64,000 nt of DNA, taken from positions 310,001 to 374,000 of the forward strand of contig NZ_FNTJ01000003.1 of NCBI RefSeq assembly GCF_900105185.1, written 5' to 3'. Positions 1-64,000 of this stretch are shown here, in pieces. The notes beneath the pieces were generated by a model, which worked only from the letters and a program-made list of their open reading frames with translations, did not search any database and was not told the origin of the DNA. This stretch comes from Pseudomonas saponiphila. GTDB taxonomy: Bacteria; Pseudomonadota; Gammaproteobacteria; Pseudomonadales; Pseudomonadaceae. The position numbers and the translations under genes were made by a program. The stretch's first letter is position 1; the number at the start of each line of letters is the position of its first letter.

Positions 1-58
1 AGGGGAGCGGCGTTGAATCGGAGGTCAGTGGCTGTGCTGCTGGATGCGAGTTTTTCAT
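1..58 (-). CDS. 5' end of an unknown gene, cut by window edge
   Basis: Nineteen codons are visible from an ATG at 58, open to the left edge. The start lies 51 bases downstream of a copy of the repeated promoter element (86-118), the usual distance, and has an AGAGAAG ribosome site. Nothing can be said of function. Confidence 0.6.
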   Translation of the reverse strand, partial: MKNSHPAAQPLTSDSTPLP

Positions 59-85
59 TGCTGCTTCTCTGTGTGGCTGATGGAA

Positions 86-118
86 CAATGATCACTCCAG
101 CCACTGAGTGCCAGTAGG
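86..118 (-). promoter_or_regulatory. repeated promoter element, copy 1
   Basis: Core CTACTGGCACT with TGATCATTG at the standard distance (one mismatch in the core: T for G after CAC). Heads the gene running off the left edge. Confidence 0.75.
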
Positions 119-163
119 GGGAATTGCGGTGTTTTCCTTCTATGGCGGCAGTCATTCCAGGCA

Positions 164-190
164 AACAAAAAGGGCCGGCAGTGCCGGCCC
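164..190 (-). terminator. intrinsic terminator after the 211-648 gene
   Basis: Minus-strand stem GGGCCGGC/GCCGGCCC (172-179 with 183-190), then a T-rich run. Ends the 1074-to-211 operon just before the next promoter element. Confidence 0.85.
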
Positions 191-210
191 TGTGGCGGAT
201 CTCACGCCGC

Positions 211-648
211 TTAGAATTCGTCGCGGGTGAGGTTGTAAGCGAACCCGCCGACGATGATCCCGACCAGAACGATCGCGTACATCCAGTCACTGGCGTACCA
301 GGCCATGTCGGAGGCCGATTCCAGCTCCGGCAGCCGCTCGAACAGTACGTCCATGGAGTGAGGGGTATTGCGGCCCCACGCTTCCAGTACCGAGAAGAAA
401 CTGTCCCACACCATGGCTAGGGCAAAGGGCCAGACCACCCCAATGCGGAAGACCGGTTTGTAGGTATTCATCGACTGGTAGTACCACGCGGCGGCGAGCA
501 AGAGGACCCCGCCAACAGCCCCGCGCATGGCGTCGATGCCGTCAGTGAAGGAACTGGCGAACCCAACCTTCTGAGTAATGATGAGCCCCAAGGTTAGGAC
601 GGCGGCCGCGATGACGGCGATGGCAAAGCCTGTGTAGGTCTTGTACAT
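211..648 (-). CDS. small integral membrane protein, unknown
   Basis: 145 residues with hydrophobic segments at about 7-27, 43-57, 69-85 and 121-137, so probably four membrane spans, with a short charged tail ending TRDEF. The start has AGGAG six bases upstream. It is the second gene of an operon with 661-1074 (13-base gap) and is followed by an intrinsic terminator. I do not recognise a family; the inner membrane is the likely location. Confidence 0.8.
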   Translation of the reverse strand: MYKTYTGFAIAVIAAAVLTLGLIITQKVGFASSFTDGIDAMRGAVGGVLLLAAAWYYQSMNTYKPVFRIGVVWPFALAMVWDSFFSVLEAWGRNTPHSMDVLFERLPELESASDMAWYASDWMYAIVLVGIIVGGFAYNLTRDEF

Positions 649-660
649 GGTTTCTCCTGC

Positions 661-1074
661 TTAGTTGGTTGCCAGGCTTTTAGCCTGAATCAGCCGCGAC
701 TGCATTTCCGAAAAAGGCAGGTCGCGTAGATGACGGTCTGGGCTTACGGCCTTATACAGGTCGTCGCCGGTAAATTCATTCCGGTACCGGTCAGCGTAAC
801 GGGAACCGACCAGGGCCATTTCCACTTGAACAGCCTTGCTGGCGATCACCACCACGCAAGCATCGAGCTTGGTGTTGGTTTCGAGATACGCCGCGGCCAT
901 CGAGTCAGCGGGGTCAATGGCTGCGTAGAAGCGGCCAGTCAGAAACTCCCCGGAGTCAGTGGTCAGATGCCCGGCCAGCGGGCGAGGGGCATTCATCACC
1001 ACCCAGCTCGGATCAACATCAAACGGAAGTTTGTCGGTCACTCGGGATTTGATCGCTGCTAAGGCCTGCTGCAT
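661..1074 (-). CDS. hypothetical protein
   Basis: 137 residues from the ATG at 1074, which has GGAG nine bases upstream. An in-frame ATG at 1113 lies upstream of the -10-like part of the promoter element and is rejected. The protein looks soluble and mixed alpha/beta, with no motif I recognise. First gene of a two-gene operon with a membrane protein. Confidence 0.75.
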   Translation of the reverse strand: MQQALAAIKSRVTDKLPFDVDPSWVVMNAPRPLAGHLTTDSGEFLTGRFYAAIDPADSMAAAYLETNTKLDACVVVIASKAVQVEMALVGSRYADRYRNEFTGDDLYKAVSPDRHLRDLPFSEMQSRLIQAKSLATN

Positions 1075-1101
1075 GTTGCGGATCTCCTGTTTAGGTTGGA
1101 G

Positions 1102-1134
1102 ATAGCGTCTCATCCCTCAGTGCGTGCCAACACA
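1102..1134 (-). promoter_or_regulatory. repeated promoter element, copy 2
   Basis: Core TGTTGGCACG, then GACGCTAT. Its -10-like part lies 28 bases before the start of the 661-1074 gene. Confidence 0.75.
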
Positions 1135-1325
1135 CCTCAGTAGAGGATGGTAAAGACCGCAGAAGCCAACGGCACACGGCCAAGTACATAGACCCACAGA
1201 ACCGAATTAGGCCCGCAGCCGTGGCGACCTTCAGGCCCATCACGCGCCTGATAACTTTCGGATACGCGCTATAGAATCTTGATCAGCAGGCATCGCTCAC
1301 AACCTCATTTGGGGATCGAAATAAC

Positions 1326-1790
1326 TCACCGCATTGGGGAGTTGACCAGCTTTACGTCAAGCACAGCCGTTGGGCACAAGAGCGCTATTGAGTAGACCTT
1401 GCGCTCGACACACTCGATGCACCGAGCTGAAGTAAAACCCTCGGCCAGTAGCGCCTGGCAAACATCCACTGATTCGAGAAGGAAGTAGCTGCTGTCGGCG
1501 ATATCCACATCCAGGTCTTCATCCCAAACTCCCCGACCTGCGACTATGGCCGCATCCTCATTGAAAACGCCCAGAAGGCGATCCAGAAGGTCGGGATCTT
1601 GCAGATCGGCAAGCCGGGTGAGATCAGGTCGAACTTCGGAAACGAGCCCGCCGCGCGCAAAGAACTCCGCGAACTCCATGTCCTCGCAGATGAAGAAGGG
1701 TCGCCCAGGGGTAATCCTTGGGGTGGTATTCCCCTCAGATCCAAATACCGGTGCGGAATCGCGCACCGGGCTGCCATGGAAATAGGGCAT
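1326..1790 (-). CDS. ADP-ribosyltransferase-fold-like protein
   Basis: 154 residues opening with YFHGSP, then ITPGRPFFICEDMEFAEFFA. An N-terminal hydrophobic-HGS/T motif followed by a Gly-x-hydrophobic strand and a helix rich in A/F is the pattern of small ART-like (RNA 2'-phosphotransferase/toxin-type) folds. I infer the fold from this only; a catalytic Glu is not assigned. The start overlaps the stop of the DUF262 gene by one base (TGATG), so the two are translationally coupled. Two further YHGT/LFHGT proteins occur at 9689 and 42689. Confidence 0.6.
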   Translation of the reverse strand: MPYFHGSPVRDSAPVFGSEGNTTPRITPGRPFFICEDMEFAEFFARGGLVSEVRPDLTRLADLQDPDLLDRLLGVFNEDAAIVAGRGVWDEDLDVDIADSSYFLLESVDVCQALLAEGFTSARCIECVERKVYSIALLCPTAVLDVKLVNSPMR

Positions 1791-2353
1791 CAGCGGGCCA
1801 GACCGGCAATCAGAGGTTCGCTGGCGGACTCATCAAGCCTGAGCAGATCATCATTCGTGTGGGGTGTCCCACCGAAATTCAGGCGTCGATAGATATCCTT
1901 CAGGACTTGCTCGTCACCCTGGTAGTCCAGCTCGTAGCGGTTGAACACCACGTTATCGAATCGAATGAAGCGCTGAGCCTGGCTGAGGTCTTGGTAGCGA
2001 ATACCGTTGAATACCGCAATTTCGCCCTGAATGAAGCGCGCAATAGCAGTGATCCGCTGCTGACCATCAATAAGCCAACCGGACATGTACTTCTCGCCGC
2101 CGTCCTGGTGGAAGTCGCTCCCATTGACAACATAGACCCCGGCACCAAGGCCCAGGAATATGCCTTCGATGAAGCTGATCTGCTGCTGTTCGCTCCACAC
2201 GGCAGGGCGCTGCCATGGCGGCAATACAAGCCTCAGCAGTTGTCGCTCAGCAGGGACGGTGCAGACCAGTGGTGTACCCATAAACAGCGAGCAGATGGGC
2301 GTGGAACGCGCCTGGCCACGAATTAACGGCTGGGGAAGGCTGGCCTCGATCAT
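1790..2353 (-). CDS. DUF262-domain protein
   Basis: 187 residues. LRLVLPPWQRPAVWSEQQQ followed by FIEGIFLG and the WLIDGQQRITAI motif are characteristic of the DUF262/GmrSD N-terminal domain, a ParB-like nucleotide-binding fold in restriction and other enzymes. It is far shorter than full GmrSD proteins and lacks a DUF1524 HNH half. The ATG at 2353 has GAGG seven bases upstream; a GTG at 2365 overlapping the previous stop is the alternative. It sits between a HicA-like gene and an ART-like gene. Confidence 0.75.
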   Translation of the reverse strand: MIEASLPQPLIRGQARSTPICSLFMGTPLVCTVPAERQLLRLVLPPWQRPAVWSEQQQISFIEGIFLGLGAGVYVVNGSDFHQDGGEKYMSGWLIDGQQRITAIARFIQGEIAVFNGIRYQDLSQAQRFIRFDNVVFNRYELDYQGDEQVLKDIYRRLNFGGTPHTNDDLLRLDESASEPLIAGLAR

Positions 2354-2361
2354 ACCGGGCC

Positions 2362-2565
2362 TCACGCCGCAGCCAGCTTCGCTGCGCGACGCAGCTTGGC
2401 GGTGCCATTCAAGATGGCGCGATTGTCGCCAGGGGTGCTGCTGAAGAAAACGGCCTGGACGCCTGGTTTATCAAAGCGGTAGTGGCCATTGCTTGCCCGG
2501 CCAACGGTGAAACCTAATTTGATGGCTTCATCGAGAACACGCTTGACTTCTTTACGACTGCACAT
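2362..2565 (-). CDS. HicA-like protein
   Basis: 67 residues from MCSRKEVKRVL. The order of a helix (RVLDEAIKLGFTVGR), the strand GHYRFDKPG, and STPGDNRAILNGTAKLRRA matches the small dsRBD-like HicA/YcfA mRNA-interferase fold; the usual H of the catalytic strand is seen in GHYRF. No HicB antitoxin follows; a DUF262 gene comes next. AAGGAG precedes the start by nine bases. The earlier ATG at 2595 is inside the -10-like region and is rejected. Confidence 0.65.
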   Translation of the reverse strand: MCSRKEVKRVLDEAIKLGFTVGRASNGHYRFDKPGVQAVFFSSTPGDNRAILNGTAKLRRAAKLAAA

Positions 2566-2591
2566 GGTGGAACTCCTTGTTGAGTGAGGCT

Positions 2592-2624
2592 CCATATTCC
2601 AGGCCTCCTGGGCGTGCCAGGAGA
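2592..2624 (-). promoter_or_regulatory. repeated promoter element, copy 3
   Basis: Core TCCTGGCACG and GAATATGG. Heads the HicA-like/DUF262/ART-like operon (2565 to 1326). Confidence 0.8.
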
Positions 2625-2637
2625 CCCTTCCGGCAAT

Positions 2638-3432
2638 TTATGCGCTACGCTGCTGATAGCCTTCCTGCATGAGCAGTTCACGGATGGACGCAGTGCGAGT
2701 TGATTCGAGCATGTGAGCTTTTACCCCCCTGGTCCTGGCGATCTTGGCCAGCCTTGAGCGCAGCCAGGTGGCGTCTGATGAAAAATGCGCCGTGGGGTTG
2801 TTCGATGTCAGGTGATGCATTTTCTCAGCGAGCTGCGGGTTGATTTCGACCCGCCCGAGAATGTGAAAGTCGTGATGCGAGAGGGTGGCGCAATCCTCCG
2901 CAGACATCGCGGCCAGGTTCGAGGGGATACCCGCGCAGAAGCGGTTGGTGCCCAAAATTGCGATCCCGCGATTGAGCAGTTCTCCCGCGCTCAGTTCACC
3001 GCATTGCAGCGGAAGCACGACCCTCGCCCCGCACTCAATCCAGGCCGTGATCACGCCTTTGTGTCGATCCCAGCAGGCGAGGGTGGCCTCTTGGTTGCCG
3101 ATGACATCAGGAGCCACGATGGTTAGATTCTCTGGGCGCTCGGTGCGGTCGATCAGTCCTTCGTACACGGAGAAGACCCGGCCCCAATCCACTGAATCGC
3201 CCTTGGTGAATGCGGTGAAAGCGCCGCTGTCGACGAAAACCTTGCATCCTTGGTCCAAGGCACGGGGAAGCCCGAACAACCGTTTACCCAGCGGAATTCG
3301 TGTAGCGACCACACCTACCGGGAGCCCGGCAGTCAGAGCTGCCGAGAGGTCTTGCTCGGCAGACATGCCGGAGTGAAAGGCAATATCCCAGCCCTCAAAT
3401 GCAGCCGCTTGGAAAAGGGAGGCTTGTTCCAT
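2638..3432 (-). CDS. TIM-barrel protein, possibly TGT/DpdA-like
   Basis: 264 residues. VFVDSGAFTAF, NLTIVAPDVIG, VVLPLQCG and FCAGIPSNL are regularly spaced strand-end motifs, as in TIM barrels of the tRNA-guanine transglycosylase/DpdA group, where DSG(G/A)F marks the substrate site. This is resemblance by eye, not proof; no zinc site is obvious. The ATG at 3432 has GGAG nine bases upstream; an ATG at 3531 lies beyond the promoter element. Single-gene unit. Confidence 0.55.
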   Translation of the reverse strand: MEQASLFQAAAFEGWDIAFHSGMSAEQDLSAALTAGLPVGVVATRIPLGKRLFGLPRALDQGCKVFVDSGAFTAFTKGDSVDWGRVFSVYEGLIDRTERPENLTIVAPDVIGNQEATLACWDRHKGVITAWIECGARVVLPLQCGELSAGELLNRGIAILGTNRFCAGIPSNLAAMSAEDCATLSHHDFHILGRVEINPQLAEKMHHLTSNNPTAHFSSDATWLRSRLAKIARTRGVKAHMLESTRTASIRELLMQEGYQQRSA

Positions 3433-3458
3433 GAGTTGTGCTCCAAAAACGATGGAGC

Positions 3459-3491
3459 ACAGCTTGGCGGCGGAAAGAGCGTGCCAGCAGA
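3459..3491 (-). promoter_or_regulatory. repeated promoter element, copy 4
   Basis: Core CTGCTGGCACG, then CAAGCTGT. Drives the 3432-2638 gene. Confidence 0.8.
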
Positions 3492-3527
3492 CCCGATGAG
3501 GTTCTGTCAGGGAATGGCCGATGGCAT

Positions 3528-4256
3528 TCACTCGGCGCGCACCATGGATTCGGCTGCCGAGATTCGGTAGGCATCCATCATGGCTTGGTGATGGTGCTGA
3601 CCATCGAAGTGAATCGAGATGGTGCTCGGGATGACCCAGTGATCGACGAACCAGGAGCCCTTACATTCCTCCCGCCGGCGCTGAACCTCCCGCCCGAGAA
3701 AGGCTTTGGCCTGCTCCATGTCAAACAACGGGAAACCGCCCATTGGGACTTCTTCATCGTCTCTGGGATAGCGAGTCGTCACAGACAGCGTGATGACCTT
3801 GAGGCGTATCTTTTCAATGGTCCTCTCCGACACCAGCAGAAATGGGGCGTTGGACGATCGATAGTGAGGGAGGCCATTGATGATGAGAGCACCTGAAGCC
3901 AGATAGTCGGCCAGGATAGGGCCCATCGATGGATTAGGAGCCTGATTCACCCCCTCAGTGCCGGGAGCACCAGAGATGTCGATATTGATCGTTGGAGTGG
4001 CGCAGGAAGGGTCAATCGAGATCGGGGTCTTCGCTTGTGCGTTGATGAGGCCGGATGAATAAAATCCGCCATCCGCGAAGTAGACCTCATAGACCGGCAG
4101 AGAAGCCTTTTCGGTACTCGTGACTGTAGCCACATGCTGTAGTGCGGCAGGGTCAGCGACCTTTACGCGCACGGTTCTCGGCGCGTGTCTTGCGACCTCA
4201 AGCGGGACAACCCCGCCTGAAGAGATAGTGAGTCTGAAAGTCTGGTAACGATCCAT
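3528..4256 (-). CDS. hypothetical protein
   Basis: 242 residues, mostly strand-forming in the N-terminal half, with a C-terminal helical, basic stretch (FLGREVQRRREECKG) before a His-rich GQHHH. No family recognised. CAGG stands close to the ATG, so initiation may depend on coupling to the 4288-4683 gene 31 bases upstream, which carries the promoter. The stop is just upstream of promoter copy 4. Confidence 0.7.
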   Translation of the reverse strand: MDRYQTFRLTISSGGVVPLEVARHAPRTVRVKVADPAALQHVATVTSTEKASLPVYEVYFADGGFYSSGLINAQAKTPISIDPSCATPTINIDISGAPGTEGVNQAPNPSMGPILADYLASGALIINGLPHYRSSNAPFLLVSERTIEKIRLKVITLSVTTRYPRDDEEVPMGGFPLFDMEQAKAFLGREVQRRREECKGSWFVDHWVIPSTISIHFDGQHHHQAMMDAYRISAAESMVRAE

Positions 4257-4287
4257 CCTGGAAGTCCGATGTGCCGACAGGCCAGGT

Positions 4288-4683
4288 TCAGTCCTGGGTA
4301 GCTGGCTTTATCGTGACAGACTTAACTCGGTAATGCCCCTCAAGTACCAGCTCTGGAACATCGATAACCTGATCATGGTAGGGCTTGAGGTCATCTGGGT
4401 GGTAAAGGCCGAGGCGCTCCATCACCTGCATCAACTGGGTTTGACGGCCCATCTTCTCAAGGAGGATCAGGCTGCCGGCGCATTGCTTGTGGTTTTCCTT
4501 CTCGCGCTTTGAGCAGCTACGGTTCTTGTAGACCGTTTTATGGCAGGAGAAGCCGGTGGCCGTGCCGTTCACCAGATCCTTGATGATGCCTTCCACTCGG
4601 CCAGGCATAAGCTCAATTGCCCCGACTTTGTTGAAGGGGCAGTTTGCGCAAGGCTTTTTGAGGCTGTAAGGATCGGGGTTCAT
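4288..4683 (-). CDS. DUF6283-like cysteine-rich protein
   Basis: 131 residues. N-terminal CANCPFNKVGA, central FSCHKTVY, and a CAGSLILL motif are the conserved Cys pattern I associate with DUF6283, a small family of phages and plasmids thought to bind metal. The function is unknown. First gene of a two-gene unit; the leader is about 20 bases. Confidence 0.7.
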   Translation of the reverse strand: MNPDPYSLKKPCANCPFNKVGAIELMPGRVEGIIKDLVNGTATGFSCHKTVYKNRSCSKREKENHKQCAGSLILLEKMGRQTQLMQVMERLGLYHPDDLKPYHDQVIDVPELVLEGHYRVKSVTIKPATQD

Positions 4684-4708
4684 CTGTTTAGTCCAGCAGT
4701 AGATAGGC

Positions 4709-4741
4709 CCATGCTAACCGCACAGGCCTCGTGCCAACAGG
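4709..4741 (-). promoter_or_regulatory. repeated promoter element, copy 5
   Basis: Core CTGTTGGCACG, then TAGCATGG. Drives 4683-4288 and probably 4256-3528. Confidence 0.8.
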
Positions 4742-4747
4742 CACCGT

Positions 4748-5695
4748 CTATTGCTCAGGGGTGACCGATACAAGCACGCCGGTAACGTCAAAACGGTATT
4801 TGACCAGGGACTCAACCGATGGGCAGCAATCAGGGTCATCAGGACTATGGGTGAGCGTCGCAACCCCCATGAACGAACGACCATCTTCGACGACCACCTG
4901 AAGCCCGCTAATCGAGCCGGGTAGGATCGTAGAAGTCAGCGGCCGATAGCGACCATCGGGCATGCCTTCGAACAGGGCCAGTTTCTGGAAGGACGAATTG
5001 GAGCCGCCAGCCCCCTCAATGGTGTAGAGCACCGCCACGTCAGGCATACCCTCGCCGGTGAAGTCCGCCTCGATCGTTGAGCGGGCATCGAGGTATTCGG
5101 CCCCGCCATTTCGGTCTGGGTCCTGTTCAACGTATTGGGCGATCGCCTCTTCCAGAGTGCTCGCGCCAGCGTCAGCAGTCGAAGGATCTGCCGGTTCTTC
5201 AACAGGCTGCGGTTCCGGTTCCGGCTCGGCCTGATATTCCGCTTCAGGCGCGATCTCCGGATCTGGTGCGCTTTCTTCCGCCACCGGTGCAGAGTTCTTC
5301 TTGCCGAAGCGCTCTTCAACAGCTTCCTCGATGGCTCGGAATTCCGCTCCACTCATCAGCGCGTTGCGAGGGCCGCGGAATGGTTGGGCTTCACCAAAGA
5401 AGTTACGGGCGAAGAAGCCCGGCCTCAGTTCCTCCTGCTTGGCCACGAGGTAATCGGTGAGCTTGAAGATCGATGCATAGCCCTCCGCACCGTATAGCGC
5501 GGTCAGATCATCTTCCTTGGACTCAACGTCCTCAATGAATTTCTCAATCAGGAAGAGGTTCGCATCGACCAGCATGTCTTCACACTCGTTGGTGAAGTTG
5601 CCAAAGCAGGTCTGCTTGTAGTCGTTGACCGGGTTGAAAATGGCATCACAGCCGGCCAGGGAGAGGGCGGCAAGGGCAATAGCAATACGCTTCAT
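4748..5695 (-). CDS. lipoprotein with Glu/Pro linker
   Basis: 315 residues. A lipoprotein signal ends in LAGC (Cys16). The mature part has a helical region (about 30-130), a low-complexity acidic Glu-Pro-Ala linker (about 135-170), and a C-terminal domain with paired Cys (DDPDCCPS) and many strands. It is likely exported and lipid-anchored; the linker would hold the last domain away from the membrane. Follows the 79-residue gene 5722-5961 by 26 bases. Confidence 0.8.
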   Translation of the reverse strand: MKRIAIALAALSLAGCDAIFNPVNDYKQTCFGNFTNECEDMLVDANLFLIEKFIEDVESKEDDLTALYGAEGYASIFKLTDYLVAKQEELRPGFFARNFFGEAQPFRGPRNALMSGAEFRAIEEAVEERFGKKNSAPVAEESAPDPEIAPEAEYQAEPEPEPQPVEEPADPSTADAGASTLEEAIAQYVEQDPDRNGGAEYLDARSTIEADFTGEGMPDVAVLYTIEGAGGSNSSFQKLALFEGMPDGRYRPLTSTILPGSISGLQVVVEDGRSFMGVATLTHSPDDPDCCPSVESLVKYRFDVTGVLVSVTPEQ

Positions 5696-5721
5696 GGCTG
5701 AATCTCGGCAGGCAGATGTGA

Positions 5722-5961
5722 TTATTTGTCTTTGCGCTCGAATTTCTGGCGCAGGCCTTCGACGCCGGACTCACCGATATGAGTTTCCAGCTCCTTCTCG
5801 ATAATCTCCAGATACGACATCTCGTCATGCCTTGAACCGGCAACCCACTCGGCCTTGCATTCGCTGGCCAGGGATTTAACCCCATCCAAGAACTTGGTTC
5901 TGGCGGCCTCGTCAGCCGGCAGCGCGTAGACCTGGGTGATGTGCAGTCGTTTTTTCGACAT
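5722..5961 (-). CDS. small charged hypothetical protein
   Basis: 79 residues, strongly charged, helical at both ends. AAGGAAG lies seven bases before the ATG. No repeated element is found upstream. TTGTGC and TATCTT (16-base gap) near 6060-6090 are a weak sigma-70-like possibility. Probably co-transcribed with the lipoprotein gene. Confidence 0.65.
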   Translation of the reverse strand: MSKKRLHITQVYALPADEAARTKFLDGVKSLASECKAEWVAGSRHDEMSYLEIIEKELETHIGESGVEGLRQKFERKDK

Positions 5962-6110
5962 GGGACTTCCTTGATGGATGTGATGTGAGCTCGTCCGCTG
6001 AGTCTGGGCATGCGGATGAATGGGCTAACCCCGATGTTTGGGATCAATCCCGGTACCTCGTCAAGATAACGGCTTGAGCCGCCGGCACAAACCGAATTCG
6101 TGTGAGTCCA

Positions 6111-6143
6111 CCTGTTGGCACGCAAGGCGTACATCGATCATGC
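6111..6143 (+). promoter_or_regulatory. repeated promoter element, copy 6 (plus strand)
   Basis: Core CTGTTGGCACG at 6112-6122, then GATCATGC. One of only two plus-strand copies, and it precedes a plus-strand gene. Confidence 0.8.
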
Positions 6144-6180
6144 CCACACTGAATCAGCCAGCAACCACCAGGAGAGCAGC

Positions 6181-6600
6181 ATGCAGTCCACGAAGAAGCC
6201 CGTAGCAGTCACGGTGTACATCTCGGAAGCACCAGAAGCGGAAGACAGTTGCAGCTCGATGAGCGTAGCGACCGAGCGAGAAGCTGAAATCATGCTCTGG
6301 GCCCTCGCTAAGCAAGCGATTCCGGAGTGGGCCATGTTCACCCGAGCCGGCTCCAACGAACCGACCACAAACGCCGACATGGGCTCCCTGGAGGTGCCCG
6401 CCGAGCTTGCCGCAGAGGTCGCTGCCGAAGTTGAGCGACAAAACAAAGTGGCCCTCGAAACGATTGTTGTCGAAGAAGGCCTGAACAGCGTTTACGACAA
6501 GCTCGCCAAGCATTTCGGCGATCTGCCGGATTTCGTCCAGCAGGTATCGAGCATTGCTGAGGCCTGGGCCAAGGATTGCTACCAGCATCCGGTCGGTTAA
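6181..6600 (+). CDS. hypothetical protein
   Basis: 139 residues, acidic, largely helical (VPAELAAEVAAEVERQNKVA). The ATG at 6181 has AGGAG nine bases upstream; an in-frame ATG at 6115 would begin inside the promoter core. No family recognised. The next gene has its own promoter copy. Confidence 0.75.
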   Translation: MQSTKKPVAVTVYISEAPEAEDSCSSMSVATEREAEIMLWALAKQAIPEWAMFTRAGSNEPTTNADMGSLEVPAELAAEVAAEVERQNKVALETIVVEEGLNSVYDKLAKHFGDLPDFVQQVSSIAEAWAKDCYQHPVG

Positions 6601-6602
6601 GG

Positions 6603-6635
6603 ACTACTGGCACGCAGTACAAGCCGTCACCATTC
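6603..6635 (+). promoter_or_regulatory. repeated promoter element, copy 7 (plus strand)
   Basis: Core CTACTGGCACG, then CACCATTC. Begins two bases after the stop of the preceding gene; heads the 6665-7551 genes. Confidence 0.8.
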
Positions 6636-6664
6636 GAACCATCAACTAGCGAGGGAGCACAGAG

Positions 6665-6967
6665 ATGCGAATTGAAATGATGCCTTTGAGTAACGGTGGC
6701 TTGGTGCCAGTGAACATCTACAACTCGGTGATCGATGGCAATGGCTTCTACGTGAGCCACAACGATCACGATCTGGCCATTTACGGGGATGAAACGACCG
6801 CCTTGGTCCTCGGCCAGATGGAGCGGTTCTACATCCTCAATGGCGATCATCGGCAGCAGTATGCGCAGCTGATGGGGCAAGGCTTTGATGCTTGCCTTGA
6901 ATACTTCAAGGCGAACCAAGCCCTGCGCAATCATCGCTCTGATGTTTTGCCTGATCTGGCTGCATAA
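6665..6967 (+). CDS. hypothetical protein, ILNGDHR family
   Basis: 100 residues. ETTALVLGQMERFYILNGDHR is closely matched in the 138-residue protein at 50375-50791 (HTTALVLGGRVFLILNGDHR), so the two are paralogues. The family is unknown to me. GGGAG precedes the start. First of three plus-strand genes. Confidence 0.75.
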   Translation: MRIEMMPLSNGGLVPVNIYNSVIDGNGFYVSHNDHDLAIYGDETTALVLGQMERFYILNGDHRQQYAQLMGQGFDACLEYFKANQALRNHRSDVLPDLAA

Positions 6968-6981
6968 GCCGGGAGTTATAC

Positions 6982-7341
6982 GTGAAAGCAGAGACCGTTT
7001 TGCGCAGCTCGTTCAGCCTGGATGGCACCAGAATCTTTCTGGTGCACATCGAGGGCAGTGGGTTTCGCATTGGTACCCGCTGGCGCTGGCTGGCGAAGTT
7101 CGACCTGATCTTCGACGCCTGCGATGCCTTCGAGGCTCTGGAAATGATGGAGGGTGACCTAGCCCGTGCTGGCGCTGCTCTCAAGGCCGAGATTCGTCGC
7201 GTTCCGCGGCACACGTTCGGCCGCAAACGCTCAACTCACTCGCGGATCAGCTACTTGGTACGCTGCTCCGAATCCCGCGCCGCCGGCATGCGCTTGAAGC
7301 GCTGCGGCAGCAAAGGCAGTGTTGAATACTGGACCTACTAG
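6982..7341 (+). CDS. basic hypothetical protein
   Basis: 119 residues from a GTG with GGGAG eight bases upstream. The C-terminal half is very basic (RRVPRHTFGRKRSTHSRISY), suggesting nucleic-acid contact, but there is no recognisable domain. 14 bases after the previous gene. Confidence 0.7.
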   Translation: MKAETVLRSSFSLDGTRIFLVHIEGSGFRIGTRWRWLAKFDLIFDACDAFEALEMMEGDLARAGAALKAEIRRVPRHTFGRKRSTHSRISYLVRCSESRAAGMRLKRCGSKGSVEYWTY

Positions 7342-7350
7342 GAGAACAAG

Positions 7351-7551
7351 ATGCCTGAATTTATGGTGGCGGGCCGCATGACCGTCTCTTGCTGGACGAA
7401 GGTTGAGGCTGAAACCGAGGCGCAAGCCCTACAGATCGCAGCGGGCCGGATGGTTGCGGATAGCCATATCGACGGAAGCTATCCTGTCAGCGAGTCTTGG
7501 CACTTTGAGAATGACGGGACTCCCTTCGAACTGCGGGTCGATGAAGACTAA
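7351..7551 (+). CDS. small hypothetical protein
   Basis: 66 residues with AGGAG before the ATG, 9 bases after the preceding stop. Pattern: a strand, a helix (AETEAQALQIAAGRMVAD), and a strand ending acidic. No family recognised. A weak inverted repeat (AGGCCGA...TCGGCCT, about 7577-7618) follows, without a T run. Confidence 0.65.
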   Translation: MPEFMVAGRMTVSCWTKVEAETEAQALQIAAGRMVADSHIDGSYPVSESWHFENDGTPFELRVDED

Positions 7552-7652
7552 CCCAGGCTCTCTCATGCCGGGCAGGCAAGGCCGATTGAGCTGACCTTTC
7601 GGGGTTTAGCCTCGGCCTGGTACTGCGCCCAGAAGAAATTAACCGCTGAACT

Positions 7653-7682
7653 TTGCATCCCAATCCGGCTGCGGGATACACT
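7653..7682 (+). promoter_or_regulatory. sigma-70-like promoter of umuDC
   Basis: TTGCAT (7653-7658), 18 bases, TACACT (7677-7682). The predicted start of transcription falls within the LexA box, leaving a leader of only about 20 bases. Confidence 0.6.
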
Positions 7683-7708
7683 GACACTGTACAGGTATAC
7701 AGTGTCAG
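7681..7708 (+). promoter_or_regulatory. LexA (SOS) box
   Basis: CTG-N10-CAG at 7687-7702, embedded in a longer near-perfect palindrome that starts CTGACACTGT and ends ACAGTGTCAG. It matches the proteobacterial LexA consensus and overlaps the predicted transcription start, so umuDC should be SOS-induced. Confidence 0.9.
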
Positions 7709-7710
7709 CA

Positions 7711-8142
7711 ATGCGTGCAGATCTCATAGGCCAATTCGCCTCCGACCAATCGATTCCCCTCCCTTTCGGCGGGCAGGCAAGCTGCGGGTTTCCGTCGCCG
7801 GCCGCCGACTACCAGGAGCCGGACCTGTCTCTCGATCAGCTGGTCGGCATCACTCCCACGTCCTCGATCTTCCTCTTTCGCGCCTGGGGCAACTCCATGA
7901 TGGGCGCGGGCATCCATGACGGTGACGTTCTGGTCGTGGACAAGGCAAAGCAGGCGCAGCCGGGGAATGTGGTTCTTGCCGTGGTTGGTGCTGAGTTTCT
8001 CGTTAAGCGTCTTCAGGTAGACGGGCAGGGCAGGGCGATGCTGGTAGCGGAGCACGAGGGGTACGCACCTATCGTGCTGGTCGAGGATGAGATACTGGAA
8101 GTCTGGGGGGTGTGTCGCTGGGTCCTGCACGGGCTTGACTGA
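7711..8142 (+). CDS. umuD: UmuD-type polymerase V accessory subunit
   Basis: 143 residues, S24 peptidase fold. It carries the RecA-triggered self-cleavage site Cys25-Gly26 (QASCGFPSP), the nucleophile Ser62 (GNSMMGAG) and the general base Lys99 (FLVKRL), so autoprocessing to UmuD' should work. UmuD' joins UmuC in the error-prone polymerase V. The ATG at 7711 is preferred over a GTG at 7702 that lies in the LexA palindrome. The stop overlaps the umuC ATG by one base. Confidence 0.95.
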   Translation: MRADLIGQFASDQSIPLPFGGQASCGFPSPAADYQEPDLSLDQLVGITPTSSIFLFRAWGNSMMGAGIHDGDVLVVDKAKQAQPGNVVLAVVGAEFLVKRLQVDGQGRAMLVAEHEGYAPIVLVEDEILEVWGVCRWVLHGLD

Positions 8143-9419
8143 TGGGCCTCCACCGTCCGGTTATAGCCCTCATCGACTGCAACTCGTTCTATTGCAGTGC
8201 CCAGACCCTGTTCGAACCCTGGTACCGCGATAAGCCGGTAGCCGTCGCGAGCAACAACGATGGCAGCATCGTGAGCCGCAACGATGCGGCGAAGGCGCTT
8301 GGCCTGAAAATGGGGCAGCCGGTGTTCGAACTGAAGGACATGATCGCGAGAAACGAGGTCAAAATTTATTCCTCGAATTACGCGCTGTACCAGTCGATCA
8401 GTAACCGAATCATGGCAGTTCTCGAAGAGCTTTCGGCAGAAATAGTCCCCTACAGTATTGATGAATGTTGGTCGGATCTCACTGGCGTGCCTGACCCGGA
8501 GGCCTGGGGTAGAAATGCCCGAGATGAGATCCAGCGGCGGCTGGGCATGCCGGTGGGGGTCGGTATAGGCCCAACCAAGACTCTCGCCAAACTGGCCAAC
8601 TGGGCGGCGAAGAAATGGAAAGCCAAGACCGGCTGCGTCGTCGACCTGAGAGACCCGGTGAAGCAGGAGAAGCTATTGCGCTATGCGCCGGTCGAAGAGG
8701 TCTGGGGAATAGGCCGCCAGCTCAGCGCCAGGCTCAAGGCGGACCTCAACATTCACACTGCCTGGCAACTCGCGACGGCTGATCCCAAGCACATTCGCCG
8801 GCAGTTCAGCGTGAACGTCGAGCGCACGGCCCGCGAGCTAAAGGGCCTTCCCTGCTTTCCTTTCGTCGATGGCAGCCCCGAACGCAAGCAGCAGATAATT
8901 TGTTCCCGATCTTTTGGGTCGAAAGTATTCGCTCTCGAAGAGATGGAATCGGCGGTGACCGCATTCGCCAGCACGGCGGCTGGGAAGCTCCGGGCTCAGG
9001 ACAGCCTCGCCAACTGCGTCCAGGTGTTTGCCAGGACCAGCCATTTCGCCGGCGGCGAGCAGTACGGCGCAAGCCGGATCATGGCTATGCCTTACCCGAC
9101 ATCCGACACCAGAGACATAGTGCACGCGGCGCTGACCGGCCTGCGTAGCCTCTACCGGGCCGGGCCGGCCTACGCCAAGGCCGGGGTGGTCCTAACTCAG
9201 TTCGTTGAACGCGGGACAGTCACGGGCGATCTATTCGCCCCGAAGCCGCGTCAGGGCAGCGATGATCTGATGAGAGTGATGGATGCCATCAATGCCAAGC
9301 AGGGTCGGGGTGCGCTCCGCCTGGCCCGAGATACCTCAGCAGGGAAGTGGTCGATGCGACGCGAGATGCTGAGCCCCGCGTACACCACCGCTTGGAAGGA
9401 TTTGCCCAGGGCACGCTAA
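8142..9419 (+). CDS. umuC: UmuC-type DNA polymerase V catalytic subunit
   Basis: 425 residues, the family's normal length. Y-family catalytic motifs are intact: IDCNSFYCSA near the N-terminus and YSIDECW about residues 106-112, giving the metal-binding Asp/Asp-Glu. A helix-hairpin-helix follows (VEEVWGIGRQLSARL). Performs translesion synthesis with UmuD' and RecA. TGATG coupling to umuD makes it an SOS operon of the rumAB/umuDC plasmid type. A convergent gene begins 34 bases downstream. Confidence 0.95.
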   Translation: MGLHRPVIALIDCNSFYCSAQTLFEPWYRDKPVAVASNNDGSIVSRNDAAKALGLKMGQPVFELKDMIARNEVKIYSSNYALYQSISNRIMAVLEELSAEIVPYSIDECWSDLTGVPDPEAWGRNARDEIQRRLGMPVGVGIGPTKTLAKLANWAAKKWKAKTGCVVDLRDPVKQEKLLRYAPVEEVWGIGRQLSARLKADLNIHTAWQLATADPKHIRRQFSVNVERTARELKGLPCFPFVDGSPERKQQIICSRSFGSKVFALEEMESAVTAFASTAAGKLRAQDSLANCVQVFARTSHFAGGEQYGASRIMAMPYPTSDTRDIVHAALTGLRSLYRAGPAYAKAGVVLTQFVERGTVTGDLFAPKPRQGSDDLMRVMDAINAKQGRGALRLARDTSAGKWSMRREMLSPAYTTAWKDLPRAR

Positions 9420-9453
9420 CGGTGACGCCCCTTAAGTACGGCATGGCTCAGCG

Positions 9454-9678
9454 TCAAACCAGCACCAGGTCGGAGTTCTGGAGCGGAATGCCGCAGTCAC
9501 GAGCAATGGCGTGCGCAGCTTTGGTGATCGACCCTTTAGGGTCAGCTGACCACTTGGAAAACCAGCGGGATCGGTCACCAACGACCGCCTCAATATCATC
9601 GCCACGGTCATAAACCTTCAGCAGGCTCGTGCCTACGCGTGCAAATGCAACCATGCCGGGTACGTTGTTGCTGCTCAT
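9454..9678 (-). CDS. small hypothetical protein
   Basis: 74 residues with GAGGG eight bases upstream of the ATG. Contains DRSRWFSKWSADPKGS and a helix AAHAIARDCG. No family recognised. Lies 10 bases downstream of the ART-like gene 9689-10141 and is probably co-transcribed. Confidence 0.7.
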   Translation of the reverse strand: MSSNNVPGMVAFARVGTSLLKVYDRGDDIEAVVGDRSRWFSKWSADPKGSITKAAHAIARDCGIPLQNSDLVLV

Positions 9679-9688
9679 GGTTCAGCCC

Positions 9689-10141
9689 TCAGTGGATTAC
9701 GGGTTCACGGGCAAAGTCAGCCGCCCAGATGTTCTGGCTGGCGATCTTGACCTGGGAGCTGGCGAACGCCACGACGGTGTATGGGAAGCCGCAGGCGTCC
9801 ACTACGATGATTCCGTCATAGCCGAACAACTGAAGGCGCGCAGTGAAGTCGGCATCAGTCTCGCCGGCCAGGCGCATGGAACGGATCTCCGCAGCGGTGC
9901 CGCGGACTGGTGCTTGAAGCGATGCGTGAACCTTCAGGACGATATCGCCATATTCCTGAGCGTTGCCGCTATAAGGGGTCAGATAGATCCCCGAACCGAA
10001 CAGGCCACGCTTGGAAGGTGCGATCTCGGAATACTGCGCATAGGTGCCATGGAACAGATCAAGCGGGGCACCAGCTTCAGTGACAGCGGCGCTCTCGCGA
10101 AACCATTCCTTGAACTCTTGCGTTGCTTGAAGATTGAACAT
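9689..10141 (-). CDS. ADP-ribosyltransferase-fold-like protein
   Basis: 150 residues. LDLFHGTYAQYSEI, then RGLFGSGIYLTPYSGNAQEYG, is the usual start of small ART-like folds (HGT strand, then GxGIYLT). A conserved catalytic Glu is not certain. N-terminal FKEWFRES helix. AGGAG before the ATG. Headed by promoter copy 8, which lies over the 3' end of the preceding gene. Confidence 0.7.
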   Translation of the reverse strand: MFNLQATQEFKEWFRESAAVTEAGAPLDLFHGTYAQYSEIAPSKRGLFGSGIYLTPYSGNAQEYGDIVLKVHASLQAPVRGTAAEIRSMRLAGETDADFTARLQLFGYDGIIVVDACGFPYTVVAFASSQVKIASQNIWAADFAREPVIH

Positions 10142-10168
10142 GGCGAATGCTCCTGTTTGGCGACGTGT

Positions 10169-10201
10169 TTATTCTCAGGCCGTCAGCTGCGTGCCAGCAG
10201 A
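10169..10201 (-). promoter_or_regulatory. repeated promoter element, copy 8
   Basis: Core CTGCTGGCACG, then GAGAATAA. Overlaps the last codons of the 10175-10498 gene and drives 10141-9454. Confidence 0.8.
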
Positions 10202-10498
10202 CTCCGCGATGTGAATTTCGCGCAGTCGACGGCTGACATCACTGATCACCGCGCGCACCTCGGAAACGATCGCCATCACACTCGGCACGTAGGCACGATT
10301 GGCCGAGCGACGATCGGCATTGATGCCCTGGAGCAGCTCCGCACGGTGAGCCTTCAGCTTGGGCAGCAGGAAACGCTGAACATTGACGCGGGACGGTGCA
10401 TGCGACAGGTCAGCGCTGGCGCAGGCCTGGGCATATGCCGAGATGAGCCCGGTCAGGGCAGAAGTTCGCGGGTGAATCATGATCGATGCATTGTTCAT
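10175..10498 (-). CDS. hypothetical helical protein
   Basis: 107 residues, alpha-helical and rather basic (FLLPKLKAHRAELLQGI, SDVSRRLREIHI). The ATG is 3 bases after the preceding stop, so expression depends on the 10502-10801 gene upstream. The 3' end contains the next promoter element. Confidence 0.7.
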   Translation of the reverse strand: MNNASIMIHPRTSALTGLISAYAQACASADLSHAPSRVNVQRFLLPKLKAHRAELLQGINADRRSANRAYVPSVMAIVSEVRAVISDVSRRLREIHIAESAGTQLTA

Positions 10499-10501
10499 GG
10501 G

Positions 10502-10801
10502 TCAGGCAGCCTTGTTCAGTTCGAGGATGGCGGAAGGCGAGTGGCCCAGGTCTCGCATGGCCTGCTCGTAGAATTCGACGTTCACCAGGAACGGCGAGCC
10601 GTAATCCGGGCCGCCCTCGCGGAAGAAGTCGCTGAGCACGTCGCCGAGGGTCGCCGGCGTGATCTCCGGGCGCTTCGGATACACACGCACGAACCCATCG
10701 TTGAAACGAGTGAATCGATCGCCGCGCGAGAAACAGGTCTTCACCAGGTCGACAGACCCCTTCACGGTTGTTGCTTTGAGCTTCTGGATTGAGTTGGACA
10801 T
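10502..10801 (-). CDS. hypothetical protein
   Basis: 99 residues from MSNSIQK; AAGGAAC precedes the ATG. Mixed charged protein, with FREGGPDYGSPFLVNVEFYEQA. An earlier in-frame ATG at 10831 is unsupported by a ribosome site. First gene of a two-gene unit driven by promoter copy 9. Confidence 0.75.
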   Translation of the reverse strand: MSNSIQKLKATTVKGSVDLVKTCFSRGDRFTRFNDGFVRVYPKRPEITPATLGDVLSDFFREGGPDYGSPFLVNVEFYEQAMRDLGHSPSAILELNKAA

Positions 10802-10855
10802 TTGATGTTCCTTGTCTGGGGAGCTGCCCATGCAGCTGTACTTGATCAGATGGCG

Positions 10856-10888
10856 TCATTGTTGACGCCCTTGGCGCGTGCCAGGAGG
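10856..10888 (-). promoter_or_regulatory. repeated promoter element, copy 9
   Basis: Core CTCCTGGCACG, then AACAATGA. Confidence 0.8.
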
Positions 10889-10896
10889 TAGCCTCT

Positions 10897-11280
10897 TTAG
10901 GCCGCCTGACCTTCAGCAGCACCGCTAACCGCATCACCATTGAAGTGCCCAGGAAACTTGTCAGTGAACTCGCGCAGCAACTCATCCAGGACTTCAGGCG
11001 TGCGGGCAAACAGGTTGATTTCCCCATGAAGCTTGATGCCGGTTTTGCGCGAAACCGAGTACACCTGGAAGTACGGCCCGAGCTGAGACGTGAACAGGAC
11101 TTTGATGTAGAGGTTGCCCAGCGTGACCTTGCGCCAGGCCGTCATGCAGCGCTTGCGGCCACCGAACTCAACGACCATCGGGTATTCAGTGTTGAGCAGG
11201 TTGGTCGGTTCTTTCGCAATGCGGAAGTTTTCTTCGAGAGTGGCAACCAGTTGCTGTTCTTCTGCGCTGAGATGGGACAT
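10897..11280 (-). CDS. hypothetical protein
   Basis: 127 residues from MSHLSAEEQ, with AGGAG upstream. Helical N-terminus, then a strand-rich core (MVVEFGGRKRCMTAWRKVTLG, YFQVYSVSR) and a helix before the C-terminus. Earlier in-frame starts overlap the promoter element. Single-gene unit; no family recognised. Confidence 0.75.
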   Translation of the reverse strand: MSHLSAEEQQLVATLEENFRIAKEPTNLLNTEYPMVVEFGGRKRCMTAWRKVTLGNLYIKVLFTSQLGPYFQVYSVSRKTGIKLHGEINLFARTPEVLDELLREFTDKFPGHFNGDAVSGAAEGQAA

Positions 11281-11302
11281 GACGATCTCCTGTGTAGATG
11301 GG

Positions 11303-11335
11303 GTCATGATCAGCGCCATGCCCCGTGCCAGCAGA
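11303..11335 (-). promoter_or_regulatory. repeated promoter element, copy 10
   Basis: Core CTGCTGGCACG with GATCATGA one base closer than in the other copies. Lies directly after the terminator of the upstream operon. Confidence 0.75.
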
Positions 11336-11346
11336 TCCGCCACAAA

Positions 11347-11370
11347 CAAAAAAGCCCCCAGAGCTGGGGG
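11347..11370 (-). terminator. intrinsic terminator
   Basis: Minus-strand stem CCCCCAG/CTGGGGG followed by TTTTTT. Ends the 11893-11388 operon. Confidence 0.85.
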
Positions 11371-11387
11371 ATTTCCATGGGTAGCAC

Positions 11388-11576
11388 TTACTTGAATTCC
11401 CAGTGCCCGCGATAGTTCACGTCTTCAATTTCACAGTGCAGCTCGCCGCTGATATACCCGTCGTTGATCATGCTCGAAGCCCGGCGCAGGGCCTCAGCGA
11501 TGAGTTCAGGCTTGTGCTCTTCTGGAACATCGGCACCATCGCCGCGCCACCACTCAAACTGCAAGCCCCCCTTCAT
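11388..11576 (-). CDS. small hypothetical protein
   Basis: 62 residues. Starts at an ATG overlapping the preceding stop (ATGA), with GGAGGTG upstream. Opens GGLQFEWWRGDG, then a helix and an acidic strand (GELHCEIEDVNYRGHWEF). Family unknown. Confidence 0.75.
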   Translation of the reverse strand: MKGGLQFEWWRGDGADVPEEHKPELIAEALRRASSMINDGYISGELHCEIEDVNYRGHWEFK

Positions 11577-11893
11577 TGGGCACCTCCGCAAACAGCCTGG
11601 GCCCCGGAATTGATGCCGGAAATCTGCTCGGCAGTGAGCGTGGTCTCCTGCTGATCCTGACCAGCAATGTGAAGCGTGATCACATCGCCTTCAGCGAACT
11701 CACAGCCGAGCTCATGTTGCATCTGGGCCAGGTACTGGCCGTGTGTCTGGAAGAAAGCAGGACGGCCAGGTTGGAAATTCTCGCCGCTGAGGTTCTTGAA
11801 GATGATGCGGCCGGTGCCTTCGGTGCCGCCGATCAGGAATTTGCCATTGAGCATTACGCGCTCAGTGATTGCCGGTCGAACATTCGTGCTCAT
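11573..11893 (-). CDS. hypothetical protein
   Basis: 106 residues, strand-rich (MLNGKFLIGGTEGTGRIIFKN), with acidic C-terminal half and two Cys. Ribosome site GGAG. First gene of a two-gene operon ended by a terminator. Confidence 0.75.
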   Translation of the reverse strand: MSTNVRPAITERVMLNGKFLIGGTEGTGRIIFKNLSGENFQPGRPAFFQTHGQYLAQMQHELGCEFAEGDVITLHIAGQDQQETTLTAEQISGINSGAQAVCGGAQ

Positions 11894-11924
11894 GTTGCTC
11901 TCCGTTGATGAGTAATCAGTGGAG

Positions 11925-11957
11925 GCAATGTAGGTCGATGCAGTTCGTGCCAGCAGA
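11925..11957 (-). promoter_or_regulatory. repeated promoter element, copy 11
   Basis: Core CTGCTGGCACG, then TACATTGC. Drives 11893-11388. Confidence 0.75.
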
Positions 11958-11963
11958 GGCAGC

Positions 11964-12482
11964 TTACATCCTGCCTTCGCCGGCGATATTGGGGATTTGA
12001 GCTAGGTAGGCGTCGACCACGGGAGGGGCAGCAGTATCCGCACCGTAGCCATATTTCCAGCCAGATCCAATGTACGTGTCGGTGCGGTGGGCATAAGCCG
12101 TGTAGCGCTGGTTATCGCCGCTCAGCAATACGGTGAAGCTCCAGTGAGCCTTGGTGTCAATGCAGTAGCTGCCATGCCCGGTGAAGTTCTTCGTGACCAG
12201 GGCCTTACCATCAACGATCTCGTCCAGCGTTCCGGTACCCATGGTCACAGAGCACTCTTTGCCCTCCGATGTGAGCGGCTCAATCTGGACGAAGTAGGTT
12301 TTTCCCGGTGGAACAGCAGGCGGTTTGCCGTGGGAGTTGAGCGTAGCGGTCAAGGCTTCATCAAAGAACATGCCCGGAGACATCGGCCTGTAGACGACGG
12401 CAACGGCTGCAATGGCGAGCGCGAGCAGGAAGAAGGGTTGGACCTTATCCGGGGAAAAGGCAGGTCTGTGCTGATTGCTCAC
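11964..12482 (-). CDS. single-span membrane protein
   Basis: 172 residues. Starts at a GTG that overlaps the preceding stop (GTGA). One membrane span (about 15-32, FFLLALAIAAVAVVY), then a soluble domain probably facing the periplasm with two Cys. Last gene of the 13209-11964 operon. Confidence 0.7.
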   Translation of the reverse strand: MSNQHRPAFSPDKVQPFFLLALAIAAVAVVYRPMSPGMFFDEALTATLNSHGKPPAVPPGKTYFVQIEPLTSEGKECSVTMGTGTLDEIVDGKALVTKNFTGHGSYCIDTKAHWSFTVLLSGDNQRYTAYAHRTDTYIGSGWKYGYGADTAAPPVVDAYLAQIPNIAGEGRM

Positions 12483-13033
12483 GATGTCAGAAGCTCGATT
12501 CTTGAAGGGGCGATGTCTGTTTTGGTGCTGGTACCAGGTGATTCGATGCGCGCATGAAGCCACTGCATGAAGGTGGCTTGGAATATCAGGTGCTGCTTGT
12601 ACAGATCGGAGTTGGTATCTCCGCCGGCCAGCTGGAGAACCCTCTCTTCCCCCATCTCGTGAAGGTTGATCTCGCCGCTGGAGATCAGGTCCAGCTTTCT
12701 CTGCGGGAAATAGTCCGACTCAGCGAACTCCAGGGCGGCTTGCTTCGTCGCGAAAAAGGCCCCAGGCAATGGCATGAGGTAACCATCTGGGCCAAGGCAA
12801 TAAACGCCAAACATAGGCCCAAGAAACTGCCGAGTGCGCTCCAGCACCACACAATTCCCGGCTATGACACCTGAGACGGAGCGGCAGTTGGATGTTTCAA
12901 GCTGGCAGGTGCTGCCAATTGCCGAGGCAAAGGCCTGCATTTCCTGAATCGTCGAGAAGGCTGGGGAGGCGCGGAACAGTGCCCTCAGTTCATGGAGAAC
13001 AGCCGGGGATGTCCCGTCAGGCAGAAGCATCAT
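12479..13033 (-). CDS. hypothetical protein
   Basis: 184 residues starting at the second of two tandem ATGs, one base inside the preceding stop (TGATG). Helical N-terminus (LRALFRASPAFSTIQEMQAFA), a strand core, and a Ser/Thr-rich tail. Coupled to the HTH gene upstream and the membrane protein downstream. Confidence 0.7.
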   Translation of the reverse strand: MMLLPDGTSPAVLHELRALFRASPAFSTIQEMQAFASAIGSTCQLETSNCRSVSGVIAGNCVVLERTRQFLGPMFGVYCLGPDGYLMPLPGAFFATKQAALEFAESDYFPQRKLDLISSGEINLHEMGEERVLQLAGGDTNSDLYKQHLIFQATFMQWLHARIESPGTSTKTDIAPSRIELLTS

Positions 13034-13209
13034 CAAGCTGACGCTCGGGCTGCCATGTCCTGGGCGCTTGGTAGTTCGCTGAGCAAACGGGAACGCTGGC
13101 GCTTCACTTCACGCGGGGAGATGCCGAGGCGAGTCGCGATCGTGCTATCCGGCAGAGAACGGTCCAGGATGAGTTTCTTCTGGCGATCAGTAAAAACATG
13201 ATGGGTCAC
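13033..13209 (-). CDS. small helix-turn-helix protein
   Basis: 58 residues from a GTG with AGGGG eight bases upstream. FTDRQKKLILDRSLPDSTIATRLGISPREVKRQRSRL (given in parts: helix LILDRSLPD, turn, recognition helix SPREVKRQRSRL) reads as a helix-turn-helix. Probably a DNA-binding regulator. First gene of an operon divergent from terF; it could regulate either side. Confidence 0.65.
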   Translation of the reverse strand: MTHHVFTDRQKKLILDRSLPDSTIATRLGISPREVKRQRSRLLSELPSAQDMAARASA

Positions 13210-13378
13210 ACTGAGCCCCTTTGGCTGGATCTGTCGGAAGGCCGTCAGTATCCCGCATCGCAATTAAGCGGCAAGCCAAGTAGGGGGCATGAATTCAAAA
13301 TACCTTGCCTTGTGATCGGTCGCGTTAAAATCGGTTCGTCTCAGTGATAATTCATCGAAGCTCATACAAGGATCGTCC

Positions 13379-14145
13379 ATGTCCAATCTCCAACAAGGCC
13401 AGCGCGTCTCTATTGCCTCTCTGGCTCCGTCCAACAAAATCAGTGTCGCGATCACTCTCTCATCTCCGCACACGATTGACCTGGCGTGCTTCGGGATCGA
13501 CGCCCAAGGCAAGATGTCGGATGACCGCTATATGGTTTTCTTCAATCAGCCGGTGTCCCCCTGCGGTGCAATTCGCCAAGTAGGCCACGCTGAGTTCTCC
13601 ATGGACTTGAGCGCAGTACCAGCCAGCATCGATAAGCTGGTTCTTACGGCCTCGATCGATGGTGCTGGCGCTATGCGAGACATCAAACCGAGCTTCTTCA
13701 CTGTGCAAGAGGGCGGCTCGGTCAAGGCGACCTGCAACTTCGGCGGTGAAACCTTCGCTGCCGAAAAGGCAATCATGTTGGCTGAGGTCTACCGAAAGAA
13801 CGGCGAATGGAGGCTGAATATCGTCCTCCAAGGCTTCAACGATGGTCTCGATGCGCTCGTTCGGCACTTTGGCGGCGAGGTAGCCGAGGAAAACCCAGCG
13901 CCAGCGCCGCAGCCTGCATCCGGCAAAATCTCGCTTGAGAAGAAGGTTGCTGAAAAGGCTCCAGCGCTAATCAGTCTGGCTAAAACAGCCCAAATCAGCC
14001 TGGAGAAGGCCAAGCTGACCGATGTCGTGGCAAGAGTCGCCCTTGTGCTCGATGCCTCTGGAAGCATGAGCGGCCAGTACCGGGCCGGCCATGTCCAGGA
14101 GGTAGTCAATCGAATGCTCCCCCTGGCTCTCCACTTCGACGATGA
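13379..14145 (+). pseudogene. terF-like gene, 5' part (split by IS)
   Basis: The N-terminal 255 codons of a TerD-plus-vWA protein. TerD-like domain at about 1-165; a linker with repeated ISLEK/ISLAK motifs at about 180-215; the start of a von Willebrand A domain with the MIDAS motif DASGSMSG at about 225-232. Such proteins belong to tellurium/stress gene clusters. Reading stops in the IS at 14146. Joined to 16771-17257 with one target copy removed, the frame is unbroken and gives 417 residues. AAGGA precedes the ATG. Confidence 0.9.
14139..14145. repeat. target-site duplication, left, IS copy 1
   Basis: ACGATGA, repeated at 16764-16770. Confidence 0.9.
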
Positions 14146-14238
14146 TGCGGATTTCGGTGAACGTGACCGAGCGTTTCGCTAATACGTGACCGGTGCTTCC
14201 ACCCCGGTTGCGCGGGTTCTGGATTGTAATCGCATCGG

Positions 14239-14988
14239 TCACGATGCGGCTTGTTCCTCGGCTTTTTTTCGGCGCAGCGACTCGCCTTTCATCGTCAGCC
14301 GGTAGGCGTTGTGCACCAGGCGGTCGAGGATGGCATCGGCCAGGGTCGGGTCGTTGATCCAGCCGTGCCAGTGCTCGATGGGCAGTTGGCTCGTCAGGAT
14401 GGTGGAGCGGCTGCCAGCGCGGTCGTCGATCACCTCCAGCAGGTCATGCCGGGCTCCTTCCTCCAGCGGGGCTAGCGCCCAGTCGTCCAGCACCAGGACG
14501 TCGACCTTTGCCAGCTGTTGCAGGGTACGGCCGAAGCTGCCGTCGCCATGAGCGATGCGCAGTTGTTCCAGCAGGCGCGGGGTGCGCAGGTACAGGGTGC
14601 TATAGCCCTGGCGGCAGGCCTGGTTGCCCAGGGCGCAGGCCAGCCAGGTTTTGCCGGCACCGGTCGGGCCGGTCAGCAGCAGGTTGTGCTGCTGGCGGAT
14701 CCAGTCGCCACTGGCCAGGGTGGCGATCAGACGCTCGTCCAGGGCGCGTCCGGTGCGGCGGTCGAGATCTTCCAGGCAGGCGTTGGCGTACTTGAGCTTG
14801 GCCTTCTTGCGCAGCCGTACCAGGCGCTGGTTGTCACGCCAGGCCAGTTCGCGGTCGAGCAGTAGGCCGAGGCGTTCATCGAAGCTCAGGCTGTGGCTGG
14901 CCGGCAGCGTCCATTGCTCTTCCAGGGCGCGGGCCATGCCGTCCAGGCGTAGCTGGTGCAGTTGATTCAGGGTGTGTTGCGGCATCAT
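14239..14988 (-). CDS. istB: IS21-family helper ATPase IstB (copy 1)
   Basis: 249 residues from MMPQHTLNQ, with AGGAG upstream. AAA+ fold: Walker A GPTGAGKT, Walker B VLVLDDW, typical of IstB, which regulates target choice and transposase activity. Its start lies 113 bases inside istA. Confidence 0.95.
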
Positions 14989-16561
14989 CGAACAGCTCCT
15001 GTTGCGGGGGTTGGTAGTAGTCGGCGCCACGGACGTTCTCGTGGTCGCCGGGTAAGGTCGTTTCGGCGGCACGCTGGGGCAGCGGCTGTTGATCCAGGCC
15101 TTGCTGGAGCAGGTTGCGCACGCTGCGCCCGGTGAAGGCGCGCAGGTGTACGGCACGTTCGGCAGCGGCTTCCAGGCGTGCATTGCCATAGCGCCGGGCC
15201 AGCGAGAGCAGGCCGAGGCAGGCGCGGTAGCCCATCTCCGGGTGCGGCTTGTGGGTCAGTTGGTGATCGATCAGTTGGCGCGTGTAGGGGCCGATCCGCG
15301 CGCCCCAGTCGAGCAGGCGTTGTGGCGTCCATTCGCGATGCGCCTGGTGCGCCGCGGGCATGTGCTCGCGCTGGGTACTGTAAGCGCCGCGTCGCCCCAG
15401 CAGCAGGTGGCTGGCCACCCGCCGGTTGCCATGCAGCACTTCCAGGGTGTGTGCCGTCAGTCGCACGTCCACGTTCTGCCGGGCCAGGGCGGAGGGCACG
15501 CTGTAGAAGCTGCCATTGACCTCGATGTGGTAGTCGATGCTGACCTTGCAGCGCTTGAAGGTGGCGACCTCGTAGGGATGCACCGGCAGCGCTCGCAAGG
15601 CCGGGCGATCCAGGCGCTCGAACCAGTCGCGCCGGCAGCCATCGAGCCGCTTGAACGGGCGCCGATTCAGATCCTCCAGCAGCTCGGCGATGGCCTGGTT
15701 AAGCGCATGCAGGCTGAAGAACTGCCGATGGCGCAGCCGCGCCATGATCCAGCGCTCGACCACCTGCACCGCCACCTCGGCCTTGGCCTTGTCCTGAGGC
15801 TTGCGTGGCCGTGCCGGCAGGATCACCGTCTGGTAATGACGCGCGCACTCCAGCGTGGCCCGGTTCAGGCCCGGCTCGTAGCGATCCGGCTGGGCGACCA
15901 GGGCGCGCGGATTGTCCGGCACAACCATTTCCGGCACGCCGCCAAAGTAGGTCAGAGCCTGGCCCAGCGAGGTCAGCCAGTCCACCTGGGTTTCGCCTGG
16001 CGTCGCGCAGGCATAGGTGTAATTCGAGGCGCCCAGGGCGGCGACGAAGATGTGCGCCCGGCGCACTTCGCCGGTGGCCGGGTCGACCACCGGCAGCGTC
16101 GGCCCGGCATAGTCGATGAATAGCTTCTCGCCCGCACGGTGCAGCTGACGCATCGAACGTTTGAGCGTCTGGGCGTAGCGCCGGTAGTGCTCGACGAACT
16201 GGGTGTAGCGGTAGGTCGGCTGGCCCGCATGCGCGGCGAGATATTCCTCCCACAGCAGCTGCAAGGTCACGCCCTTGCGTCGCAACTCGCGGTGGATGCT
16301 CAGCACATCGGGCAGCACTCGCTCACCGCGCGGCTTGTTCGTCGACGTCGGTGCAAACAAGGCGGCCGCCAGCGCGGCCTCGTCCATGGCCACCAGCGCC
16401 GGCCAGTCCAGCCCGGCCACCCGCGCCGCCGCGATGTACTTGCTAACCACGCCCTTGGACAGCTGCAAGGCACGGGCAATCTTCTCGTGGGACAAGCCGG
16501 CCTCAAACTTGAGGCGCAGACATTCTTTGATGTTTCGCATGGCTACTCGCGGCGCCGCCAT
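14876..16561 (-). CDS. istA: IS21-family transposase IstA (copy 1)
   Basis: 561 residues. N-terminal helix-turn-helix ([19 protein letters not shown]) binds the terminal repeats; DDE core with FIDYAG, VVPDN and the Glu in KAKAEVAV; C-terminal beta-barrel region. The tail overlaps istB by 113 bases, more than usual in the family. Confidence 0.95.
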
Positions 16562-16763
16562 CTTCCTCTCCCGAAATCGGTCGAGGATGGCGGCGCATCA
16601 GGTCATGCGCAACGAAGGGGAAGGCTTTCGCTAAGTCGTGACCGGCGATTTCGGTAAGCCGTGACCACCTGTTTCGGAACAGGCGGAGAATCGGTCACGT
16701 TGCTACCGAAATGAGCGGTCACGATCAACCGAAACGGCCGGTCACGGTGCTCCGAAATCCGCA

Positions 16764-16770
16764 ACGATGA
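16764..16770. repeat. target-site duplication, right, IS copy 1
   Basis: ACGATGA, matching 14139-14145. Confidence 0.9.
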
Positions 16771-17257
16771 CGGTGCGATCGACTGCTGGGCGTTTGGCAA
16801 CTATCCGCAACAGCTCAGCACCATTACAGCTGACAACTACGCGAATTTTATCGATGCCGATAATGGTGGTTGGCGAAATTGGGAGCTGGGTTCTCGGATC
16901 AACCATGAACCGCGGGCCATGGAAATGGTCATCGACCACTATGAGCGCAGCGGTGACCGGACGCCGGTCTATGTCCTGTTCATCTCCGATGGAGGCGTAC
17001 ACGAGAACCGTGCGATTACCGAAGCCATGAAGCGTGCATCTTCGCTTCCGATCTTCTGGCAGATAGTGGGTATCGGTGGTCGGGACTACGGGATCTTCAA
17101 GAAGCTGGATGATCTACCAGGGCGCGCAGTCGACAACTGCAATTTCTTCGAGCTCCAGCACCTGCACGAGATCTCAGAAGACGCCATGTACGGGAAGATG
17201 ATGGAAGAATTCCCTCAGTGGCTGAAGGAAGCCAAGGCAAAAGGCATCATCGCCTAA
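16771..17257 (+). pseudogene. terF-like gene, 3' part (split by IS)
   Basis: The rest of the vWA domain. In frame with the 5' part it continues HFDDDGAIDCWAFGNY, then VYVLFISDGGVHEN, IFWQIVGIGG and a helical end. These fit the TerF-type vWA C-terminal half. It has no ribosome site of its own near the ATG at 16919, so it is probably not made separately. Confidence 0.9.
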
Positions 17258-17264
17258 CCAGCTA

Positions 17265-17292
17265 AAACAAAGGCCCCATTGGGGCCTTTGTT
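17265..17292. terminator. bidirectional terminator
   Basis: GGCCCC/GGGGCC stem flanked by AAAACAAA and TTTGTT. Serves terF (plus) and the 17295 gene (minus). Confidence 0.85.
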
Positions 17293-17294
17293 CA

Positions 17295-17876
17295 TCAGGG
17301 GGTTACTTTGTGCTTCTGCCACTCTTTGGCAGCCCACTCATCAAAGCCCTCAACATGTATCCCAGGCACCATGTGCATCTTGCCGCCCGACATTACGGCC
17401 GGAATGTAGAAGCACGAGTAGGAGGGCGTATTCGGTACCTCGCGGACATACTCCGGGGGCATCCAGGCCTTCTGGCAACCTGTGATGGGCAAAAAGGCCG
17501 CAACAACCTCGATCGTGTCACCGGGCTGGAGCGCTTGGCAGATCTCCATTTCCAAATGCCCTTTCAGCGTTTCACGGCCGGCCGCCTGAGCATCCTTGTT
17601 TGGGGAGCGAAGATAGGAGTCGATGGCATCGGATGGCGTCAGGAATTCTTCTTCCCGAAGCTTGGGGTACTGCAAAGCCTCCGGGCAAAGCGCGGTCTGC
17701 TGCTTTATCTTGAAGGTGCCGGTGGCCTTGAACATGGTGGGCATGCTCGTGAACATGGCAGCCTGGCCCTCGTAGGTGCCTTCAGCAATCATGGCGAGCG
17801 GGAGGTTCTGCGCAACGCCCATAACCGGCATGCAAAACAGCAGGCTGAGGGCGGTGCTACGGAGTGATCCTTTCAT
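17295..17876 (-). CDS. secreted protein, unknown
   Basis: 193 residues from MKGSLRST, with AAGGA upstream. Sec signal peptide, probable cleavage after GVAQ (about 24). The mature part has five Cys, so disulfides are likely. An earlier in-frame ATG at 18062 is unsupported. No family recognised. Confidence 0.75.
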   Translation of the reverse strand: MKGSLRSTALSLLFCMPVMGVAQNLPLAMIAEGTYEGQAAMFTSMPTMFKATGTFKIKQQTALCPEALQYPKLREEEFLTPSDAIDSYLRSPNKDAQAAGRETLKGHLEMEICQALQPGDTIEVVAAFLPITGCQKAWMPPEYVREVPNTPSYSCFYIPAVMSGGKMHMVPGIHVEGFDEWAAKEWQKHKVTP

Positions 17877-17995
17877 GCGGATTCCTTTTCTTTGGGTCTG
17901 AAAGAGACAGGCCGACATCATGTGTGTAGGGCCTATCGCTATCTGCGAATACGGTTTGCGAACACAGCGATAAATGCGAGCTGAGTTTTCCTTGA
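17877..17995. other. gene-free leader region
   Basis: No convincing gene. It contains an AAGGAAAAC ribosome-site leader like those of the operon to the right, but no start codon follows at a normal distance. Confidence 0.5.
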
Positions 17996-18102
17996 TCAGT
18001 CGATCAGCGTGCCATCTTGGTTCAGTCGCTGCGGCTTGCGCAGGTGCTGGTACTTCAGGCATTCCAGTGCCGGGTAATCACGATGCGTCTCGGGGGCGTC
18101 AT
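17996..18102 (-). pseudogene. possible frameshifted 35-residue gene
   Basis: An ATG at 18102 with AAGGA upstream reads only MTPPRRIVITRHWNA. Adding one C to the C5 run at 18092-18096 gives a 35-residue protein (MTPPETHRDYPALECL then KYQHLRKPQRLNQDG) ending at the stop before the next AAGGAAAA leader. The length and context fit the neighbouring tiny genes. Frameshift or sequencing error are both possible. Confidence 0.45.
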
Positions 18103-18122
18103 GGGCCGTGTTCCTTCAACAA

Positions 18123-18320
18123 TCAGCCAACTATCCGCCGCAGTATTTTCTCCCAACCGCTTGGTACGGGGCATTCCTCCAAGCTCGAAGCAGAATTTAG
18201 GCATGCAGTACGTGAGTGGGACTTATCTGTTGCGATGAGCGTAAGGAGAGTCAGTCCGATCATGCTTACGAGTAAAATGGCGATACTCACCTGAAATAAT
18301 TTTGCTGCCGTGGCCACCAT
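18123..18320 (-). CDS. small membrane protein
   Basis: 65 residues, one membrane span (about 8-30), Cys-containing short tail. AAGGGAAAA leader. Part of the twelve-gene operon 21284-18123 that shares one kind of short leader. Function unknown. Confidence 0.65.
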   Translation of the reverse strand: MVATAAKLFQVSIAILLVSMIGLTLLTLIATDKSHSRTACLNSASSLEECPVPSGWEKILRRIVG

Positions 18321-18336
18321 GGTTGTTTTCCCTTAA

Positions 18337-18534
18337 CTATTTAGCTGGTTTATAGCGGCGATACACGATTAGGCAAATGGTAACGCCGAGGCCAATTAGG
18401 GAGGCACTAAAAAGCAAACCAATACCCTTATTCACTACCTCCCAACCCAGAGCCAGCTCAAGCCCGTAGAGCAGTGCAACCCCAAGAACAATTGGCATAA
18501 TTGAGATTAGAAAGATCAGGATTTTCAGTTTCAC
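18337..18534 (-). CDS. small membrane protein
   Basis: 65 residues from GTG, AGGAAACC upstream. Two spans (about 5-27 and 38-58) and a basic end RRYKPAK. Function unknown. Confidence 0.65.
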   Translation of the reverse strand: MKLKILIFLISIMPIVLGVALLYGLELALGWEVVNKGIGLLFSASLIGLGVTICLIVYRRYKPAK

Positions 18535-18543
18535 GATGGTTTC

Positions 18544-18753
18544 CTAAGTGCCGGCAACGCGGCGGTGAACACCAAAAATCACTCGGGAAGTTACCCACAT
18601 CACAGCCCCTACATAGCAAGCCATGGGCAGGATCGGAGCCCAGCTTGGAAGCTTCAGCCAGAACGCGGTTGAGCTATCCCATATCGCAAGGCCGACCACT
18701 ACCACCAGAACCCCTGCCAAAGTGGCGAGCAGCAAAGCCAGTATTTTTCTCAC
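18544..18753 (-). CDS. small membrane protein
   Basis: 69 residues from GTG, AGGAAAAC upstream. Two spans (about 5-25 and 38-60). Third adjacent small membrane gene; the three may act together, but there is no evidence of what they do. Confidence 0.65.
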   Translation of the reverse strand: MRKILALLLATLAGVLVVVVGLAIWDSSTAFWLKLPSWAPILPMACYVGAVMWVTSRVIFGVHRRVAGT

Positions 18754-18767
18754 GGCTGTTTTCCTGT

Positions 18768-18956
18768 CTATTCCAATGCGCTTCGACCAGTGCGGTCGGC
18801 CAGCTCGGTGCGAACAACCCGAAGCTCTGCAATTTCTTGCTCCAGCGCCTCCAGGGACGCATGCGGCGAGTTTGCTACGAGCTTGCGGACAAGCGATGTG
18901 GCCTTGGCCGCGCTGCGCAAAGCGCGCTGCTCCAGGTCGTGCAATTCGGGCTTCAT
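18768..18956 (-). CDS. small helical protein
   Basis: 62 residues, almost entirely helical and charged, probably a coiled coil (LEALEQEIAELRVVRTEL). GAGGAAACC leader. Confidence 0.65.
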   Translation of the reverse strand: MKPELHDLEQRALRSAAKATSLVRKLVANSPHASLEALEQEIAELRVVRTELADRTGRSALE

Positions 18957-18970
18957 CGTGGTTTCCTCGA

Positions 18971-19297
18971 TCAGTTTGCGTTGGCTACGGCGGTGGTGAC
19001 GATGCGGTATTCGCCCCAGTCGCCGAGCTTGATGGGATAGCCAGAGGCATCGCCAAGCAGGCTGTCAGGGTGGTTCTCCAGCAGCATGCGTCGATCCTCA
19101 ATGGCACGATCCATATCTGCCTGAACGATTGCCGCCCCGTCGAAATGGCGGGTTCCCTGCCATTCGCCGTAAAAGTCTCCGGTCAGTTCCCGCGCCGTCT
19201 CGCCGGCATCGAGGATGAATTGCGACTTATCGCCCCGGTACTGGCCGTTCACGTACCAGGTACGACGCTCAATCCGTGCGGTGATTTGGAGGCTCAT
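18971..19297 (-). CDS. hypothetical protein
   Basis: 108 residues, strand-rich start (TARIERRTWYVNGQYRGD), then a helix. GAGGAAAAC leader within the shared operon. Confidence 0.7.
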   Translation of the reverse strand: MSLQITARIERRTWYVNGQYRGDKSQFILDAGETARELTGDFYGEWQGTRHFDGAAIVQADMDRAIEDRRMLLENHPDSLLGDASGYPIKLGDWGEYRIVTTAVANAN

Positions 19298-19316
19298 GGT
19301 CGTTTTCCTCGATCAG

Positions 19317-19613
19317 TTAAACGAAGCCACGGGCATTGGCAAAGGCGTCCGTCATGTGAGTGACAAGCACCTTATCGCCATTCGCCAGAACGCAAGAGCC
19401 CTGGCGCTTCGATTCCTCAATGGCTTTACGCAGTGCTGCCTTGATCGCCTGCTTGGGAAGGAAGCGACGGGAACGCACCTGCAATTCAGCCTCCAGCACG
19501 GTTTGATAGAGGGCATCCTCAAGCCGCTGTTCGGAGGAAAATTTACGTCCATCACGCATCGCGTCTCGGATCAGCTCTGGAATAACTCGGGTCTTGCCTG
19601 CGTTGTCGATCAT
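19317..19613 (-). CDS. basic helical protein
   Basis: 98 residues, basic helices (RRFLPKQAIKAALRKAIEES). AAGGGAAAT leader. No family recognised. Confidence 0.7.
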   Translation of the reverse strand: MIDNAGKTRVIPELIRDAMRDGRKFSSEQRLEDALYQTVLEAELQVRSRRFLPKQAIKAALRKAIEESKRQGSCVLANGDKVLVTHMTDAFANARGFV

Positions 19614-19625
19614 TAGCGATTTCCC

Positions 19626-19838
19626 TTAACTGTCCGAGGCGAGAAGATTTCTGCACTTCTTGCATGCGTCGTTACCGACAAAATTGCTCTGCTCGATCTC
19701 GCCATGGTCGGTATTGGCGCTGGGTGGAAAGTGCTGACCACAGCGAGCCCCATTGGTAAGCGGATCGAGCAAGTGGACTTTTCGTGGCCACTGACTATCA
19801 GAACTTCCGCCGCAGAAAATCGTGTCTAAGGTGGCCAT
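19626..19838 (-). CDS. small Cys-containing protein
   Basis: 70 residues. CGG, RCGQHF and a C-terminal ACKKCRNLL pair suggest a metal site. AAGGAAG leader. Confidence 0.65.
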   Translation of the reverse strand: MATLDTIFCGGSSDSQWPRKVHLLDPLTNGARCGQHFPPSANTDHGEIEQSNFVGNDACKKCRNLLASDS

Positions 19839-19852
19839 GTAAGCTTCCTTGA

Positions 19853-20056
19853 TTAGTGGGATTGCTCGACAAAGGCGCGAGCCTTATCAAGATCATGCCA
19901 GCGACGAAGCCTTCCACTTTCCGACCGAACCTGCTTGCCGCCCTTCATCACAGCGAAGGAGCATGGGCCGCAAGGGATAACACGGTTGCCGGAAGGCGTG
20001 TGGGTATAGCCGTCACGCTGTTCAGTCCATGCAGGTTCAGGCTGACATGCTTGCAT
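19853..20056 (-). CDS. small hypothetical protein
   Basis: 67 residues from MQACQPEP; AAGGGAAAC leader decides this start over an ATG at 20077 in the upstream gene. Contains VIPCGPCSFAVMKGGKQVRSE. Family unknown. Confidence 0.65.
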   Translation of the reverse strand: MQACQPEPAWTEQRDGYTHTPSGNRVIPCGPCSFAVMKGGKQVRSESGRLRRWHDLDKARAFVEQSH

Positions 20057-20073
20057 TGGAGTTTCCCTTGATC

Positions 20074-20412
20074 TCAAAGCCAGCGCAGTGGGGCCGGAGC
20101 TACGACTGAATCAGCAGCGTGCTCGATCACCTCTGCCAGCGAGTCGTTGCCCAGCTGCGCTGCACATTCAGCGAACGTGATAGGCCGAACTGGGGCCTGG
20201 TTGGTGGGTTGTTCAACGGGGCCACCCTGGCAAATTTCTCTGTAGCGAGTCACCGTTTCCGCGCTATCAGGATTTGCTGAGGCCCAAGCCTGGATGGCGT
20301 CCTCGCGTGCGCTGTCCACCGCCTTCATCGTGGTTACGAATTGATAACCAAGAATGGCGACGGCAAGGAACAGGGAAACAGTCGCGGCGCGGGTGTAGGT
20401 CTTCAGTTTCAT
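20074..20412 (-). CDS. single-span membrane protein
   Basis: 112 residues, one N-terminal span (about 9-27), then a soluble domain with two Cys. AAGGAATCC leader. Overlap with the next start is avoided by 17 bases. Confidence 0.7.
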   Translation of the reverse strand: MKLKTYTRAATVSLFLAVAILGYQFVTTMKAVDSAREDAIQAWASANPDSAETVTRYREICQGGPVEQPTNQAPVRPITFAECAAQLGNDSLAEVIEHAADSVVAPAPLRWL

Positions 20413-20427
20413 TCGGGGATTCCTTGA

Positions 20428-20850
20428 TCAGTGCGAGCGGGGTTGCGCAAACCCCAGAACGCCGGGGATCAGCTCAAATAGCGTTACTAAGTGCTCGGAG
20501 GCATTGGTAACCATAACGCCAGTCACCGGGTGCGCCAGCATGTCTTGATCGAGCACGCGCTGCACGTCTTCGACTGAAAGGCGGTGGCTCTGCATCTTCT
20601 CGTCAACAAACAAGGCGGCCGAGCGGAAGATTGCGTACTCGGCTTGGACCAGGATTGCTAGTCCTTGACAGGCATCTTTGAATTCGGCCGTAGGGCCAAG
20701 CAATGCCAGTATGTCGGTTAAGGTCCACTTCTCCGCAGGTGCCTCCAGAGCCTCAATGCTGCTTATGATCTGAATGGCAGCTGCGCCTGCCGGTAAACCC
20801 TTCCAGTGCTCGCTGATTGCAGACTTCAAGGCTGCGCTGCGGGTAGCCAT
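20428..20850 (-). CDS. helical protein
   Basis: 140 residues, helical throughout, moderately hydrophobic but without a clear membrane span. AAAGGAAAT leader. No family recognised. Confidence 0.7.
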   Translation of the reverse strand: MATRSAALKSAISEHWKGLPAGAAAIQIISSIEALEAPAEKWTLTDILALLGPTAEFKDACQGLAILVQAEYAIFRSAALFVDEKMQSHRLSVEDVQRVLDQDMLAHPVTGVMVTNASEHLVTLFELIPGVLGFAQPRSH

Positions 20851-20862
20851 AGGTGATTTCCT

Positions 20863-21075
20863 TTAACTCTGTTTGGTGGCGAACGGAGCGACTGAAATAG
20901 CGTCTCGCCATGCCTGCTTAGCGCTCCCGGCAGACGCCAGAGCGCGACCTTCCGCGTCATAGATCACATAGCCAGAGACATGCTCGGAGTGCTTCACCTT
21001 GCAGTACGCACCAGGGTGAATCTCCAGGGCCAGTTCCTTCGGCGAGAATCCGCTGATCACACCCTTTGCGTGCAT
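20863..21075 (-). CDS. small hypothetical protein
   Basis: 70 residues; strands (SGYVIYDAEGRALA) then a helix (AKQAWRDAI), the layout of a small single-domain fold seen in several genes here. TAGGAAAAC leader. Confidence 0.7.
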   Translation of the reverse strand: MHAKGVISGFSPKELALEIHPGAYCKVKHSEHVSGYVIYDAEGRALASAGSAKQAWRDAISVAPFATKQS

Positions 21076-21095
21076 TGCGCTGTTTTCCTATCCGT

Positions 21096-21284
21096 TCAGT
21101 CGGCCTTGCCGACCATGGTGTTCACAGCGAAGAAGAAGGGCTGATCGAACCAGTGTTCAGGCTGGTCAGCCTCAATGACGCCAACAGCCCCATTCCTTAT
21201 TTCGACTTTTCGCCATGCAGCCCGCACCGAAGGCCCGAAGGTCGAATGCGTCCAGTAGTACCCGTCTTCGTACATGGTCTGCAT
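21096..21284 (-). CDS. small hypothetical protein
   Basis: 62 residues, aromatic-rich (MYEDGYYWTHSTFG). GAGGAAAAC leader. First gene of the twelve-gene operon; a degenerate promoter element lies 86 bases upstream. Confidence 0.65.
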   Translation of the reverse strand: MQTMYEDGYYWTHSTFGPSVRAAWRKVEIRNGAVGVIEADQPEHWFDQPFFFAVNTMVGKAD

Positions 21285-21346
21285 GGCGTGTTTTCCTCGG
21301 TGTTCGTTATGGGCTCAGCGTCTCACGGGTCGCCGGAAACGCAAGG

Positions 21347-21378
21347 CCATGATGGTGCTTAAATCAGCGGCCAGCAGG
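21347..21378 (-). promoter_or_regulatory. repeated promoter element, degenerate copy
   Basis: CCTGCTGGC-CG: identical to the core except for a missing A; TCATGG follows at the right distance once the gap is allowed. Would drive the 21284-18123 operon. Confidence 0.5.
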
Positions 21379-21446
21379 CCACTCATGAAAATCCAACTCG
21401 CACCTGACGCTGTGCTGGGTGCTGCCATGTGCCGGCCTGTGTTGTT

Positions 21447-21647
21447 TTAGAAGGTGCCGTGCGGGCCATGCTCGCGGGGCGGCAGGCCGATCCCATCAGC
21501 CACCAGGTCACAATCGGCTTTTAGCTCATCCAGAGTGCCGAAGCGAGTCCGGGGCTGGCCATTATCAGTGAAAGTGCACTGCCAGTTGGACAGGCCGCCT
21601 CGGGGGTTGGCGATAACGAAACCACGGTATTCAACGGACTTGGCCAT
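21447..21647 (-). CDS. small hypothetical protein
   Basis: 66 residues; YRGFVIANPRGGLSNWQCTF, then a helix with LDELKADCD. GGGAG ten bases upstream. Single-gene unit under copy 13. Confidence 0.7.
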   Translation of the reverse strand: MAKSVEYRGFVIANPRGGLSNWQCTFTDNGQPRTRFGTLDELKADCDLVADGIGLPPREHGPHGTF

Positions 21648-21679
21648 TTAGATGTGCTCCCTTTGTGTGTTTGATGGGT

Positions 21680-21712
21680 TCATCTTCAGGCCACGGGTCG
21701 CGTGCCAGTAGG
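21680..21712 (-). promoter_or_regulatory. repeated promoter element, copy 13
   Basis: Core CTACTGGCACG, then GAAGATGA: the closest match to consensus. Confidence 0.85.
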
Positions 21713-21749
21713 TGCAAAAGCTGGCGGTTTTACCCGCCAGGCAAGCTGC

Positions 21750-22544
21750 TTATGCCTTGCGGTAGGTCTCGATTTCGACACCCTGATGCGTGGCCACCAT
21801 CCGCTGCTCGCCGCCGAAACGCTCAATAAGAAAGTCAGCAATGTCCTCCTGGTAGCCCGTCTTGATGCAATCAATCTCGGCCTTCAGATGCTCCACCATC
21901 AAAATGGTCGGGCGCTTGATCTCCAGCTTGTATTCGATCTCTTCGCCATCTGAGGGGCAAAGCGCTGAGAACGTCAGGCGGTAGATATTGGCGACCTGTC
22001 TTGCAGCCTGAAGCGATACCGGGGTCGCGCCAGCACCAGCAGGAACACTGGCTTTCACCGGTGCCGCAGCTTGGGACAGGTTCCGCGCGATCCGAAGCTC
22101 GAAGGCCAGGTAGTCCTTCAGGATGGGGTGGCGCTCAGAGGGGGACATAGTTGGCCAGCGGCTTTCGATGTCCTCGAAATCGGCGAAGAACATGCCGGCA
22201 AGGCCGCCATCGTCTTGCCCAATTGCGTTCTGGATTGCGCGGGCCGAATCATCCAGATCGTCATAGGCGGCAGCATTGGCGATCAGGGTGTGGTTTTGAA
22301 GGGCTGCAAGGTCCGCGACGATGAGCCTGCCCGAGACATCAACCACCGGAAACTCAGTTCCGTCGCCGAGGCGAATCACCTCACCTTCGCACACATTCAG
22401 TTCGAGATTATCGGGATAACTGGCGGGCTCCTGCGCAACCTCACCGGTCAGCGGGTCTATGGAGCAGGCTGAAACAAGTTCGAGCCCGCCGTCCCAAACC
22501 GAAACGAACTGGGCGCTAATGCGTGCGGATTCTTGGCTGGCCAT
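21750..22544 (-). CDS. hypothetical protein
   Basis: 264 residues from MASQESAR with AGGGAG upstream; an ATG at 22577 lies in the -10-like region. Strand-rich N-terminus (VIRLGDGTEFPVVDVSGRLIV), helical middle, a PAGAGATP linker at about 170, C-terminal helices (FLIERFGGEQRM). No family recognised. Confidence 0.75.
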   Translation of the reverse strand: MASQESARISAQFVSVWDGGLELVSACSIDPLTGEVAQEPASYPDNLELNVCEGEVIRLGDGTEFPVVDVSGRLIVADLAALQNHTLIANAAAYDDLDDSARAIQNAIGQDDGGLAGMFFADFEDIESRWPTMSPSERHPILKDYLAFELRIARNLSQAAAPVKASVPAGAGATPVSLQAARQVANIYRLTFSALCPSDGEEIEYKLEIKRPTILMVEHLKAEIDCIKTGYQEDIADFLIERFGGEQRMVATHQGVEIETYRKA

Positions 22545-22573
22545 CTTGTGGATCTCCCTTGTTGAAGTGGTCT

Positions 22574-22606
22574 TCATCTTCAGGGGATTAGGCCCGTGCC
22601 AGCAGA
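22574..22606 (-). promoter_or_regulatory. repeated promoter element, copy 14
   Basis: Core CTGCTGGCACG, then GAAGATGA. Overlaps the 3' end of 22588-23202. Confidence 0.85.
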
Positions 22607-23202
22607 TGCTGCTTTGAGTTCAGAGCCTCAAATGCCTGCATCATCGCGCTGTGCGCGTCAGCAATGGCCGGCGCGTAGTCATCATGCTTGCGGCCGGCAA
22701 GCATCCCGCGATTGCCCAGCAGGTCGATCTGACCTCGGCTGAATTGCTGGCCGCTATGGAAGGCATAGCGAATCTGCGGGGCGTCGAAGAAAACCCGAAT
22801 ATGGCCCGTCAATATCGTCTGAACAGCCTCCATGTGGAGGTAATTCATGGTGCTGCTAATCGTGAGTGTCGCGCAGTTCAGCCGATGGTTGATGCGGTCA
22901 GAATCAGAGTTAAAGCTGATCAGATATTCGTCCGGCAACCCCATTTGCCTGAAGGAGGTGAGCACCATCTCCAGGATGCTGTCCCGGTGAGCTTTCGCGA
23001 GCAATCTCAGGTCTTGAACAACCTGATCCCTCGTGAAGTCGCCGCTGTAGCTGAGAATGCACACTCCGCGATGATGCAGGGAGGTAATCCCCGCAGCATG
23101 TGTGAAGGAAACGCCAGCGGCGCGATAGCTATCCTTGCACAGCAGCGCTTCCAGAACAGTAGTCGCCGCGCAGCCCTTGGCGTGCTCAAGTGACATATTC
23201 AT
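22588..23202 (-). CDS. hypothetical protein
   Basis: 204 residues. The ATG overlaps the previous stop (TGATG) and has GGGGG upstream. Mixed fold with His and Cys scattered; no recognisable domain. Last gene of a two-gene unit; the next promoter lies over its last codons. Confidence 0.7.
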   Translation of the reverse strand: MNMSLEHAKGCAATTVLEALLCKDSYRAAGVSFTHAAGITSLHHRGVCILSYSGDFTRDQVVQDLRLLAKAHRDSILEMVLTSFRQMGLPDEYLISFNSDSDRINHRLNCATLTISSTMNYLHMEAVQTILTGHIRVFFDAPQIRYAFHSGQQFSRGQIDLLGNRGMLAGRKHDDYAPAIADAHSAMMQAFEALNSKQHLLARA

Positions 23203-23582
23203 CAGTGAGCCCCCAGATCGTTTGAGCTGCGCACTTCGGCCGTCAAATCAGCCGCAGTGCGGGCAGCAGGGCCAAGCTCCGCACGCATAGCGTTGAACAT
23301 GACCTCGAACAAGGGCTCGTCGCACTCGACCTGGTGCCCCGTGTCCTCCGCGTCATAGTGGAAGTAGCTACGCACATGCGCGAAGAAGGCGGGGAAGTCG
23401 GGGTAGGCCAAAAGCTGACGCACGCCAGCGCAGCCGGCAGGGCTGTCCTTGTTGATGTCGAGCATTTCGATAATCACGGCCCGAACGTCATCGAATGATG
23501 GCAGTTCCTGCTCGGGATTCAGGTAGACGATCCCTTCAGCCGCTTTGGTGAAGTGGCAGCGGACATCGGCGTGAGAGTTCAT
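23202..23582 (-). CDS. hypothetical protein
   Basis: 126 residues, acidic, helical (FDDVRAVIIEMLDINKD; FEVMFNAMRAEL). Contains a short aromatic His patch (FFAHVRSYFHYD). First gene of the unit driven by copy 15. Confidence 0.7.
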   Translation of the reverse strand: MNSHADVRCHFTKAAEGIVYLNPEQELPSFDDVRAVIIEMLDINKDSPAGCAGVRQLLAYPDFPAFFAHVRSYFHYDAEDTGHQVECDEPLFEVMFNAMRAELGPAARTAADLTAEVRSSNDLGAH

Positions 23583-23613
23583 TGGTTAGCCCCATCGGTT
23601 GAGTCGATGGGGT

Positions 23614-23646
23614 CTATTAGACGTGCCGCCGGCGCGTGCCAGCAGG
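23614..23646 (-). promoter_or_regulatory. repeated promoter element, copy 15
   Basis: Core CTGCTGGCACG, then TCTAATAG, the only copy whose -10-like part resembles TATAAT. Confidence 0.8.
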
Positions 23647-23657
23647 TGCCTGGTGGG

Positions 23658-23972
23658 TTATCGGCTGGGCCGGTCGTGCCGCTTGTGACGACTGGCGTAT
23701 TCCTTGGCCTGCTCAGCAAAAGCGGCGAACTCGTCCTCAATGCTCTGGGGTTTTGCCGGCGATGTTTCCCCTTGAACGGCCTGCTGCTTGATGCGTTCAA
23801 GCTCTTCTCGGTAGGCCTGCTCGGATTGGGTGGCTTTGCTTTGCCAGGGGCGGCGTGTAATGGGCGCTACGGGAGCGTAGAGGGTGATGGCGTCAGGGTC
23901 TTGCTTAAGTTTTTCTTCAACTGCGCCGGCCAGCATGTCGCGCAGGGCGTTCTTGTCTATCGGTTTGCTCAT
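23658..23972 (-). CDS. helical charged protein
   Basis: 104 residues from MSKPIDKNALRDML. Charged helices (EEKLKQDPDAI; QAYREELERIKQQAV) suggest a coiled coil; basic end RHKRHDRPSR. An in-frame ATG at 24062 is possible but lies in an inverted repeat. Confidence 0.6.
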   Translation of the reverse strand: MSKPIDKNALRDMLAGAVEEKLKQDPDAITLYAPVAPITRRPWQSKATQSEQAYREELERIKQQAVQGETSPAKPQSIEDEFAAFAEQAKEYASRHKRHDRPSR

Positions 23973-24055
23973 AGGGCTCTGAGTGGTGATCTTGCTTCGA
24001 GGGTGCCCGCGCAGACTTAAATCCAGCGCGGTTGCCATTTCATCCTTGCACAGCA

Positions 24056-24082
24056 TGCCCATTCAGGAAAGCCAAATGGGCA
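24056..24082. repeat. inverted repeat
   Basis: TGCCCATT/AATGGGCA with an 11-base loop, between the antirestriction-like gene and 23972. No T run; could slow transcription or protect mRNA. Confidence 0.5.
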
Positions 24083-24110
24083 TTGTTCTGTGTATTTGCG
24101 TTGCCTGGGC

Positions 24111-24605
24111 CTAGTCGATCAGCGCACTGATGGCGTCCGACTCTGGGAAGGAGAGGCGCGGTGCGTTGAGCTCTTCTTCAGTCGGTTTGCGTGGAGCATT
24201 GTTCTCGACCATGAAGTTGCGGCGACCAAAGACAACATCGTAAAGCGCGTCGTAGTAGAGCCGGAATCGCTCGGCCATTTCGAAGTCATTGTGCTCAGCG
24301 GCGGCTTCTACCAGGAAGCTGAGCTGGAACAGGTTCGCCGCCACAGACAGGGCTTCAAGCGAGCACGAAACGGGTGTCTGATTCAGGGAGTGAACACGCG
24401 GAACAATGGTGTCCTCCGGGAGGACGTAGGCGAATGCCCCATTCGGATACTCACGCACCTCCCACAGCCCGCCGTCGTAATGCTCAGGAGCAAACTTGCG
24501 CATCAGATTGAACAGGTTGTTGTCGTACTCTGCGGCCATGTGGCCGATGCGCTGTACCAGGTAGTCAATGATCTGCTCGTTCGGGATCTCTTTGAATGCT
24601 TCCAC
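24111..24605 (-). CDS. ArdB/KlcA-like antirestriction protein
   Basis: 164 residues from a GTG with AAGGA upstream (an ATG at 24653 is possible). LMRKFAPEHYDGGLWEVREYPNGAFAYVLP corresponds to the YxGGYWxFYxLSNGGFYM core of ArdB/KlcA; the end SDAISALID matches their GAILxAID tail. Such proteins inhibit type I restriction when a plasmid enters a new host. The match is by eye but covers the whole length. Downstream of 24687-25316 in the same unit. Confidence 0.7.
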   Translation of the reverse strand: MEAFKEIPNEQIIDYLVQRIGHMAAEYDNNLFNLMRKFAPEHYDGGLWEVREYPNGAFAYVLPEDTIVPRVHSLNQTPVSCSLEALSVAANLFQLSFLVEAAAEHNDFEMAERFRLYYDALYDVVFGRRNFMVENNAPRKPTEEELNAPRLSFPESDAISALID

Positions 24606-24686
24606 GGTGAATCCTTGGTCTGAATGCTTGAATTGGGAATGTAACGGCGGCATCCACTGGTTACCGCCATGAGCCAGAGGCGCGGG

Positions 24687-25316
24687 TTATGCCGCGCTTG
24701 TGTTGAGACGGGACGGGTGCGGCCCCGCCTGCACCCATGACTCAAATGCCGAATGGCGAACGCAGGTCATGTTCTTGGCGATCGAGTCATCGATATGGCG
24801 CTGAAGCATTTCGGGGGTGATCGGGCCATGCACCGCTTGGAGATCACGATGACCACCAAAGACAGGCATTGAAGCCAGCTGGTCGATTGCGTCGGAATCG
24901 AACGGCTCGTAGCGGTTGTTCTCCGCCTGGCGAAGGTGCTCCAGCACCAGCTCATCACGAAACACGCAGACTGCCCGGCTGTCTGCGATCAGAAACTTGG
25001 CAGCGAGCGCTTCAGCATCACGCTTACGGTGATCAAACGATTGCGGCTTGGCCAGGCGTGCGGCGTCACAGTGGGCAGCATACGATCGGCGGGGCAGGCC
25101 TTCGAACAGGACTACCGCCGCGACGGCGTAGTAGGTAGCCTCAGAACGCGCTTTGCTGTTGGGGCGATAGTCGACCAGGACGACAACACGGAAGCCAATC
25201 TTGGGGCTCGCCTGCTCGGTCACAACGACACGCACCTGCATGTCGCTGGCGATGCCTGCTTGAACACAGCGGGCGAAGAGGGTGTTCAAATCTTCAAAGT
25301 AGGTTTCGGTGCTCAT
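24687..25316 (-). CDS. hypothetical protein
   Basis: 209 residues from MSTETYF, with AGGAG upstream; the ATG at 25388 lies upstream of the promoter element. N-terminal strand domain (MQVRVVVTEQASPKIGFRVVV), then helices. First gene of the unit that carries the antirestriction-like gene. Confidence 0.75.
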   Translation of the reverse strand: MSTETYFEDLNTLFARCVQAGIASDMQVRVVVTEQASPKIGFRVVVLVDYRPNSKARSEATYYAVAAVVLFEGLPRRSYAAHCDAARLAKPQSFDHRKRDAEALAAKFLIADSRAVCVFRDELVLEHLRQAENNRYEPFDSDAIDQLASMPVFGGHRDLQAVHGPITPEMLQRHIDDSIAKNMTCVRHSAFESWVQAGPHPSRLNTSAA

Positions 25317-25348
25317 GGCGTGCTCCTGTTGAGTTATTGCCGATGAGC

Positions 25349-25381
25349 ACAGTTTCACGGTGGCAGGCGCGTGCCAGTAGA
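25349..25381 (-). promoter_or_regulatory. repeated promoter element, copy 16
   Basis: Core CTACTGGCACG, then GAAACTGT. Drives 25316-24687 and probably on to 23658. Confidence 0.85.
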
Positions 25382-25684
25382 TCACCACACGCCTATATCG
25401 TTGCCTTGATCATCCCGGCGCTGGCCGGTGTGAACCTCACGGTGCCAGCCTTCGGGGCGGCCTTCGTAGTCGTCCCAGTCTTCGAACGCGCAGAGGGTCT
25501 GCATGCGATCCGAGTAGCACCAGCGGCGCGTATAACCAACATCCGTCACATCCGCGATGATGGCGAAGGTGAAGGCGAACTGGACCACAGCGGCGGCCCG
25601 GCCATCAGGGAACCGCCTGAAGGCAAGGAACTCCCCGGTTCGCTGCTTAATTTCGGCGTCGAGGTCGGAAATGATGACGGCCAA
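25382..25684 (-). CDS. hypothetical protein
   Basis: 100 residues from a TTG with AGGAG seven bases upstream; earlier in-frame ATGs lie deep inside the previous gene. Contains two-strand core with aromatic residues (YTRRWCYSDRMQTLCAFEDWDDYE). Third gene of the unit headed by copy 17. Confidence 0.6.
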   Translation of the reverse strand: MAVIISDLDAEIKQRTGEFLAFRRFPDGRAAAVVQFAFTFAIIADVTDVGYTRRWCYSDRMQTLCAFEDWDDYEGRPEGWHREVHTGQRRDDQGNDIGVW

Positions 25685-25707
25685 TCTGAGGCTCCTTGAG
25701 AGAGTGG

Positions 25708-26052
25708 TTATGCCTGGGCTGCCAGGCTCGGCGATTGTCCCGAAAGAGTGGAATTGACCGCAATCACTCTCCCAATGTGCTCGAATGAGCGCTTTGCGTC
25801 CGGGCACTCATGCCTATGGATCAGGTACCGCTTGCCGTCAGCCGTCTCGATGAAGTCATAGTTGATCAGCGAGCCCGTTTTGGTCACTTCGGCAGTGCGA
25901 ATCCACTCGCCGGGTGCATACCCTTCAACGTCGTAGGCATGGCCAACTGCTGCGCGCATCACGAAGGCGTCAGACAGGATGCCGTCGAAGCTGAGTGCGG
26001 CTTGGCGGGCAGTTTTGCGCGCTGCCCAAAGGGATGTCTCGAATGCGTTCAT
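25708..26052 (-). CDS. hypothetical protein
   Basis: 114 residues from MNAFETSL, GGAG upstream. Helical N-terminus, then strands (SLINYDFIETADGKRYLIHRH). No family recognised. Confidence 0.7.
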   Translation of the reverse strand: MNAFETSLWAARKTARQAALSFDGILSDAFVMRAAVGHAYDVEGYAPGEWIRTAEVTKTGSLINYDFIETADGKRYLIHRHECPDAKRSFEHIGRVIAVNSTLSGQSPSLAAQA

Positions 26053-26102
26053 GGGGTCTCCAGGTATCTGACCGTGGTAGCCGGCAGCAATGCTGCTGGG
26101 CG

Positions 26103-26216
26103 TTACATCTCGAAGAAGCCGGCCTTGCGGGCGCACAGGTAAGACAGCCGCAAAAGCCCGAGGCGCAGGGTTAGAAGCGCTGCCTTGGCGTAAAAGCTCT
26201 TGGTGATGATCGGCAT
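26103..26216 (-). CDS. 37-residue basic peptide
   Basis: MPIITKSFYAKAALLTLRLGL, then basic and aromatic to GFFEM; amphipathic, possibly membrane-active. AAGGGGG precedes the ATG and promoter copy 17 lies 83 bases upstream, which supports a real gene. Confidence 0.5.
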   Translation of the reverse strand: MPIITKSFYAKAALLTLRLGLLRLSYLCARKAGFFEM

Positions 26217-26275
26217 TCGCGCCCCCTTGAGGCCTGTCCGTTCCAGGACTCCCGTTGAGTCCCGGTTACACAAGG

Positions 26276-26308
26276 CCATCTTCGCCCAGGGGACGGCGTG
26301 CCAGAAGG
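26276..26308 (-). promoter_or_regulatory. repeated promoter element, copy 17
   Basis: Core CTTCTGGCACG, then GAAGATGG. Heads 26216-25382. Confidence 0.8.
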
Positions 26309-26351
26309 CGGCGAGTAGTCCCCGTACGGGAACCAACTTTGGGGCCGAGAT

Positions 26352-26621
26352 TTACCCGCCAGACTGGGTGTCGGCGCTGGCGCTGTCCTGGAAGGCAGGA
26401 TGCCCGAGGTCAACAGTGATGCTGCTGTCGACGGAATCAGCTCCGGCGTACTTCTTGGCCCAGCTTCGGCGCTGAGCGGGAGTCCTCTTGGAGCACGCCG
26501 GTTCGTGCCGGTTACGCCAAGCGCGGCAAAGCCCCATCATGTTCCGCTTGGCGAATGTCAGCATGCGCAGCTCTGCTCCGCAGATCCGACACACAGCGTG
26601 ACCGTTATGACCAGTTCCCAT
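26352..26621 (-). CDS. small zinc-finger-like protein
   Basis: 89 residues from MGTGHNGHAV, AGGAAGG upstream. CRICGAEL and CRAWRNRHEPAC supply four Cys for a zinc site; basic region follows (KRTPAQRRSWAKKY). Last gene of the operon from 28119. Confidence 0.65.
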   Translation of the reverse strand: MGTGHNGHAVCRICGAELRMLTFAKRNMMGLCRAWRNRHEPACSKRTPAQRRSWAKKYAGADSVDSSITVDLGHPAFQDSASADTQSGG

Positions 26622-26640
26622 AGCAAACCCTTCCTGAGAG

Positions 26641-27003
26641 CTAAGCGACAGAGCCGCCAGCGGCGATGATTGCAGCTCGAACGGCCTCCAGTTTTTCCTT
26701 GGGCACAGATACCGAGAGGTAGGCGGTGTTCTGCTTCTTGCGCCAGGCCTTGAAGAACGACTCGAAACTGACTTCCTTGAAGCCGGCGATATTGGAGGTG
26801 ACGAACCCGTCAACGATGGTGACTTGATCATCGTTTTTCAGGTCATCCTCGATCGAGAAGTGGTCGTCTACTTCTGCGCCGTTGACGACCAGTACCAGGT
26901 CTTCGTGCCAGACATCATCGCTGCCGCTGTCCGGGGTTTTACGCCAGTATTGGTCGTCGTTGTAGAACGCCTTCAGCTCAGCGCCTGTAGTTTTTGTCGC
27001 CAC
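26641..27003 (-). CDS. hypothetical protein
   Basis: 120 residues from a GTG (GAGGG upstream). Acidic middle (VNGAEVDDHFSIEDDLKNDD), C-terminal strand and helix (AYLSVSVPKEKLEAVRAAI). No family recognised. Confidence 0.7.
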   Translation of the reverse strand: MATKTTGAELKAFYNDDQYWRKTPDSGSDDVWHEDLVLVVNGAEVDDHFSIEDDLKNDDQVTIVDGFVTSNIAGFKEVSFESFFKAWRKKQNTAYLSVSVPKEKLEAVRAAIIAAGGSVA

Positions 27004-27022
27004 TTGAAGCGCCCTCGAATGG

Positions 27023-27406
27023 TTACAGAATCGGGTTGGTAAGGTTTTCGTCGCGGATGGCCCGGCATAGATCAAGCAGCGCCTGACGAACCTTCGGGGA
27101 GCGTCCGCCCCCTGAGAACGGGACGCAAAACTCTACATCGGCCATCTCGCCCTCATCGCTGATCACGGCAATCGAGACATCAGAGTCACCATCGAGAATC
27201 AGGCGTAGACGGCCTTTCCCCATATCCTCACGGCGCTCGAAGAACTCTCCGAGCGGTAGGGGGTCTTTGGGCTGCTCCGACTGGCTCAGGAGCTCACGGG
27301 CAGCTTCCAGCACCTGGGAGCCGAAAAAGCTGTCTCCAAAGCACCCGCCGTCTGCCAGCTCCATACTGGCCGCTTCCTCTATCGCCAAACTGGTAATCAG
27401 TGCCAT
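27023..27406 (-). CDS. hypothetical protein
   Basis: 127 residues, acidic; helices followed by strands (LRLILDGDSDVSIAVISDEG). Within the 28119-26352 operon. Confidence 0.7.
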   Translation of the reverse strand: MALITSLAIEEAASMELADGGCFGDSFFGSQVLEAARELLSQSEQPKDPLPLGEFFERREDMGKGRLRLILDGDSDVSIAVISDEGEMADVEFCVPFSGGGRSPKVRQALLDLCRAIRDENLTNPIL

Positions 27407-27412
27407 AGCAAC

Positions 27413-27601
27413 CTATCCCTGAGCCCCGGTATCTCGGGTCATGTAGTCGACAAAAAACTCAATCCACAGGCCAGAGTTGTCATCGCTTAGTTCAAGCGGG
27501 TACTGCTCGGGATTGAGAGCATGCTGCCGCCGATATTCAGCCGCGAACCCTTCGATGTCGGCTTGAACCTCTGCAACGAACGCATCAAGGCTGTTCTTCA
27601 C
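27413..27601 (-). CDS. small acidic protein
   Basis: 62 residues from GTG, GAGGTG upstream; starts inside the 3' end of the previous gene by 17 bases. Acidic helix, then WIEFFVDYMTRD. Confidence 0.65.
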   Translation of the reverse strand: MKNSLDAFVAEVQADIEGFAAEYRRQHALNPEQYPLELSDDNSGLWIEFFVDYMTRDTGAQG

Positions 27602-27770
27602 GTCTCACCTCGTAATCTCCAGCCCGGAGAGCATTTGCCAGCCGGGAATTGATTTGCGCGGCGCGGATAGCCCGCAGGAGCCGGCGAGAGGGAAGCGCTT
27701 TGCGCCTCCCTTTGCAACCCTGCCGCTGGCCTCGTGCGGCAAAGATACAGCGCAGAGTCCGGCGTGACAT
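27585..27770 (-). CDS. small arginine-rich protein
   Basis: 61 residues from MSRRTLRC; about a quarter Arg/Lys in helices (LPSRRLLRAIRAAQ). GGTGG is a weak ribosome site. Lies between two better-supported operon genes, so it is probably real; nucleic-acid binding is possible. Confidence 0.5.
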   Translation of the reverse strand: MSRRTLRCIFAARGQRQGCKGRRKALPSRRLLRAIRAAQINSRLANALRAGDYEVRREEQP

Positions 27771-27783
27771 GCGAATTACCACC

Positions 27784-28119
27784 TTAGAAAGTTCCAATCC
27801 GGGCCACCCCTTTACGGTCTTTGACGATGCAAAAGATTTCGTCGCGAAGAGCCTGAAGCTTTTGGAAGCACTCATCACGGCGAGCCTGGAAATGGCAGAA
27901 GCTCAGCCCGGTATCCGCCTCGCGGGGGGAATCAAAATGGCGGGCTGGGTAGGACACACCAGTAAACGGCCCATCAACGTAGCGAGCCACAGAGTCGGCA
28001 CGGTTACGCAGATCAATCCGATAGCCCAGGGCCTCAATCTCGCTGCGCATTTCCTTGGCCGACACTTGGCGAACTCCAGCCTGGATCAGTCGAGCCGCTT
28101 CCATTTCCGCAGTATCCAT
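27784..28119 (-). CDS. helical hypothetical protein
   Basis: 111 residues, helices at both ends (EMEAARLIQAGVRQVSAKEM; CFQKLQALRDEIF). GGAGAGA upstream. First gene of a six-gene operon under copy 18. Confidence 0.7.
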   Translation of the reverse strand: MDTAEMEAARLIQAGVRQVSAKEMRSEIEALGYRIDLRNRADSVARYVDGPFTGVSYPARHFDSPREADTGLSFCHFQARRDECFQKLQALRDEIFCIVKDRKGVARIGTF

Positions 28120-28165
28120 ATTCTCTCTCCAGTAGCGGCGGGCGTCAGGCCCGCTTTCGATGGAG

Positions 28166-28198
28166 TCAGTTTCTGCGCGCGGGGTGCGTGCCAGTAGG
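28166..28198 (-). promoter_or_regulatory. repeated promoter element, copy 18
   Basis: Core CTACTGGCACG, then GAAACTGA. Confidence 0.85.
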
Positions 28199-28238
28199 TG
28201 AGGTCAGGGAATTTCTGTGCAGTACCTGCTTTCAGGCA

Positions 28239-28265
28239 AGAAAAAGGGCAGCCATGTGGCCGCCC
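28239..28265 (-). terminator. intrinsic terminator
   Basis: Minus-strand stem GGGCGGCCA/TGGCTGCCC, then TTTTTC. Ends the operon from 29806. Confidence 0.85.
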
Positions 28266-28420
28266 TAAATTGGAGTCCTGATATTGGCATCCTCAGGATG
28301 GGACGAAGAGGTCTCACCTTGCAGCGATGTCGCAGCACCGCCGAGGTTCCTACGTCTGCTATGGCCCTGCAAGGCAGCAGATTTCGCGCTCTTGGGTCTT
28401 CTCTTGTTATTTGGCTTCAG

Positions 28421-28618
28421 CTACGCGCAAACAGCGGCTGCCCCGAGCGCGACAGGTGCTTGTTCAATTTTCGCGGCGCTGATTTGGGCTTCAGTCCAGC
28501 CACGCCCGCGAAGGTAATGGCGGAACGCATCGCGGGCAGCGGCGGAATTGCGTGCTCCCATCTGATAGCTCGCCTTGTCGCCAGTCTCGGGGTTCTCAGC
28601 TTGCAGAGTGATGATCAT
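28421..28618 (-). CDS. small hypothetical protein
   Basis: 65 residues from MIITLQAEN; GAGGAACC upstream. One strand, then a helix rich in Ala/Arg (AAARDAFRHYLRGRG), and WTEAQISAAKIEQ. Nothing is seen in the 155 bases between its stop and the terminator. Confidence 0.65.
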   Translation of the reverse strand: MIITLQAENPETGDKASYQMGARNSAAARDAFRHYLRGRGWTEAQISAAKIEQAPVALGAAAVCA

Positions 28619-28660
28619 CGGGGTTCCTCGGTTATTGGAGAGTTGCGACAGGGACAACCT

Positions 28661-29107
28661 TTAGGGTGCTGGTGCTGCCAAAGCGCTGCGGGCTTGCTCA
28701 ATCGCGAGGCCGAGCCCGTAGCTTGCCGAGTGGTCGTCAATCAGACCGGCGTTACCACGACCCCATGCAAAGCGAATGACGCCCGTCTTATCGCCGTCCT
28801 TGAGCACACGGATAATCGGTTTGGAGCATTGGTTGCTGTGCTCCAGGGTCTGCTCAATGCTGGGGGTGTGCTGCCACGCCCCATCGAGCATGACCTCGTG
28901 CGGGAGCCAGCCCTGCTGAGTGAGCGACTGGAGAAACTGCTGCAAGCCCTGACGCTCGATGTCAGTGGGCATCATGTTCGGAGCCTGCACCAGTTGTTGG
29001 CACCCAAAGCAGCCGCAAGGGCGCTCCAGTGGTCGACAGGCTACGCAATGGCAGGACTGGTCATGGGCGTGAGGGTGGGTGTGCCCGGCATTAACGATGG
29101 TCATCAT
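28661..29107 (-). CDS. His/Cys-rich protein
   Basis: 148 residues from MMTIVNAGHTHPHAHD, GGGAG upstream. The first 45 residues hold a dense His/Cys cluster (HTHPHAHDQSCHCVAC, CGCFGC) that very likely binds metal. The rest is a mixed fold ending ALAAPAP. Function unknown. Confidence 0.7.
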   Translation of the reverse strand: MMTIVNAGHTHPHAHDQSCHCVACRPLERPCGCFGCQQLVQAPNMMPTDIERQGLQQFLQSLTQQGWLPHEVMLDGAWQHTPSIEQTLEHSNQCSKPIIRVLKDGDKTGVIRFAWGRGNAGLIDDHSASYGLGLAIEQARSALAAPAP

Positions 29108-29120
29108 GGACTCCCTGTAT

Positions 29121-29318
29121 TCAGTGTCCGATCTGCGGAGTTGAAGTTGGTGCGTATTCACCGGCAGCCACTTCTGCCAGGCCGGAGAGGTCAGCCTGCT
29201 GCAACTCACGAGGCTGGCCATTAACCGACCAGTACCCGTGGAAAACCGGGTTCCATTCGTAACGAACGCCGCACACCAGCAATTGATCGCGGTCTTGAAT
29301 CTTCACTTGCGTTGCCAT
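29121..29318 (-). CDS. small hypothetical protein
   Basis: 65 residues, strand-rich with aromatic residues (VRYEWNPVFHGYWSVNGQ). TAAGG upstream. Same operon. Confidence 0.7.
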   Translation of the reverse strand: MATQVKIQDRDQLLVCGVRYEWNPVFHGYWSVNGQPRELQQADLSGLAEVAAGEYAPTSTPQIGH

Positions 29319-29327
29319 GTGGAGACC

Positions 29328-29567
29328 TTAGGGCTGGTGGATCAGGTGAAAGGTACGGCCGATGGCGGCTTCGGAGACGTTCCGACGAAACTCGGAATGC
29401 TGGTCTGCTCGATGCTCGGCAGGGGCGTCTACTCGCGTCATCCAGAAACCGAGATTTTCTTCCCAGGAGTCGCAGACGTACTTGTGCCCATCCCACGCTT
29501 TGAAGGTGCGCCCGATCGTTTCGTGATCGGGGTGGGTCTTAGGAGTTCTGATCGCTCGAACGGCCAC
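29328..29567 (-). CDS. hypothetical protein
   Basis: 79 residues from a GTG with GGGAG at ideal spacing; an ATG at 29585 overlapping the previous stop (ATGA) is the alternative. Contains the strand pair HKYVCDSWEENLGFWMTRVD. No family recognised. Confidence 0.65.
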   Translation of the reverse strand: MAVRAIRTPKTHPDHETIGRTFKAWDGHKYVCDSWEENLGFWMTRVDAPAEHRADQHSEFRRNVSEAAIGRTFHLIHQP

Positions 29568-29581
29568 GTTGGTACTCCCTG

Positions 29582-29806
29582 TCATTTGGCGCTGAAGTTG
29601 GGGCAGCTGAAGTCAGGCCCGGTACGCATGAAGACGCTCAAGCCGGAATCGTCATTCACCTCGACGACAATGGCGCAACCGGAAGTCCCAGCTACGCGCT
29701 CGCCCTGGATGGTGTTGATGAAGTCGCAGTGACGATGCGTTTTGCTCTCGGGCTCTAAAACCCAGTAGCAGCAGTTCTGGCACACGCTTGCGCTTGCATT
29801 GGTCAT
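29582..29806 (-). CDS. small Cys-rich protein
   Basis: 74 residues from MTNAS, GAGG upstream. CQNCCYW, HRHCDF, GCAI and SCPNF give a likely zinc site; the order C-x2-C...C...C is typical of small ribbons. First gene of a five-gene operon under copy 19. Confidence 0.7.
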   Translation of the reverse strand: MTNASASVCQNCCYWVLEPESKTHRHCDFINTIQGERVAGTSGCAIVVEVNDDSGLSVFMRTGPDFSCPNFSAK

Positions 29807-29868
29807 TCTTGGCATCCTCGGTCAGCTTTGGGCCGGGTATCTATGGGGCGACTTGCCCGAACACACAG

Positions 29869-29901
29869 CTATGATCGGGCAAGGCTGCGCGTGCCAGCAG
29901 G
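29869..29901 (-). promoter_or_regulatory. repeated promoter element, copy 19
   Basis: Core CTGCTGGCACG, then GATCATAG. Confidence 0.85.
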
Positions 29902-29905
29902 TGCA

Positions 29906-30544
29906 TCACAACTCTTGGTAAACCTCAGTGGACGCCGGCGGCAGGGCCAGTAGCTGCTCGGCAACTGCCTTCGGCAGACGCGGGTGGTTGTCCAGGATTC
30001 GCTTGAGGATGGCCGGGCGCTTGGTATGAGACAGGGTGTCGTAGCTGCGGCTGTAGCCTTGAGAGTTCATGGTCAAGAGCACGGCCTGACCGTCTTTGTT
30101 CACCCCATACAGTTCAAGCCTCATGTTCTGGCCGGAATCAGAATGAGTGATCAGATTGACGCGCAGACCAGCACCGGAGCGCGCGAGCATCGTCAACCAG
30201 CCGCGCATGTCAGCCAGTACCAGCTGGGCCTTGCTATGGCTTCGCACTTCTTTCGCAATGCGAGTCAGCTTTTCCCAGGCAAAGCGAAGAGCGACGGCGA
30301 AGAACACAAAGCACGCAGCATCTTGGGTTGCCGGCAAGGAGAGGGTGCTAATTGATTTGGCAAAGGCGCAAAGATGTTCATACCCGAACGGCCACATCCA
30401 CAGTCCAACGAAGAACAGCACAGATGCGAACTCGATCTGCGCGGTCTTGATGCGCTTGCGCTTGATGTCGTGGGGCTGGAAGGACTGGAGAAGGCACTCG
30501 CCATTGAGGTACTGGTCGCGGGTGACGATTTGGGTTTCCTGCAT
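29906..30544 (-). CDS. two-span membrane protein
   Basis: 212 residues. N-terminal soluble 35, two spans (about 38-60 and 72-90), then a basic soluble domain of 120 residues with strands. TAGGAG upstream. Single-gene unit under copy 20. Confidence 0.75.
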   Translation of the reverse strand: MQETQIVTRDQYLNGECLLQSFQPHDIKRKRIKTAQIEFASVLFFVGLWMWPFGYEHLCAFAKSISTLSLPATQDAACFVFFAVALRFAWEKLTRIAKEVRSHSKAQLVLADMRGWLTMLARSGAGLRVNLITHSDSGQNMRLELYGVNKDGQAVLLTMNSQGYSRSYDTLSHTKRPAILKRILDNHPRLPKAVAEQLLALPPASTEVYQEL

Positions 30545-30572
30545 GATCGCTCCTATGGGTTAGCTGCTGTGT

Positions 30573-30605
30573 GCAGTCTCAATCCCAGGAGTGCGTGCCA
30601 GTAGA
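30573..30605 (-). promoter_or_regulatory. repeated promoter element, copy 20
   Basis: Core CTACTGGCACG, then GAGACTGC. Divergent from the small plus-strand gene at 30647. Confidence 0.8.
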
Positions 30606-30646
30606 TCCGAAAATGGCTAAAGTCCGGGCTTCAGCTCTGGATCAGC

Positions 30647-30817
30647 ATGACCATGACCGATACAACAGCGCCAGCACCAGAGCGGTCATCGAGCCGCTTT
30701 GCCGACTTCATTCGCCATGCGAGTGCGGGGGAGAAGAAGCGGGTTTACAGCGCCGTACTTCAGGGCGCAACCGAACGCCAGCTTCGTACCCTCAAGGGGC
30801 AGAAGAAGCTGGCGTAA
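30647..30817 (+). CDS. 56-residue plasmid/phage-type small protein
   Basis: MTMTDTTAPAPERSSSRFAD, then FIRHASAGEKKRVYSAVLQG and a basic end. The FADFIRxASxxEKKRVYxxVxxxATxxQ pattern is one I recognise from many short plasmid and phage proteins of unknown role. One of the few plus-strand genes; converges on 30822-31586. Confidence 0.7.
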   Translation: MTMTDTTAPAPERSSSRFADFIRHASAGEKKRVYSAVLQGATERQLRTLKGQKKLA

Positions 30818-30821
30818 TAGG

Positions 30822-31586
30822 TCATGCGACGGCAGCTGAGTCCGCTTGCCGAGAAACCCGTGGGGCATAGAACCGCCACGACTCCAGCCAGGCGGCCAGT
30901 TCATCGTTGGCGGCGTCGATCACCATAGCAGCCGAGTCATCCTGGGTGGCGATGGCCAGCGGCATACCGTCAACGATGCCGCACGCGGTAATGCCAGCCA
31001 CAGTCGCCGGAATCTTCAGTGCGTGCAGGTCGCGCAGGCCAGTCACAGGGACGCTGAGATAGGGCGAGCGCACTGCCAGCAGCACTTTCTCAACCGGTGC
31101 GCCAGCACCAATCTCAACGCCAACCTTCGGGGTTACGCCAAGCCATTTCAGCGCCCCGTATTCGGAGCTCGTTTGGCTGGTCGGGCGATAGACGACCAAT
31201 GGCGTTACGCCGGCAGAGCACTGATCCGGGTTCAGGAAATTGTCGAACTCGTTCCCAGGTCTCAGGAAGAGGTGCCGGTGCCGGACGGGCACACAGCGAT
31301 GCACCAGCAGCCGGCTGATGTCGCCGATGTGCCAGAGGACTTCGGCCGGCTGGTGTCTGGCTCCTGCCGGGTACTTCTCGGTCAGGTATTCATGCCAGGA
31401 GGCCAGCTGAGGCCGGGATACTGTGACCTGAACGATCTCCGAGTCATGCGCGTCATGGTGGCCGTGGGGGCAAAGGTCGGCCAGAGTGTGCAGGTCGCCG
31501 CAACCCCGCTCAGTGACCTCAAACCCGAGGTCAGCCGATCGCGCTTGGAATTGCACGCGGATGGTGGATGGCAGGGACGGCGGCAT
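30822..31586 (-). CDS. hypothetical protein
   Basis: 254 residues from an ATG with GGGAG upstream; overlaps the 3' end of the preceding gene by 56 bases. His-rich patch at about 40 (CPHGHHDAHD), a GAGAPVEK turn and a C-terminal domain of strands. No family recognised. Confidence 0.7.
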   Translation of the reverse strand: MPPSLPSTIRVQFQARSADLGFEVTERGCGDLHTLADLCPHGHHDAHDSEIVQVTVSRPQLASWHEYLTEKYPAGARHQPAEVLWHIGDISRLLVHRCVPVRHRHLFLRPGNEFDNFLNPDQCSAGVTPLVVYRPTSQTSSEYGALKWLGVTPKVGVEIGAGAPVEKVLLAVRSPYLSVPVTGLRDLHALKIPATVAGITACGIVDGMPLAIATQDDSAAMVIDAANDELAAWLESWRFYAPRVSRQADSAAVA

Positions 31587-32127
31587 GTTGACTCCCGCAG
31601 ACTGGTAGTGAATAAACCGCCAATTCTGCGGCGCATCCGCTCGTTTGTCGCGTCAAGTCAGGTGCGTGAAACACCGCTTCGTGCGCGGCCTCCAGGCGAG
31701 CCTGCCGGCGAGCTGCGATACGGGCCTGAATCCGCTCTCGGGCCTCCGCAGCAGACTCGCCCGAAGTCGGTAGGGCAATCTTCAGCTGATTGAGGCGCTG
31801 GCGCTCATGCCCGTAGAGCCAGCCGAGGCTGCTCGAACCGCTATCGATGCATGCGTAGGCCGTTTGGAGCGAATCGAAGTCAAAGAGTCCCCACTCGCCG
31901 AACTCTTCTCGCGCCTTGGCCAAGTCACAGATACGGGTGATCTCAGCCGTCATCTGCTCGAAGGTCATTAGGCGACGGAGGTATGCACTGATCTCCATGT
32001 CGCTGACCAGGAGAGAGCATTCCGCAGGGGAAACTACCGCGTCACGCTCCAAGCCAGCAGGGATAAAGGACGATGCCTGGAAGGAAGCGACCGATCCGAT
32101 AACTAGGTTTAGCTGAGCCTGCTGCAT
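31531..32127 (-). CDS. hypothetical protein
   Basis: 198 residues from MQQAQLN with GGAGG upstream. Helical, Arg-rich near 150 (EARERIQARIAARRQARLEA). The last 30 residues look unlike the rest and overlap the next gene in another frame, so a small frameshift near the end is possible. Confidence 0.65.
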   Translation of the reverse strand: MQQAQLNLVIGSVASFQASSFIPAGLERDAVVSPAECSLLVSDMEISAYLRRLMTFEQMTAEITRICDLAKAREEFGEWGLFDFDSLQTAYACIDSGSSSLGWLYGHERQRLNQLKIALPTSGESAAEARERIQARIAARRQARLEAAHEAVFHAPDLTRQTSGCAAELAVYSLPVCGSQHAAVPAIHHPRAIPSAIG

Positions 32128-32151
32128 GACGACCTCCGAAAGTTGATTGAA

Positions 32152-32184
32152 CAACTATCACTCATCGGTGGTCGTGCCAGCAGG
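32152..32184 (-). promoter_or_regulatory. repeated promoter element, copy 21
   Basis: Core CTGCTGGCACG, then GATAGTTG. Drives 32127-30822. Confidence 0.8.
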
Positions 32185-32200
32185 TGCTGGTGCTGCCTGG

Positions 32201-32566
32201 TCAGATGGTGGGGGGCGTAGCCAGCAGGGTGAGCGATGCCATGAACAGGCCGCCGAGAACGAACGCCTTGATAAGCCACATGAAAGCGCCACCGCTCGAT
32301 GCTTCCCCGCTTTCCATCGAGTAGAAGGCCAAAGATTGGATTGCTATTACGGCGAAAGCAGAAGCCAGCCGGATGCCGAAAGCATCGAAGAGCACCCAGC
32401 CGATCAGGCCAAGCAGCCCGGTAAATAGAATGCCGGGAAGGGCAGGCACATTCAGCCCGCCAATGCTGACGCTCGCGGACATCAGCGCTATGGTCGTCTT
32501 AGGGATAACGACCAGCACGAAGTACATGGCCGCTGCTGCAAGCAGCACGTAGATGAATTGGTTCAT
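32201..32566 (-). CDS. membrane protein
   Basis: 121 residues from MNQFIYV; four hydrophobic segments (about 4-24, 38-58, 60-80, 95-115). GAGGA upstream. Last gene of the 33952-32201 operon. Confidence 0.75.
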   Translation of the reverse strand: MNQFIYVLLAAAAMYFVLVVIPKTTIALMSASVSIGGLNVPALPGILFTGLLGLIGWVLFDAFGIRLASAFAVIAIQSLAFYSMESGEASSGGAFMWLIKAFVLGGLFMASLTLLATPPTI

Positions 32567-32585
32567 TTCGTGATGTCCTCTGTTC

Positions 32586-33308
32586 TCAATTCTGCGCCAG
32601 CAGGGTCTTGCCGCTGGCCTCGTGGAAAGCCCGCATACGCTCAAGCATTTCTGGGTTGTTAAAGCCCATGAACTCAATCACAGCATGATGGACCGGTTCA
32701 GCCTCACTCATAACAAGTAGCCATGCCTGCTCATCACTATTCAGTTGAGGCACGTCGAAACCGAACCTCTTAGAGCTGGCTGCCGCATCGTCAATCATCA
32801 GGACTTGCCAGTCCCCGTGGGGACTTCCGAAAGTCTCCCTCAGGCCCCATCCTTCCTTTGCTGCTGCCGCGTCGAGTTCGCTGCTCCAGTACGCACCTTC
32901 GTCGGTGTTAGGCAGTGCATCGTCATCGTTGAAGAAAGGCTCGTCATCTTGGCAGTCATCGCTAGCGCCTTGCTCTTGTTGGATTTCGGCCATGCACTCT
33001 GCGTAGGCTTTCTGCGCATCCGCGTATGACGCATCATCCAAGAGGTGACCTCGTTCTGATGCTGCCTGCTCGAACACTTTTCGATCTTCAGGTGAGAATT
33101 TAGTCAGCAAACCGCGCAGCGCCCCGAGAACCCGAACATCGTAAATCTCGTAGTACAAGCCGCAAGTATTTTGTGCCGCCAGCTCTTCTCGTTCGATCAG
33201 CGCCCCGGCCTTGATATAAGCTCCAGTTGTGGAAACCATCGGGTTAGCGATGAATGTATTCCATGCGCCGCCTATAACTCGGGCTTGTTCGGGGATGAAG
33301 TCAGGCAT
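32586..33308 (-). CDS. acidic hypothetical protein
   Basis: 240 residues; helices, an acidic low-complexity middle (SDDCQDDEPFFNDDDALP) and a C-terminal part with strands and a helix. AAGGAG upstream. No family recognised. Confidence 0.75.
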   Translation of the reverse strand: MPDFIPEQARVIGGAWNTFIANPMVSTTGAYIKAGALIEREELAAQNTCGLYYEIYDVRVLGALRGLLTKFSPEDRKVFEQAASERGHLLDDASYADAQKAYAECMAEIQQEQGASDDCQDDEPFFNDDDALPNTDEGAYWSSELDAAAAKEGWGLRETFGSPHGDWQVLMIDDAAASSKRFGFDVPQLNSDEQAWLLVMSEAEPVHHAVIEFMGFNNPEMLERMRAFHEASGKTLLAQN

Positions 33309-33355
33309 AGAACTAGCTCCTTATTGCCATCGGTGGATTCCCTCACGTTTCCCAG

Positions 33356-33511
33356 TTAGGCGGCCTGATCTTCGAGCTTGGCTTCAAGCTCGGCGATCTC
33401 GTCCAGGATATCGGCGCGGGTGTCATCATCCGTCTCGTCGCCCTTCAGTGACATTTCCAACTTATCCAGGCGATCTTGAATCTGCTCAGCGGTCATCTCG
33501 ATTACATCCAT
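33356..33511 (-). CDS. 51-residue acidic coiled-coil protein
   Basis: MDVIEMTAEQIQDRLDKLEM, then charged helices ending in EDQAA. Regular Leu/Ile spacing suggests a coiled coil. AAGGGAA upstream; 44 bases before the next gene of the operon. Confidence 0.7.
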   Translation of the reverse strand: MDVIEMTAEQIQDRLDKLEMSLKGDETDDDTRADILDEIAELEAKLEDQAA

Positions 33512-33522
33512 GATGGATTCCC

Positions 33523-33807
33523 TTAGTTCGTCTTGGCTGCCTTTGCTGCCAGTTCGTTGACTTGTTTCACTACTGCGTCACCAGTGAGCAGCAGCATGAA
33601 AGACCCAGCCATGTTTTCGCCGGGTACATGGTTCGGATTGGGGAAAAAGATATCGAACTTGTTTGGGTTCAAATCGGATCGCCCTACGCTGGCTTCAACG
33701 CCATCGGCAAAGACGATTCTGATCTTCTCGCCCTCAACGGTAATGCTGGTGATACCGTCAATCTCGGCCAGCTCGACGCCGGGATTCAGCGCAATCTGAT
33801 TCACCAC
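33523..33807 (-). CDS. hypothetical protein
   Basis: 94 residues from a GTG (GAGGAA upstream); the ATG at 33843 lies inside the zinc-ribbon gene. Strand-rich core (ITSITVEGEKIRIVFADGVEA), then a helix near the end. No family recognised. Confidence 0.65.
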   Translation of the reverse strand: MVNQIALNPGVELAEIDGITSITVEGEKIRIVFADGVEASVGRSDLNPNKFDIFFPNPNHVPGENMAGSFMLLLTGDAVVKQVNELAAKAAKTN

Positions 33808-33823
33808 AATGGTGTTCCTCAAA

Positions 33824-33952
33824 CTATTTACGTTTCGGCTCAACCTGCGGGCGAGGCTTGCACGTCATGCAGTAGCCCTTCTTCGCCCCTTTCTTGAACA
33901 CGTCGTACCACTTGTCACAGCCCTTGCAGTGGAAATCATCGATCTTCGCCAC
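33824..33952 (-). CDS. 42-residue zinc-ribbon protein
   Basis: MAKIDDFHCKGCDKWYDVFK, then KKGYCMTCKPRPQ: two CxxC knuckles and a basic tail. GTG start with GAGGTAA upstream. First gene of the operon under copy 22. Confidence 0.7.
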   Translation of the reverse strand: MAKIDDFHCKGCDKWYDVFKKGAKKGYCMTCKPRPQVEPKRK

Positions 33953-34009
33953 AATGGTTACCTCGATTGGGTGGTGAGGGAGATCGCCGGCGAATCCCGG
34001 CGAGGAAAC

Positions 34010-34042
34010 TCATCATCAGGCCGGGCGGGGCGTGCCAGCAGA
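34010..34042 (-). promoter_or_regulatory. repeated promoter element, copy 22
   Basis: Core CTGCTGGCACG, then GATGATGA. Confidence 0.85.
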
Positions 34043-34056
34043 GATCATCGAGCGGC

Positions 34057-34200
34057 CTAGTGTTTCTTGCCGGCCTCGTCCCAGCCGTCACGGGCTTCCT
34101 GCTTGATTCTCCGCTGCTCTCGGCGGATTACCCAAACACAAACCAGCATTACGGCTACCAAACCCCCGATGCCGATCACAAGCAAAGCGGTGTCCTTCAT
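34057..34200 (-). CDS. 47-residue single-span membrane protein
   Basis: MKDTALLVIGIGGLVAVMLV then a basic RREQRRIKQEAR helix: one span with a cytoplasmic charged tail. GAGGA upstream. No own promoter element; it follows a weak terminator. Confidence 0.6.
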   Translation of the reverse strand: MKDTALLVIGIGGLVAVMLVCVWVIRREQRRIKQEARDGWDEAGKKH

Positions 34201-34240
34201 AAAGTCCTCAGTCATGGACGATAACAGTGTCCTGGTACTG

Positions 34241-34262
34241 ACAAAGCCCGCACAAGGCGGGC
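34241..34262 (-). terminator. possible terminator
   Basis: Minus-strand stem GCCCGCC/GCGGGC, then TTTGT. A second stem without T run lies at about 34349-34374. Downstream of the ligase gene. Confidence 0.5.
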
Positions 34263-34381
34263 CGGTGGAGGGAGTATGCGGCGGGGCCGGATCACCCCTC
34301 AATCTCGGGGTCAAACCGACTGCAATTGCGGGCAAAACCTCCCATGATGCGCCCGCGCCACTGAGGCGCGGGCTTTACTGG

Positions 34382-35503
34382 TCAGGCGGCTACGTCCATG
34401 TCGCTGTCCTCGGCAGCTTCGGGCTTGTAGTGCAGTGACGCGAGCGTGCATTCATCGCGGCTCACGTCGTCACGCTGACCCTGAAAGACCGGCTGGAAGA
34501 GAGAACCGCCCTTGTGCGCGTAGAGGTAGCGAATCTCCACGAGGCTGCCGATGGCCGGGGTGCTCTTGTTGGCCGGCACAGTGCAGTTGCCAACAGAAAC
34601 GAGGTTGCCCAGTTCATCCAGCATGCTGACACCGAAGCTCGACTTGGTGGGGTGCTGAGAGGTAACGATCGCAGTGGTGAACTGGAGGAACGGGAACTTC
34701 AGGTGAGTACCGCCAGACGCCGGTTTGCCGGGCGTGTACGGGGTTCCACGCTTCTTGGCCACGACGCCTTCACCTTTCTCGGCTTTGACGCGCTCGAAGA
34801 GCTGGCGCTTGGCTTCAGGGGTATAGGCGCTGACAACCACCTCAACATGCTTAGACCCGCCTGCCGACAGGGCAGCGCGCAGCTGCTCCATGTGTTCGAG
34901 GCGCGTTTCGAGCGACATCGCTTCAACACGCTGCCCACGCACTTCACGGACATCGAACACCACATAGCGGGTGCCGATCAGCTCGCCGTCAACGGTCAGG
35001 GGGAGGAAATCGACGCAGCAGCGCTCCAGATCGCCAGACACCTCGCTCGGGTAGGCCACCGAGAAGCCCTTGCGGTTCGCGCTGATGATGGCCGACTCGT
35101 TCAGGGCAAAGCCGCGGCGGTGGCCATTGTGCTTTTCCTGCAACACCCAGCCATCATCCTCGATGGCTTGCTCAAGCTCGGCTTCAGTCATCACGTTGAG
35201 CAGGTGGGGGATCAGGCCGGTGGGAACCAGCTCCTGACCGGCAGACACCATCGCCGCGCCTTGGTCGCCATCAGGCACATAGCGCTTGCCGAGACGTTCA
35301 TTGACGGCCTTATCGAAGGCCTTCTTGGCAACATCGTACTCGACGGGGGCTTTGGTCTTCAGGGTCTCGGTCAGGGTCGAGCCACGGCGACCGTGATAGG
35401 TGATGAGGACGAAGCCGCCGTCGCGGGCCTTAAGCTGAATGATGTACTCCTTGTCACTGGAGCCTTCGGTGAAGGTGAAGCGGGTGCGCAGTTCTTGCGA
35501 CAT
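34382..35503 (-). CDS. WGR-domain ATP-dependent DNA ligase
   Basis: 373 residues from MSQELR, AGAGG upstream. WGR domain at about 5-80 (YIIQLKARDGGFVLITYHGRRG). Nucleotidyltransferase core from about 95: motif I EKHNGHRR with Lys124, motif III VDGELIG, EGVVAKK (motif IV) and LKFPF (motif V). Motif I has N instead of the usual D of KxDG. An OB-like C-terminal part follows (GSLVEIRYLYAH). Seals DNA nicks using ATP; the WGR domain probably binds DNA. Single-gene unit. Confidence 0.9.
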   Translation of the reverse strand: MSQELRTRFTFTEGSSDKEYIIQLKARDGGFVLITYHGRRGSTLTETLKTKAPVEYDVAKKAFDKAVNERLGKRYVPDGDQGAAMVSAGQELVPTGLIPHLLNVMTEAELEQAIEDDGWVLQEKHNGHRRGFALNESAIISANRKGFSVAYPSEVSGDLERCCVDFLPLTVDGELIGTRYVVFDVREVRGQRVEAMSLETRLEHMEQLRAALSAGGSKHVEVVVSAYTPEAKRQLFERVKAEKGEGVVAKKRGTPYTPGKPASGGTHLKFPFLQFTTAIVTSQHPTKSSFGVSMLDELGNLVSVGNCTVPANKSTPAIGSLVEIRYLYAHKGGSLFQPVFQGQRDDVSRDECTLASLHYKPEAAEDSDMDVAA

Positions 35504-35533
35504 GGTGATGCCTCTTGCTGGTTGGTGATGAGG

Positions 35534-35566
35534 CAATCTTCAAGGTGGCAGGTGCGTGCCGGTAGA
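35534..35566 (-). promoter_or_regulatory. repeated promoter element, copy 23
   Basis: Core CTACCGGCACG (one change), then GAAGATTG. Drives the ligase gene; the second IS begins 68 bases upstream. Confidence 0.75.
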
Positions 35567-35627
35567 TCAGGAGATGCCGGGCCAGAGGGATGTTCAGGCC
35601 GCAATTCCAGAGACGAATGACAGGGTG

Positions 35628-35633
35628 ACCAGG
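35628..35633. repeat. target-site duplication, left, IS copy 2
   Basis: ACCAGG, repeated at 38275-38280. Confidence 0.85.
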
Positions 35634-35726
35634 TGCGGATTTCGGTGAACGTGACCGAGCGTTTCGCTAATACGTGACCGGTGCTTCCACCCCGGTTGCG
35701 CGGGTTCTGGATTGTAATCGCATCGG

Positions 35727-36476
35727 TCACGATGCGGCTTGTTCCTCGGCTTTTTTTCGGCGCAGCGACTCGCCTTTCATCGTCAGTCGGTAGGCGTTGT
35801 GCACCAGGCGGTCGAGGATGGCATCGGCCAGGGTCGGGTCGTTGATCCAGCCGTGCCAGTGCTCGATGGGCAGTTGGCTCGTCAGGATGGTGGAGCGGCT
35901 GCCAGCGCGGTCGTCGATCACCTCCAGCAGGTCATGCCGGGCTCCTTCCTCCAGCGGGGCTAGCGCCCAGTCGTCCAGCACCAGGACGTCGACCTTTGCC
36001 AGCTGTTGCAGGGTACGGCCGAAGCTGCCGTCGCCATGAGCGATGCGCAGTTGTTCCAGCAGGCGCGGGGTGCGCAGGTACAGGGTGCTATAGCCCTGGC
36101 GGCAGGCCTGGTTGCCCAGGGCGCAGGCCAGCCAGGTTTTGCCGGCACCGGTCGGGCCGGTCAGCAGCAGGTTGTGCTGCTGGCGGATCCAGTCGCCACT
36201 GGCCAGGGTGGCGATCAGACGCTCGTCCAGGGCGCGTCCGGTGCGGCGGTCGAGATCTTCCAGGCAGGCGTTGGCGTACTTGAGCTTGGCCTTCTTGCGC
36301 AGCCGTACCAGGCGCTGGTTGTCACGCCAGGCCAGTTCGCGGTCGAGCAGTAGGCCGAGGCGTTCATCGAAGCTCAGGCTGTGGCTGGCCGGCAGCGTCC
36401 ATTGCTCTTCCAGGGCGCGGGCCATGCCGTCCAGGCGTAGCTGGTGCAGTTGATTCAGGGTGTGTTGCGGCATCAT
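35727..36476 (-). CDS. istB: IS21-family helper ATPase IstB (copy 2)
   Basis: 249 residues, identical in translation to copy 1. One silent C/T difference at about 35787. Confidence 0.95.
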
Positions 36477-38049
36477 CGAACAGCTCCTGTTGCGGGGGTT
36501 GGTAGTAGTCGGCGCCACGGACGTTCTCGTGGTCGCCGGGTAAGGTCGTTTCGGCGGCACGCTGGGGCAGCGGCTGTTGATCCAGGCCTTGCTGGAGCAG
36601 GTTGCGCACGCTGCGCCCGGTGAAGGCGCGCAGGTGTACGGCACGTTCGGCAGCGGCTTCCAGGCGTGCATTGCCATAGCGCCGGGCCAGCGAGAGCAGG
36701 CCGAGGCAGGCGCGGTAGCCCATCTCCGGGTGCGGCTTGTGGGTCAGTTGGTGATCGATCAGTTGGCGCGTGTAGGGGCCGATCCGCGCGCCCCAGTCGA
36801 GCAGGCGTTGTGGCGTCCATTCGCGATGCGCCTGGTGCGCCGCGGGCATGTGCTCGCGCTGGGTACTGTAAGCGCCGCGTCGCCCCAGCAGCAGGTGGCT
36901 GGCCACCCGCCGGTTGCCATGCAGCACTTCCAGGGTGTGTGCCGTCAGTCGCACGTCCACGTTCTGCCGGGCCAGGGCGGAGGGCACGCTGTAGAAGCTG
37001 CCATTGACCTCGATGTGGTAGTCGATGCTGACCTTGCAGCGCTTGAAGGTGGCGACCTCGTAGGGATGCACCGGCAGCGCTCGCAAGGCCGGGCGATCCA
37101 GGCGCTCGAACCAGTCGCGCCGGCAGCCATCGAGCCGCTTGAACGGGCGCCGATTCAGATCCTCCAGCAGCTCGGCGATGGCCTGGTTAAGCGCATGCAG
37201 GCTGAAGAACTGCCGATGGCGCAGCCGCGCCATGATCCAGCGCTCGACCACCTGCACCGCCACCTCGGCCTTGGCCTTGTCCTGAGGCTTGCGTGGCCGT
37301 GCCGGCAGGATCACCGTCTGGTAATGACGCGCGCACTCCAGCGTGGCCCGGTTCAGGCCCGGCTCGTAGCGATCCGGCTGGGCGACCAGGGCGCGCGGAT
37401 TGTCCGGCACAACCATTTCCGGCACGCCGCCAAAGTAGGTCAGAGCCTGGCCCAGCGAGGTCAGCCAGTCCACCTGGGTTTCGCCTGGCGTCGCGCAGGC
37501 ATAGGTGTAATTCGAGGCGCCCAGGGCGGCGACGAAGATGTGCGCCCGGCGCACTTCGCCGGTGGCCGGGTCGACCACCGGCAGCGTCGGCCCGGCATAG
37601 TCGATGAATAGCTTCTCGCCCGCACGGTGCAGCTGACGCATCGAACGTTTGAGCGTCTGGGCGTAGCGCCGGTAGTGCTCGACGAACTGGGTGTAGCGGT
37701 AGGTCGGCTGGCCCGCATGCGCGGCGAGATATTCCTCCCACAGCAGCTGCAAGGTCACGCCCTTGCGTCGCAACTCGCGGTGGATGCTCAGCACATCGGG
37801 CAGCACTCGCTCACCGCGCGGCTTGTTCGTCGACGTCGGTGCAAACAAGGCGGCCGCCAGCGCGGCCTCGTCCATGGCCACCAGCGCCGGCCAGTCCAGC
37901 CCGGCCACCCGCGCCGCCGCGATGTACTTGCTAACCACGCCCTTGGACAGCTGCAAGGCACGGGCAATCTTCTCGTGGGACAAGCCGGCCTCAAACTTGA
38001 GGCGCAGACATTCTTTGATGTTTCGCATGGCTACTCGCGGCGCCGCCAT
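36364..38049 (-). CDS. istA: IS21-family transposase IstA (copy 2)
   Basis: 561 residues, identical to copy 1, so both copies can supply transposase. Confidence 0.95.
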
Positions 38050-38274
38050 CTTCCTCTCCCGAAATCGGTCGAGGATGGCGGCGCATCAGGTCATGCGCAA
38101 CGAAGGGGAAGGCTTTCGCTAAGTCGTGACCGGCGATTTCGGTAAGCCGTGACCACCTGTTTCGGAACAGGCGGAAAATCGGTCACGTTGCTACCGAAAT
38201 GAGCGGTCACGCGTTAGCGAAATGACCGGTCACGATCAACCGAAACGGCCGGTCACGGTGCTCCGAAATCCGCA

Positions 38275-38280
38275 ACCAGG
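38275..38280. repeat. target-site duplication, right, IS copy 2
   Basis: ACCAGG, matching 35628-35633. Confidence 0.85.
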
Positions 38281-38345
38281 AAGATCAACCCCAAATATCA
38301 GACCCCAATTCGCGGGGCCGAAGGGCTGGCTGTAAAGGCACCGCG

Positions 38346-38597
38346 TCAGCCGGCGCTTCGGACATCAAGCGCCCCGGCGCGGGTCGCCCCAAGGTCGATA
38401 CCGATGGCTTGTGCTGCGTCGAGAACAGCCTGCTCTGCGTGGCAGGCCTCAGTCATCGCGGCGTGGCGTTCGCTAACTTCCAGCGGAAGGCCGGAGGCTT
38501 GGCGAATTTTCTTGATGGCAAAAAGCAGGTTTGCGGCGCAACTCTGGAGCTGATCCGGTGAGACAGTGAACTGCTTGCTGGGCGCGTGGTATCTCAC
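38346..38597 (-). CDS. helical hypothetical protein
   Basis: 83 residues from a GTG with GAGGGAA upstream. Helical (LQSCAANLLFAIKKIRQASG; AVLDAAQAIGID), two Cys. Last gene of the tRNA-headed operon; a CCCC/GGGG stem at 38303-38317 may end it. Confidence 0.65.
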   Translation of the reverse strand: MRYHAPSKQFTVSPDQLQSCAANLLFAIKKIRQASGLPLEVSERHAAMTEACHAEQAVLDAAQAIGIDLGATRAGALDVRSAG

Positions 38598-38613
38598 AGG
38601 GATTCCCTCGAAC

Positions 38614-38820
38614 CTATGCCGACTGCCGCTTGGCAATTGCAGCAGCCAGCAGACGCTCATCGAGCACAGCAGCACACTGCTTGCAGTGCTGTTCGTTGTA
38701 GTCCAGGCAGGCGTGCTGCTCATTGCCCTCGGCGTCAGTCCGGATTACGTGGTTGCCACACTGTTCCCCGCAGACATCGCAGAAGGTTTCTTCAATCTCT
38801 ACCATGCGTCTCTTTTTCAT
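38614..38820 (-). CDS. small zinc-finger protein
   Basis: 68 residues: CDVCGEQCGNH, then NEQHACLDYNEQHCKQC. Six Cys and several His indicate zinc binding. GAGG upstream. Confidence 0.7.
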   Translation of the reverse strand: MKKRRMVEIEETFCDVCGEQCGNHVIRTDAEGNEQHACLDYNEQHCKQCAAVLDERLLAAAIAKRQSA

Positions 38821-38846
38821 GACGGATATCCTCGAATTTCCCAGGC

Positions 38847-39191
38847 TTAGCTTGCGGCGCGCTGCCGTGCAGCCATTTCTTCGGCAGTTTCACCATGCAG
38901 CTCGTAGAAATCTCGATCACGCCAAGCCGCACAAAATTCGGCAGAAAGCCCGGTGACCTCCGCCATGAATGCCTTGCAATCTTCGTCGTTGAAAACTGGT
39001 CGGCCATCTTCCTGCTTGATCAGGTGTGGGTGCGACCTTTGATCTGTTGCTACTACTTCAGGGGGCAGCACATTGGAGACAAGACCGATCATGCTGATGT
39101 AACGCCAATGCGCTTCATCAAGCGCTTCAAGCTCGCGTCCGGTCGCACGTTCCAGCACAGCCGTAAATTGATCGGGCGTCATAGAGGCCAT
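38847..39191 (-). CDS. helical hypothetical protein
   Basis: 114 residues, helical, acidic; ends with a helix EEMAARQRA. AGGGAA upstream. Same operon. Confidence 0.7.
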   Translation of the reverse strand: MASMTPDQFTAVLERATGRELEALDEAHWRYISMIGLVSNVLPPEVVATDQRSHPHLIKQEDGRPVFNDEDCKAFMAEVTGLSAEFCAAWRDRDFYELHGETAEEMAARQRAAS

Positions 39192-39197
39192 GATTCC

Positions 39198-39545
39198 CTA
39201 GCCGCCTACGTTGACAAGAATTAGGGCGAAAAGTCCTGCTGAAACCACTACATCAACCTGAATGGCCAGGGCCGCAAACTTCACGCGGTCTCCACGGCTG
39301 CGATGGTACTGCTGAAGGCACGCGATAACAGCCAAATACGCGCTGAAAGCAATCGAAATCCAGAGGGTTGGCCCCACCCCAACGATAAAGGCCCAGTTGA
39401 GCGGTTCGTGAACTACCAGACTTGTTCCCAGCAGCATTGCGGGAACCATGGCCAGACAGATCGCGAGCAGAGTCAGGAAGCCTTTATGGCGCTCTTTAAC
39501 CCCGGAGCGAAGCCCCGTGATGACCTGGGACAGTACGTTTACCAT
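39198..39545 (-). CDS. membrane protein
   Basis: 115 residues; hydrophobic segments at about 22-45, 50-75 and 90-113. GGAAACC upstream. Function unknown. Confidence 0.75.
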   Translation of the reverse strand: MVNVLSQVITGLRSGVKERHKGFLTLLAICLAMVPAMLLGTSLVVHEPLNWAFIVGVGPTLWISIAFSAYLAVIACLQQYHRSRGDRVKFAALAIQVDVVVSAGLFALILVNVGG

Positions 39546-39569
39546 TTCAGGGGTTTCCTTTTTGGCCGG

Positions 39570-40157
39570 TTAAGCGGCACTTTCAGTCGGGACGCTATCA
39601 AGTGAAGCCAAGCTTTGGCGTGCCTGGGCAAGGGCTTCGTCGATGTCCTTGATCTCAACCTGAACGGCTGAATACTCAGAGACACCGGCATGATTGGCCA
39701 GTCGAGCCATGCTGTCACGGGCGGTCGTGAGCTTATCGATCAGGCGATTGGTGCTCTGCACGATCACCTCATGCCGAGAGATCAGATCCCGAAGATTGGA
39801 CTCGACTCGATTCAAGTGGTCCAAGGCCGAACTGACATCAGCGGCAAGATTGCTGGCGCTGGCGAGGCCTGCCTTCAGGTTGATATGCAGCTCTGTGAAG
39901 GCCGAACAGTGGGCGAGCACCCACTCATAGAGATCATCGCCCTTGTCGCGCTCCCCGATCTCATAGAGGGCAATCTGGCGAAGCAGTTCAGCCCGGCGCA
40001 TTTCGGCCCACTTGAGCAGACTGGAAATGTCCGTGACGCCGGCGTGCTTGATGAAGGCATCCAAGGGGCCGCCATTCAGCATTTCGGCAACCGTGAGCAT
40101 GCCAGCGGCACGCAACTTCATGTCCAACGTCTGGGCTTCGCTTTGCTCAATGCTCAT
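39570..40157 (-). CDS. coiled-coil protein
   Basis: 195 residues from MSIEQSEAQ. Long charged helices (SALDHLNRVESNLRDLISRH; STNRLIDKLTTARDSMARL) suggest an elongated coiled coil. It begins 36 bases after the tRNA and earlier in-frame starts lie in the tRNA, so it is probably read through from the tRNA promoter. Confidence 0.7.
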   Translation of the reverse strand: MSIEQSEAQTLDMKLRAAGMLTVAEMLNGGPLDAFIKHAGVTDISSLLKWAEMRRAELLRQIALYEIGERDKGDDLYEWVLAHCSAFTELHINLKAGLASASNLAADVSSALDHLNRVESNLRDLISRHEVIVQSTNRLIDKLTTARDSMARLANHAGVSEYSAVQVEIKDIDEALAQARQSLASLDSVPTESAA

Positions 40158-40192
40158 GCAGCGTCTCGGGAGGTGGTTCTGGGGTAGGAAAG

Positions 40193-40269
40193 TGGTGCAC
40201 CCGGCTGGACTCGAACCAGCGACCATCCGCTTAGAAGGCGGATGCTCTATCCAACTGAGCTACGGGTGC
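40193..40269 (-). tRNA. tRNA-Arg (anticodon TCT)
   Basis: Complete cloverleaf: acceptor GCACCCG/CGGGTGC, D stem GCTC/GAGC, anticodon stem TCCGC/GCGGA with loop CTTCTAA, T arm GCTGG-TTCGAGT-CCAGC, and encoded CCA. Reads AGA codons, rare in GC-rich pseudomonads. No terminator follows; the next gene starts 36 bases on. Confidence 0.97.
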
Positions 40270-40280
40270 TTGATGCGCAG

Positions 40281-40286
40281 ATTGTA
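40281..40286 (-). promoter_or_regulatory. -10 box of the tRNA promoter
   Basis: TACAAT, 11 bases before the tRNA; a poor -35 (GTCGAC) lies 17 bases upstream. A conventional sigma-70 type, unlike the repeated element. Confidence 0.55.
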
Positions 40287-40299
40287 ACGACGGCTCGCG

Positions 40300-40590
40300 T
40301 CAGGTCGACTCAAAGTACCCCTGCGAAACCAGCAGATCGAAAGCCACTTCGAGAGCCGGCTTGTGCCGCTCTGCGGAGGATTCCTCGTCCATCTGGTCAT
40401 AGGCGGTGACGACATCCCACCAGGCAAAGAAGCTTTCGAAGTCCGGGAAGGAGAGCGCCTCATCCTCCATGGTGTCCTTGATGGTCTGGGTAAGGGCTTC
40501 CAGGGTGGGCAGCTCCGAACGGTCCACCAGGCCGGCAGCGATCATTTCCGCGACCACTGCTGCATAGCGTTCTTCGTGATTGGCGATCAT
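40300..40590 (-). CDS. helical acidic protein
   Basis: 96 residues from MIANHEERY, AAGGAG upstream. Helical (RYAAVVAEMIAAGLVD; FAWWDVVTAYDQM). Single-gene unit under copy 24. Confidence 0.75.
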   Translation of the reverse strand: MIANHEERYAAVVAEMIAAGLVDRSELPTLEALTQTIKDTMEDEALSFPDFESFFAWWDVVTAYDQMDEESSAERHKPALEVAFDLLVSQGYFEST

Positions 40591-40643
40591 TGGGCGGTTC
40601 TCCTTGCGTCCGGGCCGAGTGCCCGCGCTACTTGTTGATGGCC

Positions 40644-40676
40644 TCATCTTCGCCCCACCCAGCGCGTGCCAGTAGG
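40644..40676 (-). promoter_or_regulatory. repeated promoter element, copy 24
   Basis: Core CTACTGGCACG, then GAAGATGA. Confidence 0.85.
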
Positions 40677-40739
40677 TGAGTCTGTCCTAATGGGCACGCG
40701 CGCACGGGGCAGGCTATCAGCCGCCAATCACGCCAGAAG

Positions 40740-41015
40740 TTAGAGAGCGAACTCGGACAGGTAAGCCTCGACCGGCTCGTCAATGGCCGTGGCAAAGCCG
40801 CGATCATCAATGACCACCGGCTGGCCATTGCGCTCGGTGACATAGAAGGTCGTGCCTTCAATGTCTTCGAGGTCGAGATCGGATTCAGCGCACACGGTTT
40901 CGAGCAGCGTTTTCTCGTCATCGAAGAAGCGGCAGCCTTGAAAGCTCTCCTGAGTCACAGGGACTTTGGCTGTGTCGATTTCGAAGTAGTGGCCATTCGT
41001 GTTGAGCAAAAACAT
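40740..41015 (-). CDS. acidic hypothetical protein
   Basis: 91 residues, acidic (CAESDLDLEDIEGTTFYV); ends with a helix. GGAGGTG upstream. Second gene of the unit from 41528. Confidence 0.7.
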   Translation of the reverse strand: MFLLNTNGHYFEIDTAKVPVTQESFQGCRFFDDEKTLLETVCAESDLDLEDIEGTTFYVTERNGQPVVIDDRGFATAIDEPVEAYLSEFAL

Positions 41016-41078
41016 CCTGCACCTCCAGCTGGTGGCCCCACGGCGGTGCCGTAGGGTATTGAGTTCGGAATCTATGGC

Positions 41079-41528
41079 TTAAACCACAGTGAAGTGGACT
41101 GCCTTGCCATCATCGGCAAGCACACCCTTTTCGCGGAGCAGGTCTGCCGCCAGCTCGACCGCTTCCTCTTTGCCGATCAGGCCGCCGAGGTAGCTGAACA
41201 CGGCCACCCAGAAGCGATCATCACCCACCTGAAATGCCACGAAGCGGCATTCTTGGTTGAGGATGCTTTCGGCGGTGTGCTCAGCGAGGGCGTCATCGAC
41301 AACGTGAGCCGGCACCCGGTAGTCGACGAAGAAGTCAGCCGGATTGCCATTGAGGGTTTCACCATCGGACCAAGTGAGGCCGATGCGGTTCTCTTTGCGG
41401 CCACCAGCGTCGTAGACCACAGAAAACCCGCTGGCCGCGCCAGTGTCGGGCAGTACGCTGTAGGCGTGGTTCATCCAGCACACCGGCAGGCCGGCAGATA
41501 CTGCTGCTTTGATTCGCTCGACGTTCAT
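41079..41528 (-). CDS. hypothetical protein
   Basis: 149 residues; strand-rich with two Cys and a late helix (KEEAVELAADLLREKG). GGAGC upstream. First gene under copy 25. Confidence 0.75.
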   Translation of the reverse strand: MNVERIKAAVSAGLPVCWMNHAYSVLPDTGAASGFSVVYDAGGRKENRIGLTWSDGETLNGNPADFFVDYRVPAHVVDDALAEHTAESILNQECRFVAFQVGDDRFWVAVFSYLGGLIGKEEAVELAADLLREKGVLADDGKAVHFTVV

Positions 41529-41580
41529 GCTTGCTCCAGATTCATGCGCTCAGTGGCGAGTTGTCGCCTCTCGATGTGGC

Positions 41581-41613
41581 TTATGATCTGGTCAGTGAAT
41601 GCGTGCCAGCAGA
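41581..41613 (-). promoter_or_regulatory. repeated promoter element, copy 25
   Basis: Core CTGCTGGCACG, then GATCATAA. Confidence 0.85.
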
Positions 41614-41682
41614 TCCCGATTGATCTTTGAGAAATCGAATTGCAGTTCGCGATAGCGGCAACAGGGTTGAAGCAGGTGGAAA

Positions 41683-41853
41683 GGTAGAGCCTGGGGTGAC
41701 CGGGTGGTTTGCCGACACGGATCGGGCACCCCAGGGCTCAGAGCCGGATGATTTACCGCCCAACTCAGGCGCGGAAATCATCCAGAGCTAGATGGCCACC
41801 GAGAGGTATGCCACCAACCGGGCCGCATTCTACCCCCGCATCAATGCTCTACC
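41683..41853. ncRNA. possible structured RNA in a 310-base gene-free stretch
   Basis: Between 41614 and 41921 no gene is convincing. Nested complementary segments: GGTAGAGC (41683-41690) with GCTCTACC (41846-41853); CTGGGGTG (41691-41698) with CACCCCAG (41727-41734); GGCT/AGCC (41735-41745); GGATGATTT (41746-41754) with AAATCATCC (41775-41783), extended inside by CCGC/GCGG. Together they give a closed multi-helix junction. No known family is recognised and either strand is possible. Confidence 0.5.
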
Positions 41854-41921
41854 TGGTCAAAAGGGGCGTCCCAAATCACACCCCCGGATCGCCGGCCTCA
41901 CATCAGTCAAGCCGTGGGGCT

Positions 41922-42197
41922 TCAGGCGGTCATCCGCATGCGGCGGTGGTAGGTTTTCACCGCTGGCTTGGGCATTTCGCCGCGCTTGCGCAGTTCATAG
42001 GCGCGGGTCATCACCGTGTGAATCGTCCGGCCCAGTTCGAGGCTCACCTGTTCTGGCCCGAGCTTCTCGTAATACTGGATCAGGTACTGCTGGTCTTTGG
42101 TCGTCCACGGAGCGCCTTGATTCGGGTGGAAATCTGGGTGGTAATTCATCCGCCCATAGGAGTCATAGGTCGGCTGTGCTGCTTGATCGATGCTCAT
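41922..42197 (-). CDS. Myb/SANT-like DNA-binding protein
   Basis: 91 residues. WTTKDQQYLIQYYEKLGPEQ, then VSLELGRTIHTVMTRAYELR is a three-helix Myb/SANT-type or related HTH domain, preceded by a flexible Tyr/Pro-rich stretch and followed by a basic tail. Likely binds DNA; a candidate regulator. Last gene of the 44137 unit. Confidence 0.65.
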   Translation of the reverse strand: MSIDQAAQPTYDSYGRMNYHPDFHPNQGAPWTTKDQQYLIQYYEKLGPEQVSLELGRTIHTVMTRAYELRKRGEMPKPAVKTYHRRMRMTA

Positions 42198-42209
42198 AGT
42201 GGGTCCCCG

Positions 42210-42461
42210 TCAGCTTCCGGCGTTCCGGCGCGCTTCATCGCGCTGGAATTCCTCTTTGGTTGCCGAGCATGTGCCGAACGAGCAGCCGTGCTCATGGCAA
42301 TCAAACTTGTGGCAGATCCGTCGATATCCGGTACCGCCGCAAAAGTCGCAGCCTTTGGTGCGGCACTCTGGGCAGCGCACGGCCTCGCCGGCGGCACCTA
42401 TGTTCTCGCTGCCGGCATCCTTCGCGATCCGGCGCTCTGGGACTTGCAGTACCTTGGGCAT
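42210..42461 (-). CDS. Cys-rich zinc-finger protein
   Basis: 83 residues from MPKVLQVPERR. CPECRTKGCDFCGGTGYRRIC, then CHEHGC: a DnaJ-type CxxCxxGxG-like zinc region. Function unknown. AGGA upstream. Confidence 0.7.
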   Translation of the reverse strand: MPKVLQVPERRIAKDAGSENIGAAGEAVRCPECRTKGCDFCGGTGYRRICHKFDCHEHGCSFGTCSATKEEFQRDEARRNAGS

Positions 42462-42477
42462 ATCCTGATCCCCTTGT

Positions 42478-42702
42478 TCAATTAGCTTGCTGGGCAGCAT
42501 CTTTCGGTGCCCATGTCAGGCGCTCACCTGTAATCAAGGCCGCGCCCTGTTTGGCCCCGCGCTCGGAACGATAGAAGCGGGGCAGTTCGATGATGGGCTT
42601 GCCGCGTTCACTCCAGTCACAGTCCAGGCGGTAGGAGCCATCCGCATAGGGGACTATGCGAAGAACAACGCCTTTCTCGGTTTTCGCTTCAAGTGTGCTC
42701 AT
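42478..42702 (-). CDS. small hypothetical protein
   Basis: 74 residues from MSTLEAK; start is 14 bases inside the preceding gene. Strand-rich (VVLRIVPYADGSYRLDCDWS), then a basic helix. No strong ribosome site, so coupling is likely. Confidence 0.65.
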   Translation of the reverse strand: MSTLEAKTEKGVVLRIVPYADGSYRLDCDWSERGKPIIELPRFYRSERGAKQGAALITGERLTWAPKDAAQQAN

Positions 42703-43036
42703 CGTCGGTACCGCTCGTTGTGGTCGGAAATTCGACATCGAAGTTATGCACCGTAACGTGGCAAGTCACGCCGCCCAAGTATTCCAGGGAGTAGGCGAGA
42801 TCATCCTCGTCCGGCATCACCTCAATTTGGCTGTCGTCATACATCGCCTGAGCGACGTAAATGCTGGCCTTGAGGTCGTCTTCATCGATATCGGCGACCA
42901 GGAGAATACCGTTTTCGCCATAGCTGGCCGCATATTCGAGAGCCTGATCGCGCGTTCCCCAGTAAGACGGAGCATCGAGCCCATCATCCTCGATGCCCTG
43001 AAGGAACTCCTTTGACGTGCCGTGATAGAGCTTCAT
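42689..43036 (-). CDS. ADP-ribosyltransferase-fold-like protein
   Basis: 115 residues opening KLYHGTSKEFLQGI, then YWGTRDQALEYAASYG and acidic strands. The YHGT strand followed by WGT-helix-YA is the ART-like pattern, here in a very compact form. Third such protein in the window. The tail is Thr/Asp-rich. Confidence 0.65.
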   Translation of the reverse strand: MKLYHGTSKEFLQGIEDDGLDAPSYWGTRDQALEYAASYGENGILLVADIDEDDLKASIYVAQAMYDDSQIEVMPDEDDLAYSLEYLGGVTCHVTVHNFDVEFPTTTSGTDDEHT

Positions 43037-43048
43037 CCTTATCCCCGC

Positions 43049-43285
43049 TCAACTTGGTTTAACTGCATTGCCCGGCTTCTTGGGCCAATAGAACGAGCAC
43101 TGGTCACTCTCGTCGTCACGGCAGTGTTCACAGCAGCAGGACCAGTCGGTTTCCCACTGCCAAACTTTGCCGCCCAAGTCGCTGAACTCATGCGGGCCGT
43201 CGTGACCCGATGGCAGTTGGCAGCCCGTATCGTCAGTTGGGCCACCACCAAGGTCGTTACTGAACAGAATCCCGCATTCGCGCAC
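43049..43285 (-). CDS. Cys-rich small protein
   Basis: 78 residues from a GTG with GAGGGAG upstream. CGILFSNDLG near the N-terminus, then GCQL and CCCEHCRDD with SDQCSFYW. Likely metal-binding. Confidence 0.65.
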   Translation of the reverse strand: MRECGILFSNDLGGGPTDDTGCQLPSGHDGPHEFSDLGGKVWQWETDWSCCCEHCRDDESDQCSFYWPKKPGNAVKPS

Positions 43286-43315
43286 GGTGAGCTCCCTCGG
43301 TGCCGGCCTGTGAAC

Positions 43316-43552
43316 TCAGAGAGCGGGCTCGGTTTCGCCCGCTTCCACGATGACAGGCTCATAGCTCTGCCCATTCCACACCTGAAGGTTCTCCAAGCGC
43401 GGGGGCTCGCTGATGCTGCGGCGAGCCTGCTGGAGGGCGTCGTCAGCCGAAATGGCACCGATCATCACCCAGCCATAGCGACCCTTGTAGCGGTAGCTGA
43501 TGAGGCCGGGGGCAGCGAGAGGGCGGTCGTGAGTGGGAACGGCAGTAGTCAT
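43316..43552 (-). CDS. small hypothetical protein
   Basis: 78 residues from MTTAVPTHD; a GTG two codons earlier with AGGTA upstream is an alternative start. ISYRYKGRYGWVMIGA, then a helix and strands. No family recognised. Confidence 0.65.
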   Translation of the reverse strand: MTTAVPTHDRPLAAPGLISYRYKGRYGWVMIGAISADDALQQARRSISEPPRLENLQVWNGQSYEPVIVEAGETEPAL

Positions 43553-43633
43553 AAACACGCTGGGATACCTGCGAACGGGTTGGGCGGGTAATGCCACGGC
43601 CTAAACCAGGCCGCGGCGTTGGCTGGAACGACC

Positions 43634-44137
43634 TTATTCGCCGATGGAGAAAAGCCATTCGGTATCAGCGGTGATCGGCTTCGGGTCTTTCAGCCAGTTA
43701 CGAATGCCCTCGGCAACGGCATACAGCTCTTCGGTGTCGATTTCGCCGAACTCGGTCACCGGGCCAGAGTAAACACCGTCAATAGAGCCCCCAATAGTCA
43801 CCTGCTCGGCCCATACCAGCTCGCCCTTACGATCCAGCCACCAGAACAAATTCTTCTCCGTTTCAGCAACGGTGCCGCTGGGGGCAGCCTGGAGGTACTG
43901 CATCAGGCGCACGGACTCACGCTCTACCTGGGCGCGAGATGCATTAGTGACGGCCATGATTTCGGGGGTGGTCAGCTCAATGCCGCTGGCCTCTTCGATG
44001 CGATTGCGCAGCGATACATGGCCTTCGGTGAAGGGGGCGTCGTAGCTGATGCCATTGATGGTGATGACACAGTGGGTCAGATCACCATTGGCGTTTTCGA
44101 TGGGGGTGACGGCGACGGTGGGGCGCTGGGTGGTCAT
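43634..44137 (-). CDS. hypothetical protein
   Basis: 167 residues; strands (THCVITINGISYDAP), helices, then an aromatic strand (NLFWWLDRKGELVW). AGGA upstream. First gene of a seven-gene unit under copy 26. Confidence 0.75.
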   Translation of the reverse strand: MTTQRPTVAVTPIENANGDLTHCVITINGISYDAPFTEGHVSLRNRIEEASGIELTTPEIMAVTNASRAQVERESVRLMQYLQAAPSGTVAETEKNLFWWLDRKGELVWAEQVTIGGSIDGVYSGPVTEFGEIDTEELYAVAEGIRNWLKDPKPITADTEWLFSIGE

Positions 44138-44167
44138 GTCGTAAATCCTGCGTGGTTGTTGATGACG

Positions 44168-44200
44168 CTACTTTGCGTCTAGCAACCGCGTGCCAGAAGG
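44168..44200 (-). promoter_or_regulatory. repeated promoter element, copy 26
   Basis: Core CTTCTGGCACG, then CAAAGTAG. Confidence 0.75.
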
Positions 44201-44425
44201 TCACGTCGCGGGATTTATTTCGAAGTTGCCACGGGCATAGGTGGGGTTACATTCCCAAACCTTGGTGCCGTTCTTGTAGAAGACGGCCACCCCTGCTTTC
44301 ACTACGACAAGCGCCTCCGGCCAGACCTGAGCGTGCCCATTGAGTGCGGCAGCGAGAGGGGTCGCCTCTTTGCACTTGGCCATGTACCGGCCATCAGCCA
44401 GTTTCGGAAACAGGGATCGCGCCAC
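44201..44425 (-). CDS. small hypothetical protein
   Basis: 74 residues from a GTG, GAGG upstream. Helical start, then strands (VVVKAGVAVFYKNGTKVWEC). Follows 44453-44959. Confidence 0.65.
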   Translation of the reverse strand: MARSLFPKLADGRYMAKCKEATPLAAALNGHAQVWPEALVVVKAGVAVFYKNGTKVWECNPTYARGNFEINPAT

Positions 44426-44452
44426 AGGTGATGCCTCAACTTCGGGATTGAA

Positions 44453-44959
44453 TCAGACCGCCTTTTCGCGGGTCTTCCAGTACGCGGCTGCTCGATCAAG
44501 GGCTGCCACCTCATTTGCCACTTCGGCCATGTACTCGGGGTCGTCGTCCGGTGATGAATGCCCAAACCTAATCAGGGATTTTGCCAGACTCTCACGGCTC
44601 TCGCGGTGCAGGATCTTGGCCCGCTCACAGGCTCGATACTTTGTGGTGGCCATACCATCGGGTAACGGGCAGCCAAGGTGGCAGGTGGCCTTGTCGATTC
44701 CCCTGATATTGGAGGCCCAACCGTAGTCGCCAGTGCGGGGGCTGAGCTTCACCCAGGTACTGCCATCCACCTTCTTGACGAAGAAGGCCGTGGGTAACGG
44801 CTCCAGCCCCTCAGATGGGCGTCGATTGAGTACGCTTCGGACTCGCCACTCTTCGATCTTGACCGTTGACTTGCCCGTATCCGGGTCAGTATCGACGGTT
44901 GCCTTCCAGAAGCAGGCGTTTGCCTTGAGCATGGCCTTGGTGAGCGTCTGAGCCTTCAT
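44453..44959 (-). CDS. hypothetical protein
   Basis: 168 residues; a strand region (KSTVKIEEWRVRSVLN), a Cys-containing middle (ATCHLGCPLPDG; YRACERA) and a charged helical end. AGG immediately before the ATG is poorly placed, so coupling to 44970 is likely. Confidence 0.7.
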   Translation of the reverse strand: MKAQTLTKAMLKANACFWKATVDTDPDTGKSTVKIEEWRVRSVLNRRPSEGLEPLPTAFFVKKVDGSTWVKLSPRTGDYGWASNIRGIDKATCHLGCPLPDGMATTKYRACERAKILHRESRESLAKSLIRFGHSSPDDDPEYMAEVANEVAALDRAAAYWKTREKAV

Positions 44960-44969
44960 CCTGGGAAAC

Positions 44970-45215
44970 CTACTTTGCTGGTGCTGTATTCGGCACGGCG
45001 ACCCACTCTCCGTGACGGATGGACGCTACGCAGACGCGGGTAATGCCATCCTCGAAGGTGAACTGCTCCCCGGCCTGGTAGATGTAATTGTCCGCCGAGC
45101 ACTGGTCAGGCTCCAGGGCATTAACCGTCTGAATGATCGGACGCTCATCATCAGCGGCAAATATCGGCGTCGAAAGCATGCCCAGGATCAGCAGGGTGGA
45201 GAAACGGATAGCCAT
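44970..45215 (-). CDS. small secreted protein
   Basis: 81 residues; Sec signal peptide ending IFAA (about 21), mature part with two Cys. AAGGAAGG upstream. Function unknown. Confidence 0.75.
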   Translation of the reverse strand: MAIRFSTLLILGMLSTPIFAADDERPIIQTVNALEPDQCSADNYIYQAGEQFTFEDGITRVCVASIRHGEWVAVPNTAPAK

Positions 45216-45276
45216 AGCCTTCAGCCTTCCTTAGCGCGTGGAGAGTGTGGGGGTAAGGGTCATGCGAGCCACCATC

Positions 45277-45693
45277 CTAAGCGTTGGCCCGCGCCAGCTT
45301 CAATTGCGCCTCAAGCCACTGCATGTAGCAGGTGCCGCCGCTGCTGATGAATTCCTGGAGCAGCTCGCCGTCTTCGGGTGCTGGCGCGGCCAGAAGGTTC
45401 AGAGCATCGAGCAGCGAGGTAACGCGCTCGGCGAGGCGCTGGCGCTGGGGCAGGGGACTGCGATCAGCCCGTGTCAGCTCGCGCCGCATGTGCAGGATGT
45501 GTTCGCGCAGTTCTTTCAGCTCGCTCGGGGTGGTCGCTGCGCCGTCCAGGGCTTTGCGAAGTTCGGCAGCCATTTCCCCGCGCACCGGGCGACCCTCTGC
45601 GGCGTCACGATCCAGTGCCTGCAACACCATGTTGATCGATGCCCGAAGCTCGGCAGGCAAGTGGGAGGCTTTGGTTCTGGACTGACTCGACAT
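45277..45693 (-). CDS. helical hypothetical protein
   Basis: 138 residues from MSSQSRTK, GAGGG upstream. Long charged helices (ELKELREHILHMRRELTR; QRQRLAERVTSLLDAL), probably coiled coil. No promoter element; a C/G stem (45718-45733) lies in its leader. Confidence 0.7.
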   Translation of the reverse strand: MSSQSRTKASHLPAELRASINMVLQALDRDAAEGRPVRGEMAAELRKALDGAATTPSELKELREHILHMRRELTRADRSPLPQRQRLAERVTSLLDALNLLAAPAPEDGELLQEFISSGGTCYMQWLEAQLKLARANA

Positions 45694-45743
45694 GCGGCTC
45701 ACCCTCGAAAGCAGAAAGCGGGGCTGAACCCCGTGATTTGGTG

Positions 45744-45774
45744 ACAAAGCCCCGCAAGACGTTCCTACGGGGCC
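45744..45774 (-). terminator. intrinsic terminator
   Basis: Minus-strand stem GCCCCG/CGGGGC with a 13-base loop, then TTTGTC. Ends the 46282-45782 unit. Confidence 0.65.
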
Positions 45775-45781
45775 GGGATGG

Positions 45782-46282
45782 TCAGGCTGCGTCAGCCGGG
45801 CTCAGCGCCAGCGCCTGAGGTTCTTTGGCAAGGCGCTCAGCAACCGGGGCCGGGGTCGGGTAGAAGCGAGCTTCATCCGTGGCCGGAAGGGATACCGGGC
45901 TACCCAGCAGGCCAGCACCAACCGAAATGCCAGCACCCAGACCAAACATCAGCGCAAGGCCGGCAGCGATATTGACGATCAAGTCCTCGATAGAGCCGCT
46001 GTAGCTGGTGGCGAACTGGATCAGGCCAATCGACACGGCCGCCATCAGCAGGCCAGACATGACCGAGAGGGCACGCTTCCAAGCCGGGCTAGGGGCGCTT
46101 TCGCCTTCGCCCAGCACACTCATAAAGCCGGTGAGCATGGCCAGCGTCAGGGATATGAAGGCCATCCCATCAGTGATGCCGCGCTCGATGGAGCCGCTGA
46201 AGGTCATGCTGAACAGGCAAGCCATGACAGAAGCCGAGCCAACAGCGATCAAGCCAAGGGTGAAGAGAATGGTACGGAGCAT
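45782..46282 (-). CDS. membrane protein
   Basis: 166 residues; hydrophobic segments at about 4-28, 38-58, 72-92 and 103-128, then a soluble tail. AAGGAAG upstream. Shares general layout with 46370-46636 (membrane protein with similar tail), so the two may be related. Confidence 0.75.
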   Translation of the reverse strand: MLRTILFTLGLIAVGSASVMACLFSMTFSGSIERGITDGMAFISLTLAMLTGFMSVLGEGESAPSPAWKRALSVMSGLLMAAVSIGLIQFATSYSGSIEDLIVNIAAGLALMFGLGAGISVGAGLLGSPVSLPATDEARFYPTPAPVAERLAKEPQALALSPADAA

Positions 46283-46312
46283 TTCGGGTCTTCCTTGCTG
46301 TGAATGTTGGAG

Positions 46313-46345
46313 CCAGTTTGGTGTCGCCCGGCGCGTGCCAGTAGA
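46313..46345 (-). promoter_or_regulatory. repeated promoter element, copy 27
   Basis: Core CTACTGGCACG, then CAAACTGG. Confidence 0.8.
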
Positions 46346-46369
46346 TCGGTCACGCGCCTTTTCCCGTGC

Positions 46370-46636
46370 CTATGCGTTGGCCCGGTGGCTTTGCATGCCT
46401 TCCAGCGGAGCGAGCCCGTTATTGCCCTGAATAGCCGGCTTTACCGCCTTGGCAGCACGGCGGAACGAGCTGGGTGCCAGCAGACCAGAGATCAGCGCGA
46501 GGCAGATCGTCAGGGTGATAGCGATGTTCGCCACCATCGGGCTCACCTCACCGAAGCGGCCAATCGAGATGCCACCGAGCAGGGCGGCGACCATCAGAAG
46601 CAGAGGGGCGAGCAGGCGTGCAGCGAATGAGTTCAT
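46370..46636 (-). CDS. small membrane protein
   Basis: 88 residues from MNSFAAR, AAGGAG upstream; two spans (about 8-26 and 35-55), short basic tail. Single-gene unit under copy 28. Confidence 0.75.
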   Translation of the reverse strand: MNSFAARLLAPLLLMVAALLGGISIGRFGEVSPMVANIAITLTICLALISGLLAPSSFRRAAKAVKPAIQGNNGLAPLEGMQSHRANA

Positions 46637-46671
46637 GTGGATCTCCTTGGGGTTGTTTGCTGTTACGAGCC

Positions 46672-46704
46672 ATAGCTTCAGACCATCCCGACCGTGCCAG
46701 CAGG
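46672..46704 (-). promoter_or_regulatory. repeated promoter element, copy 28
   Basis: Core CTGCTGGCACG, then GAAGCTAT. Confidence 0.8.
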
Positions 46705-46772
46705 TCTCATGCGCCTTTCTGCATGAAGTCCTTTCGGTGCCGAACACGGGCCGGGAACGGATTGGGCCGCGC

Positions 46773-47417
46773 TTAGAACAGGCCCTGACTGGTGGTGATG
46801 ATGTGATCCCGTCGGCGGCTGTCCATCAGTCGTACGCGCGCCTCGGTATCGATGCCCGAGTCGGCATGCAGCTGCTCGACGAAGATCGCCTGCGCCTGGC
46901 TTTCGTCGTCGGCCATCACGAGGTAACCGGTGTCGTCGTCGTCCTCCGGTACGCGACCGATGATGAGGAACGGGAGGCGACCCTCTCCGATGAAGTGGTG
47001 ACGTGGGATCGGCTGATGGGCATCGCCATGGGCTGCCACCGGTTCGCAGTTCTCGGCAGAAGCGGCTTTGGCTTCAGCGGCCGGCTCAACAGCGACGGTG
47101 CCTGCTTCGGGAGTACCGCTCTGGAACGCCGGGAGGATGTCCTCCAGGGTCAAAGGCTTGGTAATGTCGAAGCGCAAGCGGCAGATCTCAAGAATATCGC
47201 CACCCCCCCAGTCTTCGGCATTGGCCACACACTCGCCATCAACCAGCTCAACGTCTTGGTCGAGGAAGTAGTAATCCATGTTTTCGAACAGCAAGCGGGC
47301 AGTCGGTACCTTACGGCCGGGCAGGCAATTGTCATCGAACAGGACACCATCGGACTCTTTGCTATCGACGTAGATGATGTCGGCGCTATTGAGCAGGGAG
47401 AAAAGTCGAACAGTCAT
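46773..47417 (-). CDS. hypothetical protein
   Basis: 214 residues; acidic N-terminal domain, Ala/Glu-rich linker (about 105-135), and a C-terminal domain beginning PFLIIGRVPEDDDDTGYLVM with a helix. No family recognised. Single-gene unit under copy 29. Confidence 0.75.
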   Translation of the reverse strand: MTVRLFSLLNSADIIYVDSKESDGVLFDDNCLPGRKVPTARLLFENMDYYFLDQDVELVDGECVANAEDWGGGDILEICRLRFDITKPLTLEDILPAFQSGTPEAGTVAVEPAAEAKAASAENCEPVAAHGDAHQPIPRHHFIGEGRLPFLIIGRVPEDDDDTGYLVMADDESQAQAIFVEQLHADSGIDTEARVRLMDSRRRDHIITTSQGLF

Positions 47418-47452
47418 TGCGGCACCTATGCAGGTCAGTTGTGAAGGTGATG

Positions 47453-47485
47453 CCAGTGTCCCTTCGCTGAGCCCGTGCCAGCAGG
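47453..47485 (-). promoter_or_regulatory. repeated promoter element, copy 29
   Basis: Core CTGCTGGCACG, then GACACTGG. Confidence 0.8.
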
Positions 47486-47550
47486 TCGCAGCGATGGGTC
47501 ATTCACACTTCAAGCCCGAGCTTTAGCCTCCAATTCGCGCAACCCCAGAA

Positions 47551-47576
47551 AGTGAAAGGCCCGCTCTGTGGCGGGC
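47551..47576 (-). terminator. intrinsic terminator
   Basis: Minus-strand stem GGCCCGC/GCGGGCC, then TTTCAC. Ends the nucleoid-protein gene. Confidence 0.75.
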
Positions 47577-47585
47577 CTCCGGCGC

Positions 47586-48605
47586 TTAGTTCGCCTTTTC
47601 CTTTTGCCGCTTGATCTGGTCTTTGAGCTGCTGAGGAACGCTCCTGATAATCAGGGCGTCGCGGCCCTCGTCGTACTCGATCTTCGACCCCAGAAGATGG
47701 GATTCGAAGCTGATCGACAGCCCCTCGGCCCGGCCGGTAAAGCGGCGGAACTGGTTGAGGGTTCGCTTATCGGCAGGGATCTCCGGCGACAGACCGTAGT
47801 CCAGGTTGCGGATGTGCTCGAAGAAGGCTCGCGGGCGATCTTCGTCGATCAACTCGGAGAGGGCTTCGAGGCTGATGGGCTGGCCGATCTTGGACTGTGC
47901 AGTGGCGTAATCGAGCAGGGCCCCGGTTTTCTCGCGTGCACTGGGCTCGGGAAGGTCTTCCTTCTCCATGAAGTCAGAGAATGCCTTGAGCAACGTGCGC
48001 GTCTCGCTCGGGCCATCGATACCTTCCTGGCAACCGAGGAAGTCGCGGAAGTAGTCATAGCCGCGCTTTCCACCGGCCTTGGACTTCGTGTAGGAGATGT
48101 ACTGCTTGGACTTCTCGTTGGTGCGCCATTCGCTGAGGTTGATGCGAGCGGCCAGGCTGAGATGGGACAGGTCGAGATGGTGCGCGGTGCTCACTTCCAG
48201 ATCGGCACCAACGGTCACGCCCTCGCTCTGTTGCAGCACGGCAATGCTGAGGTAGTCGGTCATGCCCTGCTGGTAGTGGGCGAACAGGACATGGCCACCC
48301 ACGGTGAGGTTCGACTCTTCCATCAGCTTCGTGAGCTGCTCAGCGGCCTGAGTGGTGAAGTCAACGAAGGTTGCCTGGCCGTCGAGGAATTTGCCGAGCC
48401 AACCGCTGAAGGGGTATGCGCCGGATTCGGGGAAGAAGAATCCCCAGCCCTTGTTCTGCCGCGAGTTGTAGCTCTCGTTGAGGTCCGAAACTAGGTTCTC
48501 AACTGCCTGAGATACGTCCAGGGGCGAAGATCGGGTATGGAGGACGGCTGGGCTGCCATCCGGTTTCTTGTCGATGTGATGCACGATGGCGTTGCGGACT
48601 GGCAT
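47586..48605 (-). CDS. ndpA: nucleoid-associated protein, YejK/NdpA family
   Basis: 339 residues, close to the family's usual length. [50 protein letters not shown] and [15 protein letters not shown] align with the E. coli YejK core; [18 protein letters not shown] matches its C-terminal part. Such proteins coat DNA and affect conjugation on some plasmids. ATG at 48605 has AAGGGAG upstream. No repeated element; its promoter is not clear. Confidence 0.9.
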
Positions 48606-48691
48606 AGACACTCCCTTGAGCTGGTAAGTAGGTCGGCCAACACGCTTGGCCTATCGTGATCGTAACGGGGGGAATTGGCCGCCTTGCGGGC

Positions 48692-48931
48692 TTATCCCCG
48701 GCGAATCCAGTGCAGGATCAGCGGCCCTTCTTCGGTCTGCTTGATGACTTCATGCCCGGCCAGGCGGCAATGGGTTTGGAAGTCACGGACAGTGCCGGCA
48801 TCGGTGGCGATGACCTTGATGACCTCGCCAGACTGCATGCTGTTCAGCATCAGCTTGGTTTGAATCAGCGGGATAGGGCAGGCCATGCCCCGCGCATCGA
48901 GTTCAACGTCATGGTCAAATTGGTCTGCCAT
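48692..48931 (-). CDS. TusA/SirA-like sulfur carrier
   Basis: 79 residues from MADQFD. ELDARGMACPIPLIQTKLML has the family's catalytic Cys (residue 18) in the CPxP motif; GPLILHWIRRG ends the fold. TusA relays sulfur in tRNA thiolation and other pathways. Here it stands alone without other sulfur-relay genes. Confidence 0.85.
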   Translation of the reverse strand: MADQFDHDVELDARGMACPIPLIQTKLMLNSMQSGEVIKVIATDAGTVRDFQTHCRLAGHEVIKQTEEGPLILHWIRRG

Positions 48932-48939
48932 GTTCGGGT

Positions 48940-49122
48940 TCAGATCATGCCGAGCATGATGAGCGAGGCACGGACGTTGGCCTCGTCGAACTCGTTCAGC
49001 CTGAAGTGCCCGACGATAGTGCCGGCCTTCTCGGCGTAGCAGTCCTTGTTGTGCTGGCGCACGGTGAAGGCACCGATCTCGATTTGCTTTGCCTGTTGCT
49101 GGTGTTGCTCTTGTTGCTGCAT
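48940..49122 (-). CDS. small Gln-rich protein
   Basis: 60 residues: MQQQEQHQQQAKQIEIG, then a short strand-helix (DCYAEKAGTIVGHFRLNEFD). GGAGC upstream. Nine bases before the TusA-like start. Confidence 0.65.
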   Translation of the reverse strand: MQQQEQHQQQAKQIEIGAFTVRQHNKDCYAEKAGTIVGHFRLNEFDEANVRASLIMLGMI

Positions 49123-49160
49123 CTCTTGCTCCAAAATTGCTGAAAGTTCTGATTCCTTTC

Positions 49161-49940
49161 TCAGCCGACCAGATAGCCGCCGGCGAAGCCCCGCACGGGG
49201 TCGCCATAGATGTCTTCGAGGTACGGGCGGGTCTTGGCCCACTCCATCCACGCTGCAAGGGCTTCCGGGCTGCCGTTGAGTACGCCGACCTTGTTGCGGC
49301 GCACTCGCCTGTCGAAGTAGGCATACATGACGCTGCGGCCCAGGATGGCGCTCGCGTCCGAAACCCACTCATGCTGGGTGTCCATGGCGTCAATGAACTC
49401 ATGGCCGCCGATGTTGAGCATCGAACACTTCTTCAGGCTTTCGATGGTGTTATCCAAGCCCTGGTGAAACTGCTCGACCGTCAGCTGGCGGACGGCCGCA
49501 TGCGTGTTGGCCCGCCAGTCCCGCATACGTTCGGGGTCAATGTTCGGGCACAAACCGGCATAGGCCGCGCCAAGGCAATGATCGGCGGCAGCGGTGTAGA
49601 GGATGTCCTCAGTTGGCTCATAGCCAATGAGGTTGCACACCTGGCCAATGCTCGATGCCTCGTAGAACTCTTCTGGCCCCTTGCCGTAGCCGAAGTCGCC
49701 ATGACGGTGATGGTCAACGCTAACGTGATGGCTCTTGCGCTTGCCTGGAATGGCACACTCCACCCAGACGATCTGGCTCTCCCATTTGACCGCGCCAGAC
49801 GGACGCTGGGCCTCATAGGCGAATTTCGACGGCACCCGTCTACCGTGACGGATGGCGTGCCTGACTACGTGACCAGACGCCCGGAGAATGTTCTCGATCT
49901 TCTGCATTTCTGCATCTTGAGCGCCGAGGATGAACTGCAT
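49161..49940 (-). CDS. hypothetical protein with DHH motif
   Basis: 259 residues. HHVSVDHHRHGDFGYGKGP, then EASSIGQVCNLIGYE. A DHH tripeptide after a strand recalls DHH phosphoesterases, but other motifs are not evident, so I only note it. The ATG at 49940 or a GTG two codons before may be used. Co-transcribed with 50047. Confidence 0.65.
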   Translation of the reverse strand: MQFILGAQDAEMQKIENILRASGHVVRHAIRHGRRVPSKFAYEAQRPSGAVKWESQIVWVECAIPGKRKSHHVSVDHHRHGDFGYGKGPEEFYEASSIGQVCNLIGYEPTEDILYTAAADHCLGAAYAGLCPNIDPERMRDWRANTHAAVRQLTVEQFHQGLDNTIESLKKCSMLNIGGHEFIDAMDTQHEWVSDASAILGRSVMYAYFDRRVRRNKVGVLNGSPEALAAWMEWAKTRPYLEDIYGDPVRGFAGGYLVG

Positions 49941-50046
49941 GAACACGGTGCAGAGTCCCTGAAAAATGGATTGATAGGGTACAGAGGCAGGCCGGTTAAG
50001 GCCCGCCAAGTAGGGGGTGTGAAATCGTCTTGTTGCGATGCCGCGC

Positions 50047-50364
50047 TTAGGCGGCCGGGGAGTAGGGAACGATGCGATCAAGCTCGGGGTAGAACTTGTC
50101 GTAGAAGCTCTTTTTCCGGTCCTTGGCTATCCAGCTACCACCAGGGCATGCCGTGGCGAATGCGGTGATGCTGGAGAAGAAGTTGCCGATGGAGACCATT
50201 TCAGTCCCTTTCTTCGGGTCTCGCGCCACACACGTCACCCAGCGGCCGGCAACGACATCGATGACCTCGAACCAGATCGAGCAGCTGCCGTGGCGAACGA
50301 ACCAGCCCGGCTGGACGCCAAGGCTCTCAGGGGTGTCGTTGGGGGTCGGATTGATGATCACCAT
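50047..50364 (-). CDS. hypothetical protein
   Basis: 105 residues from MVIINPTP, GAGGG upstream. Strand-rich (IWFEVIDVVAGRWVTCVARD), then a basic helix. No family recognised. Confidence 0.7.
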   Translation of the reverse strand: MVIINPTPNDTPESLGVQPGWFVRHGSCSIWFEVIDVVAGRWVTCVARDPKKGTEMVSIGNFFSSITAFATACPGGSWIAKDRKKSFYDKFYPELDRIVPYSPAA

Positions 50365-50374
50365 GATTCGGCCC

Positions 50375-50791
50375 TCAATCACGGATAGCGTTGGCGGCTT
50401 GCGTCATGCGATCAACCAACTCCTGACCGATGCACCGCACGGCTGTGGGAGTGAGTTCGAATATATCTGCGCACTGACCAGTAATCTCGTGATGCTCGCT
50501 GCGGGAATTCGCTTGAGCTATGCGCTCAATGAAGTAGGCCGCCCCTGCGGCGATGCCACCCTCAACAACAGCGCCAAACAGACCCTCGCGATGGTCGCCA
50601 TTGAGGATAAGGAACACGCGGCCACCCAGCACCAGCGCCGTGGTATGGCAGCCGTAATCCCTGGAGCTGGGGTTGTAGCTGACATAGCTGCCATCAATCG
50701 CCTTGGTGGTCGAATTGATGGAGCGCTGGCACAAGCCGGGAATCTCATGATTGCGGAAGGCGTTGCGGGCGGTGGTGGCTGTCTGGCTCAT
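50375..50791 (-). CDS. hypothetical protein, ILNGDHR family
   Basis: 138 residues. SYVSYNPSSRDYGCHTTALV, then LGGRVFLILNGDHREG, parallels the 100-residue protein at 6665. The extra C-terminal part has a helix and Cys. GAGGA upstream. First gene of a unit under copy 30. Confidence 0.75.
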   Translation of the reverse strand: MSQTATTARNAFRNHEIPGLCQRSINSTTKAIDGSYVSYNPSSRDYGCHTTALVLGGRVFLILNGDHREGLFGAVVEGGIAAGAAYFIERIAQANSRSEHHEITGQCADIFELTPTAVRCIGQELVDRMTQAANAIRD

Positions 50792-50833
50792 GTCGGTGTC
50801 CTCTGAGGTCCGGTTGAATTGCGTTGATGGGGG

Positions 50834-50866
50834 TCATCATCGAGCAACCGGGTGCGTGCCAGCAGA
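50834..50866 (-). promoter_or_regulatory. repeated promoter element, copy 30
   Basis: Core CTGCTGGCACG, then GATGATGA. Confidence 0.85.
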
Positions 50867-50953
50867 GGGAGAGCAGGAAAAGCCCCGATTCGAACGCGCC
50901 GCCCCCCGGAGAAGGGATTTCACTCCCACTCTCCGGCGGCGAAGGCAATCAGG

Positions 50954-51295
50954 CTAGGCGGGGAAGTCGACCATGGACCGGCGTTGGCAGCCCTTTTGGT
51001 AGAGGCCTGGCTGAAGCTCGCAGATCAAGCCACCGATCTCTTGGGCGTTTGCCTGGCAGTACCCCATCTTCAGGAGCTGGCGCACGACATCCGTTTCCCG
51101 GACGGGTACTGCTTTCAGGCCCAGAAACCCTGCGGCAAAGTTCATGCTCAGTCGCCGGGCAATCCAGTCGGCCAACTCGTCTGCGACATTGACGGCGAAA
51201 TTGCGGATGCGAAGCAGGTGATGCGCCTCGCACGGGGTGACCCAGAGCGGAAGGCCGGCCTTGGCGTAGGCCCGGCTTACGGATGATTTGACCAT
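50954..51295 (-). CDS. helical hypothetical protein
   Basis: 113 residues; helices (DELADWIARRLSMNFAAGFLG; VRQLLKMGYCQANAQEI). AGGAG upstream. Last gene of the 53214 operon; a GC-rich stem (50896-50941) follows. Confidence 0.7.
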   Translation of the reverse strand: MVKSSVSRAYAKAGLPLWVTPCEAHHLLRIRNFAVNVADELADWIARRLSMNFAAGFLGLKAVPVRETDVVRQLLKMGYCQANAQEIGGLICELQPGLYQKGCQRRSMVDFPA

Positions 51296-51318
51296 CGAGC
51301 TATCTCCTGAGTGTGGAT

Positions 51319-51342
51319 GGCCCAGCCTGAAGCGACTGGGCC
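51319..51342. repeat. inverted repeat
   Basis: GGCCCAG/CTGGGCC with a 10-base loop between 51365 and 51295; no T run. Confidence 0.5.
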
Positions 51343-51364
51343 ATGCTGCCGGGGTGGTGGCGGG

Positions 51365-52240
51365 TTAGATGAACTCAACCAAGTAGCCAAGGCTTTCAGC
51401 GTACTGGCGGGCGCGCTTGAAGCTCTCCAGCTCGCGGATGTCGTTCACGCCATCCGGTGCCTCGTCGTCGTAGTAGGTGTTGCCGACCCAAACCCAGTTT
51501 TCGTAGAAACACTTCACCAGAGTTGGGCGATCAACATAGGCCTTGAGCTTGATGCGCAGTGCACCGTCTTCGTCTGCTGTGGCGTCCAGGGAGCAGGTGG
51601 GGAACGTCCGACGATCAACGCCGGCGCAAAGGCCAATCGCTTCATAGGCAATGGCTTCGCGGCGGGTGGGCAGATCGGTTTCGTCGCGGTGGTAAACCAT
51701 GGCGATTCTCATGGCGTCCGGCATGGCCAGCTTGCCCGGCAGGTCGATCAGACCCTCTACCTGCCCTGAAGAGCCGATAAGGGGTTCGATGTCCTTCGCC
51801 GAAGGGTAATACTCGGTCAGGTAGCTGGGGCCGGCACCATCTGGCTTGCGCTCTGCAACGCGCAGATAGCGTTGGCCAGACACCCCGGAGAATGAGATCA
51901 GAATCTCGGCCTCCGAGTGTGCGTGCTGGATAGTCCGCACGTTTCCGGTCGAGTCGAAGAACAGGCCCGCGTTGATGCCGGCCACGCTGATTGGCAGCAA
52001 GCTCAGGTCAACCAGTCCCGGTGGGATAGGGCGTTGCAACTTGTCCTCGCACACGAAGCTGGCGCTTGCATCGCAGTAGGAGCACTTGCAGCAGGTCATG
52101 AGCGAGGTCAGGTCGAAGTCGATACCACCTACAGGCACGAGATTCGGGCGCGAACCATCAGGGCGTTGGTTGACGTAGGCTTCGCAGACGCCGCTTACGG
52201 TCAACTCCAGCGACCCACACTCCGGGCATTTCCAGTTCAT
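51365..52240 (-). CDS. zinc-ribbon-containing hypothetical protein
   Basis: 291 residues. N-terminal CPECGS and CCKCSYCDAS form a zinc ribbon (about 5-60). A large strand-rich part follows, with several GG/DG turns, and a C-terminal helix. Role unknown. Confidence 0.75.
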   Translation of the reverse strand: MNWKCPECGSLELTVSGVCEAYVNQRPDGSRPNLVPVGGIDFDLTSLMTCCKCSYCDASASFVCEDKLQRPIPPGLVDLSLLPISVAGINAGLFFDSTGNVRTIQHAHSEAEILISFSGVSGQRYLRVAERKPDGAGPSYLTEYYPSAKDIEPLIGSSGQVEGLIDLPGKLAMPDAMRIAMVYHRDETDLPTRREAIAYEAIGLCAGVDRRTFPTCSLDATADEDGALRIKLKAYVDRPTLVKCFYENWVWVGNTYYDDEAPDGVNDIRELESFKRARQYAESLGYLVEFI

Positions 52241-52488
52241 TGCGCTTGCTCCTGAGTAGATTCAGCCTTGCTCACGATGTCGTTATTGCTCTCGCGGCCG
52301 GCTTGCAGGCGACCGCTCTTGTGCCAGCGGTCTTCGGTACCGCAATTGGCATAGGTGCCAACGCAGCCGAAGTCATGACGGCTGGAGGCCTTGCTGACGG
52401 TGACGGTCTCGCCGCAGCGGGTGACGTAATCGCCGGGCTCGTCGACTACGACGGGCAGGTTCACGAAGGCGGCAAAGTAGGCGCTCAC
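52237..52488 (-). CDS. hypothetical protein
   Basis: 83 residues from a GTG with GAGGAA upstream. YVTRCGETVTVSKASSRHDF, then GCVGTYANCGTEDRWHKSG: a small Cys/His domain that may bind metal. Overlaps the next start (ATGA). Confidence 0.65.
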   Translation of the reverse strand: MSAYFAAFVNLPVVVDEPGDYVTRCGETVTVSKASSRHDFGCVGTYANCGTEDRWHKSGRLQAGRESNNDIVSKAESTQEQAQ

Positions 52489-52498
52489 GGGGATTCCT

Positions 52499-52690
52499 CT
52501 AAATGCGATTGAATGCGACGGACACAAAGTCATCGACCTGAAGACCGCATTGCTCCGCGATCTTGCGCTTCGAGTTTTCAAACACACTCTCGGCAGACGG
52601 CCTGAAAAAGCTGCGCACGGTGATAACGCCCGAAGCGTGGACATCAGAGCCCTTGAGCTTCACAGCGATGAAGTAGTGGCGCTTGATCAT
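52499..52690 (-). CDS. small hypothetical protein
   Basis: 63 residues; strand-rich (HYFIAVKLKGSDVHASGVITV), then a helix. AAAGGA upstream. Confidence 0.7.
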   Translation of the reverse strand: MIKRHYFIAVKLKGSDVHASGVITVRSFFRPSAESVFENSKRKIAEQCGLQVDDFVSVAFNRI

Positions 52691-52711
52691 GGGGTGGAGT
52701 CCTTTAGCCGA

Positions 52712-52945
52712 TCAGCATTCTTTCTGTTGAACCGTTTGCCCAGCAGGAGTGATCTCCTGGCTCCCCAGCTGTTGAGGGGGACGAAAAGCTTCAAGAAACC
52801 CGTACATGAAGCACCAAGCCGTCAGCCAAACCGTGACCAGCTTTAGCGCGGAAGAAATGGACGAAGGCTCTGTGGCAACAGCAGTGAAAAAATCCAGAAC
52901 CAGCAGGGAAAACCAAAAGGCAATCCATTTATTAGTCGTGAACAT
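52712..52945 (-). CDS. small membrane protein
   Basis: 77 residues; spans at about 6-26 and 34-55, then a Gln-rich tail. AAGGAAA upstream. Confidence 0.7.
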   Translation of the reverse strand: MFTTNKWIAFWFSLLVLDFFTAVATEPSSISSALKLVTVWLTAWCFMYGFLEAFRPPQQLGSQEITPAGQTVQQKEC

Positions 52946-52986
52946 CTCTATTTCCTTCTTTCGGAGTAATGGTTGGGGATGACGGC

Positions 52987-53214
52987 TTAGCCGGCCACCA
53001 GCTCGTGGTAGTTCAGCTTGTGCTCGCGCAGGGCTTCCTCAGCCGCCTTCTGCGCGGCCCGTGCCTCGATCTTCTCAGCGAGGGTGACCAGCGTGCTCAC
53101 ACGCGACTTGGCGCGGGTGATAGCGCCCTTTAAGCGGGTGGCTTCCTTCTTCCACTGGGCATCAGTCATCTTCTGATTGCCAGTTACCAGTGCTTGGGCT
53201 TGGATTGCGCTCAT
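52987..53214 (-). CDS. helical charged protein
   Basis: 75 residues, nearly all helix (KKEATRLKGAITRAKSRVST; EKIEARAAQKAAEEALREHK). First gene of a six-gene operon under copy 31. Confidence 0.7.
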   Translation of the reverse strand: MSAIQAQALVTGNQKMTDAQWKKEATRLKGAITRAKSRVSTLVTLAEKIEARAAQKAAEEALREHKLNYHELVAG

Positions 53215-53247
53215 CTCGGTGTTCCTGTGTGTTGTTTCGAAGTGAGG

Positions 53248-53280
53248 CCATCATCGCCTTGGAGGATGCGTGCCAGCAGA
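53248..53280 (-). promoter_or_regulatory. repeated promoter element, copy 31
   Basis: Core CTGCTGGCACG, then GATGATGG. Around it about 45 bases match copy 32 almost exactly. Confidence 0.85.
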
Positions 53281-53285
53281 TGGGG

Positions 53286-53350
53286 TGAAAGAAAATCTCG
53301 CGAGGGGGCCGGTCAGAAGCAACTCGCTTCACCCTCCAACATCGGCCCCC
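53286..53350 (-). terminator. possible ter­minator with long loop
   Basis: Minus-strand stem GGGGGCCG/CGGCCCCC around a 31-base loop, then a T-rich run. Ends the 53884 unit. Confidence 0.55.
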
Positions 53351-53369
53351 AATCAGGTTGCTTGGATGA

Positions 53370-53612
53370 CTACGCGCAGCGCGGCTCGCACTGGCAGTGG
53401 TTCATGGTGGAGCCGGCAGGGTTGCGCAGGTACTCACGGCTTTGACGCAGCATCTGGGCAACGTCGGAAGGCGCGACCCTGGTACCGCAGGCATAGACCG
53501 GGTTCGTGCCCATCAGCCAGTTCACGCGCTTCTCATGGTGGGCTTTGTCGGCGCGGCGCTGGGCATCGGCCATGGCTTTAGCGTTGCTGGTGCTGGTGCT
53601 CTGAGTGGTCAT
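53370..53612 (-). CDS. small basic protein
   Basis: 80 residues; Ser/Thr repeat at the start (TTQSTSTSN), basic helix (AQRRADKAHHEKRV), two late Cys (HCQCEPRC). GGGGGAA upstream. Confidence 0.7.
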   Translation of the reverse strand: MTTQSTSTSNAKAMADAQRRADKAHHEKRVNWLMGTNPVYACGTRVAPSDVAQMLRQSREYLRNPAGSTMNHCQCEPRCA

Positions 53613-53626
53613 CGGTGTTCCCCCTG

Positions 53627-53884
53627 TTATTTCATGCGGCGCATGTTGGGCATCGGCTTCAGCCGGAGAATCTCGTGGCGCAATTCGAGGATGGTGTTGT
53701 TCATCATCATGATCAGCGCCTCGACGGTCGGCTCATCGCTGCGCACAACCATGCCAGCCATCATGGCCAGCTCGCGGGTATCGCAGCCGAGTAAGTGCTT
53801 GAGCTTGTCCAGCAGGGCAAGGTCACTCCCGGTCGGGGTGACGGACGCTTTCGGCTTGGCCTTGGTGGTTTTGTCTGCGCTCAT
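53627..53884 (-). CDS. small helical protein
   Basis: 85 residues; basic N-terminal tail, helices (LDKLKHLLGCDTRELAMMAG; IMMMNNTILELRHEILRLK). First gene of the unit under copy 32. Confidence 0.7.
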   Translation of the reverse strand: MSADKTTKAKPKASVTPTGSDLALLDKLKHLLGCDTRELAMMAGMVVRSDEPTVEALIMMMNNTILELRHEILRLKPMPNMRRMK

Positions 53885-53917
53885 TTCGGTGTGCCTCTTG
53901 GCTGTTTCGAAGTGAGG

Positions 53918-53950
53918 CCATCATCGCCCTGGTGGATGCGTGCCAGCAGA
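53918..53950 (-). promoter_or_regulatory. repeated promoter element, copy 32
   Basis: Core CTGCTGGCACG, then GATGATGG. The region to +25 is nearly identical to copy 31. Confidence 0.85.
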
Positions 53951-53998
53951 GGGTGCGGGTTTATTTCATCCGCTCGGTTGGGTGCCGAACTTGGTTGC

Positions 53999-54760
53999 TC
54001 AACAGTCCCGTACTTCGCACACGCCTTCGGCCAGCCGGATGCCGTCTGCGCGCTTAGCCGCCTCGGCATCGACATGTCTTACCAGGGCACTGAGGCGCAT
54101 GGCTTTGGCTTCGGTGCTGTAATCGAGTTCCAGTTCGCTGAGTTCGACGGCTACCGCCAGCGCCCGTGCCCTCGCGGAGGGGAGTGCTTGCTTGATGCGG
54201 TCTATGCAGTAGAAGCCGGCCCCGAGGTCATGCCATGTCACCACGTCGTAGGTGAAACCAACTTCGCATGGGGCGCACCGGCCTAGGGCTGCCTCCCAAT
54301 CACACTCCCTGGCGTCCCATTCCTCTTGGGAAACCTCGGCGGGGCGATCGGTCGAATTCTGGTACCCGTAGCGTTCAAACCCGAGATCGAGCAGCGAATC
54401 GATGTAGCCGCAATCGCGCTCGATGAAGTACAGGGCGAGCAGGTCGCCCTGGTGAGGGATAAGGGTGATGGAGAGTGTGCAGTCCCAGTCGACGCTACGG
54501 ATGCTCTTGCCCAGCACCTCTGCCTTGGCGGCGAAGAAGTCCGTTTGGGCTCGCATGTAGGGGCTTGAACCTGACGCCGGCTTGAGAGGGCAGTAATTCT
54601 CGGCCAGATCGGCGGCGAATGCCATGCGCGTGGCAATGCCGGAGGCGATGGCTTTCGCGCCTGCCTCCACGCATGCCGGGCGGATGCTCCGAAGCTTTGC
54701 CAGTGCCTGCTCCAGCGTGCAGTTACGCAGACGCAGGCCGTTGTAAATCTTCGTGCTCAT
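53999..54760 (-). CDS. hypothetical protein
   Basis: 253 residues from MSTKIYNG, GAGGG upstream. Helical and strand regions with Cys near the middle (YCPLKP; GRCAPCEVGF). C-terminal helices. No family recognised. Follows 54786-55337. Confidence 0.75.
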   Translation of the reverse strand: MSTKIYNGLRLRNCTLEQALAKLRSIRPACVEAGAKAIASGIATRMAFAADLAENYCPLKPASGSSPYMRAQTDFFAAKAEVLGKSIRSVDWDCTLSITLIPHQGDLLALYFIERDCGYIDSLLDLGFERYGYQNSTDRPAEVSQEEWDARECDWEAALGRCAPCEVGFTYDVVTWHDLGAGFYCIDRIKQALPSARARALAVAVELSELELDYSTEAKAMRLSALVRHVDAEAAKRADGIRLAEGVCEVRDC

Positions 54761-54785
54761 GGCATCCCTCGCTGAATGGCCGCTG

Positions 54786-55337
54786 TTAGCTGGCTGCTGC
54801 CAGTGCGCCGGTGCTGGTGCTGGTGCGGCGCTTGAGCATTTCCAGTACCTGATCACGAATCAGGGCGCGCTCTGCGTGTGCGGCCTCATTGCGGGTCTTG
54901 AAGGTGAAGTCACCCTCTTCGTGCAGGGCAGATCGACGCGGGTCGCAGACGACCCTCCACTTGCCGTCCTCGTAGTTGTTGCTGACGCAGCCGCAGCCAC
55001 CGCTGATGTGGGAAATGCCGTGGACATACCAGCCACCATGACGCCAGCGGGTGAACATGGGCTCCCAATTCGGGTCTTCAGAGATCGCCTCGGTGACGTT
55101 CATGACCCGGCTGTGGGCGAATTCGGCGCTGCCGTTGACGAAACCTACGCGGGCCTCCAGCAGGACCGGCTTGTCGTAGGCCGTGCCGTGCAGCACTTTG
55201 ATCAGGAGGCCATCTTCCTCGAACCACGGCTCGTCGGAGAGGTAGCCGTAGCCGAAATGGCCTGCCTTGAAGCGTTTGTCGGCTTCCTGGATGCGGGCGG
55301 CCAGCAGGGTTGCGTCAGTCTTTTGTGCAGTGCTCAT
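54786..55337 (-). CDS. hypothetical protein
   Basis: 183 residues; helices, an aromatic strand (RWRHGGWYVHGISHISGGCG) and an STST-type repeat near the C-terminus (RRTSTSTG). GGAGC upstream. First gene under copy 33. Confidence 0.75.
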   Translation of the reverse strand: MSTAQKTDATLLAARIQEADKRFKAGHFGYGYLSDEPWFEEDGLLIKVLHGTAYDKPVLLEARVGFVNGSAEFAHSRVMNVTEAISEDPNWEPMFTRWRHGGWYVHGISHISGGCGCVSNNYEDGKWRVVCDPRRSALHEEGDFTFKTRNEAAHAERALIRDQVLEMLKRRTSTSTGALAAAS

Positions 55338-55368
55338 CGGGTTAGCTCCAGCTGTTGAGTTGATGGGC

Positions 55369-55401
55369 TTATGTTCCCCTGAGCCTTTGCGTGCCAGCAG
55401 A
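55369..55401 (-). promoter_or_regulatory. repeated promoter element, copy 33
   Basis: Core CTGCTGGCACG, then GAACATAA. Confidence 0.85.
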
Positions 55402-55437
55402 TCTGATCGGCACGCCAGGCAATCAAGGGCGAAGCCA

Positions 55438-55611
55438 TCACGCCACGCGGCGGAATCGCGTCAGGTGTTCAACCGAGCTTTCATGGCTGCGGGTCAGGCG
55501 GGCTTGGCAGTAGGCAAGCCAGCTCACTTTAAGTGCCCGGAGCTCGTCGAGCTGCTCATCGGTGACCTTGGCGATGCGGCCCTTGCTGATGATCTCGGTG
55601 TTCATGGCCAT
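55438..55611 (-). CDS. 57-residue helical protein
   Basis: MAMNTEIISKGRIAKVTDEQ, then helices and a basic end RFRRVA. AAAGGA upstream. Probably co-transcribed with 55685 and 56030. Confidence 0.7.
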   Translation of the reverse strand: MAMNTEIISKGRIAKVTDEQLDELRALKVSWLAYCQARLTRSHESSVEHLTRFRRVA

Positions 55612-55684
55612 GGCTGTCGTCCTTTGCGGGTCTATGTTCGGTGCCGACTTGTGCCGGCTGTCGAGGTGTTCGGTACCGGGCCGA

Positions 55685-56011
55685 TCAGAACAGGGTCATC
55701 TGGCCTTTGAACGGGCCAATCTCGATGTGGTGCGAGTTCGGCCCCAAGAATCCGGCCTCAACCATCGCTCGCTCACACTCTTCCACGGTTTCGAAGCCTG
55801 CCGCCTCGTGGGCCTTGTCCGTCGCCAGCAGAATCCAGTCCCCAAGCGCGGACTCGAAGGCACCGACATACATGCGATGGCCGCCATACGCCTTCCAGCC
55901 GGCCTGGAACGGGCGATCGGGTGAAACCCGGAAGAAGGCCAGTGCTTCGAGTGAAGGCGCAGCCAGGGGCATTGCAGGGGTGCTGGCGCTGGTTTGGCTG
56001 TAGAGGTTCAT
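55685..56011 (-). CDS. hypothetical protein
   Basis: 108 residues; STP-rich start, a strand region (MYVGAFESALGDWILLATDK) and a helix (TVEECERAMVEAGF). AAGGAAG upstream. Confidence 0.7.
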   Translation of the reverse strand: MNLYSQTSASTPAMPLAAPSLEALAFFRVSPDRPFQAGWKAYGGHRMYVGAFESALGDWILLATDKAHEAAGFETVEECERAMVEAGFLGPNSHHIEIGPFKGQMTLF

Positions 56012-56029
56012 GCGGCGGCTTCCTTGCGC

Positions 56030-56275
56030 TTAGGCGATGGCGGCATTGGTGAACAGGGCTTTGTCGCTCGGGTGGGCACCGTTGCGGATGGCTGCCAGGC
56101 GTGCCTTCGCTTGGGCCTTGATGCGGATACGTTCCTCAACCGAGAGGGCATTCCAGTCGCGGGTTTCCTCGACGGTACGGCCGCAGGTGGCACACACGTA
56201 ATCGCCCACGCTCTGGGTGCAGCGGCCAGCGCAGGGGTTTGCTTCAGGCTGGTTGCGGTTACCGAGGATGCTCAT
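56030..56275 (-). CDS. DUF1289-like protein
   Basis: 81 residues. NPCAGRCTQSVGDYVCATCG, then RTVEETRDWNALSVEERIRI is the DUF1289 pattern (C-x3-C...C-x2-C-G-R-T-x2-E-x3-W), thought to bind a metal or cluster. First gene of a three-gene unit under copy 34. Confidence 0.8.
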   Translation of the reverse strand: MSILGNRNQPEANPCAGRCTQSVGDYVCATCGRTVEETRDWNALSVEERIRIKAQAKARLAAIRNGAHPSDKALFTNAAIA

Positions 56276-56309
56276 GGTTGACTCCGTGGGTGTTCGTTTC
56301 GACTTGGGT

Positions 56310-56342
56310 TCATTGTGCGTCCACTGAATGCGTGCCAGCAGG
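56310..56342 (-). promoter_or_regulatory. repeated promoter element, copy 34
   Basis: Core CTGCTGGCACG, then CACAATGA. Confidence 0.8.
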
Positions 56343-56353
56343 TCAAATGCCCA

Positions 56354-56632
56354 TCATGAAAACCACCCGTTCACGGCCCATGTGATGCCCTGAAACCGGC
56401 ATGCTTCCAGCCCGAGGTTCGGCCCCCAATTCGCGGCGTAGGAAAAGCCCGCAATCGCCCAGGCCTGCCGCTCGGCAAACCACCACACTCCCCTGAAAGG
56501 CCGCTCTTGCTGTGCTTCGTGCTGTTGGGCTGGTGCCGCGCGGAGAACGAGTTCGTTGAGGCGGTACCGGTGACGAGTGAGTGATAGGCGGGCGGGCGCT
56601 TCGTAGGCCAGTCCGCAAACCAACTTCGGCAT
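56354..56632 (-). CDS. aromatic-rich hypothetical protein
   Basis: 92 residues; rich in Trp/Phe (RGVWWFAERQAWAIAGFSYA). The reading frame was chosen because its content looks like a folded protein and it abuts the upstream gene by 9 bases; two other frames are open too. No strong ribosome site. Confidence 0.55.
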   Translation of the reverse strand: MPKLVCGLAYEAPARLSLTRHRYRLNELVLRAAPAQQHEAQQERPFRGVWWFAERQAWAIAGFSYAANWGPNLGLEACRFQGITWAVNGWFS

Positions 56633-56641
56633 CGATAGGGG

Positions 56642-56923
56642 TTACGGGGCAGGGGTTGCAGCGAGGGAGTCGGTACCGCTCTTGGTGATCTCGACATCCA
56701 TGTTGAACTTGGTGTCGAGGATCTGCCTGGACTTCTCGCTCACCTTGCCGCCCTCAAAACGCACTGTGCACTGCGCTACCTTGGCGCGAAACCCTCGCCA
56801 TGACCCACGCACAACGGGCAGCCACTCTTTCGCTGCCGCACGGGAGGGATAGGGCTTACCGACACGCATCCAGCCTTTGATCGGGTGCTGCACCATGGTG
56901 AAGAACACTGTCTGCTTTTCCAT
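56642..56923 (-). CDS. hypothetical protein
   Basis: 93 residues, basic; strands (VFFTMVQHPIKGWMRVGKPY), a helix, then strands. AGGAGG upstream, strong. Confidence 0.75.
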   Translation of the reverse strand: MEKQTVFFTMVQHPIKGWMRVGKPYPSRAAAKEWLPVVRGSWRGFRAKVAQCTVRFEGGKVSEKSRQILDTKFNMDVEITKSGTDSLAATPAP

Positions 56924-56984
56924 CCATCAACCTCCTGTCCAGGCCTGCGGCCAATTGGCGTCTTGGCGTCTGATGATTTGCCCC

Positions 56985-57017
56985 CAGAGATAGGCTCCGA
57001 TATCGCGTGCCTAAAAC
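56985..57017 (-). promoter_or_regulatory. repeated promoter element, degenerate copy
   Basis: TTTAGGCACG keeps GGCACG; the downstream part (TATCTCTG) is a poor match. Upstream of 56923-56354. Confidence 0.4.
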
Positions 57018-57025
57018 CTGCGGGC

Positions 57026-57054
57026 AAAAAAATCCCGCCAAGGGGGAAGGCGGG
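57026..57054 (-). terminator. intrinsic terminator
   Basis: Minus-strand stem CCCGCC/GGCGGG, then ATTTTTTTG. Ends the 58018 gene. Confidence 0.85.
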
Positions 57055-57148
57055 AAAAGGTACAGCTCTACACAGAACCACTTGAGTGGATGATCAGGAT
57101 AACAATCAGGTCAGGGGTGTCATCCCAATATGGCTTCGTGAAACACGC

Positions 57149-58018
57149 TTACCGGCGAGCCATGCGTACAGAGCTGGCTACGCGCCCATCCGGGGTGTAG
57201 GTCCGGCGTTCCAGCATGTTCCGGTTGATCTGCTGATAGCTGACCATGCCGCCATCGTCACACTCTGTGGGCTCCTGAAACCCGGCAAGGCTCATGCTGC
57301 CACTGGTCATGAAGGCGAACCGGCTGCGGCCGGAGCAGTAGTTGTCCTCGAACTCGGTGAAGCTTTCGCCGTCCTGGGCCAGTCGAACGTAGATCGTGGA
57401 GCGCGGGCCGCCATATTTGCCGCCCAACTCTGCTTCCCAATCGCCAACCAAGTTATCGGGTACCGGTACTACGCTAGGGCGCAATGAACCCTCCCCGGTG
57501 ACCTGGCCATCGCTGATCGTGCGCAGCAGCACACTCCCATCGCGCTGTGGCTTCACGGCCAACTGCTCAGACGGTACGCACTGGCCTTCCGCATCCTCGT
57601 AGACGTGCTCGACGAACGTCATGGAGTCACCGTAGTAGCTGCGTACTGCCTTCAGGTTGGAAGCGCACGCAACGTCCGGGTAGCTGGCATGGGAGAAGCG
57701 GCCATCCAGGAGTGTGAGCATGACGGTATAGCCGCCATTCGCCGTCCGAACTTGGCCGGCGTACAGGTCACCGGGATTGCCGGGGCTCACTCTCCGGGTG
57801 CGGACCATCGGGCGATCGGCACTCCGGGTATTGGTGCGGGCGCTGGTGCTGGTGCTGCGCTGGCCGGATGCCTCACCATCAGACGGCAATCCCAACAGGA
57901 CCTTACCGGCCATCTCAGCTGCACCGTCTCCGATGCTACTCAGGGGGCTATTGGTACCGCAGCCACTGAGCAGGAATGCCAGTACCAGAGGGATTGTCAG
58001 GGAAGCATGGCGGTTCAT
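57149..58018 (-). CDS. lipoprotein
   Basis: 289 residues from MNRHASLT, AAAGGA upstream. Lipobox LSGC at about 18-21. A low-complexity Ser/Thr/Arg linker (about 55-80) precedes a strand-rich domain with several Cys. Function unknown; envelope location. Confidence 0.8.
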   Translation of the reverse strand: MNRHASLTIPLVLAFLLSGCGTNSPLSSIGDGAAEMAGKVLLGLPSDGEASGQRSTSTSARTNTRSADRPMVRTRRVSPGNPGDLYAGQVRTANGGYTVMLTLLDGRFSHASYPDVACASNLKAVRSYYGDSMTFVEHVYEDAEGQCVPSEQLAVKPQRDGSVLLRTISDGQVTGEGSLRPSVVPVPDNLVGDWEAELGGKYGGPRSTIYVRLAQDGESFTEFEDNYCSGRSRFAFMTSGSMSLAGFQEPTECDDGGMVSYQQINRNMLERRTYTPDGRVASSVRMARR

Positions 58019-58076
58019 TGGTTGCATCCTTTCGCGATTTAACACCGGCTCTGCGGGAGTGTGGTGGGGCTTACCC

Positions 58077-58448
58077 TCAATTCTGCCCGAGCAGGAGGTT
58101 TACGGGCAGGGCGATAGCGGCCTTGGCCTTCTCTACCTGATCCTCCGAGCCAAAGCATCCGAGCTGGACAGTAACCCCGCCAAAGGTCTTGGCACTCAAG
58201 GTCAACTCAACGGACTGGCAGTATCCGCTGGCACTGTGGATGTCGCTTGCAGCGTGCTCCGGGACTGCGCCTGCCGATTCATCATCACCACTGAAGCGGA
58301 CATGAGACTGCTCCAGTTCCTGATAGGTGAAGCCATCACCGACCGGACGGCTGAGAATCTGGTCCTCGTCGTCACAGGAGATCTCAAGGGTGACATCCAC
58401 TTCGAAGGTGGACGGGTCGATCAGGTCGAGGGGCAGTGCGTTGGTCAT
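58077..58448 (-). CDS. acidic hypothetical protein
   Basis: 123 residues, strand-rich and acidic (VDVTLEISCDDEDQILS), Cys-containing. First gene of a two-gene unit with the lipoprotein, under copy 36. Confidence 0.75.
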   Translation of the reverse strand: MTNALPLDLIDPSTFEVDVTLEISCDDEDQILSRPVGDGFTYQELEQSHVRFSGDDESAGAVPEHAASDIHSASGYCQSVELTLSAKTFGGVTVQLGCFGSEDQVEKAKAAIALPVNLLLGQN

Positions 58449-58481
58449 GGCGTTGGTTCCTGCTGATGTCTGAAAGTGAGG

Positions 58482-58514
58482 CCATCTTCAGTTAGAGCAA
58501 TGCGTGCCAACAGA
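58482..58514 (-). promoter_or_regulatory. repeated promoter element, copy 36
   Basis: Core CTGTTGGCACG, then GAAGATGG; shares the transcribed GCCTCACTTT stretch with copies 31 and 32. Confidence 0.85.
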
Positions 58515-58526
58515 TGCAGGCCTGTA

Positions 58527-59705
58527 TCAAACCGACATGGGTGCCCCATGAATCTCGGGGGCCATTGGTAGAGGCGCTATCACGGACTGACCGCGCATCA
58601 GTTCTTCCTCGTCAAAGTCATCCAGGGGACGCCGGCGAACCTCCGGAGTAGGCAAGGGCTTATCTCCCACAAGATCGAGCCGCTCAAGTGCTTCCTTCTC
58701 GGCGCTGATATAGGCCTCAAAGTTCGGCTCCGAATCTTCCAGGATGTCTGCCAGCGCCAAAACCCAGTTTTTGAACGCCCAGACCGTCTCGATATCCACG
58801 TACCGACCCGCAACATAGTGGCCAGACAGGGAGAGTGTGAGTGATTCCTTGTCGGTAAGCGGGCGACTTTGCCGGGTAAGCCGGTACGCCGGGCCTGCAT
58901 GCTGCTTCAGGCGGCGGTTAATCGTGCCCAGGTGCTCCGTATTGGCGTGATCCTCCAAGATTCCGGCAAGCCACTGGATCTCACGGAAGACGTTGCGCCA
59001 GGCGCTTTCCGATACCTGTTGGGCGGCGCGTTTACGGCTTTCCAGTAGAGCCACGAACCCAGCACCGTCGATGCCCTCGAAAATCTTCCGGCGAACCTCA
59101 TTTTCCAAATACAGGCGGAGTGTGCTGGTCAGCATCCTCGGGATGTCGTAACGCATGCCGCCCGAGATCATGGCGTCAAATCGCTCTCCCAGTTCGGTAC
59201 CGGGCTCAAGCGTCCGGTGATCCATGAGATGGGTGATCTGGAGTGTGAGAGCTTCGGCACACCGATAGTTGTCCTCAAGGCACTGAACCAAAAGGTCGAC
59301 AGTGATCGCGCCTGAAGCCCATTCGAGAGGCATGCGGGCTGTTTTGCCGGCCAAGGCCTTAGCCTGGTGGTTAAAGCTCGATAGCCCTTGTGGGTGACTC
59401 CAGAGGGCCTGGAAGGCGATGTCGCCGATGCGATCCCGGAGCACGCCACTTTGGGTCTCGGCGAAGGCCCGCGCACTAGCCACCCAAGGAGCAGCCTCGA
59501 ACAGCCTCCCCATCCAGAAGTGCTGGGAACGGCTGTATGCCCCGTTCCGGCCGGCAGGCAGTGCAAACCAGCCGGCCTCCACCGCCGACGCGATAAAGCT
59601 CCCTGCCTCGCAAAGGCCTGCTGAAGCCACCGCATCCCCTTGAACCGCCTTGCTGACCAGACCAAACAGGTCGCGGCGGCGAAGGTGCTGCATCAATTCG
59701 ATCAT
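58527..59705 (-). CDS. large helical hypothetical protein
   Basis: 392 residues from MIELMQHLRRR; a GTG at 59717 is possible. Helical throughout, with an acidic, Pro-rich end. No recognised motif. Single-gene unit under copy 37. Confidence 0.75.
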   Translation of the reverse strand: MIELMQHLRRRDLFGLVSKAVQGDAVASAGLCEAGSFIASAVEAGWFALPAGRNGAYSRSQHFWMGRLFEAAPWVASARAFAETQSGVLRDRIGDIAFQALWSHPQGLSSFNHQAKALAGKTARMPLEWASGAITVDLLVQCLEDNYRCAEALTLQITHLMDHRTLEPGTELGERFDAMISGGMRYDIPRMLTSTLRLYLENEVRRKIFEGIDGAGFVALLESRKRAAQQVSESAWRNVFREIQWLAGILEDHANTEHLGTINRRLKQHAGPAYRLTRQSRPLTDKESLTLSLSGHYVAGRYVDIETVWAFKNWVLALADILEDSEPNFEAYISAEKEALERLDLVGDKPLPTPEVRRRPLDDFDEEELMRGQSVIAPLPMAPEIHGAPMSV

Positions 59706-59731
59706 GGGAGAGCCCACTTACTGAACATGCC

Positions 59732-59764
59732 TACATTTTGCCCGCCCTGCTACGTGCCACCAGG
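59732..59764 (-). promoter_or_regulatory. repeated promoter element, copy 37
   Basis: Core CTGGTGGCACG, then AAAATGTA, weaker in the second part. Confidence 0.65.
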
Positions 59765-60043
59765 TCGGCCCGAGATGCACATACGGTACCGGCGCAATTC
59801 CCCGCCGATGTTCAGCCGCGAGCATTCGCAGCCCAATCCAAGACCTGAACGCTTCAGACCCGAAGATTGGCCGCGGATTCGCGCGAACCCCGAAAGCCGG
59901 CAGTCGAACCCTCAGATACGCCCCCAACGGTTCAATACCGAACTCAGGTCACGAATTCGCGGCTCGGAAGAGGGCGTCGCTCCAAATATGTGCAGTTTTT
60001 GGCCACTAGAGAGCAGTTATTAGGGGATTGGAGGGAGTGCAAA
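59765..60043. other. gene-free stretch before the GGDEF gene
   Basis: The plus-strand frame of the GGDEF gene is open back to 59867 but has no ribosome site and odd composition (Pro/Arg/Ser). Several loose repeats of ATTCGCGNGAA/AATTCGCGG are seen. No promoter is clear. Confidence 0.5.
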
Positions 60044-61582
60044 TTGATAACTGCATATGCGGAGGCAATCAGGACCACATGGTTCCTGGAAGTCTTGCCA
60101 AGGCCGAACCTCTCTTCCCTTGAGGGAATGCGACACATCGTTCTTGAAGCAAGAGACATAGCCGGCGTAGACGGCGAATGCCCATACACCAGGATCATCC
60201 AGACCCTGAACAGATCCATCGCGGCGTCCGATTCATTGACGCCTCTCGAAATCGAGGTGGTAACAAAGATGGTCAACGATTTGCCGAGTCTTCGCCGCCG
60301 ATCTTCAGACGGCGACGGAGATAGAAAAGCGCTGGTGCTCTTTGCCGATGGCTATGGTCAGCTGGCTAAGAACCTCTGCCTTGCACTCGCGCAAATGTCG
60401 ATCGACATCTGCATGGTGAGCGACCTGGATGAGCTGTCATCTAGCGAGAAGCCCGAACATCTGGACGCAAGTTTGGTGGTTGTCGGTTCGGATGTACTTC
60501 AAAGCCAAGTGGCTATCCGGGCGATCAATTCCTACCTCTCGAAGATCCGTGAGATGCGCGGGATAAGGCCACCAGTGGTGCTGGCAACAGAGGCCTCGCT
60601 TTCCTTCGAGCAGAGGCTTTGCGCAACCCAGCTGGGCAGCGTTCGCATATTCCGGTCTGACGACGACCCTCGGATGATTCGCGACATGCTGACGACCATC
60701 ACCGCTGAAGCAAAGCTGGCTGGCTCCAAGGTTCTGCTTATCGACGATTCGCCGACCGATGCTTACCGGGCCACCACTTACATGCGAGCAGCTGGCCTGC
60801 TGGTCGAGCATGTGTACGCTCCTGAAGACACCCTCGATGCAATCCGCAACTTCGGACCTGATTTGATCGTGATGGATTACCACATGCCCGTGGTAAATGG
60901 GGACACCCTGGCAGCGCTCATCCGGCAAGACCCGGAGATGACGATGCCGATCATCTTCCTCAGCAGCGAGACCGACAGCGAGAAGCAGTTGCTGGCCCTG
61001 TCGCACGGGGCAGATGGCTTTGTCCTCAAGCCTTTGCAAGAGGGCGCATTCATCAAGGCCATCACATCAATGATCAACCGCGCCAAGGCGATCGACAGGC
61101 GCATGCGCAGAGATCCGTTGACCCAGCTCTTGAACCACGGGCAAACCGTCGAATCAGTCAAACGAGTCATCGCCGAGAAGCGGGGCGGGGCGCTCGCGAT
61201 CATCGACATCGATCACTTTAAGAGCGTGAACGACACCTATGGCCATCCTGTAGGGGACCGGGTGCTCATCAAGATGGCGGATGTACTTACAGCATCCCTT
61301 CGAGACACCGATACGGTGGGCCGGATGGGCGGCGAAGAGTTTGCGGTGCTGCTCCCGGACACAACGACCGAGGCTGCGCGGGTTGTCCTGGAGCGTATCC
61401 GCAAATGCTTCATGGTGATCAAGCATGAGGTTGAAGGCAGCGGCTTTTCGTGCACCTTCAGTTGCGGGATTGCAGACCTGAGTTCCGGACTCAATGAAGC
61501 GTTCCGCCAGGCGGATGAGGCGCTCTACTTGGCTAAGCATTCGGGCCGGAACCAGGTCATCATTGCAGAGCCATCGGTTTAA
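60044..61582 (+). CDS. REC-REC-GGDEF diguanylate cyclase
   Basis: 512 residues from a TTG with GGAGG upstream. A helical N-terminus (1-90), a degenerate receiver-like domain (about 95-220), a true receiver (228-345: Asp234/235, phospho-acceptor Asp278, Lys329) and a GGDEF domain with GGEEF at 429-433. The inhibitory site RDTD (420-423) lies five residues before it, so product feedback is expected. Layout resembles PleD. It should make cyclic di-GMP when phosphorylated; no partner kinase is seen. Confidence 0.92.
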   Translation: MITAYAEAIRTTWFLEVLPRPNLSSLEGMRHIVLEARDIAGVDGECPYTRIIQTLNRSIAASDSLTPLEIEVVTKMVNDLPSLRRRSSDGDGDRKALVLFADGYGQLAKNLCLALAQMSIDICMVSDLDELSSSEKPEHLDASLVVVGSDVLQSQVAIRAINSYLSKIREMRGIRPPVVLATEASLSFEQRLCATQLGSVRIFRSDDDPRMIRDMLTTITAEAKLAGSKVLLIDDSPTDAYRATTYMRAAGLLVEHVYAPEDTLDAIRNFGPDLIVMDYHMPVVNGDTLAALIRQDPEMTMPIIFLSSETDSEKQLLALSHGADGFVLKPLQEGAFIKAITSMINRAKAIDRRMRRDPLTQLLNHGQTVESVKRVIAEKRGGALAIIDIDHFKSVNDTYGHPVGDRVLIKMADVLTASLRDTDTVGRMGGEEFAVLLPDTTTEAARVVLERIRKCFMVIKHEVEGSGFSCTFSCGIADLSSGLNEAFRQADEALYLAKHSGRNQVIIAEPSV

Positions 61583-61602
61583 TCCGGACCCTGATCTGGG
61601 CA

Positions 61603-61635
61603 ATAAAAAACCCGGCAATTGCCGGGTCTTTTTTG
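61603..61635. terminator. bidirectional terminator
   Basis: CCCGGCAATTGCCGGG stem flanked by AAAAAA and TCTTTTTT; serves the GGDEF gene and 61644. Confidence 0.9.
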
Positions 61636-61643
61636 GCTGCTAC

Positions 61644-62876
61644 TCAGCGGGTGGCGAAGTTCAGGACCTCAGCAGTCTCCTGAGGTTTGGCCGGCTGCGC
61701 CTGCGGGAGGTCAGATGCCACTTCGCCAGCGTGCGCCACCGGGGCTTCAGGCTCGATGTCGTGGCTAAGTTTCAGCAGGGCGCGTTCCATCATCTCGTCG
61801 CTGTCAAAGCTAGCCACCGGGAAGTCAGGCGGCATTACAACGCGATCCAACAGATGCTTTATGTCGCCATACGCCAAGCAGTGCTGGCCTCGCAACAGGC
61901 GGATCATGTCCAGGAGGACGGCTTTGTTGGCAATGCATGCGCTGACACAGCGGGACCAGATCTGTTTGCGCAGCATGCCGAGCCTGGTTGCCTTGATGGC
62001 AGCTTCAGTTTCATTCGCCGGGCGGTAGAAGCTGTTCTTGCCATCGCTCAGCAGCATAAATCTGGAGGCGAGTTCGTCGAAGTTCGCCAGATCGTCCAGG
62101 GCGGCCTCGCTGGTGGTGTTTCGCAGAGCATGTTCGGCCGCGGAACCCATCATCAGCATGTGCAAACGCCAGTACAGAAATTCGGGAGTGGCGATCAGGT
62201 TCATCTCAGTGAAAATCTTTGCCGTCCGAGCATTCACATCCAAATCTGCACTGAACGAGTCTTCGAAGACACAGTTCGAGCCTTTGTATGCGATCAGCCG
62301 GCCAGCTTGGTGGATCATGAGTCTTGTCAGATCAGCCATCGACACCTGAAAGGCCGGCCTTTGCTGTTGGGATTCGACCAGTCCGGCCGGTGCCAGAGCT
62401 ACTGCGCGGGTTGCCGGGAGGCCGCTAATGGGATCGACCACAGTTTCTTGTTCGGCGCGCGGCTTGCTGAAGTAGTACGCGACACCGAGAACCATGGCAG
62501 CAACAACACCTGTGAGGGTGTAGCTGATGTCCGCCGTGAGTGCGCTGTAAACCGGCACAGCGCAAACAAAGACAACCAGAGCGACGGAAGAGGTCGACCA
62601 CACGAAGTTCAAGCCGCGGATAAAACCATCCTCCATCGATGACTTCAGCAGTCCAGGCTTGGCGCTGATGATCGACTGGAAGACGGTTATCGCGGCAAGG
62701 ATCAGTGAGCCAATGACGGCATACAGAGTCCCGGCAGTCACAAGAGGGTGAGGCTTGTCTGCGAGGGAGTCTTGAGCGAAGAAAAACGCCCCGAGAATCC
62801 CAAGCGCCAAAGTAAGCGGAAGCGACCATGCGGGCATAAGCGCCGCCGCGGCCTTCAGATTTCGAATGGAGTTCAT
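61644..62876 (-). CDS. membrane protein
   Basis: 410 residues from MNSIRNL. Spans at about 15-35, 48-70, 92-112 and 118-138, then a large helical cytoplasmic domain. The preceding gene's stop lies 17 bases upstream. No family recognised; may belong to an envelope or transfer complex with its neighbours. Confidence 0.75.
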   Translation of the reverse strand: MNSIRNLKAAAALMPAWSLPLTLALGILGAFFFAQDSLADKPHPLVTAGTLYAVIGSLILAAITVFQSIISAKPGLLKSSMEDGFIRGLNFVWSTSSVALVVFVCAVPVYSALTADISYTLTGVVAAMVLGVAYYFSKPRAEQETVVDPISGLPATRAVALAPAGLVESQQQRPAFQVSMADLTRLMIHQAGRLIAYKGSNCVFEDSFSADLDVNARTAKIFTEMNLIATPEFLYWRLHMLMMGSAAEHALRNTTSEAALDDLANFDELASRFMLLSDGKNSFYRPANETEAAIKATRLGMLRKQIWSRCVSACIANKAVLLDMIRLLRGQHCLAYGDIKHLLDRVVMPPDFPVASFDSDEMMERALLKLSHDIEPEAPVAHAGEVASDLPQAQPAKPQETAEVLNFATR

Positions 62877-62892
62877 CACTGGCTCACTGTTA

Positions 62893-63597
62893 TCAGAGTT
62901 GCGGGACTGCCGCTGCTGGTTTGGCGGAAGTATTGGAGGCTTCCTGCTTCACCACTTCCGGCTGGGTGGGAGTCTCGATTGCAGTGATCGGCTGCACGGT
63001 TGTGGTTTCAGCAACCTCAACCTGAGGTTTCTGGACTTCGCTGGCAGCCGGCTTCGTGGCCGCTTCTTTCTTCTGTGGCTTGCCGCTATCAGCTTTCTTG
63101 GGGGCCTGGGCCGGTGCTTTGGCTACAGGCGCGGCTTGAGAGCCTTGCTGGGTGCCTTTGCCCTGTGCCGGTTTGCCCTGTTCATTTTGCTTGCCTTGCT
63201 CGGCCTTGGGGCTCTGGCCTTTAGCCTGGGAGTTATCACCGGCTTTGGGTTGGGCTTTAGGCTGGGCCTTCTGCTGGGCCTGCTGCGCAGAGTCGTTACG
63301 TTGGCCAGACTGCTTTTGCTGATTCGGGCGCTGGCTATCTTTGCGCCGGCCGTCCACTTCGGCGTCTTTGCTCAACGATTTGAGTTCATCCTCGAATGCG
63401 CGAACCGCACGCTGGAAGCGATCGGTGAGGTTATTCACCCGCGCACGCATTGCTGGCGCTGCCGACATCGACATGTTGATCATCTTGTCCTCAAGGCGCG
63501 AAACCTGGGGGACGATGCCAACGAGCGATGCAACCATGGCACCGGTAATACGGATTTCTTTCGTGCGCCCCGGTTGGGCGGTGGTGTTATCAGCCAT
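62893..63597 (-). CDS. low-complexity Gln/Lys/Ala-rich protein
   Basis: 234 residues. Folded N-terminal region (about 1-90, helical, with INMSMSAAPAMRARVNNLTD), then a disordered tail rich in Gln, Lys, Ala and Pro. AGAGGAA upstream. Role unknown. Confidence 0.75.
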   Translation of the reverse strand: MADNTTAQPGRTKEIRITGAMVASLVGIVPQVSRLEDKMINMSMSAAPAMRARVNNLTDRFQRAVRAFEDELKSLSKDAEVDGRRKDSQRPNQQKQSGQRNDSAQQAQQKAQPKAQPKAGDNSQAKGQSPKAEQGKQNEQGKPAQGKGTQQGSQAAPVAKAPAQAPKKADSGKPQKKEAATKPAASEVQKPQVEVAETTTVQPITAIETPTQPEVVKQEASNTSAKPAAAVPQL

Positions 63598-63689
63598 CTC
63601 ATGTTCCTCTCTGGGGTGGTGTAACGGAAAAACGAGAGCCGGGCATGCCCGAGCCTATGGTTCATCCATGATTCGGGGTGAGTGCCCGC

Positions 63690-64000
63690 TTACTGCTGGG
63701 CACCTTTGGTTTGTTCACCGTAACGAAGGAAGTCCCAGTTACGGGTTGTGCTGGTGCAGCTGAAGAAGAAATGCTCCAGATCGCGTGCGTGCTTCAGCAG
63801 GGAGCGGTTGTCATCTGGGATGATTGCGCCCCACAGGTCGACCCAAAACAACGACGCAACCTTGTGCGGCAGGTAACAGACCTCCACATGGCGGTACTGG
63901 GGTTCCCGAAGGTGGATCTTCAGCACGTACAGAAAAATCACGATGATCACGATCCAGAAGAAGGTGCTTTTGCCTGGAGCTTGGTGTTGGGTGCCTGCCA
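63690..64000 (-). CDS. membrane protein, 5' end outside window
   Basis: Open to the right edge in frame (visible start AGTQHQAPGKSTFFWIVIIV). One span (about WIVIIVIFLYVLKI), then a soluble domain with Cys. The GTG at 63950 is probably internal. Neighbour of two envelope-type genes. Confidence 0.7.
   Translation of the reverse strand, partial: AGTQHQAPGKSTFFWIVIIVIFLYVLKIHLREPQYRHVEVCYLPHKVASLFWVDLWGAIIPDDNRSLLKHARDLEHFFFSCTSTTRNWDFLRYGEQTKGAQQ

Follow-up and report, generated by a model that had tools for sequence, protein, structure and literature searches.

A bipartite element recurs along the 64,000-nucleotide window analyzed here, which belongs to C3, a 397,710-bp contig of a Pseudomonas genome, and raises the question of whether this element is a promoter and, if so, what reads it. 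The original prediction counted 35 clear and 2 degenerate copies, a number closely matched by the 35 promoter-like sites that remained after filtering: 33 from a weight-matrix scan, from 114 through 58510, and two more, at 11331 and 59760, whose spacer is 12 bases long. A scan for the box alone found 38 boxes and missed the site at 1130. Four of these boxes were left out of the site set: 15817 and 37305 each fall within a copy of the same IS21 transposase gene, 3964 (spacer 12) has no start codon in range, and 46480 has no -10 and its closest start is 165 nt away. The retained sites are:

88..119, minus strand, predicted promoter site, 28.2 bits, -10 GATCAT
1104..1135, minus strand, predicted promoter site, 27.5 bits
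2594..2625, minus strand, predicted promoter site upstream of HicA-like gene 2362-2565 (PADLOC), 20.4 bits
3461..3492, minus strand, predicted promoter site upstream of gene 2638-3432 (weak queuine tRNA-ribosyltransferase match, phrog_887), 27.9 bits
4711..4742, minus strand, predicted promoter site, 27.4 bits
6110..6141, plus strand, predicted promoter site, 32.7 bits
6602..6633, plus strand, predicted promoter site, 25.7 bits; target orthologue in pQBR103 also has a site
10171..10202, minus strand, predicted promoter site upstream of ART-PolyVal gene 9689-10141 (PF18760), 34.4 bits
10858..10889, minus strand, predicted promoter site, 28.7 bits
11306..11336, minus strand, predicted promoter site, 12-base spacer, GATCAT, start codon within range
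11927..11958, minus strand, predicted promoter site, 26.5 bits
21682..21713, minus strand, predicted promoter site, 37.3 bits
22576..22607, minus strand, predicted promoter site, 32.5 bits
23616..23647, minus strand, predicted promoter site, degenerate -10 TCTAAT, 27.2 bits
25351..25382, minus strand, predicted promoter site, 38.6 bits; W03 and W04 orthologues also have sites
26278..26309, minus strand, predicted promoter site, 23.8 bits
28168..28199, minus strand, predicted promoter site, 36.3 bits
29871..29902, minus strand, predicted promoter site, 22.2 bits
30575..30606, minus strand, predicted promoter site, 35.0 bits
32154..32185, minus strand, predicted promoter site, 27.8 bits; W01 and W02 orthologues with a site, W04 orthologue without
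34012..34043, minus strand, predicted promoter site, 30.2 bits
35536..35567, minus strand, predicted promoter site upstream of WGR/ATP-dependent DNA ligase gene 34382-35503 (PF01068, PF05406), 34.9 bits
40646..40677, minus strand, predicted promoter site, 35.3 bits
41583..41614, minus strand, predicted promoter site, 30.0 bits
44170..44201, minus strand, predicted promoter site, 27.5 bits
46315..46346, minus strand, predicted promoter site, 33.5 bits
46674..46705, minus strand, predicted promoter site, 23.9 bits
47455..47486, minus strand, predicted promoter site, 29.8 bits
50836..50867, minus strand, predicted promoter site, 33.4 bits
53250..53281, minus strand, predicted promoter site, 38.3 bits
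53920..53951, minus strand, predicted promoter site, 35.2 bits
55371..55402, minus strand, predicted promoter site, 36.9 bits
56312..56343, minus strand, predicted promoter site upstream of DUF1289 gene 56030-56275 (PF06945), 33.4 bits
58484..58515, minus strand, predicted promoter site, 37.2 bits
59735..59765, minus strand, predicted promoter site, 12-base spacer, CAAAAT, upstream of 392-aa gene 58527-59705

The strict pattern CTGGCACG-N13-GANNMT occurred 18 times in the window, compared to 0.03 expected from shuffles. The A and T were correctly placed in 34 of the 38 boxes, with a 13-base spacer in 31 and a 12-base spacer in three (including the discarded 3964), in agreement with the near-constant spacing originally described. 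Copies had been placed 46–86 bases before start codons; their upstream position stands, and the 33 boxes that have a called start lie 51–91 bases ahead of it, measured from the first C of CTGGCACG (51–66 in 25 of them). CTRCTGGCACG-N13-GANNMT was found 16 times in the window, 28 times on C3, and 28 times in the whole genome (G000), so every copy of this pattern lies on C3. Sites scoring >13 bits numbered 63 on C3 and 0–5 in shuffled C3, and 700 kb of host chromosomes contained 6 weak matches, the best at 15.0 bits. The set extends beyond the window, with 60 of the 63 C3 sites clustered between 242 and 386 kb. Other searches gave a single motif match in each of 42 viral stretches, which we read as chance, tRNA as the sole Rfam match, and, when 24 kb of the window was compared with plasmids at near identity, only matches to the IS21 element among the 40 of 77 records listed.

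The position of the copies bears on what they do. A start codon is in range at 57 C3 sites, and at 37 of these the predicted transcription start lies 20–29 nt ahead of it; sites with no start in range make up 6/63 on C3, 10/43 in W01, and 20/75 in W04. Many copies concentrated on one side of the plasmid might be some other dispersed signal, such as partition, uptake, or DNA-binding sites, but the copies are oriented, their box centers are non-coding at 56 of the 63 C3 sites, and the majority stand at a fixed distance upstream of start codons, which makes that reading scarcely credible. Judged by its sequence and placement, the repeated element is very probably a promoter.

The 63 aligned C3 sites gave the consensus ATCTRCTGGCACGC-N12-TGANNMTG, in which A at -11 and T at -7 are retained and the conserved box covers ~14 bases, from -38 to -25. 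The original prediction held that the first part is not TTGACA, and the alignment indeed departs from the RpoD promoter (TTGACA, 16–18 bases, TATAAT); a scan of 40001-59999 found sigma-70-type promoters at the chance level (5 vs 5.0 in shuffles). Nor are these sigma-54 promoters (TGGCAC at -24, TTGC at -12), again as predicted, as TTGC at the sigma-54 distance after TGGCAC is not conserved among the 63 sites. The SigN promoter (TTTACG box, GATATAA) also differs from the consensus. One claim was not confirmed: copies were said to lie often just after a terminator, and a simple scan of 40001-59999 found 10 terminator-like sites vs 15.3 in shuffles.

A sigma-70-family gene encoding 510 aa lies on C3 itself (C3:252303-253835), 56 kb outside the window. 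In the protein, region 4 (PF04545) scored 35 bits against a cut-off of 24.1, region 2 (PF04542) was borderline (25.7 bits in one search and 21.9, with a cut-off of 24, in another), and region 3 (PF04539) scored 23.1 bits, below its cut-off of 25.3. Residues 36–347 of the protein's model align with sigma-70 residues 106–447, non-conserved region included; a separate N-terminal domain of unknown type was considered and rejected, as the model matches sigma-70 from residue 36 onward. Among the matches listed, full-length homologues came only from Pseudomonas-group plasmids and genomes, and dnaN adjoins them in related megaplasmids, including an IncP-2 plasmid and pQBR103 (sigma gene PQBR_RS02590). 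A site precedes both the sigma gene and dnaN in 5/5 plasmids.

Copies of a sister motif numbered 43–100 in all four relatives scanned, and shuffled relatives gave up to 8 matches, so some weak sites in relatives are false. In unbiased 8-mer counts, the box ranked first in W01, W03, and W04 and outside the top 14 in C3 and W02. Orthologues of C3 targets without a site numbered 7 in W03 and 5 in W04. The box differs between plasmids within one genus: a diverged sigma factor (33% identity) accompanies a different box, TGACACA, with 22 copies in its own genome and ≤3 in 397 others, and in genome G063 the known matrices gave 0 matches on its 17-kb contig and GSTTCTGGCAC none in the genome, which matched only with its own box variant. 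Pseudomonas genomes lacking the sigma gene have at most 1–3 copies, taken as chance. The host genome contains 24 further Sigma70_r2 matches, 23 above the cut-off, and a plasmid adapted to its host might use one of these chromosomal sigma factors; the scarcity of matches in the 700 kb of chromosome scanned, the near-absence of copies from genomes without the plasmid gene, and the change of box within a genus make this highly improbable.

The -12 base of the motif tracks a sigma residue, in counts that include orthologous and thus non-independent W03 and W04 promoters, and the box differs where the region 4.2 helix differs. This joint divergence amounts to ~4 lineages, along which any conserved backbone gene would also diverge. 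A usual -35 element is 6–8 bases; the C3 box is longer and extends further downstream, so an additional DNA-binding partner is possible. In T4 middle promoters, the MotA activator is placed near -30. By analogy, host RpoD, which likewise requires A at -11 and T at -7, might read the -10 while a plasmid-coded activator binds the long CTGGCAC box centered near -30 and the plasmid sigma factor has another role. We consider this unlikely; the -12 and region 4.2 correspondences and the motif in the sigma gene's own promoter in 5/5 plasmids speak against it. Most likely, the element is read by an RNA polymerase sigma factor that the plasmid itself encodes, and we hold with good confidence that it serves as the promoter for this alternative sigma factor, a relative of RpoD and RpoS. 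The sequence itself shows the motif, how many copies there are, that they stand ahead of genes, and that motif and sigma gene are conserved together and diverge together; the original suggestion of a bipartite promoter read by a plasmid sigma factor is well supported by a gene on the same contig that is conserved and diverges with the motif.

The sigma protein would bind the element and initiate there with host core RNA polymerase, reading A(T/C)CTRCTGGCACGC as a -35-type box and GANNMT as the -10. Transcription would start ~7 bases past the -10, near CCATC, giving leaders of ~25 nt. The sigma gene carries this promoter too, as does dnaN immediately before it, so the sigma factor should amplify itself once primed, a putative positive feedback. 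SOS control was considered and set aside, as in 5 plasmids neither the sigma gene nor dnaN has an adjoining LexA box (≤2 mismatches). The window's only LexA box positioned before a gene precedes umuD.

The regulon would be a private program of the plasmid, comprising partition, sliding-clamp, and other DNA-maintenance genes together with many small uncharacterized genes. Of the genes singled out originally, the ART-like (PF18760) and ATP-dependent ligase (PF01068) members were confirmed, the HicA-like member was weakly supported (PADLOC), and scans of target proteins turned up no antirestriction domain. Of 20 genes scanned that come first downstream of a window site, one scored above a Pfam cut-off, so function cannot be read from gene content. 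The conserved targets (dnaN, PRTRC/ParB) serve DNA maintenance; this would suit establishment, and so the suggested joint switch-on when a plasmid enters a new cell, but copy-number or damage control equally well.

Like RpoD and RpoS, the C3 sigma factor has region 4, with regions 2 and 3 near the cut-off, but identity is 15–21% over structural alignments and its motif has a long TGGCAC box instead of TTGACA. Phages also use their own sigma factors or appropriate that of the host, as with T4 gp55 and MotA/AsiA; here too a mobile element would impose its own promoter class on the host polymerase, although C3 is a stable plasmid. There is precedent for a plasmid-coded sigma factor that controls a plasmid regulon. 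The Bacillus subtilis plasmid pBS32 encodes SigN (ZpdN), which is weakly ECF-like and self-activating, with promoters near ATTTACGTTT...AGATATAA and a LexA-repressed promoter; most of its regulon lies on the plasmid (Table 2 of its description gives 19 promoters, 2 of them only predicted) and includes DNA polymerase III and gyrase genes, and no SigN promoters were found in the chromosome (PMC6751061). The C3 factor is similarly plasmid-coded, with putative promoters mostly on the plasmid by site positions, but it is RpoD/RpoS-like, its motif is unrelated, no LexA box (≤2 mismatches) adjoins its gene or dnaN, and its gene is part of a megaplasmid backbone.

C3 belongs to the same group as pQBR103, IncP-2, and pJBCL41 plasmids, for which two reports describe a shared backbone of ancient origin that includes chemotaxis and pilus genes (PMC13391042, PMC7070040); the words 'sigma', 'promoter', 'motif', and 'regulon' have 0 occurrences in their main texts. 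In open-licence PubMed Central, we found no report of a plasmid sigma factor or private promoters in this group. This very large plasmid, like related ones from clinical and environmental strains of Pseudomonas, appears to run dozens of its genes on a signal unused by its host. Members of the group confer mercury resistance on soil strains and bring resistance genes into hospital Pseudomonas, and for the majority of their genes no role is known. We lean towards the view that across the group (IncP-2, pQBR103-like, pPniHBP1_1, C3, and kin) a lineage-specific RpoD-like sigma factor and its -35 box (ATCTRCTGGCACG, GSTTCTGGCAC, TGACACA) changed together, and that dozens of maintenance and uncharacterized genes of a plasmid stay silent in every host, and insulated from every host and foreign plasmid, until their own sigma factor is made. 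If so, a stable plasmid would have an orthogonal transcription system, and compatibility between plasmids would have a new basis. One plasmid-coded switch over 40–100 promoters would explain how large plasmids could keep their load quiet, a single sigma gene would provide a handle on hundreds of unknown plasmid genes, and the naturally diverged sigma/promoter pairs would offer material for studying the evolution of promoter recognition.

The 392-aa gene at 58527-59705 has relatives in many Pseudomonas plasmids (135 plasmid records matched), and the ligase promoter (35536..35567) is duplicated, together with the start of its gene, on contig C4.

A weight matrix built up from the window's own sites identified 63 copies of the promoter-like element on contig C3 (397,710 bp; one of four contigs of the Pseudomonas saponiphila genome), with 33 inside the window, which spans bases 310001–374000 of C3 and in which two additional sites have a 12-base spacer. 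By comparison, five dinucleotide shuffles of C3 gave 0, 5, 1, 4, and 1 matches, and 700 kb of host chromosomes gave 6, with a top score of 15.0 bits compared to a C3 maximum of 39.1 bits. The original prediction, which proposed a plasmid regulon from about 37 motif copies and named shuffled and chromosomal controls, thus stood up to both. Its exact pattern occurred 28 times in this genome, always on C3, and at most once per genome in the 397 other genomes of the genus. The C3 consensus was A(T/C)CTRCTGGCACGC, 12 bases, TGANNMTG, and, a few bases further, CCATC. One strong site on contig C4 (59.5 kb; L037:1110) precedes a second copy of the beginning of the ligase gene, representing either a regulon gene on a second contig or an assembly overlap.

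Like every functional claim made here, the assignment of this element as a promoter is one we infer from sequence, in this case from its position and spacing. Setting the last T of GANNMT at −7 puts the predicted start site close to the conserved CCATC. Using gene calls from our own simple caller, we counted 57 of the 63 C3 sites with a start codon between −40 and 150 nt from the predicted start site; for 37 of these 57 it was at 20–29 nt. Between 280 and 370 kb of C3, sites were present at 45 of the 107 genes whose upstream gap measured at least 60 bases compared to 2 of 61 with a smaller gap. Sigma-70-type promoters were no commoner than chance in window 40001–59999. Given the length of the box, a second DNA-binding partner could also be involved.

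The proposed reader of these sites is a 510-aa sigma-70-family protein encoded outside the window (C3:252303–253835). Searches with tblastn detected this protein at 80% coverage or more in 133 plasmid records, and the 60 records listed are all from Pseudomonas or Stutzerimonas. The gene was present in all five megaplasmids searched as whole records, although split in one; pPniHBP1_1 and pR31014-IMP (which we assign to IncP-2 by kinship) were picked for having it, and pQBR103, pPma4326F, and a fifth plasmid were picked for another gene. In pPniHBP1_1 and pR31014-IMP, PRTRC partition genes and dnaN precede the sigma gene, and recA and chemotaxis genes follow; its neighbors on C3 are the same, and pQBR103 has PRTRC, dnaN, and sigma in that order. 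A sister motif, GSTTCTGGCAC(A/G)-N13-GANNMT, was found in all four relatives scanned (pR31014-IMP and pPma4326F whole, pPniHBP1_1 and pQBR103 over 400 kb), where shuffles gave 1–8 matches, and a matrix-free test gave the same spacing in six plasmids.

Sister-motif sites per plasmid, and start codons at 20–29 nt among sites with one in range
pPniHBP1_1: 43 sites; 20 of 33
pR31014-IMP: 50 sites; 20 of 44
pQBR103: 100 sites; 57 of 86
pPma4326F: 75 sites; 39 of 55

Only 4 of 398 genus genomes carry the sigma gene, and the remaining 394 contained at most 1, 2, and 3 exact copies, respectively, of three motif patterns.

Counts of exact matches to the C3, GSTTCTGGCAC, and TGACACA patterns in genomes with the sigma gene
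P. saponiphila (G000): 28, 0, 0
G105: 0, 33, 0
G038: 1, 3, 0
G063: 0, 0, 22

The G038 contig had 38 matrix matches in 300 kb. Among reciprocal-best orthologues in four plasmids, sites preceded 10/11, 8/11, 9/16, and 9/14 orthologues of C3 targets, compared to 3/120, 6/128, 8/112, and 5/119 non-target orthologues. The G063 sigma is the most diverged of the four (33% identity), and its 17-kb contig had no matches to the known matrices. The region upstream of this sigma gene was read as TGACACA-N13-GAAGATG; the generalized TGACACA-N13-GANNMTG occurred 22 times in G063, on small contigs, compared to 0 for the reversed control and at most 3 per genome in the 397 other genomes. The G063 recognition helix is SPQNISRMEKKA, compared to S-x-ERVRQ in five aligned plasmid sigmas. 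At the position we take to be that of sigma-70 Q437, the residue covaried with the −12 base, which was C in 6 of 98 sites where sigma has Q and 34 of 102 where V is present (p of about 1e-6 by Fisher's test, counting sites regardless of shared ancestry).

Several observations concern the sigma locus itself. The gene is in separate pieces in pNY11382-IMP (NZ_CP097104.1, 17.4–21.6 kb), which still has 20 exact copies of TTCTGGCAC-N14-SANNMT and offers a natural case for comparing expression against an intact plasmid. Directly after sigma on C3 lies a small gene (L013:11973–12272; C3:251973–252272), possibly encoding a partner or anti-sigma factor; it overlaps sigma by 4 bases in pPniHBP1_1 and pR31014-IMP, and BLAST found no relative in pQBR103 or pPma4326F. 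In the same region of pQBR103 lies the gene for another sigma factor, which is annotated RpoH (NC_009444.1, 314580–315455), and pPma4326F and the fifth plasmid each have a weak second sigma match.

Targets with a site in 5 of 5 plasmids compared are dnaN, PRTRC E, and sigma itself; ParB has one in 4 of 5. In pQBR103 a site lies 96 nt ahead of the annotated ParB start. The C3 dnaN and ParB copies pass Pfam. C3 also has a site ahead of ssb (PF00436; only 17.0 bits) and, as in pPniHBP1_1 and pR31014-IMP, of a gene with weak methyltransferase matches. In pQBR103, sites precede an N-6 DNA methylase gene and, weakly, a DNA ligase gene. ART-like, ligase, and HicA-like genes in the window have sites ahead of them and belong to the set, as originally claimed. 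Most other targets are small genes, and 1 of 20 first genes scanned reached the Pfam cut-off (DUF1289). An establishment programme is our guess for this regulon; damage control or copy control would fit as well.

Our working parallel is SigN of Bacillus subtilis pBS32, likewise plasmid-coded with promoters on the plasmid; its description reports self-activation and lists 19 plasmid promoters, replication genes among them (PMC6751061). The C3 sigma does not belong to the SigN family, from which it differs in sequence class, in promoter sequence, and in LexA control. Neither PMC13391042 nor PMC7070040 mentions sigma, promoter, motif, or regulon in its main text; the excerpts of PMC8544851 that contain sigma and promoter concern other matters, and in PMC9537497 'sigma' is a supplier's name and 'promoter' occurs once.

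Other features of C3 and the window
window 7687–9419: umuD/umuC-like pair (Peptidase_S24; IMS)
window 14239–16561 and 35727–38049: two identical IS21-type elements, IS1474-like
window 13379–14182 and 16919–17257: one gene split by the first of these elements, by eye
window 40193–40269: tRNA-Arg (TCT) gene amid small genes without assigned role
C3:303173–306861: putrescine/spermidine-binding-protein-like gene split into parts that lie on both strands and surround promoter sites, by eye

A LexA-type box with one mismatch lies directly ahead of the umuD/umuC-like pair, and SOS genes under host control may therefore be present on the plasmid as well, outside the sigma regulon. The IS21-type transposase is present in 14 copies on C3, and one of the two window elements matches pNY11382-IMP at 99.6%.
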